This document shows, one piece after another, positions 1-42,450 of a stretch of DNA of 42,450 bases. The notes under the pieces were generated by a model that did no database searches, was not told where the DNA came from, and worked only from the letters and a program-made list of their open reading frames with translations. Every line of letters begins with the position of its first letter. The first letter of the stretch is position 1. The stretch is from Paludibacteraceae bacterium (lineage in GTDB: Bacteria; Bacteroidota; Bacteroidia; Bacteroidales; Paludibacteraceae): contig JAFSLP010000023.1 of NCBI GenBank assembly GCA_017448345.1, positions 1 to 42,450 on the forward strand, in the 5' to 3' direction. The position numbers were made by a program, and so were the translations under genes.

Positions 1-3000
1 GACAGGCTCATTGTTGGTCAGCGTCAGATACTCATGCCCTACTCCGGGTTCGGGCCATATAGTCAGCTCTACACTCACCACACTGTCACAACCTGTCACA
101 ACACTTGGCAGGGTATAACTCAGAGACTGGCTGGTCGTGTATTCCTTGCCATCCAACCACGGGTAACTCTCCCCATAACACAACGCTACCGGCGGAAGAA
201 CCGTCTCCTCTATAGGCTCATAGACTTGCAAATGCAGCGTGACTATCGTATCATTGATATCAGGAGATTCTGTAATGATAGTATCCTTATCATCCGTGGG
301 TTCAGTCAGGTGGACACCCTTCCATTCATAGTAGTCCCCATAACATATCGTAGGGTCTATTTTCTTGTGAATCGTTGGCAGAACCGTTAATTCCAGATGC
401 ACGATACTGTCACACAGGTAATCTTCCGTCTGCAAGGTCTTGGAATAAGTAGTTGACTCGTTCCGCTCTTCTTCCTGCCATATGTAAGGCAGTTGCAACT
501 CCTTAACTGTCACCTTCTCCGCCGGCATGTCATAAGAAAGATGTACAAACAAGTGCAACGTGACGACGCTATCGGCTCTGCCCGGGCGTAAATAGGTGTG
601 GTAGTAGTCTTTCTGTTCGGTGAGTTTCTCTTCGTTCCATTCAAAATAACTTCCCTCGCATATTTCTTTTGTAAACTCGGAATAGATAGTTTTGATAACG
701 GAGAGGTTGAACGTGACAACAGAGTCACATCCGTTAGCCGCGATATAGTTCTTGGTAATAATGCTATCCTGTGTATATTTGTCCCCGTCCCACTCGAATA
801 CGTTTCCTAAGATGATAGAGGTGTCTAAGGTTTGCGTATAAGTATCACGCGTAGTAAGCGTGAGCGTTACGACGGAGTCGCATCCATGAGCGGTGGTGAA
901 TGTCTGTGTGAACACGCCTTCCGTATCGTATTTCTGCCCGTTCCATTTGTAGTAGTCCCCTTTGCAAACAGAGGCAGAAATGGAAATTGCAGCCGGTTCT
1001 GCTTGTTTGAGGTGCAGCGTGACAACGGAGTCGCATTGTGCAGCGGTCTCAAAAGACTGTGTATAGTCGCCCGATGTTGTATAAGTGGTGTTGTTCCAAG
1101 TGAATGTGCCGTTCTTGCATATATAATCCGTCCACTCCGTCTCTATCCGGCATTTGCCTCCTATACCGAGATTCAGTGTAATAATACTGTCGCACCCTTG
1201 TGTATTCTTGGTTACAATAGTGTATGAACCTGATTGTGTGTAGGTATTACCAAGAAGGGTGTATGACGGGTCGTCCGTAGTAATATTGAGTACGGTATAG
1301 GAACGGTTGTCCACAAGCGTCAGCTTACGCAACTCAGATATACCGGATACAGAATAAACTGTATCGTAGTACACGCCTGATTCAGTCAGTATTCTCCCAT
1401 AGAAATCATAGGAGTCTTCCTTTAGACACAGTATTTGTGTCGTCTCTATTACCGGATAAGGCTTGACAAACAAGTGCAGTGTCTCGCTATAAGTACCGTG
1501 GCACCCAAGCGGTTCTTCATAGGTATAGTCACCTGTCGCAGAGAGTATCTGTCCGTGGAAATCATACGATTGTCCTGCTTCAACGGTTATGGAGAATTCT
1601 TTATGTTCTTCGGCGGTTGGTACGATAGCCAGATATAGTTTATACGTAAGACAGGCTTCATTGTCGCGGTATTCGAGCACGTAATCCACAAAATCCCGGT
1701 CTTTGTATTTGTCCACAGGGGGAATGGGGTACTCATGTCCTTGGAATGTGTACGTCGGTTCATAGCAGATGGTGTCATACTGTTTCTTCGGCGGATCCAC
1801 TTCTTTGAGGGTCAGTTTGTACACGCTGTCACATCCATGAACAGTAAGCAGGCTGTCGTAATACTCTCCTGCCGTATAGCGTTTCCCATGCCACCGATAA
1901 GTCTGCCCTGTGGCAATGCTTTTCTCTTCTTCAAAGAAGAACGAATCGTTCACATTCAGTTTGAGTACGGCTATGCTGTCACATCCGTCTGCTGTCTGCA
2001 ATCCGGTGACGGGGTAGGTACCGGATTCGGTGTATTCGTTATCGTTGAAGATGTATTTGTCCCCGTCACAAATAGTAGCAAACACGGTATCTTTCCTTAC
2101 GCTGACGAGGTGCAGAAGGGTAGTGACGGTCTGTTTCTCCGAATCATTGCTTACTGTCATGGAAACGGTGTAGTCACCGGCTTTGGCATATTGGTGCGTG
2201 ACGCTGGAACCATATCCTTTTCCCGTTCCGTCGCCGAAATCCCATGTAGCTGTGGAATAAGGGATGTTGACTTGTGGCGAAAAAGTAAAATTGTGGTTAT
2301 AGCAGAACTCCTTCATTTCTGCCTGTATGCCGTTTTCTCCATCTACGAGTATCTGCGCGTCCAGCGCATTGGTAGCACTACCGGCGGTGTACGCGTAACT
2401 CTCTCCGTCGCCCATACCATACACCCATGCTGTAAATCCGTCCACTTCGGCTTGGATAGTATGAGTTCCGTGTTCTATTTTGATACGGGCAAACACAAGG
2501 TCAGGATTGCCCTCCAAAGGTATGAATAATGCACGGACAGCCTGTCCGTCCAAGCGGATACTCTCCTTTCCGTTCAGCGTGGTGACGATATTGACGTAAT
2601 GGTATTGCGATCGCGGTGTCTGGAAGGTAGAGAACGTCATCAGCTGTATCATCTGTTCAACCGGACTGATATATACACTACTGGGGTCTCCCCACCGACT
2701 GTTGGTCATACCGCCTTCCAAATAGAGGTAACAAGCGGAAGGAGCCGATGTCTCTACAAAGCATGATTGTTGCGAAGCGGTCAGTGGGAACTCATACGTC
2801 TCCAGTGCCGCAAGCGAAGCGACGACACTACCGTTGATACTCACTTCGGTGTTATCTGACACTGCGGTTATGAGCACGCGGTTGGTCTGCTGAATCATAG
2901 AGACGGTGACAGGGAACTGTTTTCCCCACTGGCTGACCGGCATAGCCTGCTCGACTATATGGTCACACCACTCGTTGTCGGAGGGGACGGTCGCGCATTG

Positions 3001-3678
3001 GTGACCGGCGAAAACGGCAACAGGTCTTGAAGCACGTACGATAGTTCCTGACAGGTCGTTGTTCTCATCGGTGGACTGCACCTGATACACTTCGCCTTTC
3101 TTCAATGTGACGGAGAACGTGCTGTTGCGGAGTCTGCCGGTGGTGGTGCGGGCGTGGGGAGTGATTTCTACGGTACAATTGTCTGTAGCAACGACGATAA
3201 ATTCTTTGGCATAATGGATGTCCTCGTAGAACAGATTGCTCTCGTAGGTCTGGATGATGTAGTTTCCTGTAAGCGAGGCAAGCGGCAATACGTTGGTTGC
3301 ATCGTATGATGCGTCCGCATAGTTGGATGCATAGAGCGAAATCGGTTTGGCAGCGACGACCTTCAGACCCGTCTGAGCCGCTTTCTCGACCAGCGTCGTA
3401 TAGGCTTGTGCAACAGGCACGGTAATCTCCGAAATGCCATTGGCTGGTACATTGACGGTTGTGCTCCATGAGGTGTTCGGGTTGCTGACGGTAACGCTTG
3501 TAGTGTAGCGTGAGGAGACAATCAGTTTGAGTTGCAGCGCATTGTCGGAAACCTGCCATTTGAGGTTACTCATGAATGTAAGCCAGAACTCCGTTCCTTC
3601 GGTGGAGGAGCCGGCGGCGTACATCGGTGTTGTCAGCAGACAACAGAGGAGGGATACTATGGCGAACAGTTTCTTCAA
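1..3678 (-). CDS. Large secreted surface protein with IgGFc-binding-like N-terminus, PKD domain and GCDSVV repeats (partial, 3' end outside window)
   Basis: The frame is open from 3678 to the window edge, at least 1226 codons, with no stop, so the C-terminus is missing. The only sensible start is TTG at 3678. A stop lies in frame five codons upstream, and TTG begins a clear signal peptide (LKKLFAIVSLLCCLLTTPMYA). Residues about 25-400 (TEGTEFWLTFMSN, then ARPVAVFAGHQC) match the IgGFc-binding protein N-terminal domain found in Bacteroidota surface proteins. Residues about 440-520 form a PKD domain (ATWDFGDGTGKGY). The rest is about ten modules of 60-90 residues ending in GCDSVVTL or a variant and containing a VCKGDYYKWNG-type motif. 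It starts 7 bp after the upstream gene's stop, so it is probably cotranscribed. It is likely exported and may bind glycoprotein or mucin; the ligand is unknown. Confidence 0.8.
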   Translation of the reverse strand, partial: MKKLFAIVSLLCCLLTTPMYAAGSSTEGTEFWLTFMSNLKWQVSDNALQLKLIVSSRYTTSVTVSNPNTSWSTTVNVPANGISEITVPVAQAYTTLVEKAAQTGLKVVAAKPISLYASNYADASYDATNVLPLASLTGNYIIQTYESNLFYEDIHYAKEFIVVATDNCTVEITPHARTTTGRLRNSTFSVTLKKGEVYQVQSTDENNDLSGTIVRASRPVAVFAGHQCATVPSDNEWCDHIVEQAMPVSQWGKQFPVTVSMIQQTNRVLITAVSDNTEVSINGSVVASLAALETYEFPLTASQQSCFVETSAPSACYLYLEGGMTNSRWGDPSSVYISPVEQMIQLMTFSTFQTPRSQYHYVNIVTTLNGKESIRLDGQAVRALFIPLEGNPDLVFARIKIEHGTHTIQAEVDGFTAWVYGMGDGESYAYTAGSATNALDAQILVDGENGIQAEMKEFCYNHNFTFSPQVNIPYSTATWDFGDGTGKGYGSSVTHQYAKAGDYTVSMTVSNDSEKQTVTTLLHLVSVRKDTVFATICDGDKYIFNDNEYTESGTYPVTGLQTADGCDSIAVLKLNVNDSFFFEEEKSIATGQTYRWHGKRYTAGEYYDSLLTVHGCDSVYKLTLKEVDPPKKQYDTICYEPTYTFQGHEYPIPPVDKYKDRDFVDYVLEYRDNEACLTYKLYLAIVPTAEEHKEFSITVEAGQSYDFHGQILSATGDYTYEEPLGCHGTYSETLHLFVKPYPVIETTQILCLKEDSYDFYGRILTESGVYYDTVYSVSGISELRKLTLVDNRSYTVLNITTDDPSYTLLGNTYTQSGSYTIVTKNTQGCDSIITLNLGIGGKCRIETEWTDYICKNGTFTWNNTTYTTSGDYTQSFETAAQCDSVVTLHLKQAEPAAISISASVCKGDYYKWNGQKYDTEGVFTQTFTTAHGCDSVVTLTLTTRDTYTQTLDTSIILGNVFEWDGDKYTQDSIITKNYIAANGCDSVVTFNLSVIKTIYSEFTKEICEGSYFEWNEEKLTEQKDYYHTYLRPGRADSVVTLHLFVHLSYDMPAEKVTVKELQLPYIWQEEERNESTTYSKTLQTEDYLCDSIVHLELTVLPTIHKKIDPTICYGDYYEWKGVHLTEPTDDKDTIITESPDINDTIVTLHLQVYEPIEETVLPPVALCYGESYPWLDGKEYTTSQSLSYTLPSVVTGCDSVVSVELTIWPEPGVGHEYLTLTNNEPV

Positions 3679-3685
3679 GTGACTC

Positions 3686-6600
3686 TTATTTTACATCTTT
3701 TACGAGCCGGACGCTTCGTCCATAAGCCTTACTGCCTGTGCTGGAACTCATGGTTGTAGTATTGTTATAGAAATAATAATACCGTGCGGAGGAAGCGGCA
3801 TTACAGGTCGCAGTCCAATAGTATCCGTATGTTCCGGGATTCGTTATGCTCCTTGCTTCATCCTCTGTCTCGCCTGCTGCGGGCAGGAAGACAGCACCCG
3901 CTTTTTCCATCCGCTCCCATTGAGAAAGCGAATAATTGTTTCCGGCTGTGCTAATAAAGGACAGTCCCTCCGGCAACTGCCAGTCATCAGGCAGAAAAAT
4001 ATACCCGAATACCCCATTGACGGTTGCTCTACCCCGCAAGTTTTTAGCATTTGTACGTCTTGAATAGAGATAATTCCATTCGGTGTAGGACAGCGTTCTC
4101 CATAATCCGGGTTGGTTGCCTCCATTACTAATAGCATTGAATACTCCCCAGTCGGCATTGGCATGCTCGTCCACCAAAGTGATACTCTTGTAGATTTCTT
4201 CTCCGTAAAATTTTTTGAAATTATACGGAGGGTAACTGTTTTCCCAGCCGCTATTTCCCCAATTGAACAGATCAATCCACCCACCGTAGTCAGCAGCCAT
4301 CATGTTATTGCCACTTTTTTCTCCGTCTTGATAGACATTGCCGTATTTGACGCTTGTTGTTCCCACCCAATCCCACTGATGTTCGGCGAACCGCCATACA
4401 TCGGTAGATGCCCGGTACTGCAGGTTTCCCTGCGAGAAGCGCACTTTGTCTGTCGCACTGACGGAGAAAAGGCCGGTCAGCACTCCTTCTTCATCCGCTT
4501 GTACCGGTTGTTCACAGTCCATCTGCGGAAGGTCTGCGATAACTGCTTCGGGGTATGCGAGATACAGCGGATGTGTCCCATCGTATTCGTCCGGTACCTT
4601 TGTCGCTTCGTGCCCGAGGTACAAGGTCTCTATATCCGGACACCCTCCCGGACAGTCAAAGACCGCTACGAGGTCGTAACTATGGTCTGCGCGAACGGTG
4701 AGAGTGCTGTTGGTAGCCCCGTCAATGGGTGTGCCGTTGGTCGCTTTTCCCGGTTCAGAAGAGTTGTCTTTCCAAACTTTGAAAACAAATCCGCTGTTGG
4801 GCGTTGCTTTGAGAGTCACTTCTTCCCCACAGGTATAGTCTCCGCTTCCTGTGACGGTTCCGCGTGCCGCTACGTTCGGTTTGGCAGAGATAGTGAACAA
4901 GTCGGGGTATGGTTCAATCAAGTACTTCTCGCAGTAGTATGAACTGGAGGACTCAAAGACAAACCGCAAGTCGTATAGTCCGTTTTGGGTGACGGACAGT
5001 TGCAGATTGCTGGCAGAGGGATAGTACTTATTGCCCCGGTTGTAATTGAATTGGTAGGAATATGGACTATCGCAGGTTGTGAGATAGCGTTTGCGAACCC
5101 ATAGTTCCCGTACGTTCTTTCCTAATAATATGTCATAGACAGTTATTAGGTCGTTTCGTTGTTCTTCTATGTCCCATGCCTTTCCGTATAGTAAAGCCGA
5201 GTCTCCCCAAACTCCATATACATTCGCGTCGAACGTGGCGATATAGTCTGCATCCTTGGTGACGCTTATTGTGATTGATTTTTCGTTTGAACCTGTTGAC
5301 CAAGACACCCACTTGGACACTGTTCCCACGACAGCCGCAGTCAGGGTGACTTGTGTGCCACACTCATATACGGCTCCTGTGGATATATCTCCTGATATTG
5401 GTGACGGATATGCAGAGACGGATCCCCAGTCCGTCTGGTTGGGGTTGGCTGTGATGGTATAAGTCGGATTGTCAAGAGGTGTCACCAAATCGAGGAAGCA
5501 AGACGGTTCTGCTTGCCCGTCAATATAGGTATAAACGATATTGTAGATACCGGATTGTGGTACGGTAATCTCCACTCCTTTGGTGCGATTGGTAGCAGAT
5601 TTTATTCCTTTAGGCCATGTCAGATTGAACGCATGGTCTAGTGCGACGGCAAACCGGTAAGTTGCATGACAGCCCGTGCCGGTTTTGACAAGTGTCTTGT
5701 TCTTCACCTCAATCCGCCATGCGCCCGTTTCACTGAGTGTCATTTGGTTTTTTGCGTCCGTCGGATCCCATTCGTTACTTCCGTCTGTAATTACGTCTGC
5801 GTCTCCAATGAGTGTATAATCAGTCGGCTCAAAGATGGCTATTACACTGGTGTCTTTGCGTATGGGAATTGTAAGGGTTTTAGCAGTTGCTCCATTATCC
5901 CATTTTATGAATCGGTTTCCCGGCTTGTTGGTGGCTGTTAACTTGACAGATTGGTTGCACTCATATACAGCACCTGTGGCAAGATCTCCTGAGAGCGGTG
6001 TCTTGTTTGCGGTCACTTCTCCCCATTCAGGGTTGTTCGGGGTCGCGGTAAGGGTAAATGTCGGATTATCCAAATCCTCTATAAGTTTCAGGCTCACTGC
6101 CAAAGTCCCCGAGGAGCTATTAAACGTATAGGTCACGTTATAAATACCTGTCTGTGAAACGCTTACTTTCTGTCCCCTCGTACGGACATACGAGTTACCG
6201 GATCGCACGTCAGGCCACGTTCGTGGTTTGATAGCATGGTCTTTTGCCACGGCGCAGTAGTATGGATAGCGACAATAGCCATTATCGTCGGTTTTGTCAA
6301 GGCGCACGTTGTCTTTCGAGTACACCCATGTAACACCGTCTTCATTCACTTGCATGTCATGTTCTGTATTGGCAGCGTCCCATGCTGTTTCGCCTCCGAC
6401 GAGATCGATATCACCAATGACGGTATATAGAACAGGCGCAAAATAGGCGGTATAGGTATTGTCTGCCGTAAGGGTAATGGTGCGTGAAGCGGCTGTGCTT
6501 TTCTTTCCGTCTTTGTCTAACCATTGTACGAAAACATATCCGGGAAGAGGTGTCGCACTTATCTTAATCTTCCCACCACAATCACCGGTGCCGCCGCCAC

Positions 6601-8188
6601 TCACGGTTCCCATTGTCTCGTCATCCGATACCGCTTCTATCGTGATCTGTGGGTTGGGGAGCGTCTCTTTCAACTCGAGAGAATATGTGGGTTTCGTAGC
6701 ACCTTCTTTGTACGTAATGGTGATATTATATACTCCTGTCTGATTCACCGTAAGCGAAACGCCATTTCCTGTGGCAGGGTAACGGTCGGTGGCATCGTTG
6801 TCCCGTACGACATAGAATGTATAAGATTCAGAACATGCCGTACCTGTCTTGATGAGGGTTACGCCTTCTATTACCAGCGTCCAACCACCATTTCCGTCTG
6901 ATGTAAATACACCACTGCCTCCGCCCATACCGGATAACGAACCACCCAAAGTGAAAGAATTGCTGATAGGTACGAAATTGGCGGTATATGTCTTGTTTTC
7001 TTTGAGAGTCACAGTACGTACGATAGCAGTATTACCATCGTCCCAACCAATAAAACGGTACCCTTCTGCGGCAGTCGCCGTTATTTCTGTCGAAGTGCCG
7101 CACTCAATGTCTATATCGGCTCTTGAAGCTTGTGGCTGATCTCCTGCTGAGACCAGACCACCGTTAGCAGGACTGGCTTCGACGGTGATATGGACAGTCG
7201 GATCAGGCAAGGCACTCACTAACGTTGCTACAACGGTCGGATATGATTTACTTTCTTTGTAGGTAAAGACAAGATCATAAACACCCGACTGTTCTATCTT
7301 GAGCGATCTGCCTAATGTGCGTTTGAATGTGGTGCCGGAATAGAGACTCGGACGAGCTTTTCCAAGTTGGTGATCCTCCACCACAGCGAACCTATAAACG
7401 GTCTGACAGCCGTTGGTGGTCTTGTACAGCGTTTTCCCTTTTATTGTTATCACCCATTCTCCCGTTTCGGTAAAGGTCATGTCATTGGCTGTGGAAGTGG
7501 CATCCCAGTCCGCGTTGTTGTTGGTCACGTCCGCATCGCCTACGAGGGTGAAACCTCCTTGTGCGAAGAGTGCGGTATACGTGGCATCCTCGGTCACGGT
7601 GATGGTTCGTGAGCCCGAACTAATTCCGTCTTCCCAGCCTGTAAAACGGTATCCGTTGTAGGCGGAAGCTGTGAGTGTCACGCGTGTGCCACACTCATAC
7701 CGGCCTTCTCCTGTTACTTTTCCCATTGTTGATTCTTTGGCAACCGTGGAGATGGTGTACAGGTCGTCTATTTCGGATAATTTGGTGAGCGTGCAGGTCG
7801 GTTTGGCGGCTCCGCCCCGGTAGGTGTACAAGATATCATATACTCCGCTCTTGTCCACTTTGATTTCCACGCCCCATGTCCTGTCCATCGTACCCTCTTC
7901 GAGTACTACAGGTACGGTAGTCGTCAAGTCGTGGTTGAGTGCCACGGCAAAATAGTAGGAGTGTGAGCAACCGGTTCCTGTTTTATATAACGTCACGTTC
8001 TTGACTGACAACTGCATGATATTTCCCGCTTCCCTCATATCGTTGGCTGTCGCACCGGCATCCCATGCCACCCCTCCGTTCACCACTTCCGCATCACCGA
8101 CAATGGTGTATTGGTCGGTAAAATGCGTCTGGGCATGAAGAAACAGACAGAGAAACAGACTGAATATGACAGATAGACATCGTTTCAT
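3686..8188 (-). CDS. Secreted modular protein with InlB-type repeats and Bacteroidales C-terminal SVRLV domain
   Basis: A 1500-residue protein with a signal peptide (MKRCLSVIFSLFLCLFLHAQ). From about residue 20 to 1160 there are six composite modules. Each has a Y-x-hydrophobic-GD section with WD and KTGTGC motifs and a SGVYDI strand. It is followed by an InlB B-repeat-like section of about 70 residues (MGKVTGEGRYECGTRVTLTA, then GYRFTGWEDG). A last InlB-like repeat lies near 1165-1230. Residues 1249-1500 form a distinct domain beginning VRFSQGNLQY, with WDWVGT, ISNGGNQPGLWRTLS, IFLPDDWQLP, AGAVFLPAAG and final YGRSVRLVKDVK. This domain is common at the C-terminus of Bacteroidales secreted proteins and resembles the FISUMP type. 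There is no typical sorting tail. A promoter lies 114 bp upstream. Export is well supported; a role in adhesion is inference. Confidence 0.85.
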   Translation of the reverse strand: MKRCLSVIFSLFLCLFLHAQTHFTDQYTIVGDAEVVNGGVAWDAGATANDMREAGNIMQLSVKNVTLYKTGTGCSHSYYFAVALNHDLTTTVPVVLEEGTMDRTWGVEIKVDKSGVYDILYTYRGGAAKPTCTLTKLSEIDDLYTISTVAKESTMGKVTGEGRYECGTRVTLTASAYNGYRFTGWEDGISSGSRTITVTEDATYTALFAQGGFTLVGDADVTNNNADWDATSTANDMTFTETGEWVITIKGKTLYKTTNGCQTVYRFAVVEDHQLGKARPSLYSGTTFKRTLGRSLKIEQSGVYDLVFTYKESKSYPTVVATLVSALPDPTVHITVEASPANGGLVSAGDQPQASRADIDIECGTSTEITATAAEGYRFIGWDDGNTAIVRTVTLKENKTYTANFVPISNSFTLGGSLSGMGGGSGVFTSDGNGGWTLVIEGVTLIKTGTACSESYTFYVVRDNDATDRYPATGNGVSLTVNQTGVYNITITYKEGATKPTYSLELKETLPNPQITIEAVSDDETMGTVSGGGTGDCGGKIKISATPLPGYVFVQWLDKDGKKSTAASRTITLTADNTYTAYFAPVLYTVIGDIDLVGGETAWDAANTEHDMQVNEDGVTWVYSKDNVRLDKTDDNGYCRYPYYCAVAKDHAIKPRTWPDVRSGNSYVRTRGQKVSVSQTGIYNVTYTFNSSSGTLAVSLKLIEDLDNPTFTLTATPNNPEWGEVTANKTPLSGDLATGAVYECNQSVKLTATNKPGNRFIKWDNGATAKTLTIPIRKDTSVIAIFEPTDYTLIGDADVITDGSNEWDPTDAKNQMTLSETGAWRIEVKNKTLVKTGTGCHATYRFAVALDHAFNLTWPKGIKSATNRTKGVEITVPQSGIYNIVYTYIDGQAEPSCFLDLVTPLDNPTYTITANPNQTDWGSVSAYPSPISGDISTGAVYECGTQVTLTAAVVGTVSKWVSWSTGSNEKSITISVTKDADYIATFDANVYGVWGDSALLYGKAWDIEEQRNDLITVYDILLGKNVRELWVRKRYLTTCDSPYSYQFNYNRGNKYYPSASNLQLSVTQNGLYDLRFVFESSSSYYCEKYLIEPYPDLFTISAKPNVAARGTVTGSGDYTCGEEVTLKATPNSGFVFKVWKDNSSEPGKATNGTPIDGATNSTLTVRADHSYDLVAVFDCPGGCPDIETLYLGHEATKVPDEYDGTHPLYLAYPEAVIADLPQMDCEQPVQADEEGVLTGLFSVSATDKVRFSQGNLQYRASTDVWRFAEHQWDWVGTTSVKYGNVYQDGEKSGNNMMAADYGGWIDLFNWGNSGWENSYPPYNFKKFYGEEIYKSITLVDEHANADWGVFNAISNGGNQPGLWRTLSYTEWNYLYSRRTNAKNLRGRATVNGVFGYIFLPDDWQLPEGLSFISTAGNNYSLSQWERMEKAGAVFLPAAGETEDEARSITNPGTYGYYWTATCNAASSARYYYFYNNTTTMSSSTGSKAYGRSVRLVKDVK

Positions 8189-8301
8189 GGATAGTGAGAA
8201 TGTTCTTTGGGGTCAAACGGGTTGTCTGGCTATAAGGATTGCTGGTTATGGGGCGGTTTGTTTTATTGTTGCAGGGTGGTTTGTTTTATACAAAAACGGC
8301 T

Positions 8302-8333
8302 GCAAAGATACTACAAAAATTGCACATATGCAA
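8302..8333 (-). promoter_or_regulatory. Bacteroidota-type promoter for the 8188 gene
   Basis: On the minus strand TTG (8333-8331), 20 bases, then TATCTTTG ending at 8303. This fits the Bacteroidota sigma consensus (TTG at -33, TANNTTTG at -7). The -33 element lies in the palindrome TTGCATATGTGCAA. Transcription would start near 8295 and give a leader of about 105 bases. Confidence 0.7.
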
Positions 8334-8497
8334 GTGGAAGGAGATTTTTTTTGCAAAAAGTGGTGTTTGCACTACGTTTTTTAGGTGTAATGCTTTTGCA
8401 AATTCTGAACAGCATAAAATAAGGGGATAACACTCAATTAATATCCCGTTAGGCGAGTGCTTTTTCCTTTCTATCCCGCAGGGAACAGGGGACCCCT

Positions 8498-8538
8498 AAA
8501 AAGAAAAATCCCCACTACAATTAATGTAGCAGGGATTT
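8498..8538 (-). terminator. Rho-independent terminator after the 12822-8557 gene
   Basis: On the minus strand, positions 8538-8506 form a 14-bp stem (two G-U pairs) with a 5-base loop. A U-rich tract (TTTTTCTTTTT) follows directly. It lies 19 bases past the stop at 8557 and upstream of the next promoter, so it separates two transcription units. Confidence 0.85.
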
Positions 8539-8556
8539 CTCCATGAATGAACAGCC

Positions 8557-11500
8557 TCATTTCACCATCTTTCCTGTTGCATCATACAAATGTTCACCGG
8601 AAAGGATATAAACGCGACCATTTATGAGAACTTTTTTACTTGGTACAACATCGCTTGCTACCTCCTCAATCTCAGTTCCGACATCAGGTATCGTTACGGA
8701 GAACGACTCTCCTTGTGCCCAATCACTGAGCGGTTGGTTATTCGCATCAAGACTGATGACAAACCATTCAATGGTGTAAGTTCCTGCAGCAATCTTATAC
8801 TGCTGCTGAATAATCGAGAGAAGCAATACTAAGCCGCTTTCTGTTGCTGGTATCGGAGCAGATTGTTCATTGTTATAGCTTAACTGCACTGCATAAGAAG
8901 CAACACCATCTATCTTATCCCAACCAAACTCAATTTTTGTATCGTTGTCTGTTTCGGTGATGTCAACGTGCAAATTGGTCGGAGTGTAATTAGGAATCTT
9001 CTCAAAGGAGGCTGTGAGTGTCAAATCTTCCGTTACAACTATCTTGCGCGGGTTCTCTACACTTCCATCGCTCCAATTGGTAAAGAAGAAACCTTCTGCT
9101 GGAACAGCGGAAATTGTTACTTCTGTACCTGCGTCATAAGTTCCACTTCCGGTCACACTACCTGCATTCTCATCAGCAGATAGGATGGTGATTGCGTATC
9201 TGTTGATTTCGAACGTAGCGGTATAAGTTACATCTTGCGCTGTAACTATTACGGCGCGCGGATTCTCTTCGTTGCCGTCGTTCCATGATACAAAGTGGTA
9301 ACCCTCTGTAGCAGTCGCAGAAATAAAGACTTCCAAACCGAACTTGTATTGTCCGCTTCCTGTTACTGTACCTTTTTTCTCGTCAGCGGAAAGGACTGTG
9401 ATATTATACTCTTCAGGAGCAAAGACTGCACTTAATTCGATTCCGTTGAGCGGCACATTAATGGTACGCGGGTTAGAGAACACTTGGTCGGACCATCCCA
9501 CAAAACGATAACCCTCATTCGGTATAGCCTCGATAACCACTTCTGAGTTATAGTCATAAATACCGCTACCGGTTACAATTCCCATATAATCAACTGATGA
9601 TGATAGCGACACAAGATACTGGTTCGGTGCAAAGATTGCTATGTAGTTTGCATCTTCGGCTTCTACCGTAATCGTGCGGGTTACATTTTCGTTGCCGTCA
9701 TTCCATGCAACGAAGTGATACCCCTCTATCGGCAGAGCGGCTATCTCTACATCCGATTTGAATTTGTACACTCCGGTACCTGATACAGCACCCATCTCCT
9801 CGTTAGCCGAGAGGACGGTGATGTTGTACTCGTTGTAGTCGAAGATAGCCTTCAGCTCGATACCGTTCAGAGGTACATTGATTGTACGCGGGTTCTCTGT
9901 GTTCTGGTCGGACCAACCCACAAAGTGGTAACCTGTGTTAGCCGTTGCCTCTATCTGTACATCGGACTTGTAGTCGAACAGACCGCTACCGCTTACACTA
10001 CCCATCTCTGCATCAGCGGACTCTACCGATACCATATATTGGTTCGGAGCAAACGTAGCAGTGTAGCTTGCGTCTTCCGCACCTACTACGATACTACGGG
10101 CTGCTTCCTCGTTAGCGTCGTTCCATGCCACAAAGTGGTATCCCTCTACCGGCAGTGCGGCTATCTCTACATCCGATTTGAACTTATACACACCTGTGCC
10201 TTCAACAGCACCCATCTCCTCGTTAGCCGAGAGGACGGTGATGTTATACTCGTTATAGTCGAAGATGGCCTTCAGCTCGATTCCGTTCAGAGGTACATTG
10301 ATTGTACGCGGGTTCTCGGTGTTCTGGTCGGACCAACCCACAAAGTGGTAACCTGTGTTAGCCGTTGCCTCAATCTGCACATCGGACTTGTAGTCAAACA
10401 GACCGCTACCGCTTACGCGACCCATCTCGGCATCGGCAGGTTCTGCCGATACCATGTACTGGTTCGGAGCAAAGGTAGCCGTGAAGGTCTCGTCTTTCGC
10501 TCCTACCTTGATGGTTCGCGGATTCTCTTCGTTGCCGTCGTTCCAAGCCACAAAGTGATACCCCTCTATAGGTTTGGCTGCTATCTCTGCATCCGATTTG
10601 AATTTGTACACTCCTGTGCCGGATACAGCACCCATCTCTTCGTTGGCAGAGAGGACGGTGATAGTGTACTCGTTGTAGTCGAAGACAGCGGTGTAGGTAG
10701 CATCGCCCAGACCTACAGTCACTTGACGATTTGGCGTAAGCACATCATCTATCCATTTGGTGAAGTGATAGCCGGTGTTGGCTGTTGCTGTCAGTGCAAC
10801 GGATGTTTTGTACTCATAGTCACCGGAGCCGTCCACTTGTCCCATCTCGGCATCAGCCGGAACGGCGTTAATATGATAGATGTTCGGAGCGAAGGAGGCA
10901 GTAAAGGTCTTATTCTCTGCCGGCACAATAATCGTACGCGGATTATTTTTATTGCCGTCACCCCACGCCACGAAGTGGTAACCATCAACAGCAGAAGCAG
11001 CAATCTGTATCTCCTCTTGGAACAGGAACGTACCTCCGCCTGATACCGTACCATATGCCTCGTTTGCTGATTTGACGGTAATATCGTACGGGTTCCGGGC
11101 AAAAGTGGCAGTCAGATTGATACCTCCGATAGGCACATTCACTACACGGGGGTTTACTGTCTCGTTGTCATTCCATGCTACGAAATGGAAACCTGTTTCG
11201 GCAACAGCCTCTATCGTTACATTCGACTTGTAGTCATAAGAACCGCTTCCTGTTACGGAACCCATTTCCGGGTCTTCCGCAGCAGCATTGATGATATATT
11301 TATTGGGAGCAAAAGTCGCAGTGTACGTCACATCTTCTGCAATCACATCGATGGTACGCGGGTTCTGTTTGTCGCCGTCATTCCATTGTACAAAATGATA
11401 GCCTTCGTTTGCTGTAGCAGCAATCTCGATGTTTGTCTTGAAGGGGAAGGTACCTCCTCCTGAAACGGTTCCTCTCTCCGTTTTGGCAGACAGAACGGTA

Positions 11501-12822
11501 ATCACATAATCGGCAGGTCCAAAGACAGCCGTAAACGCAGCACCTCCGATGGGCACTTGCACAGTACGCGGGTTCTGTTTGTCACCATCATTCCATTGTA
11601 AGAAGCGGTAGCCGGTCAATGGTGTAGCAGTGAGTTGGGTGGCAGTTTTGTAGTCAAGCAGACCGCCACCGGCTACACTACCCATCTCTTCGTCGGACGA
11701 AGAGACGGCAATCGTATATTGATTGGGTGAGAAAGTAGCCGTGAAGGTCTCGTCGTGTGCCTCCACCGTGATGCTACGCGGGTTGGACTCGTTGCCGTCA
11801 TTCCATGCCACGAAATGGTAGCCGTCTGCAGGGGTAGCTGTCAGTTCGTGCGTGGTAGCGAAGTCGAACTTGCCTCCGCCGGCAACAGTACCCATGGCAT
11901 TATTGCCCGAAACAGCCGTGATGGAGTATGTGTTGGGAGCAAAAGTGGCGGTGAGGGTAGCGTTCGCATAGCCCATCGTATAGGTTCGGTTGGGGTTCTT
12001 GTTGCCGTCAGCCCACTGCACGAAGTGGTATCCGTCATGAGCTGTAGCGGTGACAGACACTTGCGTGTCATAGTCGTACAGCCCGCTACCTGTTACGGAA
12101 CCCATTATTTCATTGGATGAAACGACAGCAAGCGAGAACTGGTCACGGGAGAACACGGCAGACACTGTCATGTCTTCCTGAGGGGTGAGGGTACGCTCCA
12201 CTTGATTGGAGCCGTCCTCCCAACTGAGCAGATGGTAGGTAGCCTCCGGCACGGCAGTCAGTGTAACAGGCAGACCTGCTACATAGATACCGGCACCTTC
12301 TATATGTCCGTGCTCGCATGCAGCGGCTGTGATGGTGACGTACTTGATTGCCTGTACCGAGCCGTTCTGCACAGCGGTAACAGCATTTGTTCCATCACGT
12401 AGCGCGAGTACTACCGCCGACAGTTCGAGCGGATTAGCCACACCTAACGACAGACTGTTGTCTATCGACAGTTGCATGTTCATCAACTCGCCTTCGCTGC
12501 CTTGGATAGCTGCATTGGTCGGAGAATAGACCATAAAGGTGTATCCACCCGCTGTCGTATTACGTACGATAGCCTGATGGTCCGCCTTTCGGTCAGAGAG
12601 AGTGAGAGAGGAGAGGTCAAGCGTCACGCCTTGTGGCACCGTCAGGTTAAACTGAACAGCCACGATCTCCGAAGTATTGTCCATCGAGAAGGGCAATGAG
12701 ATGGAGGTGTTCGGCTCCAGTTGTACCGCTCCAACCGACAACTTGTTAGCGGTTTGCGCCGTCGCCGTGACACTCACGGCGAGGGCAAACAGCATGCATA
12801 GATACTTACTAATAGTTTTCAT
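8557..12822 (-). CDS. Secreted protein with 16 tandem InlB B-repeat-like modules and type IX-like tail
   Basis: A 1421-residue protein. The signal peptide (MKTISKYLCMLFALAVSVTATAQ) is followed by a cohesin-like beta domain at about 25-160 (LPFSMDNTSEIVAVQFNLTV). Residues about 162-1281 are sixteen back-to-back modules of almost exactly 70 residues, pattern Y-I-T-V-L-S-A, MGxVxGxGxY, GYHFVxWxDGN, NPRTI, TATFAPN. They belong to the divergent InlB B-repeat (Flg_new_2-like) group. Residues about 1285-1390 look like a fibronectin-type domain (PTNLHVDITE, IEFGWDKIDG). The last 25 residues (KVLINGRVYILSGEHLYDAT) resemble Bacteroidales C-terminal sorting tails, suggesting type IX secretion. Modules 9-13 alternate between two nearly identical types, showing recent duplication of a 140-residue unit. 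It follows the 17752 gene by 19 bp and is probably in its operon. Confidence 0.87.
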   Translation of the reverse strand: MKTISKYLCMLFALAVSVTATAQTANKLSVGAVQLEPNTSISLPFSMDNTSEIVAVQFNLTVPQGVTLDLSSLTLSDRKADHQAIVRNTTAGGYTFMVYSPTNAAIQGSEGELMNMQLSIDNSLSLGVANPLELSAVVLALRDGTNAVTAVQNGSVQAIKYVTITAAACEHGHIEGAGIYVAGLPVTLTAVPEATYHLLSWEDGSNQVERTLTPQEDMTVSAVFSRDQFSLAVVSSNEIMGSVTGSGLYDYDTQVSVTATAHDGYHFVQWADGNKNPNRTYTMGYANATLTATFAPNTYSITAVSGNNAMGTVAGGGKFDFATTHELTATPADGYHFVAWNDGNESNPRSITVEAHDETFTATFSPNQYTIAVSSSDEEMGSVAGGGLLDYKTATQLTATPLTGYRFLQWNDGDKQNPRTVQVPIGGAAFTAVFGPADYVITVLSAKTERGTVSGGGTFPFKTNIEIAATANEGYHFVQWNDGDKQNPRTIDVIAEDVTYTATFAPNKYIINAAAEDPEMGSVTGSGSYDYKSNVTIEAVAETGFHFVAWNDNETVNPRVVNVPIGGINLTATFARNPYDITVKSANEAYGTVSGGGTFLFQEEIQIAASAVDGYHFVAWGDGNKNNPRTIIVPAENKTFTASFAPNIYHINAVPADAEMGQVDGSGDYEYKTSVALTATANTGYHFTKWIDDVLTPNRQVTVGLGDATYTAVFDYNEYTITVLSANEEMGAVSGTGVYKFKSDAEIAAKPIEGYHFVAWNDGNEENPRTIKVGAKDETFTATFAPNQYMVSAEPADAEMGRVSGSGLFDYKSDVQIEATANTGYHFVGWSDQNTENPRTINVPLNGIELKAIFDYNEYNITVLSANEEMGAVEGTGVYKFKSDVEIAALPVEGYHFVAWNDANEEAARSIVVGAEDASYTATFAPNQYMVSVESADAEMGSVSGSGLFDYKSDVQIEATANTGYHFVGWSDQNTENPRTINVPLNGIELKAIFDYNEYNITVLSANEEMGAVSGTGVYKFKSDVEIAALPIEGYHFVAWNDGNENVTRTITVEAEDANYIAIFAPNQYLVSLSSSVDYMGIVTGSGIYDYNSEVVIEAIPNEGYRFVGWSDQVFSNPRTINVPLNGIELSAVFAPEEYNITVLSADEKKGTVTGSGQYKFGLEVFISATATEGYHFVSWNDGNEENPRAVIVTAQDVTYTATFEINRYAITILSADENAGSVTGSGTYDAGTEVTISAVPAEGFFFTNWSDGSVENPRKIVVTEDLTLTASFEKIPNYTPTNLHVDITETDNDTKIEFGWDKIDGVASYAVQLSYNNEQSAPIPATESGLVLLLSIIQQQYKIAAGTYTIEWFVISLDANNQPLSDWAQGESFSVTIPDVGTEIEEVASDVVPSKKVLINGRVYILSGEHLYDATGKMVK

Positions 12823-12841
12823 ATCGGTGATTATTTATTGA

Positions 12842-15800
12842 TTACTTTTTAATCAGTTGTCCTTGTACATTGTACATTGTCCCATTGTGGATGATATAGA
12901 GCACACCGTCACGCAAAACCTTTGTACATGGTACATTGTCACTTTGTACATTGTCCACGCCCGTCGGCACATTGGCTTCTTCCATGTGTGTACGAACGGT
13001 AATCGGCATCGCCTCTTTGTCTGCGAGCACTGCCTTGGTCGTCCGGGGCGTGAGATCCTTCGCACGTGCAATGACGATATCCGTGTCGGCTGCGAATACT
13101 GCTCCTGCAAGGGAGTAGATGACCGCATGCTGTCCGTTACGTGTCTGTTTGGTCATCACGCTATGGGCGCCTGCCTGCCACTCTATCGGTTCATCGGTCT
13201 CGATAACAAGGTCGAGAGCTGCCACCGGTTTGTTGCTCATCAGGTGCAGTTCGCCTCTCTCCCAGCGCAGTTCAGCCTCTGTCTCGGTGCCTTCTGCCTG
13301 TGCTGCCATCATACGGCGCGCAGGTGTCGGAGACGGTTCTTCGTCTGCGAGGAGTATGTTGGTCAGCAAGACAATGTCTTGTACATTGATAACCTCGTCT
13401 TTGAACAGGTCGGCTGCCGTGAAGTTGTACGGACGCGCATTGTCATACTCGCCGAAGATGAAGTTGATGCTTGCCTGCAGGTCGAGTACGTCGGTCGTGC
13501 CTGTGAAGTTGGCATCGCCGTCGCCGAACAGCAACTTGGCGCTGAAACGCGAGGTGCTGCCCTCGTTCGTTACGTACAGCACATCTTCACTCGTGTAGCG
13601 GAAGACATTGTCTTGCCCGTTGCTGTTCATCGTCCAGAGCTTGTTTTCAAAATCAACAACCACTGCACTCACAGCGAATTGCGGGTTATTCAGGTCATCC
13701 TTGAGTGTAACCAGAGTGCTCGATGTCGGCAGGTAGTTCTGCGATGAGTGGTTATACAGCATGATGGTCGGAACAGCTTTGAGCAGTTCTGTATAATCCT
13801 CTGAGGCAGCCGGGAGATTGAAGACACGCGGCTCAAGTACTACTTGGTTGTTGAGGTTAAGTTCCGTAATGCCGGTTGAGAGCATCGGTACCACCTCTTC
13901 GATATGGTTGTACGAAGCATCCAGTGACTCCAGTTTCGGCAGAGCCTGTACAAAGAGACCTATGTTGCCTTCCAGTTCGTTGTTCGAGATGTCGAGTCCG
14001 GCAAGGTTGCTGATAGCATTTAGAGAAGCTATCTCTGTTTCTCCGAGACCGTTCTCAATGTCACCGCTTAGGTTGTTGTTCGACAGGTCAAGTCCGCTCA
14101 GGTACGGCAGGTTCAGCGTCGAGAGCGGGAAGTTACCGTCAATCTCGTTGTCCGAGAGGTCGAGAGCGACTACGTGTCCCTGATAGAAACTCAAGCCTTG
14201 GAAGGAGCCTGCGCCGGCTTCGCCCTTCGACATGTCCCAGCGGTTCTTCCAGTTGCGAGTGCTGAGTTCGGTGTAGATAGCCTGCAATGCAGCCCACTCG
14301 GCAGGATCCATGCGCCAGATGGTGAAGGAGCCGACCCACTCATCGTCGATGCCATAGTAGAGGTCGTTCTCTGCGATGGACAGATATACATCGTAGCTGC
14401 CCTTGTCAGCAGGCTCCTTCTCTACGTCATTGATCCTGTAGGAGAATGATGCATTGCCTATTCCGGCATCCGTGGAGGCGGTTGCTGTATGCAAAGCACC
14501 ATCATAGAGCGCATTCTTCGGAATAGTGACTGAATACATGCCGCTCGTCAGGGTTGCCTTATCTATCAGGAAGTTAGCGGAAAGCGAACCAGTGTAGTTA
14601 CCCTTACCCGTTACCTTCAGCGATGCGGTACCCGGCAGAATGTTGTTCGACCATGCAGCAGTATAGTCTTTGCCTGCTACCAAATCAAAGCCTGCGATGT
14701 ACCAACCCGGAGTCCACTCATAGCCAGTATAGGAGCAGTCGGTATAGGTAAAGACAATCGGTCCTTCCAACGGTTTCGGAGCAATAGTATAGGTATATTC
14801 CTTATATCCTATTGTGTGCGGGAAGTTACCTGCAAGCATCACATGTGCTGTACCGGCATTGATGTTATCGGTATAAGCGATGGTGTATTTGCCTTCCTGC
14901 ACGCCCGAAATAAATACATCCTGTGTCTGTGGTTCTCCGTTGTAAACCTTATCCACTACTTCGCCCTGCACTTCATAAGCACCCAAGTCTTGGTATTGGA
15001 CAGAAGGCAGCGAAGTGATATTACCCAATATGTCACGTGTGCGGAAATGGATGGTATGTACCGCCTTTGAAGCATCGAACTTGGCATCGAATGTGCCATG
15101 GAAGTCTGCATCAGATGAGAGACGCACCGGGTCGGTAGCCAGCATTGTCCATCCGTCCGCATCGGTGCTCTCCACCTGATATTCCAGATAACCGTCCACT
15201 CCGGTTGTATGAGTGTAGATTCCTTCTGCGTACATCGAATGGGTAGCAGAGAGGTCGTTCCATGTGCTCAGGTCTAACGGTGTCAGAATGACGGAAGCAC
15301 TCGGTTCCATCTTCACTTCACCGATACCGACCATGAACGAGTACATCACAGTTTGTCCGGCAGCAATCGTACGGTTTTTCCAGCACCAGCCCATTCCGCT
15401 GTCGTAGTTGCCGTTCTCTTGCAAATAGTATTGAGGATATTCAAAAGTATAATTACCAATCATCTGATTTGCGGAAGTATTTTCCGAGTAGAATCCGAAC
15501 CAATGATCATCGATGAGTGTGCTACCGGCAGCACCCAGACCGAAGATGATATAGAGCTGTCCGCCTTCGCCATCTTGCATCTTGATACCTATTATGTCGC
15601 CGTTGTCGTCTGTGATAGCCTCAATAGGGGCTGCATCATTGCGTCCAATCTGAACATCCGCGTGTGTTCCGAGAGAGATAACAGCATCTTCGCTACCCGT
15701 ATTGGACACACGATAAACAATGCGCGCCATGGCACCGGACTGCAATACGGATGTATTCACTTGCACATCATCGACTTTCAAACCGTCATATACATTTGTA

Positions 15801-17752
15801 GCAGCATTGTCCCCTACTTTGATAGCTGCCTGATAACCGCCGTCAGAGAACGTGGAACCGTAGTATTTGTTATCATCCATACCCTTAATATCTATAGCCG
15901 AGCCGTTGTCATAACTATAGAGGTTGGTCGTACCTACCTGAGTATAGGTGCCGAAATCAGGTACATAATGAGCTACCCATTGTACATCTTGCGTGGATTG
16001 TAAACCACTGAGAGCAACACTTGTGGAAACAGTACCGTCACTGCACTCCCATCGGTCAAATTTTAGGAAAGAAGACAGACCATAACCGGTGGGGCTTGCA
16101 TAAATTTCATAATTATCTCCTTCCACCACTTCGAGTGAGTAAGTCCCTTCTTCATTACATTTGTAGTTGTCACATATCCATAATGGATTTTCATCTCCGT
16201 AGTCATCAAAAAGACCGGCAGGATTCGTACTTACAGAGATGGTATAAACTGGTATCTTCTCAAACTTGGCAGTATAGGTTATATTCGAGGTCAGAGTAAT
16301 ATTAATAAGCTGTCCATTATATTCTGGACCGTAAATCTGTGTTTCACCATCGTACCAACCTAAGAAACGATAGCCGCTTAATGGGGAGGCCCAAATATAG
16401 ATTTCTGTATTCTCTTGAACCGAAATCCAAAATACCCAATTCTGATCATCATCCCCCTCATTATCATAACTTAATGGATCTGCTCCTGAACTTGTCCAAG
16501 TCTCCACGTCCCCACCTTCTGCGAGATCTGCAATCACAGTAACCGTATATGTGGGTATCTCCTCGAATTTGGCGGTATAAGTCACATCCGCAGTCGGAGT
16601 GATTTGGATATATTGACCACTGTACTCAGGTCGATAGACCATTTCGTCTCCTATGAACCAGCCGAGGAAACGATAACCGGAGATAGTATCTGCGTAAATT
16701 CCAAGTTCCGTATTCTCCTGAACGGTAATCCATTCTTTCCAATCGTGTTCGTCATCTAATGACTCGTAACCCTCCTCTATTGGATCAGCTCCTGACCATG
16801 TCCATACACTGACATTGCCACCTTCTGCAAGATCTGCAATCACAGTAACCGTATATGTGGGTATCTCCTCAAACTTGGCAGTATATGTTTCATTTTTGGT
16901 TGGAGTGAAACGAATATCTTGTTTCTCCGTTTCAGGACCATAGACCATTTCATCTCCTATGAACCAGCCGAGGAAACGATAGCCTTCCATTGCCTCAGCA
17001 TATAAATATACTTCGCTGTTTTCGTTCACAGTAATCCATGAACCGTAATCGTCATCGCCATCTGCCTCGACTCCAGACCAAAGCCAAACAGCGGCTTCGC
17101 CGCCCTCAATATTCTTATCTATAGTAATAGTGAAAGTAGGAATCTCTCTAAACTTAGCGGTATAGGTTTTATCCGCCGCTCCACTTGTTATCTGACATGA
17201 CAGATAACCACTGATTGCTTCTTCTCCGTCATACCATCCAATGAATTCATAGCCGGGAGTTATGTAATCCGGATCAATCTCAAGATATACTGTTGCTCCT
17301 TCATACACCTCTGCATAGCCGTCTCCTTCGTCAACACTTTCGCTGGACCAAACAGAGATTTGATCAACAGCCACTGCCGGGTCTGCACTCGCATAAACGA
17401 AGTACGTTGGGATGGGTTCGAAATACGCCGTGATGTTCTGCTCGCTTCTCACCGTGACCGAACGCGGGTTCTTGGTCGAGTTGTCTTCCCATTTGACAAA
17501 CCGGTACAGACTCTCGTCATTCACGACCGCAGTAAGCGTCAGCTTTCTGCCGCTGCGAACCTCAAAATCGACATAGCCTCCATTCTCGTCCGTGTCGTGG
17601 TATGTCTCGCCGTCCACATCACCATTAGTGATGTCGACAGACACATACCCGGCTTCACTGTCGGATGTAGAGACGGAGACATAGTAGTTGGTCGCCGACC
17701 AACCGAAAGTGCTCAGCATCAATGTGAGCAACATGAGTAATGTCTTTCTCAT
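12842..17752 (-). CDS. Secreted multidomain protein: InlB-like repeats, MBG-like domains, leucine-rich repeats, dockerin-like domain, type IX-like tail
   Basis: A 1636-residue protein. The signal peptide (MRKTLLMLLTLMLSTFGWSA) is followed by six InlB-like modules to about residue 560, with GYRFLGW and TYTAKFEEIP motifs. A beta-rich region of unknown type runs to about 850. Residues about 920-1070 look like MBG/YDG domains (VYNGEPQTQDV, YTYTIAPKPL). Leucine-rich repeats lie at about 1170-1300 (LDLSDNEIDGNFP, LDLSNNNLSGDI). A dockerin-like pair of calcium loops lies at about 1407-1469 (GDGDANFTGTTDVLDLQ). A cohesin-like segment and a sorting-type tail end the protein. The tail (TKVLRDGVLYIIHNGTMYN) and the linker before it (DNVQSDNVPCTK) are encoded by the same TGTACAATGTACAA-type repeat found in the glycosyltransferase gene at 21.4 kb. 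It is the first gene after a long leader. Export is likely; the ligand is unknown. Confidence 0.85.
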   Translation of the reverse strand: MRKTLLMLLTLMLSTFGWSATNYYVSVSTSDSEAGYVSVDITNGDVDGETYHDTDENGGYVDFEVRSGRKLTLTAVVNDESLYRFVKWEDNSTKNPRSVTVRSEQNITAYFEPIPTYFVYASADPAVAVDQISVWSSESVDEGDGYAEVYEGATVYLEIDPDYITPGYEFIGWYDGEEAISGYLSCQITSGAADKTYTAKFREIPTFTITIDKNIEGGEAAVWLWSGVEADGDDDYGSWITVNENSEVYLYAEAMEGYRFLGWFIGDEMVYGPETEKQDIRFTPTKNETYTAKFEEIPTYTVTVIADLAEGGNVSVWTWSGADPIEEGYESLDDEHDWKEWITVQENTELGIYADTISGYRFLGWFIGDEMVYRPEYSGQYIQITPTADVTYTAKFEEIPTYTVTVIADLAEGGDVETWTSSGADPLSYDNEGDDDQNWVFWISVQENTEIYIWASPLSGYRFLGWYDGETQIYGPEYNGQLINITLTSNITYTAKFEKIPVYTISVSTNPAGLFDDYGDENPLWICDNYKCNEEGTYSLEVVEGDNYEIYASPTGYGLSSFLKFDRWECSDGTVSTSVALSGLQSTQDVQWVAHYVPDFGTYTQVGTTNLYSYDNGSAIDIKGMDDNKYYGSTFSDGGYQAAIKVGDNAATNVYDGLKVDDVQVNTSVLQSGAMARIVYRVSNTGSEDAVISLGTHADVQIGRNDAAPIEAITDDNGDIIGIKMQDGEGGQLYIIFGLGAAGSTLIDDHWFGFYSENTSANQMIGNYTFEYPQYYLQENGNYDSGMGWCWKNRTIAAGQTVMYSFMVGIGEVKMEPSASVILTPLDLSTWNDLSATHSMYAEGIYTHTTGVDGYLEYQVESTDADGWTMLATDPVRLSSDADFHGTFDAKFDASKAVHTIHFRTRDILGNITSLPSVQYQDLGAYEVQGEVVDKVYNGEPQTQDVFISGVQEGKYTIAYTDNINAGTAHVMLAGNFPHTIGYKEYTYTIAPKPLEGPIVFTYTDCSYTGYEWTPGWYIAGFDLVAGKDYTAAWSNNILPGTASLKVTGKGNYTGSLSANFLIDKATLTSGMYSVTIPKNALYDGALHTATASTDAGIGNASFSYRINDVEKEPADKGSYDVYLSIAENDLYYGIDDEWVGSFTIWRMDPAEWAALQAIYTELSTRNWKNRWDMSKGEAGAGSFQGLSFYQGHVVALDLSDNEIDGNFPLSTLNLPYLSGLDLSNNNLSGDIENGLGETEIASLNAISNLAGLDISNNELEGNIGLFVQALPKLESLDASYNHIEEVVPMLSTGITELNLNNQVVLEPRVFNLPAASEDYTELLKAVPTIMLYNHSSQNYLPTSSTLVTLKDDLNNPQFAVSAVVVDFENKLWTMNSNGQDNVFRYTSEDVLYVTNEGSTSRFSAKLLFGDGDANFTGTTDVLDLQASINFIFGEYDNARPYNFTAADLFKDEVINVQDIVLLTNILLADEEPSPTPARRMMAAQAEGTETEAELRWERGELHLMSNKPVAALDLVIETDEPIEWQAGAHSVMTKQTRNGQHAVIYSLAGAVFAADTDIVIARAKDLTPRTTKAVLADKEAMPITVRTHMEEANVPTGVDNVQSDNVPCTKVLRDGVLYIIHNGTMYNVQGQLIKK
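12857..12960 (-). repeat. TGTACAAT-type heptad repeats within the 3' end of the 12842 gene
   Basis: Two clusters (about 12857-12890 and 12921-12958) are built from ACAATGT heptads with TGTACA palindromes. In frame they encode TMYNVQGQ and DNVQSDNVPCTK. A third copy of the same family lies in the glycosyltransferase gene at 21424-21455. Confidence 0.75.
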
Positions 17753-18224
17753 AATAATAAATGTGTTAGTTAATATGTTTGTTATACTTATATCTTCAGC
17801 GACTTGCGCCCTTGCATTAATCTTTATGGAACGCGAGTGCGCGCATTAGCGCATATACGCACACAAAAAGCGCAGACTCCGCTATTGCTCATCTACGCAC
17901 AAGGGCCTTCGCATTGCCCACCAAGTCAAATAAACAACAATGAAACCTACGCCGATATGACAAACCGCCTGCCAAGAAACGGCAGGCACGGTATGAATGT
18001 CATACCCGTAGGCGTAATTGCTTACTTTGCTTTTGACTTGGTTGTAAAAGGTTGCGAAGCTTTTGTGCGTCAAATACAAAGCGCTAATAAACGCCTTCTC
18101 AATATGTACTGATTCCCCTCTTACCCTCTTGTTCGCGACAGGCACGGCGCAGATTGAATCCTCAGAAATGAGTGCCTCTCCGTGCACCTTTTCGTGCATC
18201 CACTTGGTGCACAACACTCATTTT
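17753..18224 (-). ncRNA. Long structured 5' leader (candidate cis-regulatory RNA) of the 17752 gene
   Basis: About 470 bases lie between the predicted transcription start and the ATG. At the RNA 5' end, 18223-18215 pairs with 18174-18166 (9 bp) and 18212-18206 pairs with 18188-18182 (7 bp). A second structure at 18012-17946 has three stacked stems: 18012-18007 with 17951-17946 (6 bp), 18004-17999 with 17961-17956 (6 bp), and 17987-17981 with 17973-17967 (7 bp, 7-base loop). An alternative GGTATG/CATACC hairpin on the 5' side of the second structure would compete with the middle stem, as in a switch. A sense frame of 111 codons (18217-17882) crosses these stems; I think it is incidental. No known riboswitch class was recognised. 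Confidence 0.45.
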
Positions 18225-18230
18225 TCGGCT

Positions 18231-18262
18231 GCAAAATTACAATAAATTTTGCATATATGCAA
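18231..18262 (-). promoter_or_regulatory. Bacteroidota-type promoter for the 17752-8557 operon
   Basis: TTG (18262-18260), 20 bases, TAATTTTG (18239-18232) on the minus strand. The -33 lies in the palindrome TTGCATATATGCAA, the same arrangement as the promoter at 8302-8333. Predicted start is near 18224, immediately before the 5' hairpin of the leader. Confidence 0.7.
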
Positions 18263-18719
18263 GAGGTAAGTGATTTTTTTTGCAAAAAATAGTGCTTTCA
18301 CTATATTTTTTGATAATACGTTCTGTGGAACATGCTTTTGTAGGGAGGACCGAAGTATAACAGAAACAGTCCTCGCACCCTGCGTAGCGGTAATACAAAT
18401 GAGTACGTATTACATAGTACTTACATAGTACTTGCCCTTTACTTGCCACTTAGACACCCCTGTTTTTGAACACCGCAGCAGGTGGGCGTGTCTTACCTCC
18501 GTCTGCCCTCCGGCGAACCACCGTCGAAACGGCTACCCTTGCGCTACCTTTGCGCTACCCTTGCTATACCTTTGAGCGACTTGACGGAGGCAGAAGCCGG
18601 ATGGTTCGGAACAGGTGTTGCATAGGACATTTGCAGGAGAGAAGATAGGGATTGCCTGCGTGATGGCGGCGCAAAAGAGGCGGAAAAGCTGCAAATATAT
18701 ATGGAAAATGAATTATTAT
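18263..18719. other. Intergenic region between divergent promoters
   Basis: I see no gene here. A 60-codon open frame at 18466-18648 has no recognisable features. A short imperfect repetition of GCTACCYTTGC occurs at 18531-18570. The rest shows nothing I can name. Confidence 0.5.
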
Positions 18720-18750
18720 TTGCATATGTCGTTTTTTTGTTGTACCTTTG
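18720..18750 (+). promoter_or_regulatory. Bacteroidota-type promoter for the sugar kinase operon
   Basis: TTG (18720-18722), 20 bases, TACCTTTG (18743-18750), with an extended TTGCATATG at -33. The transcript would start near 18757 and carry about 400 bases of repeats before the first gene at 19159. Confidence 0.7.
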
Positions 18751-18768
18751 TCGTCGGATTTTGAAAAG

Positions 18769-19157
18769 GGAGAGTTGAAAGTTGAAAGTTGAAAGTTGAT
18801 AGTTGATAGAAGTTGAGTGTTGAGAGTTGAGTGTTGAGAGTAGTTGAAAGTTGAAAGTTGATAGTTGATAGAAGTTGAGAGTTCTTATCTCGGCAAAGCC
18901 TCGAACGATCGGCTGAAGCCGTATGGAGAGTTGAGAGTAGTTGATAGTTGAAAGTTGATAGTTGATAGAAGTTGAGAGTTCTTATCTCGGCAAAGCCTCG
19001 AACGATCGGCTGAAGCCGTATGGAGAGTTGAGAGTAGTTGATAGTTGAAAGTTGAAAGTTGATAGAAGTTGAGTGTTGAGTGTAGTTGAGAGTTGAGTGT
19101 AGTTGATAGTTGATAGTTGAAAGTTAATAGAAGTTGAAAGTTGAAAGTTGAAAGAAA
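18769..19157 (+). repeat. Heptad repeat array, unit AGTTGAA and variants, upstream of the sugar kinase
   Basis: Nearly 390 bases of degenerate 7-mers (AGTTGAA, AGTTGAT, AGTTGAG, TGTTGAG) with occasional AGA or AGT slips. A 97-bp segment starting GTTCTTATCTCGGCAAAG is present twice in tandem (18881 and 18978). It contains a non-heptad core with the near-palindrome CGGCTGAAGCCG. In this orientation the unit gives a TGA in all three frames. The array ends one base before the kinase ATG region, so it forms the gene's 5' leader. Confidence 0.9.
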
Positions 19158-19158
19158 T

Positions 19159-20130
19159 ATGATTCTAATTGCAGACAGCGGAAGTACCAAGGTGCATTGG
19201 TGTCTTGTGACCGCCAGCGGACAGTGTTCTGACGTGTTCACGGACGGCATCAACCCGCTTTTCCAGACATGTGACGCGATGCGTAACAGCATCAGTAACC
19301 AACTTCTGCCGAAGATTTCGTCCCTGCTGTGGGCAGGTACGCTGACGCATGTGTTCTTCTACGGGGCGGGCTGTACGCCGGAGAAGAAAGTGTATGTGCA
19401 ACGGGCATTGGAGGGTGTGTTCAAGAAAGCGGAAGTGCAGGTGGAGTCCGACATGTTGGGTGCCGCCCGAGGGCTCTTGGGACACCAGCCCGGCGTAGCA
19501 TGTATCCTCGGCACCGGCAGCGGCAGCTGTTACTATGACGGGAAGAAGATAGCATGGTCTGTTCCGTCGTTAGGGTATATCCTCGGCGACGAGGGCAGTG
19601 CCGCCGTGTTAGGGAAACGGCTGGTGGGAGACCTGCTGAAGAATCAGATGGGACAAAGGAATGATGGATTGATGAATGATGGATTGATGAATGATGGATT
19701 GATGAACGGTGGATTAGTGGACTTGAAGGAGCTGTTCTTTGAGGAGTACCAGACCTCGATGGCGGAGATTATCGAGAAAGTATATCGCCAGCCGTTCCCG
19801 AACCGTTACCTTGCAAGGCTGAGCCGTTTCTGCGCCGACCACATGGACGACCCGCGCATTCATGACCTTGTGTATGACCATTTCGTGCAGTTCATACGCC
19901 GTAACCTCGTGCAATATTTCGAAAAAAATGACCAAATGGTAAATGATAAAATGGTAAATGGTCAAATGGTAAATGCCGTGGGCTTTGTGGGGTCGGTGGC
20001 ATATTACTACAAGCCGATATTGGAGGAAGCGATGGCGGCGGAAGGGATACCGTTGGGCATTGTGCTGCAGGACCCCATCGAAGGGCTGAAAGAGTACCAC
20101 AAGGACGCCGTGGTGCCGACGACGGAATAA
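19159..20130 (+). CDS. BadF/BadG-type sugar kinase, N-acetylglucosamine (or N-acetylmuramate) kinase-like
   Basis: Predicted ATP-dependent sugar kinase of the ASKHA fold, 323 residues. Seen: phosphate-1 motif ILIADSGSTKVHWCLV at the N-terminus, ILGTGSGSCYYDGKKIAWS and GYILGDEGSAAVLGKRL in the middle. The start is the ATG at 19159; an in-frame TTG at 19141 belongs to the repeat array. Two in-frame repeat insertions are visible. NDGLM three times (19660-19715) follows the GKRLVGDLLKNQ segment. MVN repeats (19928-19975) lie just before AVGFVGSVAYYYKP. From memory, relatives are near 280 residues, so the insertions may explain the extra length. It heads a cluster with a glycosyltransferase and a SpoIID protein, which suggests amino-sugar or peptidoglycan salvage (inference). 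Confidence 0.8.
   Translation: MILIADSGSTKVHWCLVTASGQCSDVFTDGINPLFQTCDAMRNSISNQLLPKISSLLWAGTLTHVFFYGAGCTPEKKVYVQRALEGVFKKAEVQVESDMLGAARGLLGHQPGVACILGTGSGSCYYDGKKIAWSVPSLGYILGDEGSAAVLGKRLVGDLLKNQMGQRNDGLMNDGLMNDGLMNGGLVDLKELFFEEYQTSMAEIIEKVYRQPFPNRYLARLSRFCADHMDDPRIHDLVYDHFVQFIRRNLVQYFEKNDQMVNDKMVNGQMVNAVGFVGSVAYYYKPILEEAMAAEGIPLGIVLQDPIEGLKEYHKDAVVPTTE
19660..19715 (+). repeat. In-frame 15-bp repeats (AATGATGGATTGATG) in the sugar kinase
   Basis: Three to four 15-bp units encode NDGLM repeated. The same unit fills the spacer at 34051-34120. Confidence 0.9.
19928..19975 (+). repeat. In-frame AAATGGTAAATGACC-type repeats in the sugar kinase
   Basis: Units of AAATGGT/AAATGAC encode NDQMVNDKMVNGQMVN. 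The same family is present in the SpoIID, methyltransferase, MurF-Alr and MBOAT genes. Confidence 0.9.
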
Positions 20131-20133
20131 AGA

Positions 20134-20296
20134 GAGTTTATAGTTGAAAGTTGAAAGTTGATAGAAGTTGAGAGTTGAGTGTAGTTGAGAGTTGAGAGTT
20201 GAGTGTTGAGTGTAGTTGATAGTTGAAAGTTGATAGTTGATAGAAGTTGAGAGTTGATAGTTGAAAGTTGATAGTTGAAAGTTGAGAATTGAGTGA
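20134..20296 (+). repeat. Heptad repeat array (AGTTGAA family) between kinase and glycosyltransferase
   Basis: The whole 167-bp spacer after the kinase stop is composed of AGTTGA(A/T/G) heptads. It has the same orientation as the 18769 array and runs to two bases before the next ATG (20298). Confidence 0.9.
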
Positions 20297-20297
20297 C

Positions 20298-21836
20298 ATG
20301 ATACAAACTTTCTTTTTGCCGGGGCGTGTGTGCAGTACAGACGCCATCCGGGGGATAGCAGACAAGAGTGCTGCGCAGTACACCCTGATTTGCCTCAAGC
20401 CGGAGATAGAATGGGTCTATCTGGGGCAGGAACGAATGGTGCAGGTGCTGGAGATGACCGGCGCCACCATGGTCTATGCCGACAGGTTTCATAAAGTACA
20501 AAGGGACCAAGTACCAAGTGACCAAGTACCAAGTGACCAAGTACCAAGTGACCAAGTACCAAATACAAAGGACGATGGGCAATGGGTGATTAGTGAGGCA
20601 CCGGTGATTGATTACCAGGCAGGCGCGCTCCGTGACGATTTCGACTTCGGCGCCGTAATGCTCTGGGACACCGCCAAACTGAAAGCACTCGTGGCGCAGA
20701 TGGACACCGCTTATGAGTTCGCAGGGCTTTATGACCTCCGTCTCCGCGCCGTCGCTTTCGGCAATCGGTGTGCAATGGTCGATACCACTCCGCTAAATCG
20801 ACAGGCAACCGATGCCTCCGCTCTCCCCACAAATATAAAATTTGCGGGGACCCCATTAGTGCACATTCCTGAGTATTTATATTACGAGGTGGAGACCGAC
20901 ACCCGCAAGTCCGGCGAGAAACTGTTCGACTACGTCGATCCGCGCAACAGGCAGGTGCAGGTGGAGATGGAGGCGTGCGTGACGGAGCACCTCAAACGCA
21001 TCGGCGCATACCTGCAGCCCGGCGAGTACATGCCCCTGCCGGAAGCAGGAGAGTACCCTGTGACAGCCAGTGTCATTATTCCTTGTAAGAACCGTGCGCG
21101 CACGATTGCAGACGCAGTACACAGCGCACTGAGCCAGAAAGTGCGCGAGGGCTATTCGTTCAACGTCATCGTCGTCGATGACAACTCCACCGACGGCACG
21201 GCGGAAATCATTGAAAAGTTGAGAGTTGAGAGTTTAAAGTTGAGAGAAGTTGAGCGTGGAGAGTTAATAGTTATTCATCAAGATCCCACATGGCACGCGA
21301 TAGGCGGCAACTGGAACGTGGCTATCCACGACCCGCGTTGCGGCAAATACGCCATCCAGCTGGACAGCGATGACACCTATTTTGACGAGAACACCGTACA
21401 GAAATTCATCGACACTTTTGAGAATGTACAAGGGGACAATGTACAATGTACAAAGTTCGGCATGGTGATAGGTACATACCGGCTGACGGACATGGAGGGC
21501 AAGGTGCTGCCTCCTGGCGTGATAGACCACCGCGAGTGGACGGACGACAACGGACGTAACAACGCCCTGCGTATCAACGGCTTGGGTGCTCCGAGAGGGT
21601 TCTATGTGCCGCTGCTGCGGACCATCAACTACCCTACCACCAAGTACGGCGAGGACTACGCCGTAGGGCTGCGCATCAGCAGAAACTGGCGTATCGGACG
21701 TATCTACGACGTCCTGTATAACTGCCGCCGGTGGGAGGACAACTCCGACGCCAACTGCGACATCGTAGCCATGAACCGCAACAACTGGTACAAAGACCGG
21801 CTGAGGACATGGGAACTCATAGCACGCCTGCATTGA
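20298..21836 (+). CDS. Family 2 glycosyltransferase with extra N-terminal domain
   Basis: A 512-residue protein; the start is ATG 20298 (an upstream in-frame TTG at 20289 is in the repeat). Residues about 255 onward are a GT-A glycosyltransferase. [18 protein letters not shown] is the nucleotide-binding start, [14 protein letters not shown] follows, and [11 protein letters not shown] holds the DXD-like metal site. [14 protein letters not shown] and EDYAVGLRI lie toward the end. The N-terminal 250 residues are not recognised. Three in-frame repeat segments occur: DQVPS repeats at 20504-20568, AGTTGAG heptads at 21216-21268 ([15 protein letters not shown]), and TGTACAAT units at 21424-21455 ([11 protein letters not shown]). 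The donor and acceptor sugars cannot be told. The 3' end overlaps the SpoIID gene. Confidence 0.82.
20504..20568 (+). repeat. In-frame 15-bp repeats (ACCAAGTGACCAAGT) in the glycosyltransferase
   Basis: Four units encode DQVPS in tandem. The same family is found in coaE (36492-36525) and, in reverse orientation, in the methyltransferase (23924-23956). Confidence 0.9.
21216..21268 (+). repeat. In-frame AGTTGAG heptads in the glycosyltransferase
   Basis: A short, irregular stretch of the AGTTGAA family in the forward orientation. A perfect array would bring in TGA; here the irregular units (AGTTTAA, AGAAGTTGAG) keep the frame open. Confidence 0.75.
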
Positions 21837-22945
21837 ATATCCGCGTCGGCATATTGACAGCTCCAAAGATAGAGTGGGAGCAACGGAAAGATACGTTCGT
21901 ATTAAAGAACGTGCGTATCGGCATCGGCTTCCATTGGGACAGGCACGAAGACCAAGAGTTCGCCGGCACGCTGGAGATAAAGTCTGTTCCCAACCCCGTT
22001 ATGCAAGGAGGAAAACCGTGGCAGGTAGCCGTCAACACCATTGAGTTGGAGGACTATCTGTGCTCCGTCATCTCGTCGGAGATGAGCGCCAACAGCCCGA
22101 TGGAGCTGCTCAAAGCGCATGCGGTGATTAGCCGCAGCTGGGCAATCAGGGCGATGGAGCACCCCAACCATGAGGGGTATCATGTGTGTGCCGATGACCA
22201 CTGCCAGCGCTACGAGGGTCTGAGGCGGATGAACGAGCGCGCCGTGGAAGCCGTACGTGCCACTGCCGGACAAGTGTTAGTAAGTACGAAGGGACGATGT
22301 ACGATGTACGAAGGAGCCAAGGAGGAGATTTGCGACTGTAGATACCACAAGTGCTGCGGAGGACGGACGGAGATATGGCGCACCTGCTGGGAGGACATCG
22401 ATGTGCCCTATATACAGTCCGTCGAGTGCCCTTACTGCAACCCCTCGTACATGGATAAATCCCTCGTGCATCGTACATCCGTCCTTCGTACAGTCCTGAA
22501 TGACTACGACCAAGAGACCACCGACTTCCATGACTGGCAGGTGACTTATACCGCCGAAGAACTGAGTGCTGTCATCCGCGGGAAATCAGGCATTGACTTC
22601 GGAGAGATCATCGACCTTGTTCCTCTCCACCGCGGTCCTTCGGGGCGTATTGACAGCCTGAAGATTGTCGGCACCAAGCACACGGAGGTTATCGGCAAAG
22701 AACTGAAGATACGCCTCTGGCTCAGCAAGACATGTCTGTACAGCAGTTGGTTTGAGATAAGTCGAAAGTCGAAAGTCGAAAGTCGAAAGCCACAATGGGT
22801 TCTTCGCGGTCATGGCTGGGGACACGGCGCAGGGCTCTGCCAGATAGGTGCCGCCGTCATGGCGGCGGAAGGCAGGACCTACGAAGAGATTCTGACCTAT
22901 TACTATCCCGGCACTACACTAAATGCCCAAATGGTAAATGAATAA
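21809..22945 (+). CDS. SpoIID/LytB-domain protein (amidase enhancer or peptidoglycan lytic transglycosylase-like)
   Basis: The SpoIID core is clear: [20 protein letters not shown] with the conserved Glu, then [18 protein letters not shown]. The C-terminal motif [16 protein letters not shown] is followed by [12 protein letters not shown]. SpoIID of sporulating Firmicutes cleaves peptide-free glycan strands; here the substrate is inferred to be peptidoglycan. Cysteine-rich segments ([27 protein letters not shown]) lie in the middle. I chose ATG 21809, overlapping the glycosyltransferase by 28 bp; TTG at 21833 overlapping the TGA is possible. Repeat insertions lie at 22284-22314, 22467-22492 (HRTSVLRT) and 22760-22790 ([10 protein letters not shown]). 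The last residues (NAQMVNE) and the stop codon are themselves repeat sequence. Confidence 0.82.
22467..22492 (+). repeat. CGTACATCCGTCCTTCGTACA element in SpoIID gene
   Basis: An imperfect palindrome bounded by CGTACA and TCGTACA. A copy identical over 21 bases lies in the methyltransferase gene at 23671-23691, in the same frame (RTSVLRT). It is the reverse of the ACGATGTACGATGT repeat at 22284-22314. Confidence 0.8.
22760..22790 (+). repeat. In-frame GTCGAAA heptads in SpoIID gene
   Basis: Four 7-bp units encode [10 protein letters not shown]. The same heptad occurs in the methyltransferase, ABC ATPase, dxs (degenerate) and MBOAT genes, always in the gene's sense orientation. Confidence 0.88.
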
Positions 22946-22971
22946 ATGGTAAATGTCCAAATGGTAAATGC
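22921..22971 (+). repeat. AAATGGTAAATG repeats spanning a stop/start junction
   Basis: The repeat encodes the last codons and TAA of the SpoIID gene and the ATG and first eight codons of the next gene. The TAA (22943-22945) and ATG (22946-22948) are adjacent. Confidence 0.88.
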
Positions 22972-24289
22972 CTTGGCCTTGCAGCGCAATAAATACAAGC
23001 ACCTCTCCGATGAGGAGTGGCGGTGGTTCTTGCAGCAAGCCGAAGGACGCGAACGGACGGCAGACAAACTGCCGACCTTTGCCGCCATCGAGGACTGGTG
23101 GTACCCCGTGAGGCTGAGTTGTGAGCAGTGTTCGTCGGAACTCACCGCACGATACAAAGCGGAGTTAGTCGAAAGTCAAAAGTCAAAAGTCGAAAGCCGT
23201 TTTCTCGACTTAACCGGAGGCTATGGCGTGGACACTTATTTTCTGTCCGAACTCTTTGCCCGTACGGACTACGTGGAGCAGAACGCCGAGCTGTGCCGGA
23301 TTGCCACACACAACTTCGCGCTTAGTCAAAAGTCGAAAGTCGAAAGACAAAAGCTCTCCATTACCGTTCACAACACCACCGCCGAGGATTTCTTACAATG
23401 CAGCGGTCCTACGGCGAAGCGGTCTTACAGCATCAGCGGTCATACAGGCGAAGCCGGTCATAGTCCGACAGGCTATTCCCTCATCTTCCTTGACCCGGCA
23501 CGGCGTGACAGCCACGGCGGCAAGGTATTCAAGTTAGCCGACTGCACGCCCAATGTGGTTGAGTTGCTGCCTACCCTCTTGGACCACCTCGCACCGGACG
23601 GACGGATTATGCTCAAGCTCTCGCCCATGCTCGACATCACGCAGGCTCTCAAGGAGCTATCCTTGGTACAGCGTACATCCGTCCTTCGTACATTGTCTTG
23701 GTCTGTCCATGTAGTGGCTGTGAAAAACGAGGTCAAAGAAGTGCTTTTGTTATCCCAATGCCTCAACGCCCCGATAAATAACCGGATGGTAAATGACCAA
23801 ATAAATGATAAAATGGTAAATGACCAAATAATCAAATGTATTGACCTCTCCCACCCCGAACAGGCTTTCTCTTTCACCTGCGGAGAAGAGCAGGCTGCGC
23901 AGCCCCAAATGGTAAATAATCCTTCGTCACTTGGTACTTCGTCACTTGGTACTTGGCTTTATGAGCCCAATGCCGCTATTCTGAAAGCAGGAGCTTTCAA
24001 ATTAGTCGGAGCGCGTTTCGGTTTGCAGAAATTAGATGTGAACACGCATCTGTATTGCTCGGAGACCTTGGTGAACGGTTTCCCGGGACGGGTCTGGAAG
24101 ATCACACAACGCCTAAATGCCCAAATGGCAAATGACCAAATGGCGAATGTCCTCTGCCGCAACTATCCGCTTACGCCGGAGCAGCTGAAGAAGAAACTGC
24201 GCCTCCGCGACGGAGGGACTGCGTTTGTCATCGGCTGCCGCGTAGCAGGCAAGCCCACTGTCTTCATGGCGGAAAGAGTCCTTTCGTAG
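22946..24289 (+). CDS. THUMP-like class I SAM-dependent methyltransferase (PG_1098 family)
   Basis: A 447-residue protein. The SAM-binding motif I is FLDLTGGYGVDTYFLSEL; the catalytic-type motif is YSLIFLDPARRDSHGGKVFK. PDGRIMLKLSPMLDI follows, and the end (GTAFVIGCRVAGKPTVFMA) fits the THUMP-like domain of this Bacteroidota family. RNA is the probable substrate (inference). The ATG at 22946 lies in a repeat, directly after the upstream stop; the native start may be slightly downstream (LALQRNKYKHL). At least seven repeat-derived insertions are in frame: 23167-23197, 23323-23353, 23398-23472, 23665-23697, 23783-23838, 23904-23956 and 24114-24150. It is the most heavily invaded gene in the window, yet the motifs are intact. 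It converges on the ABC ATPase gene with a 25-bp gap. Confidence 0.82.
   Translation: MVNVQMVNALALQRNKYKHLSDEEWRWFLQQAEGRERTADKLPTFAAIEDWWYPVRLSCEQCSSELTARYKAELVESQKSKVESRFLDLTGGYGVDTYFLSELFARTDYVEQNAELCRIATHNFALSQKSKVERQKLSITVHNTTAEDFLQCSGPTAKRSYSISGHTGEAGHSPTGYSLIFLDPARRDSHGGKVFKLADCTPNVVELLPTLLDHLAPDGRIMLKLSPMLDITQALKELSLVQRTSVLRTLSWSVHVVAVKNEVKEVLLLSQCLNAPINNRMVNDQINDKMVNDQIIKCIDLSHPEQAFSFTCGEEQAAQPQMVNNPSSLGTSSLGTWLYEPNAAILKAGAFKLVGARFGLQKLDVNTHLYCSETLVNGFPGRVWKITQRLNAQMANDQMANVLCRNYPLTPEQLKKKLRLRDGGTAFVIGCRVAGKPTVFMAERVLS
23398..23472 (+). repeat. GC-rich AGCGGTCTTACAGC-type repeats in the methyltransferase
   Basis: Degenerate units around CAGCGGTC, GAAGCGGTCTTACAGC and GGCGAAGCCGGTC encode CSGPTAKRSYSISGHTGEAG. 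Related units occur in the ABC ATPase (24690-24735, 24890-24970), dxs (28384-28449) and coaE (36624-36666). Confidence 0.75.
23783..23956 (+). repeat. In-frame AAATGRY and ACTTGGTAC repeats in the methyltransferase
   Basis: Two clusters. The first, 23783-23838, encodes MVNDQINDKMVNDQI. The second, 23904-23956, combines an AAATGGTAAAT unit with reverse-orientation ACCAAGTGACC units encoding SSLGTSSLGT. Confidence 0.85.
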
Positions 24290-24314
24290 CCCTTCTAAAA
24301 GCCTATACGAAGTA

Positions 24315-25184
24315 TCACCCCAAGGGATTGAAGATGTCCATACCGAAGGCAGACGTGAAAGCGTCTGCTTTTTTCAGAGCTTCGGGTGTGTCGAGGAGGA
24401 CGCCTCCGCCCTGAGGGGACATCAGGAGAATGCGGTCGGAGAGTGCAAGCGCGAGGTCCAGTTCGTGGGTAGAGATAAGGATAGTCTTGTTCTGCTCATG
24501 CGCCAGCCTGCGGAGCATACGCAAGATGAGAATACGGTGCGGCAGGTCCAAGTGCGCCGTGGGTTCGTCCAGCAGAATAATGGGCGTCTGCTGCGCCAGC
24601 GCTTTGGCAATCAAGATGCGCTGTTTCTCTCCGTCCGAATGGGCGTTGAACATCGTGGAAGCAAATGCTTCCACAGACCGTGTTGCCGTATGACTGTCCT
24701 GCGGACTGTGAGACCGCTGCGCTGTAAGACTGAAGCCCACCTGTTGCAGGCTCTCCGCAATAATCCGTTCGTCAGGTTCAGTCAGTCCGCCGAGGAAAGA
24801 GGTATAGGGGTACCGCCCCATCGCCACCACGTCATGCACCGTCGTGTTCTCCAGCGAGAGCCGCTCGGTCAGGACCAGAGAGACCGATTTGCTGTAAGAA
24901 CGCTGCGATGTAAGAACGCTATCGGTGTTTGAACGCTGCGCTGTAAGACCGGCTTCGCCTGTTAGATTATACGTGCCGGACAAAGGCGGTTGGAGACCGG
25001 CGAGGGTACGGAGGAGAGTCGATTTGCCGCAGCCGTTGGGACCTAACATGCAGACCATCTCGCCCTCGCAGAGCGAGAAAGAGAGGTCGCGCTGCACAGC
25101 CTTCCGACTTTCGACTTTCGACTTTCGACCTCTATCGGCATAGCCGATGGACAACTTATTCGTAGAAATAGAGACGTTGGACAC
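24315..25184 (-). CDS. ABC transporter ATP-binding protein, FecE/BtuD-like (iron or cobalamin uptake)
   Basis: A 289-residue nucleotide-binding subunit. Walker A is [19 protein letters not shown]-loop region [14 protein letters not shown], signature [17 protein letters not shown], Walker [17 protein letters not shown] and switch His in [11 protein letters not shown]. The [10 protein letters not shown] segment is typical of ferric siderophore/cobalamin importers. The signature begins with His instead of the usual Leu. Repeat insertions: RKSKVESRK before the Walker A strand (25100-25131), [20 protein letters not shown] between Walker A and the Q-loop (24890-24970), and [18 protein letters not shown] before the signature (24690-24735). 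The start at 25184 overlaps the end of murF-alr by 29 bp, so they are cotranscribed. No permease or binding protein is nearby. Confidence 0.85.
24890..24970 (-). repeat. GC-rich CTGTAAGAACGCTGCG-type repeats in the ABC ATPase
   Basis: Three to four degenerate units encode [21 protein letters not shown] further stretch of the same family lies at 24690-24735 in the same gene. Confidence 0.75.
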
Positions 25185-27069
25185 GGCGCGAGACGGAGGT
25201 TAAGATTTCATATGTGATTGTTCCTAATTTGTCCGCCAGTTCCTCCAGCGGCATATGTTCGCCGAATATCTCCACGCTGTCTCCGGGCCGTGCGTCCGTT
25301 CCGGTGATATCCACCATCGCCTGATCCATGCACACGTTGCCCACGACCGGACACCGTTTACCGCGCACCCACACTTCGCCGCCGTAGTTGGAGAAGCGGC
25401 GGTCGAAGCCGTCGGCATAGCCGATAGGAATGACGGCTATCACGCGGTCCTCGTCCAGCTTCGTATGACGCCCGTAGCCGATGGTCTCTCCGGCTTTGAC
25501 TGTCTTGACGGAGAGGATAGTAGTCCTGAGCGTGCAGACATTACGCAGCTTCGCTCCGGCGAACGAGAAACCGTACAGCCCGATGCCCAGCCGGCACATG
25601 TCAAACTGGTAGTCCGTGAAGCGTTCTATGCCTGCGGAGTTGAGGATATGTTTGAGCACCTCTCCCCGACCCTCTCCCAAGGAGAGGGAGGCTTTCAGTT
25701 TCTCGGCGCAGCGGTCGAAATAGCGGATCTGTTGGAGAGTGAAGTCGTCAAACTGCGGTTCGTCGCTGCCAGCCAGATGGGAGAAGACGGAGCGCACCGA
25801 GACGGCTTTCTGGTGGTTCAGACGGTCGATGAGCCACGGCAGGTCTTCCTCGTAGAAGCCCAGCCGGTGCATTCCGCTGTCTATCTTGATATGGATGGGA
25901 TAGTACTCCAGCCCCTTCGCCTCCGCCGCTGCAATAACCGTCTTGAGCGACTGGCGGGAATAGACATTCGGCTCCAGATTGTTCTCTAAAATCAGGTCCA
26001 TTGCCGCCACCTCGGGGTCCATGATGATGATGGGCAGCGTGATCCCCGCCTTGCGCAGTTCGACTCCTTCGTCGGCTACGGCAACAGCCAAGTAATTTAC
26101 CATTTGGTCATTTACTATTTGGTCATTTACCATTTGGTCATTTGTTGGGGCATTTGCTTTTTGCAAGGCGCGGCTGACCTCGACACTGCCTGCGCCATAG
26201 GCGAAGGCTTTGACCATACAAGTCAGCTTGGTTGACGGCTTGAGCAGAGAGCGGAAGTAGCGGACGTTCTCCACGAGAGCGGACAGATTGACCTCCATCA
26301 CCGTCTCATGTGTCTGATGCAAAATCCGTTCGGTGATGGTCTCCTCGTCATAACCCAGCGCCCTCATGACGGCGGCACAAGTCCGCACGTTCTGGTGGGT
26401 CGGGTCCTCAATGACCTGCTCGGAGTGTACGAAGAGTTTCATCTTCTCTTCGCGTTTCTGCTCCAGCGAGGCAAAGTTCTCGTCGTGCTCATGCCCGATA
26501 TAGGTGATGACGCCTATCGTGGGACGGATGACGGGCTCCAGCCGCTCCATCTCTCCGGGCTGCGAGATGCCCGCCTCGAAGATGGCAAGCGGGGCTTTAA
26601 GGGTCTTTGAGTCCTTAAGGTCGTTAGGGTTCTTAGGGTCTTTAAGGAGTTTCTCCAGTTGCCAGACGGAGAGGGGTACGCCTATTTGCGAGTTATAGGA
26701 CTTGGGCGAACGGATGACGGTGTAGTCGTCCTTGAGGAGCTGGTAGAGCCACTCCTTGACAACGGTCTTGCCGTTCGATCCCGTGATGCCGATGACCGTG
26801 CCGTGAAATTGCGCCCTGACATAGGCAGCAAGGGCTTGCAACGCCGCCACGGCATCGCCTGTCACGAAAGCCTGTACGCCCTTGGAGCGGAGGTCAGGGA
26901 TATAGTTGGCGCCATCATTCTTGTCCGTTTTGATGGCAAAAAAGAGGGTGTTAGCAGGCTCTACGCCCAGTTGGCGGCTGTCCGTGAGGAGATGGCGGAT
27001 GTCCAGAGAATCATCGCCGGAGACCTGTGCGAGCGAGCCGATAGCTTGTCTGATTTCGCTTAGTTTCAT
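25156..27069 (-). CDS. Fused MurF-alanine racemase with an incomplete MurF half
   Basis: Bacteroidota carry a fusion of UDP-MurNAc-tripeptide:D-Ala-D-Ala ligase and alanine racemase, usually above 800 residues; this one has 637. I place the start at ATG 27069 ([11 protein letters not shown]). The N-terminal Mur ligase domain and ATP loop ([19 protein letters not shown]) are present, as is [24 protein letters not shown]. Then the sequence jumps to [23 protein letters not shown] and directly to [16 protein letters not shown]. The end of the central domain and nearly all of the MurF C-terminal domain are therefore missing. The racemase half looks complete: PLP lysine in [48 protein letters not shown]. 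Repeats in frame: [17 protein letters not shown] (26593-26658), MVNDQ units (26094-26142), [12 protein letters not shown] (25658-25692). The racemase is probably active and the ligase doubtful. Confidence 0.85.
26094..26142 (-). repeat. In-frame AAATGGTAAATGACC repeats in murF-alr
   Basis: Encodes [16 protein letters not shown] between the racemase segments ALQKANAP and [10 protein letters not shown]. Confidence 0.9.
26593..26658 (-). repeat. CCTTAAGGAC/CCCTAACGAC-type repeats in murF-alr
   Basis: On the coding strand short units around CTTAAAGACCCTAAGAACCC encode [17 protein letters not shown] between the LEKLL and [11 protein letters not shown] segments of the Mur ligase domain. Confidence 0.75.
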
Positions 27070-27134
27070 TGTATTGTTGTTCAAAGGGTGCTTACAAGCA
27101 CTCCGATAGATGCCGAAAGTATCTAAAATTCCGT

Positions 27135-27166
27135 GCAAAGGTACTGCTTTTTTTCGATATACGCAA
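27135..27166 (-). promoter_or_regulatory. Bacteroidota-type promoter for murF-alr and the ABC ATPase
   Basis: TTG (27166-27164), 20 bases, TACCTTTG (27143-27136) on the minus strand, about 60 bases upstream of the ATG at 27069. Confidence 0.7.
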
Positions 27167-27331
27167 GAGAGAGGGCGAAAAATGTGTGTTTTTTGCTCCG
27201 CCATGCATGGCGGATGCAATATACAGGAGACCTGTAATCCCCCCCCCCTTCTGAAAAGTATAATAGAAAGGAAAGAAAGCGCAAAAATAAGAACAGGGAA
27301 ACAAGAGTAGTACTGCGTACCAGAAATAACG

Positions 27332-27386
27332 CACTAATATCCCACTAATAACCCACTAATAACCCACTAATAACCCACTAATAACG
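27332..27386 (+). repeat. 11-bp tandem repeat CACTAATAACC, five copies
   Basis: Five consecutive units; the first (CACTAATATCC) and last (CACTAATAACG) differ by one base. It lies between the murF-alr and dxs promoters. Confidence 0.95.
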
Positions 27387-27469
27387 CGCTTTTTACCGCC
27401 AAATGGAAGAAGAATGAAAAGATGATGAAAGGCAGAGTATAAATTAGACGGAGGGAGCCGGAGCTCAGA

Positions 27470-27640
27470 CGGCACAGAAAACGAAAGAGGGCGGCACAAA
27501 AAACGAAAGAGGGCGGCACAGAAAACAAAAGGGAGAGGCACAAAAACGAAAGGGAGAGGCACAAAAACGAAAGGGAACGGCACAAAAACGAAAGGGAGCG
27601 GCACAGAAAACAAAAGAGAGAGGCACAAAAACGAAAGGGA
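27470..27640 (+). repeat. 21-22-bp tandem repeat (GGCACARAAAACGAAAGRGG), about eight copies
   Basis: Eight adjacent units of 21 or 22 bases with the core GGCACA-A-rich-CGAAAGRG. Units vary at a few positions. It is not related to the heptad families. Confidence 0.92.
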
Positions 27641-27740
27641 GCAACGGATAATATCCGGCAAAATGAACGAAGCAAAGGGCAAGAAGAGAGACGAAGGATA
27701 TCGGAGGAACCGGAATTTATCGGAATTTATCGGAAATAAT

Positions 27741-27771
27741 TTGCACATATCAAAAAAAAGTAGTAAATTTG
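27741..27771 (+). promoter_or_regulatory. Bacteroidota-type promoter for the dxs operon
   Basis: TTG (27741-27743), 20 bases, TAAATTTG (27764-27771). The predicted leader is about 210 bases and holds G/C-run hairpins: GGGGGG-ACAC-CCCC near 27835 and CCCCC-TATATAA-GGGGG at 27883-27899. Confidence 0.68.
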
Positions 27772-27964
27772 CACCCGATTTTAAAATGCATAAGTATGCA
27801 CTTATGATTTCAAGAACCCACCCAGTACCTCGAAGGGGGGACACCCCCGAACCTATGACACCCTACCTATGACACCCCCCGACCCCCTATATAAGGGGGA
27901 GAGAGAGGATGCGGGATGGGATACCGCACAATGGACAAAACAAAAACGGGATGGGATATCTGTA

Positions 27965-28003
27965 TAGGAAATGGAATATCAGAATAGGAAATGGAATATC
28001 AGT
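27965..28003 (+). repeat. 20-bp tandem duplication carrying the dxs start codon
   Basis: AGGAAATGGAATATCAG is present twice at 20-base spacing. The second copy has the dxs ATG (27991). The first ATG (27971) is in another frame and gives a 21-codon upstream ORF ending at 28036, overlapping the dxs start. Confidence 0.85.
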
Positions 28004-29979
28004 ATATCAATAGGATTGATTCACCGGCTGATTTGAAGAAGCTACGGGTGGAAGAACTGCCGGCAGTATGCGCAGAACTGCGACAGTTCATCATCGAGGC
28101 TCTGAGCAAGAACCCCGGTCATCTGGCGTCGTCATTAGGCACCATCGAACTGACAGTGGCTCTGCATTATGTGTTCGACACGCCGGATGACAAGTTAGTA
28201 TGGGACGTGGGTCACCAAGCGTACGCGCACAAGATACTGACCGGCAGGCGCGACCGATTCCACACCAACCGGCAGTTCAAAGGTCTCTCTCCGTTCACGA
28301 ACCCGGCGGAGAGCGAATATGACGCCTTCATCGCCGGTCATGCCTCCAATAGCATATCTGCGGCGTTAGGCCTTGATATAGCAGACCGGCTTCGCCTGAC
28401 AGAGCACAGACCGGCTTCGCCTGACGGAGTACAGACCGATTCACCTAAAAGACACAACGTGGCAGCCATCATCGGCGACGGTGCGATGACGGGCGGACTG
28501 GCATTCGAGGGACTGAACAACACCTCGATGGACAAGAACAACCTTCTGATTGTGCTCAACGACAACCATATGGCGATTGACCCGCTTAAAGGCGGCTTCA
28601 CCCAATACCTTGTGGACCTGACGACGAGTTCGACCTACAACAAATGGCGCTGGCGTCTATACCGTTTCGCCGCGAAGATGCACCTTGTCGATGAACGCAA
28701 GAGACGTGCTATCCTCCGCCGTAACAACAGTCTGAAAGCCGTGCTGAGCAAACAGCCGAGTAACATCTTCACCGGGATGAACATCCGTTATTTCGGTCCG
28801 ACCGACGGGCATGACGTGGAAGGGCTGGTGCGCATCCTGAGCGAGATAAAGAACCACCGCGGCCCCAAAGTGCTGCATATCGTCACCAAGAAAGGCAAGG
28901 GTTACGCACCGGCGGAGAACGACCAGACCGTATGGCACGCTCCGGGAGAGTTCAACGTCACTACCGGCGAGCGCCGTAGTGACGAATTAAAAATTAAAAA
29001 TTACGAATTAACCACCCCGCCCCTATGGCAGGAGGTGTTCGGCGAGACGCTGTTAGAGCTGGCGAAGAAGAACGAGAAGATTGTAGGCGTGACTCCCGCC
29101 ATGCCCAGCGGCTGCAGCATGAGCATCATGCAGAAAGAGCTGCCGGACCGCGTGTTCGATGTCGGCATCGCGGAAGGTCATGCCGTGACATTCAGCGCCG
29201 GACTGGCAAAAGCCGGAGTCCTGCCCTATTGCAACATCTACTCGACGTTCATGCAGCGCGCGTATGACAACATCGTTCATGACGTGGCGTTGCAGAACCT
29301 GCATGTGGTGCTGTGTATCGACCGCGCCGGCATCGTCGGCAACGACGGCGCCACGCACCACGGTCTGTTAGACATCGCCTATCTGCGCCCCATCCCCAAC
29401 ATACAGATATGCGCGCCGAGGACGGCAGAGGACCTGCGCGAGATGATGATACTGGCGGAAGGGATAGAGGGTCCGGTAGCAATCAGGTATCCGAGAGGAA
29501 GGACGCCTATGAATGATGAAATGAGCGCGGCAAAACCGCTCAATGATGGAATGATGGCATTAGGCAAGGGCGTGAAACTCAGGGACGGAAAAGACATAGC
29601 CGTGCTGACGATAGGCGCTATCGGCAACCCGATGGCGGAAGCCATAGAAGAAGTCGAAAGTCAAAACGGGACAGAGCCTGTCGAAAGACAATTTGCGCAT
29701 TATGACATGCGGTGGGTGAAACCGTTAGACGAGGAGCTATTACACGAGGTGGGACGCAAATACAAGACCATCGTGACCGCCGAGGACGGCATGATATCCG
29801 GCGGTTTCGGCAGCGCCGTATTGGAATGGATGGCGGACCACGGCTATACCCCGCGTATCATCCGTCTGGGCGTGAACGACCAGTTCGTAGAACACGGTTC
29901 TACCAAAGAATTATACCATTTACTGAAATTAGACAAGGAGGGCTTATGCGAATCGTTATTGCAGGCGCTGGAGAAGTAG
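27991..29979 (+). CDS. dxs: 1-deoxy-D-xylulose-5-phosphate synthase
   Basis: Condenses pyruvate and glyceraldehyde 3-phosphate, the first step of the MEP isoprenoid pathway (thiamine diphosphate enzyme, cytoplasm). Seen over 662 residues: [25 protein letters not shown]-type N-terminus (split here by length), [17 protein letters not shown], ThDP motif [10 protein letters not shown] to [21 protein letters not shown] with the catalytic Glu, and [11 protein letters not shown] near the end. Four regions that are variable loops in the family carry repeats: [20 protein letters not shown] (28384-28449), [12 protein letters not shown] (28981-29012), [17 protein letters not shown] (29505-29560) and [13 protein letters not shown] (29652-29692). 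The motifs are intact, so the enzyme is probably active. It is followed by trkA and trkH, an order seen in other Bacteroidales. Confidence 0.95.
28384..28449 (+). repeat. GC-rich ACCGGCTTCGCCTGACAG repeats in dxs
   Basis: Two and a half units of about 27 bases (CAGACCGGCTTCGCCTGAC with variations) are inserted just before the ThDP-binding GDG motif. They are related to the repeats in the ABC ATPase and coaE. Confidence 0.8.
28982..29011 (+). repeat. CGAATTA/AAAATTA heptads in dxs
   Basis: A 30-base stretch of four heptads (CGAATTA, AAAATTA, AAAATTA, CGAATTA), identical to the stretch at 36089-36118. It encodes [11 protein letters not shown]. Confidence 0.9.
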
Positions 29980-31280
29980 GCACACACTTGGCGAAACTGC
30001 TGAGTCGTGAGGAGATAGAAATCAGCCTACTGGATGAGAGTCAGGAGCGTTTGGGCGACCTGAGCGCCAACTATGACATGCTGACGAAAGTGGGCAACCC
30101 CACTTCCATCCACGACCTACGCGAGGTGGGTGTGCCGGGTTGCGACCTGTTCATCTCCGTCACGCCTCACGAGACAGAGAACATGACCGCCTGCCTGATA
30201 GCCAACTCATTAGGCGCCAAACGTACTCTGGCGCGTATCGACAACTACGAATACCTGCTGCCGGAGAACAAGAAATTCTTCGAGGAGATGGGTCTGAACC
30301 ACCTCATCTACCCTGAGGTGCTGGCAGCGAACGAGATAGAAGAGAGCCTTCGAACCAACTGGATGCGGTACCATCTGCAGCTGTGCCAAGGGGCGTTGGA
30401 GCTGTGCATCATCAAGGTCCGCAGCACCGCGAAGGTCTTGGGAAAGAGTTTCGCCTCGGGTATCTACAACCACGGCAAATACCGTATCGTAGCCATCAAA
30501 CGCGAACAGGAGACCATCATCCCTCGCGGCGGAGACACAGTGGAAGAGGGCGACTTGGTCTATTGCGTGTGCCCGAAAGAGAACATGGAATACATGCGCG
30601 AGGAATTAGGCAAATCCAAGCGCGAGATAAAAAACATCATCTTCTTCGGCGGCGGACGCGTTGCACGCAAAGCGGCAACCGAACTGACGGACGAGATGAA
30701 CATCAAAATCATCGAGAAAGACCGTGAGCTATGCAACGTGCTGAGCGAGAAAGTGCCCAACGCCCTGATTATCAACGCAGACGGCAGCGACATGGACATT
30801 CTCAAGGAAGAAGGGATACAGGATGCTGATGCATTTGTAGCCGTGACAGAGAGCAGCGAGGCGAACATCTTCGCCTGCCTTGCGGCACAACGGTTCGGCG
30901 TACGCAAGACCATCGCCGAGGTGGAGAACCTCGACTATATCCCGATGGCGGAAGGCTTGGACATAGGCACTGTGCTGAACAAAAAGACCATCGCCGCCAG
31001 TTATATCTACCAGATGCTGCTGGACGCGAGCGTCCGGGGCGTGCATAACCTGACGAGCGCGGATGCGGAGATTGTGGAGTTCTACGCCAAAGAAGGCAGC
31101 ACCATCACCCGTCACCGTGTGCGCAACCTCGACCTGCCGCAGGAAGCCAACATAGGCGGAATCGTTCGTGCAGGCGAAGGGGTGCTGGTCAACGGCGAGA
31201 CACAGATCATCGCCGGAGACTTGGTGGTGGTGTTCTGCAAGAGCCATGTGATACGTAACTTAGAGCGATTCTTCAAATGA
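29946..31280 (+). CDS. trkA: Trk system potassium uptake protein TrkA
   Basis: Cytoplasmic regulatory subunit of the Trk K+ transporter, binding NAD(H)/nucleotides. The 444 residues hold two RCK_N/RCK_C halves. The first begins [19 protein letters not shown] with [10 protein letters not shown]; the second begins [20 protein letters not shown] with [14 protein letters not shown]. Each is followed by a TrkA_C-type segment ([28 protein letters not shown]). The start is ATG 29946, inside the 3' end of dxs (34-bp overlap). It overlaps trkH by 4 bp (ATGA), so translation is likely coupled. The length is normal for the family and no repeat insertions are visible. Confidence 0.95.
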
Positions 31281-32725
31281 CACGGATGTTCAACTGGCGC
31301 TTGGTCTTCAAGACGTTGGGTGTCCTGACGACCCTTGAGGCACTATTCATGTTAGTGCCCACGTTCTGCGCGTGGTGGTACGACGACCCGGACTTAGGCG
31401 CATGGATAGTGTCCACCCTCATCACATGGCTGAGCAGCTGGTGGATGGTACTCGCCGGCAGGAACGCGGAGCGGCGTGTAGGCGAACGCGAGGGTTATGT
31501 CATCGTGGCGGCGGTATGGTTGGTCTATTCGCTCTTCGGCATGCTTCCTTTCTGGCTGAGCGGTGCGCTGCCGTCTCTGACCGACGCATGGTATGAGACG
31601 ATGGCTGGTTTCACCACCACCGGCTCCACCGTCCTCACCAATGTAGCGGCGCAGACCCATTCCATCCTGCTCTGGCGTGCGCTGATGCAATGGATAGGAG
31701 GTATGGGTATCATCGTGCTCAGCGTAGCCATCCTGCCTATGTTCGGACTGGGCGGTATGCAGCTCTACAGCGCCGAAGTGACGGGTGTGAGCTACGAGAA
31801 ACTGAGTCCTCGTATCGCCGACACCGCCAAACATATGTGGATAACCTATATCGGTCTGACCATAGGCGAAGGCGTGCTGCTGTGGCTCTTCGGGATGGGT
31901 CGTTTCGACGCCGTGTGCCATGCCATGGCGACCATCTCCACCGGCGGTTTCGCCACCCATAACGACAGCGTCATCAGCTACGGACCAGCCATCCAATGGA
32001 CGATAGCGGTATTCATGTTTCTGTCGGGCATCAACTTCACCCAACTCATCTATCTCTTCCGCGGCAAGCCCCAGCGTATGCTGCACGACGAGGAGACGCG
32101 CTGGTACACAGGCGCTTGTCTGTTTGCCGGAGTGGTGCTGAGCGTGGGTCTGCTCATCTACAGCGGCAACGGCGAGAGTATCAGGCAGGGTTTCTTCACC
32201 GCCATCGCCACCATCACCAGCACCGGTTTTGTGGCAGCGGATTACATGGTCTGGCCGCCTATCCTGTGGATGATAGTCTTCTTCCTGATGCTCACCGGCG
32301 GCGCCAGCGGTTCTACCGCCGGAGGTATCAAATGGGTGCGTTTGGCGGTGTTCGCCAAATCGGCACTGGCGGAACTCAAACGCCGTATCCATCCCAACGC
32401 CGTCATCCCGGTGCGTTTCAACGGCCGCACCCTGCGCGAGCAGACCACCAGTAACGTGATGGCGTTCATGTTTTTCTATATGATAATCATCGCGCTGGCA
32501 TCGCTCTGTTTCTGCGCGTGCGGCATCGGTTTCGACGAGTCGATAGGCATAGCCGTGTCGATGATAGGTAATGTGGGTGTGTCTATCGGTCAATGGGGTT
32601 CCAGCGGCTGCTATGCTGCGCTGCCTGCCGTAGCCAAATGGACAGCTACGTTTGTCATGCTCATCGGACGTCTGGAGATATTTACCGTGCTGTTGCTTTT
32701 CAGCCGGGCACTGTGGAAGAAATGA
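31277..32725 (+). CDS. trkH: Trk potassium uptake protein TrkH
   Basis: Membrane K+ channel subunit, 482 residues, with about ten hydrophobic segments. Selectivity-filter-like turns follow the four-repeat SKT fold: AGFTTTGSTVL, ISTGGFATHND, ITSTGFVAADY and a late IGNVGVSIGQWG. GGIGIIVL-like MQWIGGMGIIVLSVAILP and GGASGSTAGGIKWVR are also typical. Starts 4 bp before the trkA stop and ends with a 4-bp overlap with the SGNH gene. No repeats are seen. Confidence 0.95.
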   Translation: MTRMFNWRLVFKTLGVLTTLEALFMLVPTFCAWWYDDPDLGAWIVSTLITWLSSWWMVLAGRNAERRVGEREGYVIVAAVWLVYSLFGMLPFWLSGALPSLTDAWYETMAGFTTTGSTVLTNVAAQTHSILLWRALMQWIGGMGIIVLSVAILPMFGLGGMQLYSAEVTGVSYEKLSPRIADTAKHMWITYIGLTIGEGVLLWLFGMGRFDAVCHAMATISTGGFATHNDSVISYGPAIQWTIAVFMFLSGINFTQLIYLFRGKPQRMLHDEETRWYTGACLFAGVVLSVGLLIYSGNGESIRQGFFTAIATITSTGFVAADYMVWPPILWMIVFFLMLTGGASGSTAGGIKWVRLAVFAKSALAELKRRIHPNAVIPVRFNGRTLREQTTSNVMAFMFFYMIIIALASLCFCACGIGFDESIGIAVSMIGNVGVSIGQWGSSGCYAALPAVAKWTATFVMLIGRLEIFTVLLLFSRALWKK

Positions 32726-34050
32726 GACCGAATCAAGTTCTGCTGTTTATCATCGCCGTAATGGTTTGTCTGGGAGCGCTGTGTATGGTGCTTCCGGGGC
32801 GTGTGGCATGGCGCGGACACGAGTTGCGCTGGCCTACCCTTGCCGAGGTGACGGGCACCGAAGCAGAGACATCCGAGACATCCGAGACATCCGAAGTATC
32901 GGAGGTATCGGAGGAATCCGAGAATCCGGAGGGCTCCGAGGGAACCGAGGGAACCAAGGGAGCGGACTCCGTCCCGGCTCAAGAACCGGTTGTCATCCCC
33001 AAGATACAGATAGATTCCACTCTTGACAGCCGTATTTACCTGCGCGCCTTCTACGCCTCGCTGCCTGAGGCGGCAGAGCGTGTCGTCCGTGTGCTGCATT
33101 ACGGCGACAGCCAGATAGAGGAGGACCGCATGACCCTGCAGATACGCGAACATCTGCAAGCCCGTTTCGGCGGGACTGGTGTGGGACTCATGCCACTGGC
33201 ACAGACCATCCCTTCGCGCACCGTCCGGCAGGAGCTATACATGAACCGCCGCAAAGTGAACCCTTATCATGGTCCGCAGCGCTACCTGTCCTACGCCTCG
33301 CGCGAGATGCAGCGTGCTGACGGCAAGTACGGCGTGATGAGCCAGATGGCGCTGATGGCTGACAGTCTGGTGCCCGGCAGCGAGGAGATTACCGCTGTCT
33401 GCATCCCGCAGACGGCAAGCGCGCATTACACACGATGGCAGGTCTTTGCCGACAGTTCCGTGCATTATACATTCTCCGGCGACACGGTCCGTCTGCAGGG
33501 CAGAGGAGCAGTCTATGGCTTGTCGCAGGAATGCGAGCAGGGAATCATCGTCGATAACATCCCCTTGCGCGGCTGCCTCGGTCTGGTGTTCACCAAGACG
33601 GACTCGGCGCAACTGGCGGATTTCTACAGCGGTCAGAACGTACGGCTCATCATCATGCAGTTCGGCGGCAACGCCATCCCCTTCAACGAGAAACCGGGCA
33701 CGATACAGGCTATCGTGACAGGGCTCCGCGAGCAGGTGCAGTATATCAAAGCGTGTGCGCCGGACGCGTCCATCCTCTTCATCGGACCGAGTGACATGCT
33801 CCGGCAGACCGAAGGCGAATGGCAGACCTACCCCATGGTGCCGTATATGGACCGGCTGCTGCAGAAGATGGCACAGGAGGAAGAGATAGCCTATTTCAGT
33901 CTCTTCCGCTGGATGGGCGGCGCAGGAAGCATGGCACGATGGCAGGCGACAGGCCTCGCCGGCAGCGACGGCGTGCATTTCTACCGCAGCGGTGCACGCA
34001 AAGCAGGAAACGCCGTGGCGGAATGGATTATGGAGGGAATGATGGATTGA
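32722..34050 (+). CDS. SGNH/GDSL hydrolase-family protein, membrane-anchored (O-acetylation partner of MBOAT)
   Basis: A 442-residue protein; start ATG 32722 overlaps the trkH stop (ATGA). An N-terminal hydrophobic segment (VLLFIIAVMVCLGALCMVL) anchors it, with the rest probably periplasmic. The SGNH blocks are visible: block I in VLHYGDSQIEEDRM, the glycine and Asn of block III in MQFGGNAIPF, and the catalytic Asp-His in SDGVHFYRSGARKAGN. An acidic linker of repeated TSE/VSE/EGTEG units (32864-32961, 9-bp unit ACATCCGAG) follows the membrane segment. The next gene is an MBOAT acyltransferase; such pairs transfer or remove O-acetyl groups on cell-surface glycans (established for PatA/PatB and Alg-type systems). 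The exact substrate is unknown. Confidence 0.82.
   Translation: MRPNQVLLFIIAVMVCLGALCMVLPGRVAWRGHELRWPTLAEVTGTEAETSETSETSEVSEVSEESENPEGSEGTEGTKGADSVPAQEPVVIPKIQIDSTLDSRIYLRAFYASLPEAAERVVRVLHYGDSQIEEDRMTLQIREHLQARFGGTGVGLMPLAQTIPSRTVRQELYMNRRKVNPYHGPQRYLSYASREMQRADGKYGVMSQMALMADSLVPGSEEITAVCIPQTASAHYTRWQVFADSSVHYTFSGDTVRLQGRGAVYGLSQECEQGIIVDNIPLRGCLGLVFTKTDSAQLADFYSGQNVRLIIMQFGGNAIPFNEKPGTIQAIVTGLREQVQYIKACAPDASILFIGPSDMLRQTEGEWQTYPMVPYMDRLLQKMAQEEEIAYFSLFRWMGGAGSMARWQATGLAGSDGVHFYRSGARKAGNAVAEWIMEGMMD
32864..32961 (+). repeat. Acidic TSE-coding 9-bp repeats in the SGNH gene
   Basis: Units ACATCCGAG, degenerating to GTATCGGAG and GGAACCGAG, encode an acidic Ser/Thr/Glu/Gly linker between the membrane anchor and the SGNH domain. 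Confidence 0.88.
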
Positions 34051-34120
34051 GCCGCTCGCAGAGCGAGCTAAATGATGGATTGATGAAATGATGGATTGAT
34101 GAATGATGGATTGATGAATG
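34051..34120 (+). repeat. ATGGATTGATGAATG repeats in the SGNH-MBOAT spacer
   Basis: 15-bp units fill the spacer; the last ATGATGGATT is the start of the MBOAT gene. The same unit is in frame in the sugar kinase (19660-19715). Confidence 0.88.
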
Positions 34121-36067
34121 ATGGATTTCTTGCACCATATATTAGCTTTTGATGCGGAGTCGCCTCTGCTGTTCACCCAGTTTTATTTCTGGGCGTTCTT
34201 TGCGCTGGTTTATGCCCTGTTTGCTTTCATCATGGAAAGCCCGCTTCTCTCGAAGTCGAAAGTCAAAAGCCGTTTGCACCTCCGCAACGTCTATCTGCTG
34301 TTCGTCAGTTGGTTCTTCTATTACAAAACCAGCGGGCTGTTTCTGCTCATTCTCGCGTTTGTGACTTTCTCCGACTGGGTCATCGCGCAGCAAATCAGAA
34401 ATGCCCAAACGAAGGATTACGGTTTACGAATTACGAAATACAAGATACCTGTTGCCACTGTACTGCTTGCACTTTCTGTTGTTATCGACTTGGGGCTGTT
34501 AGCCTATTTCAAGTACGCCTATTTCTTCACGAACATGCTCAACGACCTGTTCGGCACAGGTTTCCGCGTATTTGACATCTTCGCCTACATCGGCAACGGT
34601 TTCAGTGAGGCAGGCAGGTTCTCGGTCGATACGATAGTTCTGCCGGTGGGTATCTCGTTTTATATCTTCCAAGTCATCTCCTACACGGCGGATGTCTATC
34701 GCGGACGCATCCAGCCGGTGAAGAACATACTTGATTTCGGTTTCTACGTGTCCTTCTTCCCTCAGTTAGTGGCAGGTCCTATTGTCCGTGCGGAGGAGTT
34801 CATTCCGCAGCTGTACAAGCCTTTCCGCCTCAGCCGCAGGCTCTTCGGACTGGCGGTCTTCTGGATTCTCAACGGCTTGGCGAAGAAAATCATCATGTCC
34901 GATTATCTGGCAGTGAACATCATCGACCGTGTGTTTGACAACCCGCTGCTGTTCTCGGGATTCGAGAACCTGTTTGCGCTCTTCGCCTATTCGCTGCAGG
35001 TCTATGCGGACTTCTCCGGCTATACGGATGTGGCTATCGGCGTGGCTATGCTGATGGGTTTCTATCTGCCCAAGAACTTCGACTCGCCCTATAAGTCCCG
35101 GAACCCTCAGGAGTTCTGGCGGCGGTGGCATATGTCGTTAGGACGGTGGCTCAAGACCTACCTTTATATTCCTCTGGGCGGCAACCGTCGTATCGGCTTC
35201 GGCACGTATTTCTGGTGGGCACTCATCGCCCTTGTCTCCGCCGCCCTGACGGGCTGGTGGTGGCTGCTGATACCGTTTACGCTGCTGATAGCAGGAGTGG
35301 CGGTCGCGCATCGCCGGATAGTACATGGTAAATGGTCCAATGGTAAATTACTCTACTCCAACCTCAACTCGTTCATCACGCAGGTGCTGGGCGGTCTGTG
35401 GCACGGAGCAAGCTGGAACTTCATCATCTGGGGCGGCATCAACGGCATTGGCATGATTGCCAACAAGATATGGCGTGAGATGAACTGGCATGTGCGGTTC
35501 GGGTCGATGACCGTCCTGACCCTCACTCTCGCGATGCTGGACTGGCGGTACAACCTGCCGGTATGGCGTCTCTTTGCCGTCTGGGCAGGCATCGTCTGGA
35601 CCGGCACACTGATACGGTATATATGGTGGCTGGTCACCAGAGACAAATTACGAATTACAAATTACGAATTAAAAATTACGAATGCCTTGGCGGACGCATG
35701 GGCTATTGCCCAGACCTTCACATTCATCACCTTCACGCGTCTCTTCTTCCGGTCGTCCAGCAACCTTGACCCGGCTACGGCAAACGAGGTGGCATGGGCT
35801 ACCGCCAAGAACATGGTCAACCAGATTGGCGGAGCATGGAACAATGCCATCATCCCTGCCTTCCTCTGGGAGTTCCGGTGGGTGGTGGCGATGTTCGTGG
35901 CGGGCATGGTCATCCACTGGCTGCCAGCCGACTGGAAAAGGCGTTACAGACTCCGGTTTGCATCCATGCCTCTGTGGCTCATGGTGATTGCCGTATGCCT
36001 TGCCATCCTTGTCATCTACCAGTTCGTCACAGCAGATATGCAACCCTTTATCTACTTCCAATTCTGA
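34118..36067 (+). CDS. MBOAT-family membrane O-acyltransferase
   Basis: A 649-residue polytopic membrane protein (about 10-12 hydrophobic segments). MBOAT signatures: VLPVGISFYIFQVISYTADVY, FFPQLVAGPIVRAEEF, YADFSGYTDVAIG, EFWRRWHMSLGRWLKTYLYI-type segment and LGGLWHGASWNFIIWGG, with the catalytic His in WHGAS. It would pass acyl (acetyl) groups across the inner membrane to surface glycan. Start at 34118 or 34121 (MMD), at the end of a repeat spacer. In-frame repeats: SKSKVKSR (34251-34272), KDYGLRITKYK (34411-34442), HGKWSNGKLL (35328-35350) and KLRITNYELKITN (35641-35682). These appear in loops between membrane segments. It pairs with the upstream SGNH gene. Confidence 0.9.
   Translation: MMDFLHHILAFDAESPLLFTQFYFWAFFALVYALFAFIMESPLLSKSKVKSRLHLRNVYLLFVSWFFYYKTSGLFLLILAFVTFSDWVIAQQIRNAQTKDYGLRITKYKIPVATVLLALSVVIDLGLLAYFKYAYFFTNMLNDLFGTGFRVFDIFAYIGNGFSEAGRFSVDTIVLPVGISFYIFQVISYTADVYRGRIQPVKNILDFGFYVSFFPQLVAGPIVRAEEFIPQLYKPFRLSRRLFGLAVFWILNGLAKKIIMSDYLAVNIIDRVFDNPLLFSGFENLFALFAYSLQVYADFSGYTDVAIGVAMLMGFYLPKNFDSPYKSRNPQEFWRRWHMSLGRWLKTYLYIPLGGNRRIGFGTYFWWALIALVSAALTGWWWLLIPFTLLIAGVAVAHRRIVHGKWSNGKLLYSNLNSFITQVLGGLWHGASWNFIIWGGINGIGMIANKIWREMNWHVRFGSMTVLTLTLAMLDWRYNLPVWRLFAVWAGIVWTGTLIRYIWWLVTRDKLRITNYELKITNALADAWAIAQTFTFITFTRLFFRSSSNLDPATANEVAWATAKNMVNQIGGAWNNAIIPAFLWEFRWVVAMFVAGMVIHWLPADWKRRYRLRFASMPLWLMVIAVCLAILVIYQFVTADMQPFIYFQF
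35641..35682 (+). repeat. CGAATTA/CAAATTA heptads in the MBOAT gene
   Basis: Six heptads encode KLRITNYELKITN in a loop. Same family as in dxs (28982) and around the four-helix-bundle fragment (36084, 36270). Confidence 0.88.
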
Positions 36068-36083
36068 CAATTGGAAAGTAGAT

Positions 36084-36119
36084 AAATTACGAATTAAAAA
36101 TTAAAAATTACGAATTAAA
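36084..36119 (+). repeat. Left CGAATTA heptad repeat flanking the four-helix-bundle fragment
   Basis: Heptads CGAATTA and AAAATTA in forward orientation, six bases before the small gene's ATG. It is the inverted counterpart of the right copy at 36270-36313. Confidence 0.88.
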
Positions 36120-36125
36120 GTTAGC

Positions 36126-36284
36126 ATGAAAACAGAAGAAAATAATATCATTATAGATAAAACTTTTGCTTTTGCAGTTCGCATTGTTAATCTATATAAA
36201 TATCTAACTAATAATGCGACAAACAAAGAGTTTGTTTTAAGTAAACAACTTCTTAGAAGTGGAACATCCATTCGTAATTTGTAA
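36126..36284 (+). pseudogene. Truncated four-helix-bundle protein (23S rRNA intervening-sequence protein family)
   Basis: The 52-codon frame reads MKTEENNIIIDKTFAFAVRI and then KEFVLSKQLLRSGTSI, a clear match to the N-terminal half of the four-helix-bundle family (PF05635; IVP/Avd-like). In full-length members this continues GTSIGANIxEA and to about 120 residues. Here the homology stops at GTSI and the frame enters the heptad repeat (RNL, stop). Inverted heptad arrays flank it on both sides, between the MBOAT and coaE genes. Family members are encoded in 23S rRNA insertions and next to diversity-generating retroelements, so a link to mobile sequence is plausible. The fragment is probably not functional. 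Confidence 0.75.
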
Positions 36285-36313
36285 TTCGTAATTTGTAATT
36301 CGTAATTTGTAAA
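36270..36313 (-). repeat. Right inverted CGAATTA/CAAATTA heptad repeat
   Basis: Five to six heptads in the reverse orientation (plus strand TAATTCG, TAATTTG). They truncate the four-helix-bundle frame and end just before the coaE ATG at 36315. Confidence 0.9.
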
Positions 36314-36314
36314 C

Positions 36315-36965
36315 ATGCTCATCGGTATTACAGGAGGCATCGGCAGTGGCAAATCCACTATAGCGCACGCACTGGCGGCGCAGGGTTATGCCGTGTATGA
36401 CTGCGACAAAGAGGCGAAACGTATCATCGCTCAGGACAAAGACGTGCAGGCTGCCATCATCGCGCTGCTGGGCGAAGAGGCATTCAGGGAAGCACCAAGC
36501 GACCAAGTACCAAGTACCAAGGTTTATAACACCGCCTATGTCGCCAGACGCGTTTTTGACGAGCCGGAGCTGCTGGACGCTCTAAACGCCATCGTCCACC
36601 CTGCGGTGAAGAAGGATATCTTACAGCGGAGCGGTCTCACAGCCAAGCAGTCTCGCAGCAAAGCGGTCCTTTTCATCGAATCCGCCATACTCTTCGAGTC
36701 GGGTCTGGACGTCCTCTGCGACCGTATCGTCCGGGTTGAGGCACCCGAGGAAGTGCGTCTGCAACGGGTTCTCGCGAGGGACTACGGAGGACAGGACACG
36801 CCGGATAATAGATATAAGGTACGCGCACGTATGCACGCGCAGATGAGTCCCGACAGGATGACTGCCGGACAAGCGGCAAAGACCATCCGCCTCCTCAACG
36901 ACGGCAAGACACCCGTTGCCCGGTTAGCCGGAGAACTCTTGAGAGAAATCGCAAATAAACCGTAA
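36315..36965 (+). CDS. coaE: Dephospho-CoA kinase
   Basis: Phosphorylates dephospho-CoA, the last step of coenzyme A synthesis. The P-loop (MLIGITGGIGSGKSTIAHAL), DCDKEAKRI, NAIVHPAVKKD and VLFIESAILFESGLD are all present over 216 residues. Family members are near 200; the excess matches two repeat insertions. The first is EAPSDQVPSTK (36492-36525), where relatives have a short loop before the conserved A-x-x-VF segment. The second is LQRSGLTAKQSRSKA (36624-36666) before LFIES. The start lies directly after the inverted heptad array. Key motifs are intact. Confidence 0.93.
   Translation: MLIGITGGIGSGKSTIAHALAAQGYAVYDCDKEAKRIIAQDKDVQAAIIALLGEEAFREAPSDQVPSTKVYNTAYVARRVFDEPELLDALNAIVHPAVKKDILQRSGLTAKQSRSKAVLFIESAILFESGLDVLCDRIVRVEAPEEVRLQRVLARDYGGQDTPDNRYKVRARMHAQMSPDRMTAGQAAKTIRLLNDGKTPVARLAGELLREIANKP
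36492..36525 (+). repeat. In-frame ACCAAGTGACC-type repeat in coaE
   Basis: About two 15-bp units encode PSDQVPSTK. Same family as in the glycosyltransferase (20504-20568). Confidence 0.85.
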
Positions 36966-37000
36966 ATCGTAAATAAATATATCGTCAAATCGTAAATATC
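36951..37000 (+). repeat. CGTAAAT heptads in the coaE-murG spacer
   Basis: Degenerate CGTAAAT/CAAATAA units begin in the last coaE codons and fill the 38-bp gap up to murG. Confidence 0.75.
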
Positions 37001-37003
37001 TTT

Positions 37004-38083
37004 ATGAACTATCTTATTTCCGGAGGGGGAACCGGCGGACATATCTTCCCCGCAGTCAGTATAGCCAATGCCTTGCGTGAGTTGGACCCGCAGGCGAACA
37101 TCCTCTTTGTCGGCGCGCTGGGACGCATGGAGATGGAGCGTGTGCCGCAAGCCGGTTACAAAATCATCGGTCTGCCGGTCCGCGGTTTCAACCGTGCGCA
37201 GCCGTGGAAGAATATCACGGTGCTCATCGACCTTGCCAAATCCATCCGGCAGGTGAAGAAAGTCATCCGTGATTTCCGTCCGGACGTAGGCGTGGGCGTA
37301 GGCGGTTACGCGTCCGGCGCAGCCATGTGGGCGGCAGCGAACATGGGCATACCTATCCTGCTGCAGGAGCAGAACGGTTTCGCAGGCGTCACCAATAAGA
37401 TTCTCAAGGACAAAGCCGCCAAGATATGCGTGGCGTATGAGGGTATGGAGCGGTTCTTCCCTGCCGAGAAGATCATCCTCACCGGCAATCCCGTTCGCCA
37501 GAACCTATTGAAAGGTGAAAGGATAAAGGTGAAAGGTGAAAGGAATTTATTGATCATCGGCGGCAGCCTTGGTGCCCGGACTATCAACGAGGCAATAAAA
37601 GCGGCTCTCACGCAGTTGGCAGAGAGTGATATTCACGTTGTCTGGCAGACCGGCAAGGGCTATTATGAGTCCTGCAAGGCGGCATGGGAAGCAGCAGGCA
37701 AACCGGCGAACATCGAGTGTCTGGACTTCCTGTCCGACATGCCGGACAGGTACGCCAATGCCGACCTCGTCATCTCACGTGCAGGTGCTTCGTCCATCAG
37801 CGAGCTCTGTCTGCTCGGTAAACCCGCTATCCTCGTCCCCTCGCCCAACGTGGCGGAGGACCACCAGACCCATAACGCCATGGCGCTGGTCAACAAAGAC
37901 GCCGCCGTCCTTGTGCGCGACGCGGATGCCGCTGAACAGCTCATCCCTGAGGCGCTACGGCTGCTCAAAGACACCCAACGGCTGCAGGCGCTCCATACGA
38001 ACATCCTGAAACTCGCCCAGCCCGACTCCGCACGGCGCATTGCCGAAGAAGTCATCGCCCTTGCAAAAAACAAACATGCGTAA
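37004..38083 (+). CDS. murG: UDP-N-acetylglucosamine--MurNAc-pentapeptide lipid I transferase
   Basis: Adds GlcNAc to lipid I to form lipid II, at the inner face of the membrane. Seen over 359 residues: GGGTGGHIFPAVSIANALRE near the N-terminus (donor loop 1), VGVGGYASGAAMWAA, QEQNGFAGVTNKIL, LLIIGGSLGARTINEA and ISRAGASSISELCLLGKPAI with LVPSPNVAEDHQTHNA. One repeat segment (LLKGERIKVKGER, 37508-37543, AAAGGTG heptads) replaces the linker between the two Rossmann domains. The 3' end overlaps the next gene by 8 bp. Confidence 0.95.
   Translation: MNYLISGGGTGGHIFPAVSIANALRELDPQANILFVGALGRMEMERVPQAGYKIIGLPVRGFNRAQPWKNITVLIDLAKSIRQVKKVIRDFRPDVGVGVGGYASGAAMWAAANMGIPILLQEQNGFAGVTNKILKDKAAKICVAYEGMERFFPAEKIILTGNPVRQNLLKGERIKVKGERNLLIIGGSLGARTINEAIKAALTQLAESDIHVVWQTGKGYYESCKAAWEAAGKPANIECLDFLSDMPDRYANADLVISRAGASSISELCLLGKPAILVPSPNVAEDHQTHNAMALVNKDAAVLVRDADAAEQLIPEALRLLKDTQRLQALHTNILKLAQPDSARRIAEEVIALAKNKHA
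37508..37543 (+). repeat. In-frame AAAGGTG heptads in murG
   Basis: Four to five heptads encode KGERIKVKGER at the interdomain linker. Confidence 0.85.
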
Positions 38084-39485
38084 GACATCCGTCATATGGT
38101 TATGTGGGTTGCTGAGCCTTGTGCTCGGCGGGTGCACTACGCCTGCCGTCCGGCAGGCTGAAGCCGTAGTGGCGCAGGCGGACAGCCTATGGCAGGCAGG
38201 CAAGATGTACGGCATCGACGAAGGCGACTCCGCCTCCCTCGCACAAGCCTATGAGACACTCTCTACTTTTAACTCTCCACTACTATCAACTTTCAACTAT
38301 CAACTTTCAACTGATTTCTCCCGTCTCTGCTACCACTACGGCAGGCTGCTCCGCGAGAAAGACAATCCGGTAGCCGCCATGCAGGTCTTCATTGACGCCA
38401 CCCATTCTCGCACGCGCGATTACCATATCCTCGGGCGCGTGTATAGCAATATAGGCGACCTGTGCCACTTGGCAGGCGACTTCCCGCTCTCCTATGACAT
38501 GTTCTCCCGCTCCGCCGATTGCTTCCTCCGAAACGGAGACACCTTATTATATTATTATGATTTGAATAATATGGCGTTTGAGTTGGCAAACTTAGCAGAT
38601 AGTAGTGCCTGTTTGCTTATATTGCGACAAATAGAACGCATCCCTGAACTTTCTGCTTTATCTATGATGACAAAGTCAGAAATGTACTTGAAATGCCATC
38701 AGTATGATTCTGCTATTTGTTTTGCAAACCAGTTATGTATATTAGATGAGAATAATACTACGGGACTACTTATTAAAGCTCAGTCTTTTTCCTTTTTAAA
38801 AGAGCAAGATTCGGCGGCTCTCTATGCGGATTTGGTTTTAAGACATTCTTCGTTGTTATCAGACAAGCAGAACGCATTGTATATTTTAACCAATGACGAT
38901 TCCCGAAAAAACATAGAGAGTATTCGTCAGATTGCAGCGGAAAGGTCAGATATACAACAACTTCTAAAGATACGCCAAGGAAAGTTATCTCAAGCCGTCC
39001 AATTATTGGAACAAGATTTACAAAGTAAGCCGGACTGGCGAAAATGGGTGATATTGTTCTTCGTAGTGTTGCTCTGTTTTACGGCATTTTGTGTCCCTTA
39101 TATTTTACGCAGACATGAACAACAAATGAAGGAACAAGTTACTATTCTTAGCGACAAGCAAGCCACTAATATTATTGATTCCATCAAAAAACATATAGAT
39201 ACAACAGATATTAATAGCACTCTCCATTGGAAAAATTATAAAGAGATGAAAACGGATGTCGATTTATATATGGGAGGGTTAGTTAGCAAATTGGAAACAC
39301 ATCATCTCAATGAAGTAGAAATTCGTTTTTGTATATTGACACTTTTGGATTTCCGTCTGAAACGGATTGCCGAGACCCTTAATTACAGTTATCCCTCAGG
39401 AATTAAAACTCTAAAAAAACGTACTTCTGACAAACTAAAAACCACTCCTTTAGAACTAAAAAATTATCTGTTGCATAAATTGTAG
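38076..39485 (+). CDS. TPR-containing membrane-anchored protein with HTH-like C-terminus (putative regulator)
   Basis: A 469-residue protein starting at ATG 38076 inside the end of murG. The N-terminus has a lipobox (LSLVLGGC). Residues about 40-310 look like TPR helices (LGRVYSNIGDLCHLAGDFPL). A membrane segment (VILFFVVLLCFTAFCVPYIL) lies near 320-343, followed by a coiled coil. A C-terminal HTH-like region (EVEIRFCILTLLDFRLKRIA, then GIKTLKKRTSDKL) lies at about 415-460. Similar Bacteroidota proteins are thought to sense in the periplasm and act on DNA. The first 156 codons are GC-rich like murG; from about 38545 the codons become AT-rich abruptly. STFNYQLST (38263-38318) comes from the AGTTGAA heptad family read in reverse. 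Confidence 0.72.
   Translation: MRKTSVIWLCGLLSLVLGGCTTPAVRQAEAVVAQADSLWQAGKMYGIDEGDSASLAQAYETLSTFNSPLLSTFNYQLSTDFSRLCYHYGRLLREKDNPVAAMQVFIDATHSRTRDYHILGRVYSNIGDLCHLAGDFPLSYDMFSRSADCFLRNGDTLLYYYDLNNMAFELANLADSSACLLILRQIERIPELSALSMMTKSEMYLKCHQYDSAICFANQLCILDENNTTGLLIKAQSFSFLKEQDSAALYADLVLRHSSLLSDKQNALYILTNDDSRKNIESIRQIAAERSDIQQLLKIRQGKLSQAVQLLEQDLQSKPDWRKWVILFFVVLLCFTAFCVPYILRRHEQQMKEQVTILSDKQATNIIDSIKKHIDTTDINSTLHWKNYKEMKTDVDLYMGGLVSKLETHHLNEVEIRFCILTLLDFRLKRIAETLNYSYPSGIKTLKKRTSDKLKTTPLELKNYLLHKL
38263..38318 (-). repeat. AGTTGAA heptads in reverse orientation within the TPR gene
   Basis: Units read on the plus strand as TTCAACT, TATCAAC and similar encode STFNSPLLSTFNYQLST. This is the orientation of the heptad that has no stop codon. 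Confidence 0.85.
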
Positions 39486-39551
39486 ACCACCAAAAAATAT
39501 AAATCATAGATTTTCAGTAGGTTGTAATTATAAAATGTAGACCATCATTTC

Positions 39552-39582
39552 TTGGTGGATTGCCAAAAAAGCAGTACCTTTG
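39552..39582 (+). promoter_or_regulatory. Bacteroidota-type promoter for the DUF3244-like gene
   Basis: TTG (39552-39554), 20 bases, TACCTTTG (39575-39582). The TTG lies in TTGGTGG, which is complementary to CCACCAA at 39488-39494. Confidence 0.7.
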
Positions 39583-39640
39583 CACCGTCAAACGATAGAG
39601 CGTTTGGCGGTATTTTATGTATAACAAAATCTCTATTTTT

Positions 39641-40036
39641 ATGAAATCAAAAATCATTATTATGGCATTAAGCCTACTACTGGTAGTGCCGTGCGTATTA
39701 CGCGCAGAGGAAGCGGAAATCCAGTTGATGGAAGTAGTGGAAATGGGAGCAATTGAAGGAGACAATCCATTAGACGACCCAGACCAAACACCCAAAGAGC
39801 CTCCTCGCCCAACAAATTTCCGTGCTACCATTAACGGAAACTCATTGTCTATCAACAAACAGGAAACCTCTATTCCGTCTGCGCAGGCAATCGTAGTGAA
39901 CGCCTCTATAGGTAATGTAGTTCTCAATCAGCAGTTCACCACCACCCTTGCGCACCAAATCGCCAATTCTGGCATCTACGTCCTCCGCATCCAAACCGCC
40001 AACGGTGCCCTCGTCGGACAATTTGTGGTTCAATGA
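39641..40036 (+). CDS. Small secreted DUF3244-like protein
   Basis: A 131-residue protein with a signal peptide (MKSKIIIMALSLLLVVPCVL). I prefer ATG 39641 because it starts the signal peptide; ATG 39617 would add eight residues. After an acidic/proline linker (NPLDDPDQTPKEPP) the C-terminal 80 residues form a beta-sandwich-like region. It ends SGIYVLRIQTANGALVGQFV, as in DUF3244 proteins and type IX C-terminal domains. Function unknown. It has its own promoter and an AT-richer composition than the genes before it. Confidence 0.65.
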   Translation: MKSKIIIMALSLLLVVPCVLRAEEAEIQLMEVVEMGAIEGDNPLDDPDQTPKEPPRPTNFRATINGNSLSINKQETSIPSAQAIVVNASIGNVVLNQQFTTTLAHQIANSGIYVLRIQTANGALVGQFVVQ

Positions 40037-40088
40037 TGTAAAATAAATGACGGCGCAGAAAATCCCAATATTTTCCCAAGTCCCAAAT

Positions 40089-40119
40089 TTGCATATATAA
40101 AAAATTTGTTGTACCTTTG
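40089..40119 (+). promoter_or_regulatory. Bacteroidota-type promoter for the lipoprotein and protease genes
   Basis: TTG (40089-40091), 20 bases, TACCTTTG (40112-40119), with the extended TTGCATATAT. Transcription would start near 40126, 42 bases before the ATG at 40168. Confidence 0.72.
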
Positions 40120-40167
40120 CACCGTTAATTAATATTGATATCGTCTCACTTGAAAATTTTAACGATT

Positions 40168-40665
40168 ATGAAGACTCCTAAATTATTTATTTTTGCGGCA
40201 TTAGCAGTACTATTCGCCGCTTGTAACAGCAACAATCCTTCTGAAATAAGGGAATTTGTGCCACAAGTACAGTTGGACGAAGAATCAGCAGATTGTTTGC
40301 GTGTGATTTTTTCATACGAACAGAATAATAAACTGAGAGAATTTGCTAATTTTCAACCAATAGTCGTGCGTTCGGAAGAAGAATTGCAGTCCCTTTGTCC
40401 GGAATACTTAACTGCTCCTAAACTTGATTTTGCCAACCAATGTCTCATCTTTGTTCCTATAGAGACCTCGTCCATAAGTGACGAGTGGATTGATATGCAG
40501 TTATATCGAATAGATAAGAAAAGGAATTTTAATGCTGTGATTAATATGTTTAAATGCAGGGAGTGCTATACTGCTATCGGTCATTTCTATCCATTTGGCT
40601 TATTCGACATTTCACCAAAAGAAGTGTCAAACGTATCACATGAAATAAAATATATTAACAACTAA
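40168..40665 (+). CDS. Small predicted lipoprotein of unknown function
   Basis: A 165-residue protein; ATG 40168 gives a lipoprotein signal (MKTPKLFIFAALAVLFAAC) with Cys at the lipobox. The mature part has no motif I recognise; it contains VRSEEELQSLCPEYL and KCRECYTAIGHFYPFG. The start context TAACGATTATGAA is repeated before the protease start at 40671, five bases after this gene's stop. The two are probably cotranscribed, so the lipoprotein could be a partner or inhibitor of the protease (inference only). Confidence 0.7.
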   Translation: MKTPKLFIFAALAVLFAACNSNNPSEIREFVPQVQLDEESADCLRVIFSYEQNNKLREFANFQPIVVRSEEELQSLCPEYLTAPKLDFANQCLIFVPIETSSISDEWIDMQLYRIDKKRNFNAVINMFKCRECYTAIGHFYPFGLFDISPKEVSNVSHEIKYINN

Positions 40666-40670
40666 CGATT

Positions 40671-42314
40671 ATGAAAAAAATATTATTATTTGTACTTTGG
40701 GGAGTAGTGTGCACAAATGGTATTTATGCCCACTCTAAAGTTCAACAATCAGTGGTTGAAACAAGAGATAATAAAGTGTATATATTAGCAAATGAACGTG
40801 AATATGAAGCACTTTCTATTATATCGGTGAAATTCCATAATTTACATGAGTTGCAAAAAAAATATAATGTTATAAGACATAATAAACTTAGTTATGCAGA
40901 CATAAAATGTCCTTCCGAACTAAATCTCATTGATTTTGTGAATCTCTTAGAAAAAGATGACAATGTTCTTTACATAGATTATAATTGCGAAGGAGAATAT
41001 ACTAGTATGATACCCAATGACACGTATTGGGGTGATATGTGGCATCTCTCAGCAATAAATATTCCTGCTGCGTGGGATATTACAACTGGCAATCCTCAGG
41101 TAAAGGTTGGTATATTAGATACAGGGGTTGATTGGGAACATCCGGAATTAGGGTATGGAAATGATTCATATCAAAATATATATTGTAAAACAGTGGAAGA
41201 TGATTGGAGTAATCCGAATAATCCAACTACAGGCAACAATATTGATGACGATGCTAACGGATTGGTAGATGATTACAAGGGTTGGAATTTTGCGAATAAC
41301 TCAAATGATTCTCGTGGAACTATGTCGCATGGTACATTTGTGGCTGGAATAGTAGGAGCAAAAACTAATAATGGATGTGGCATATCAGGTGTCGCAGGAG
41401 GAAATAATGCTTCAGGAGTCAGTTTGATTTCATATTGCATTGGTTCAGAAAATCCGAATACTTCTATTGTAGATGATGCTATTATTACTGCTGTTAACGA
41501 TGGCGTTCGCATAATAAATATAAGTGCTGTTTTCGCATATAATAGTAGTATAAATTCTGCTCTTCAATATGCAAAAGATAACAATGTCACAGTAGTTTGT
41601 GCGGCAGGAAACAATGGATTCCAAGAATTACCCTTTCCTGCTAATGACAGCAATGTTATTGCTGTTGGAGCATTGGATGAAGACTTTAACCGAGCATATT
41701 TTTCAAATTTTGGTTCAAATCTTAGCGTGATGGCACCCGGGGTAAATATCCGAGGTTTAAATCTTACTTCAGAATACCCAATATATAAATATGATGATGG
41801 TACTTCTTTTGCCGCCCCACAAGTGGCAGGCGTAGCTGCCTTAATGTTGTCTGTTAATCCATTTTTACAAGCCAATGAAATACAAGAAATTATAGAAACA
41901 ACAGCAGTAAAATTAGAAGATTATTCCTTTAATGCACTATACGGGAATCCTAATGCTACTTGGAATTTTTTTGTGGGCTATGGAATGGTGAATGCTTATG
42001 CTGCTGTTAGTGAAGCTCGCGATAGAGCAGTATATATGCAGGGAACAAGTACTCTTTGCAATACTAACTCATATCAGTTAATAAACCTACCTTCTACTGC
42101 CAATGTCAGTTGGAGTTACGAGACTGATATTCAGCAAATAGGAAACTATCCCGTGCTGCAATTGTCTAATACAACTTCCTCGACGATAACAGTTCAAAGG
42201 GGAAGTTTTCTTTCTCATGGTCTTACAACTTTATATAGCGGCTATGTAACCCTTAAAGCAACAGTAACCCATGAAGGGCTTAGTCGTACTTTCTCAAAAA
42301 CAATCCTTTTATAA
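40671..42314 (+). CDS. Secreted subtilisin-like serine protease (peptidase family S8)
   Basis: A 547-residue protein with a signal peptide (MKKILLFVLWGVVCTNGIYA) and a propeptide-like region to about residue 110 (LHELQKKYNVIRHNKL). The catalytic triad is visible: Asp in VGILDTGVDWEHPELG, His in SHGTFVAGIVGA, Ser in GTSFAAPQVAGVAAL; the oxyanion Asn is in VVCAAGNNGF. The C-terminal 110 residues after EARDRAVYMQG look like an Ig-type beta domain. No clear type IX sorting tail follows, so the final location (periplasm or outside) is open. It lies in the AT-rich tail and has no heptad repeats. Nearby genes give no target. Confidence 0.92.
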   Translation: MKKILLFVLWGVVCTNGIYAHSKVQQSVVETRDNKVYILANEREYEALSIISVKFHNLHELQKKYNVIRHNKLSYADIKCPSELNLIDFVNLLEKDDNVLYIDYNCEGEYTSMIPNDTYWGDMWHLSAINIPAAWDITTGNPQVKVGILDTGVDWEHPELGYGNDSYQNIYCKTVEDDWSNPNNPTTGNNIDDDANGLVDDYKGWNFANNSNDSRGTMSHGTFVAGIVGAKTNNGCGISGVAGGNNASGVSLISYCIGSENPNTSIVDDAIITAVNDGVRIINISAVFAYNSSINSALQYAKDNNVTVVCAAGNNGFQELPFPANDSNVIAVGALDEDFNRAYFSNFGSNLSVMAPGVNIRGLNLTSEYPIYKYDDGTSFAAPQVAGVAALMLSVNPFLQANEIQEIIETTAVKLEDYSFNALYGNPNATWNFFVGYGMVNAYAAVSEARDRAVYMQGTSTLCNTNSYQLINLPSTANVSWSYETDIQQIGNYPVLQLSNTTSSTITVQRGSFLSHGLTTLYSGYVTLKATVTHEGLSRTFSKTILL

Positions 42315-42320
42315 TCGGAA

Positions 42321-42407
42321 AAACCAAATGTACAACTTTTCTAAACCAAATGTACAAAATTTTGTGATTTTTTTGTTTTTCTCCGCGCTGTTTCAAAATG
42401 TACAAAA
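42321..42407 (+). repeat. Repeated AAACCAAATGTACAA motif downstream of the protease
   Basis: The 15-mer occurs at 42321-42335 and 42343-42357, and CAAAATGTACAAAA follows at 42394-42407. Each has a TGTACA palindrome. They may be regulatory sites for the gene beyond the right edge or a short repeat; no gene is visible from 42315 to the end. Confidence 0.6.
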
Positions 42408-42450
42408 TAGCATTTAAGCAGTTTTCTAACGCCTTTTAACTATCACTTGA

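Follow-up and report, generated by a model that had tools for sequence, protein, structure and literature searches.

Heptanucleotide STRRs are known from cyanobacteria, in which heptad arrays are also linked with very small dispersed sequences, the small dispersed repeats (SDR). Various scattered bacteria are known to carry heptamer repeats, and we know of no accepted way in which these spread. Published systems also offer comparisons. TAACTGA repeats occur in Beggiatoaceae, Cyanobacteria and five Bacteroidetes including Paludibacter (MacGregor 2015, PMC4679880), the heptameric G-rich repeats of Xanthomonas and Nostoc have been linked to G-quadruplexes and are under-represented in coding regions (PMC4692102), and the Rickettsia palindromic elements are palindromic and about 150 bp long (review PMC10969869).

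The repeats of the window, by which we mean the whole stretch of 42,450 nucleotides analysed here, come nearest to STRRs and TAACTGA repeats. As in STRRs, 7-bp units stand head to tail in multiple copies and one unit is scattered over many genome positions, which supports the initial annotation in naming heptanucleotide STRRs, here the nearest analogue. With STRRs, and with TAACTGA repeats as described in PMC4679880, they share tandem 7-bp units, many copies, a patchy distribution, mixed heptamers, a limit set by stop codons on copies inside ORFs, and a spreading route without explanation. However, the same source places those repeats mostly in intergenic DNA and, within ORFs, mainly at protein ends, whereas here they occupy internal loops of core enzymes, with many families per genome, one family replacing another at individual sites, and a 15-bp form that is neutral to the frame. 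They also differ from the G-rich repeats (PMC4692102) by a preference for four units without G runs and by lying inside genes. Like the Rickettsia elements (PMC10969869), they comprise several families in frame in unrelated genes, but they are only about 30 bp long and made of tandem heptads, and the GTCRAAA block is not palindromic. The SDR resemble our repeats by description, being likewise very small dispersed sequences.

Exact self-match runs of at least 11 bases numbered 19 at lag 7, 13 at lag 14, 10 at lag 15, 5 at lag 21 and 6 at lag 30 in the window, and none of 50 dinucleotide shuffles (42,430-42,450 bases each) produced such a run at these lags, confirming that the heptad and 15-bp repeats reported earlier exist. 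Tandem Repeats Finder placed arrays from 12863 to 38312 and recovered the units named at first, the 15-bp units consisting of 7+8 bp. Under a stricter detector (lags 7, 14, 15 and 21), the window yielded 31 arrays, of which at least those at 27528 and 27851 are repeats of another sort, and 20 further stretches of this genome, 271,415 bases together, yielded 45; the interval is thus dense even within its own genome, a Paludibacteraceae-like assembly of 2.5 Mb in 120 contigs from a gut-type bacterium. We counted 92 distinct 7-bp units, and period-7 runs were present in 42 of 52 nearer relatives.

In the window, 12 open genes contain repeats in frame, as the claim of several families in frame in many genes had it, and their placement mostly in variable loops or linkers was also borne out (coordinates below are on the plus strand unless stated). 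The open gene at 12842-17752 bears ACAATGT-type arrays in its 3' part (12857-12953, minus strand), and long AGTTGA(A/T/G) arrays, mostly in spacer, fill 18773-19154, with a 97-bp tandem unit at 18829-19077. The gene at 19159-20130, for which there was no Pfam match, holds two in-frame 15-bp arrays, one encoding NDGLM (19659-19715) and the other AAATGGTAAATGACC (NDQMV; 19926-19975), where locus L048 carries the same family. Further AGTTGA(A/T/G) arrays (20132-20293) lie in the spacer preceding a gene identified through Pfam, as are all hosts named hereafter by family or gene, as a family 2 glycosyltransferase. This gene contains the in-frame 15-bp array ACCAAGTGACCAAGT (PSDQV; 20494-20570) and an irregular AGTTGAG array read without a stop codon (21217-21246). 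An in-frame ACAATGT-type block at 21420-21455 has 30 bases that recur exactly on two other contigs (C17 and C48).

The SpoIID-domain gene has an ACGATGT array (22294-22311) and a four-unit, 30-bp GTCRAAA block (22760-22789), and a 15-bp NDQMV-type array spans its end and the start of the next gene (22920-22972). The PG_1098-like gene holds a GTCRAAA block of four units (23167-23196), another of three units (23324-23346) at a position where L012, L025 and L048 also have GTCRAAA-type sequence, an NDQMV-type array (23775-23838) where L012, L014 and L025 have ATATCGA-type sequence, the 15-bp array CTTCGTCACTTGGTA (SSLGT; 23922-23956), and a AAATGACCAAATGGC array (24115-24149). On the minus strand, a GTCGAAA array lies near the N terminus of an ABC-transporter ATPase (25101-25129), where relatives have TTACGGG-type and other sequences, and a 15-bp NDQMV array lies in the alanine-racemase half of a murF-alr fusion (26095-26143).

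In dxs, an AATTAAA/AATTACG array occupies 28982-29011, between the DXP_synthase_N and Transket_pyr domains. A 15-bp NDGLM-type array (34071-34127) separates the gene at 32722-34050 from an MBOAT gene and runs up to the MBOAT start; within the latter we found a short GTCRAAA block (34252-34271), in a loop of nearly constant length across species, and an in-frame AATTACG/AATTACA array (LRITNYELKITN; 35643-35683). The spacer after it has an AATTACG/AATTAAA array (36084-36118), and an AATTACG/AATTACA array in spacer directly precedes coaE (36270-36312, minus strand), itself carrying an AAGTACC array (PSDQVPST) in a loop (36490-36521). An AAAGGTG array lies in frame in a murG-type glycosyltransferase gene (37509-37544), and the gene at 38076-39485, without a Pfam match over the cut-off, has an AGTTGA-family array in its stop-free orientation (QLSTFN-type; 38258-38312, minus strand). 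Within the window, spacers hold most of the AGTTGA arrays, and genes most of those of the GTCRAAA and 15-bp types.

Alignment of conserved genes demonstrated that the repeat family found in a given loop varies from species to species, with six families at the DXP-synthase linker; among these genes trkA had no such insert. The insertion test by alignment covered the hosts other than murG and the genes at 12842-17752 and 38076-39485, for which too few relatives were aligned. Close species lack arrays at loops occupied elsewhere, several length differences between close species are of 7 or 14 bp, and hairpin-like elements were found in loops that also hold arrays. In some loops the sequence turns into a heptad array with no change of length, so that replacement or concerted change in place matters besides insertion. 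Inserts shared 13-mers with unrelated sites more often than controls did (0.56 versus 0.35), an excess that was absent in trkH and sgnh and hardly present in murF-alr. The dominant family also differs sharply between species: GTCRAAA is present in 44 of the 81 genomes of the genus, with 112 hits in our genome, and the 15-bp family in 5 of the 150 genomes of the family, with 107 in ours. A leucyl-tRNA synthetase loop in a different genus of this class presented several heptamer types in apparent register, including in single-contig genomes, and change apparently in register was read from two alignments, of the editing domain of this synthetase and of a chorismate-binding gene. The swaps of families in equal loops across species suggest that a copying process within genomes lets the repeats spread and take one another's place.

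The GTCRAAA family allowed the ends and internal order of the blocks to be examined. Its arrays end in AAAG in 81 of 88 cases and start with AGTC in 54 and with AAGT in 10, and among 74 blocks 47 have four units, 23 have three and 4 have five, giving a preferred block of four units, or 30 bp. End phases are sharp for GTCRAAA, fairly sharp for AGTTGA, and loose for AATTGA and AAAGGTG. Unlinked GTCRAAA copies often have a common order of internal units, which suggests copying of blocks and not local slippage alone. The order GAGG was found in 16 of 44 cases against 4.4 expected, orthologous copies being counted more than once, and identical orders cluster only moderately by genome (80 pairs versus 61.4 expected, a value reached in 41 of 2000 shuffles).

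Coding copies are stop-free and mostly in the orientation that gives polar peptides. Of 22 clearly coding blocks, 20 are sense and 2 antisense; for GTCRAAA the bias is due in part to the AGTCAAA unit, which has stops in every reverse frame. NDQMV arrays were sense in all 8 cases and antisense in none, although only the reverse strand has no stop in any of its three frames, and the stop-carrying AGTTGA and AAAGGTG units were nonetheless sense in three genes each; in the counts for NDQMV, AGTTGA and AAAGGTG too, orthologous copies enter more than once. Period 7 is favourable because a stop-free 7-bp unit gives one heptapeptide in all three frames, and for 15-bp units and 30-bp blocks the frame is kept by arithmetic. 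Heptamers with stops persist in genes chiefly on the antisense strand or in the 15-bp (7+8) form, which does not disturb the frame. A test of array flanks gave 26 arrays in frame, 4 on the same strand in another frame and 1 with a stop, with most arrays unclassified, and the in-frame argument is therefore carried by the gene alignments.

From these results we favour, with moderate confidence, the view that these are satellite-like heptads of the STRR kind, which disperse through copying of some sort, undergo concerted change, and are retained at places that tolerate them in frame and fold. Such a process would place blocks of about four heptads, as observed for GTCRAAA, at many unlinked sites of a genome with equal ends and with variant units ordered alike above chance. 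It would let the abundant family vary sharply by species and one protein loop carry different families, as the alignments show, and arrays at one loop would diverge with their register apparently kept, much like concerted unit change. Blocks may be copied between sites by a route akin to gene conversion or template switching, and selection would retain the copies that land in tolerant loops, leaving those observed in genes in frame, without stops and mostly in polar-peptide orientation. No transposase footprint of block spread was seen, and no copying enzyme or intermediate was found. The single generating mechanism proposed at first gains from the fixed ends, the four-unit size of GTCRAAA and the same-site replacement of families; that it serves all families is what we infer.

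An unlikely though serious alternative is that these are ordinary simple-sequence repeats, arising on site by replication slippage and retained where the frame allowed. The tandem structure and the differences of 7 or 14 bp speak for it, and selection for open frames accounts for much of the coding pattern. However, unlinked sites agree in their units, their ends and their internal order, and the abundant family varies by genome. MutS1 scored over the cut-off in 74 of the 81 genomes of the genus, ours included, and loss of mismatch repair, which does not track the bursts, was rejected.

We find it rather improbable that a transposase acting in trans moves the blocks as non-autonomous elements (MITE, RPE or REP like), although their ends are fixed, their copies dispersed and a size of 30 bp preferred, and although hairpin-like elements lie in the very same loops. 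For k=2-9, target duplication in the 74 GTCRAAA blocks did not rise above chance, the largest excess over shuffled pairs being a single pair (k=5 and 6). On direct reading (AGTC...AAAG) the blocks have neither terminal inverted repeats nor a palindromic body, and some loops keep their length. Our transposase search covered the Y1 family (RAYT), which had no match in our genome (80.6 percent complete) and matched 6 of 12 GTCRAAA-rich genomes, being absent from the other 6, versus 19 of 69 others of the genus (incomplete genomes), with no clear link. Thus the proposed likeness to Rickettsia palindromic elements holds for in-frame placement in unrelated genes, as in RPE and MITE, but not for target duplication, palindromic structure or a Y1 transposase tracking the bursts. 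Reverse transcriptase was likewise rejected as the copier, being found in 21 of the 81 genomes without a link to GTCRAAA (4 of 12 rich genomes versus 17 of 69 others). Viral transfer of the block is unsupported: GTCGAAA arrays occur in 26 IMG/VR stretches, many of them longer and most with ends unlike the 30-bp block, and the 23-base form of the 15-bp unit was in none of the stretches searched.

That the arrays are selected because they themselves act as peptide linkers or regulatory sites appears very doubtful. The polar peptides and orientation bias would fit it, and a translational role has been proposed for TAACTGA repeats (PMC4679880), but families are interchangeable at one loop and close species have no array at the matching loop. 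An artefact of metagenome assembly or binning, which the fragmented and incomplete state of our genome might invite, can be dismissed with near certainty, as separately assembled relatives have in-frame arrays at equal sites and arrays are present in single-contig genomes of 4.8 Mb and 3.5 Mb from another genus (G393 and G430).

Returning to dispersal by copying, alignments here reveal the ends, the order of copies, the turnover of families and the filter on coding copies, and copies lie in core enzymes such as DXP synthase and dephospho-CoA kinase and, in the single-contig genomes of the other genus, leucyl-tRNA synthetase; the spreading mechanism is therefore testable. The repeats also emerge as a source of new protein loops. 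More speculatively, and we hold this to be a long way from probable, a dedicated process may write four-heptad, stop-free blocks over tolerant gene sites and keep a genome's copies up to date by conversion, with whole genomes switching repeat dialect and protein loops being rewritten out of a common repeat vocabulary. If true, this would amount to a mobile or satellite element of a kind without a known mechanism.

Runs of exact self-matches in the window were spaced at lags of 7 (19 runs), 14 (13), 15 (10), 21 (5) and 30 (6), and no run at any of these lags was obtained in any of 50 shuffles of the window. The genome that holds the window (contig C11) consists of 2,501,641 bases in 120 contigs and is 80.6 percent complete. 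Its Dxs protein led us to at least 80 loci, with identities of 59-85 percent among the matches listed; the nearer of these listed matches come from records titled Bacteroidales or Paludibacteraceae, many titles indicating ruminant gut samples. By our own reading of the run table, lag-7 runs, one or more per locus, showed up in 42 relatives from the nearer set of 52 (L009-L060) and in 7 from the more distant set of 28 (L061-L088), with N stretches in L012, L029 and L064 inflating the run count at every lag by one or two. Window and relative loci together contained 92 distinct 7-bp units, several of them found in many loci. Other tandem repeats were also observed: 11-bp (AATAACCCACT) and 21-bp arrays before dxs (27325-27385 and 27470-27642), 11-bp arrays being present in relatives too, and 420-bp repeats at 9689-10689 within a very long open gene (8557-12822).

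Alignment of 12 window genes with their orthologues gave 245 inserts of at least 5 residues, terminal ones included, and none in the 66 rows of trkA (full lengths 441-448). Among internal inserts of at least 15 nt, 13-mers common to at least three unrelated sites occurred in 56 percent of 211 inserts versus 35 percent of 1055 control segments; murF-alr showed little excess, and trkH and sgnh showed none over controls. In dxs the inserts sit between the domains DXP_synthase_N and Transket_pyr, and over 14 rows this site held AATTACR, AGCGGTC, GGAGAGGG, AGTTGA, GTCRAAA and GTAC-type families, as called with self-made motif patterns of which a few short matches are possibly chance. Turnover was seen between close relatives, with an AGCGGTC element in L028 and L038 and a TTTCACC array at the same place in L042. 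One MBOAT loop, as we read its rows, is of near-constant length (a few residues' difference in most), with residues that look like different repeat families.

A second class of elements, 16-25 bp with hairpin-like cores AGCGGTC or AGACCGGCTTCGCC, was noticed in dxs (28382-28438), the PG_1098-like gene (23402-23462), the ABC ATPase (24893-24948) and coaE (36619-36668), in loops where heptads occur in some of the relatives. A hairpin-like short sequence with core CCCAAGGG or CCCTTGGG is nested within heptad arrays in L038 near 10410 and in the L048 dxs insert. At 34036-34127, copies of a GATGGATTGATG-type repeat appear to form both the end of the gene at 32722-34050 and the MBOAT start region.

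The ends of GTCRAAA arrays were examined in arrays with two or more units, taken from this genome and four others of its genus, sites common to several genomes being kept. AAAG stood at the end in 81 of 88, and the start was AGTC in 54 and AAGT in 10; the ends of other families were looser. Adding loci L009-L060 and dropping short or repeated flanks left 74 of 78 blocks, in a search for three to five units only, and these measured 30 bp (47), 23 bp (23) or 37 bp (4). The unit order GAGG occurred in 16 of 44 four-unit blocks versus 4.4 expected, ten of the 16 coming from G174, and clustering of internal orders by genome was moderate. In 68 percent of cases the base 3' of the block was C. Target duplications did not stand out around the 74 blocks. 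An ACAATGT-type 30-base sequence has three exact occurrences in the genome, on three contigs.

Host genes were then counted by orientation (sense/antisense), orthologous rows being included and the counts hence non-independent: GTCRAAA 18/0, GTACAAAG 10/0, NDQMV (open in one forward and three reverse frames) 8/0, CAATGTA (open in six frames) 6/0, AATTACR 4/0, TTACGGG 6/1, PSDQV 3/1, AGCGGTC 29/14, AGTTGA 3/6, AAAGGTG 3/5 and AGCTGA (open only in reverse) 0/6. The AGTCAAA unit carries stops in reverse. Twenty-two of 67 GTCRAAA blocks were clearly coding on both sides, 20 of them in sense, and 14 of these 20 used the frame VESQKSKVES.

Within the taxonomic family, 150 genomes were scanned: 41 had AGTTGA arrays and 5 had the 15-bp family. 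GTCRAAA was present in 44 of the 81 genomes scanned in the genus and in 7 of 198 phylum-wide. The genome of the window is included in every one of these counts. Hits overlap inside arrays and are not array numbers; this genome had 104 for AGTTGA, 112 for GTCRAAA and 107 for the 15-bp family (versus 2 with the reversed pattern), the last also giving 50 in G134 and 13 in G009, of another genus. The twelve genomes in the genus that gave 20 or more GTCRAAA hits were compared with the other 69, genomes being incomplete: a Y1 match was present in 6 versus 19 and a reverse transcriptase in 4 versus 17, and MutS1 exceeded the cut-off in 11 of the twelve. None of the three fits as an explanation of the bursts. 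GTCGAAA arrays were also seen in 26 IMG/VR stretches (L112-L137), many exceeding the 30-bp block and most ending differently, and in many copies in G436 and G477, from the genus of G393 and G365 described next, perhaps another genome-specific burst.

In the genus of G393 and G365, which belongs to the same class and includes some single-contig genomes, heptad arrays occupy two loops, one in a chorismate-binding gene and one in the editing domain of leucyl-tRNA synthetase. The first loop measured 30-32 nt in 17 of 20 sequences and 43 nt in three; GTCRAAA arrays were found in two (the query's own genome and L218), an ATTCCAA-type array in L213 in the same register, and another heptad array in L230, the remainder being weak or none. 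In the second loop, 7 of 20 carried GTCRAAA arrays, the query's own genome among them, and others had GTCAGAA-, GAGCCA-, GTTTC- or ACAACCA-like units. The best lag was 7 in all strongly periodic sequences, 4 of 4 in the first loop and 9 of 9 in the second, six rows of just 11 nt being excluded from the latter.

The literature searched, with few subscription papers covered, contained no description of numerous heptad families within core genes. MacGregor 2015 (PMC4679880) describes TAACTGA heptamers and mixed heptamers, with in-ORF copies chiefly at protein ends. G-rich heptamers of Xanthomonas and Nostoc are reported to prefer four units, a preference tied to G-quadruplexes (PMC4692102); GTCRAAA is alike in its four-unit preference but has no G runs. 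This common preference may be a hint of a shared process.
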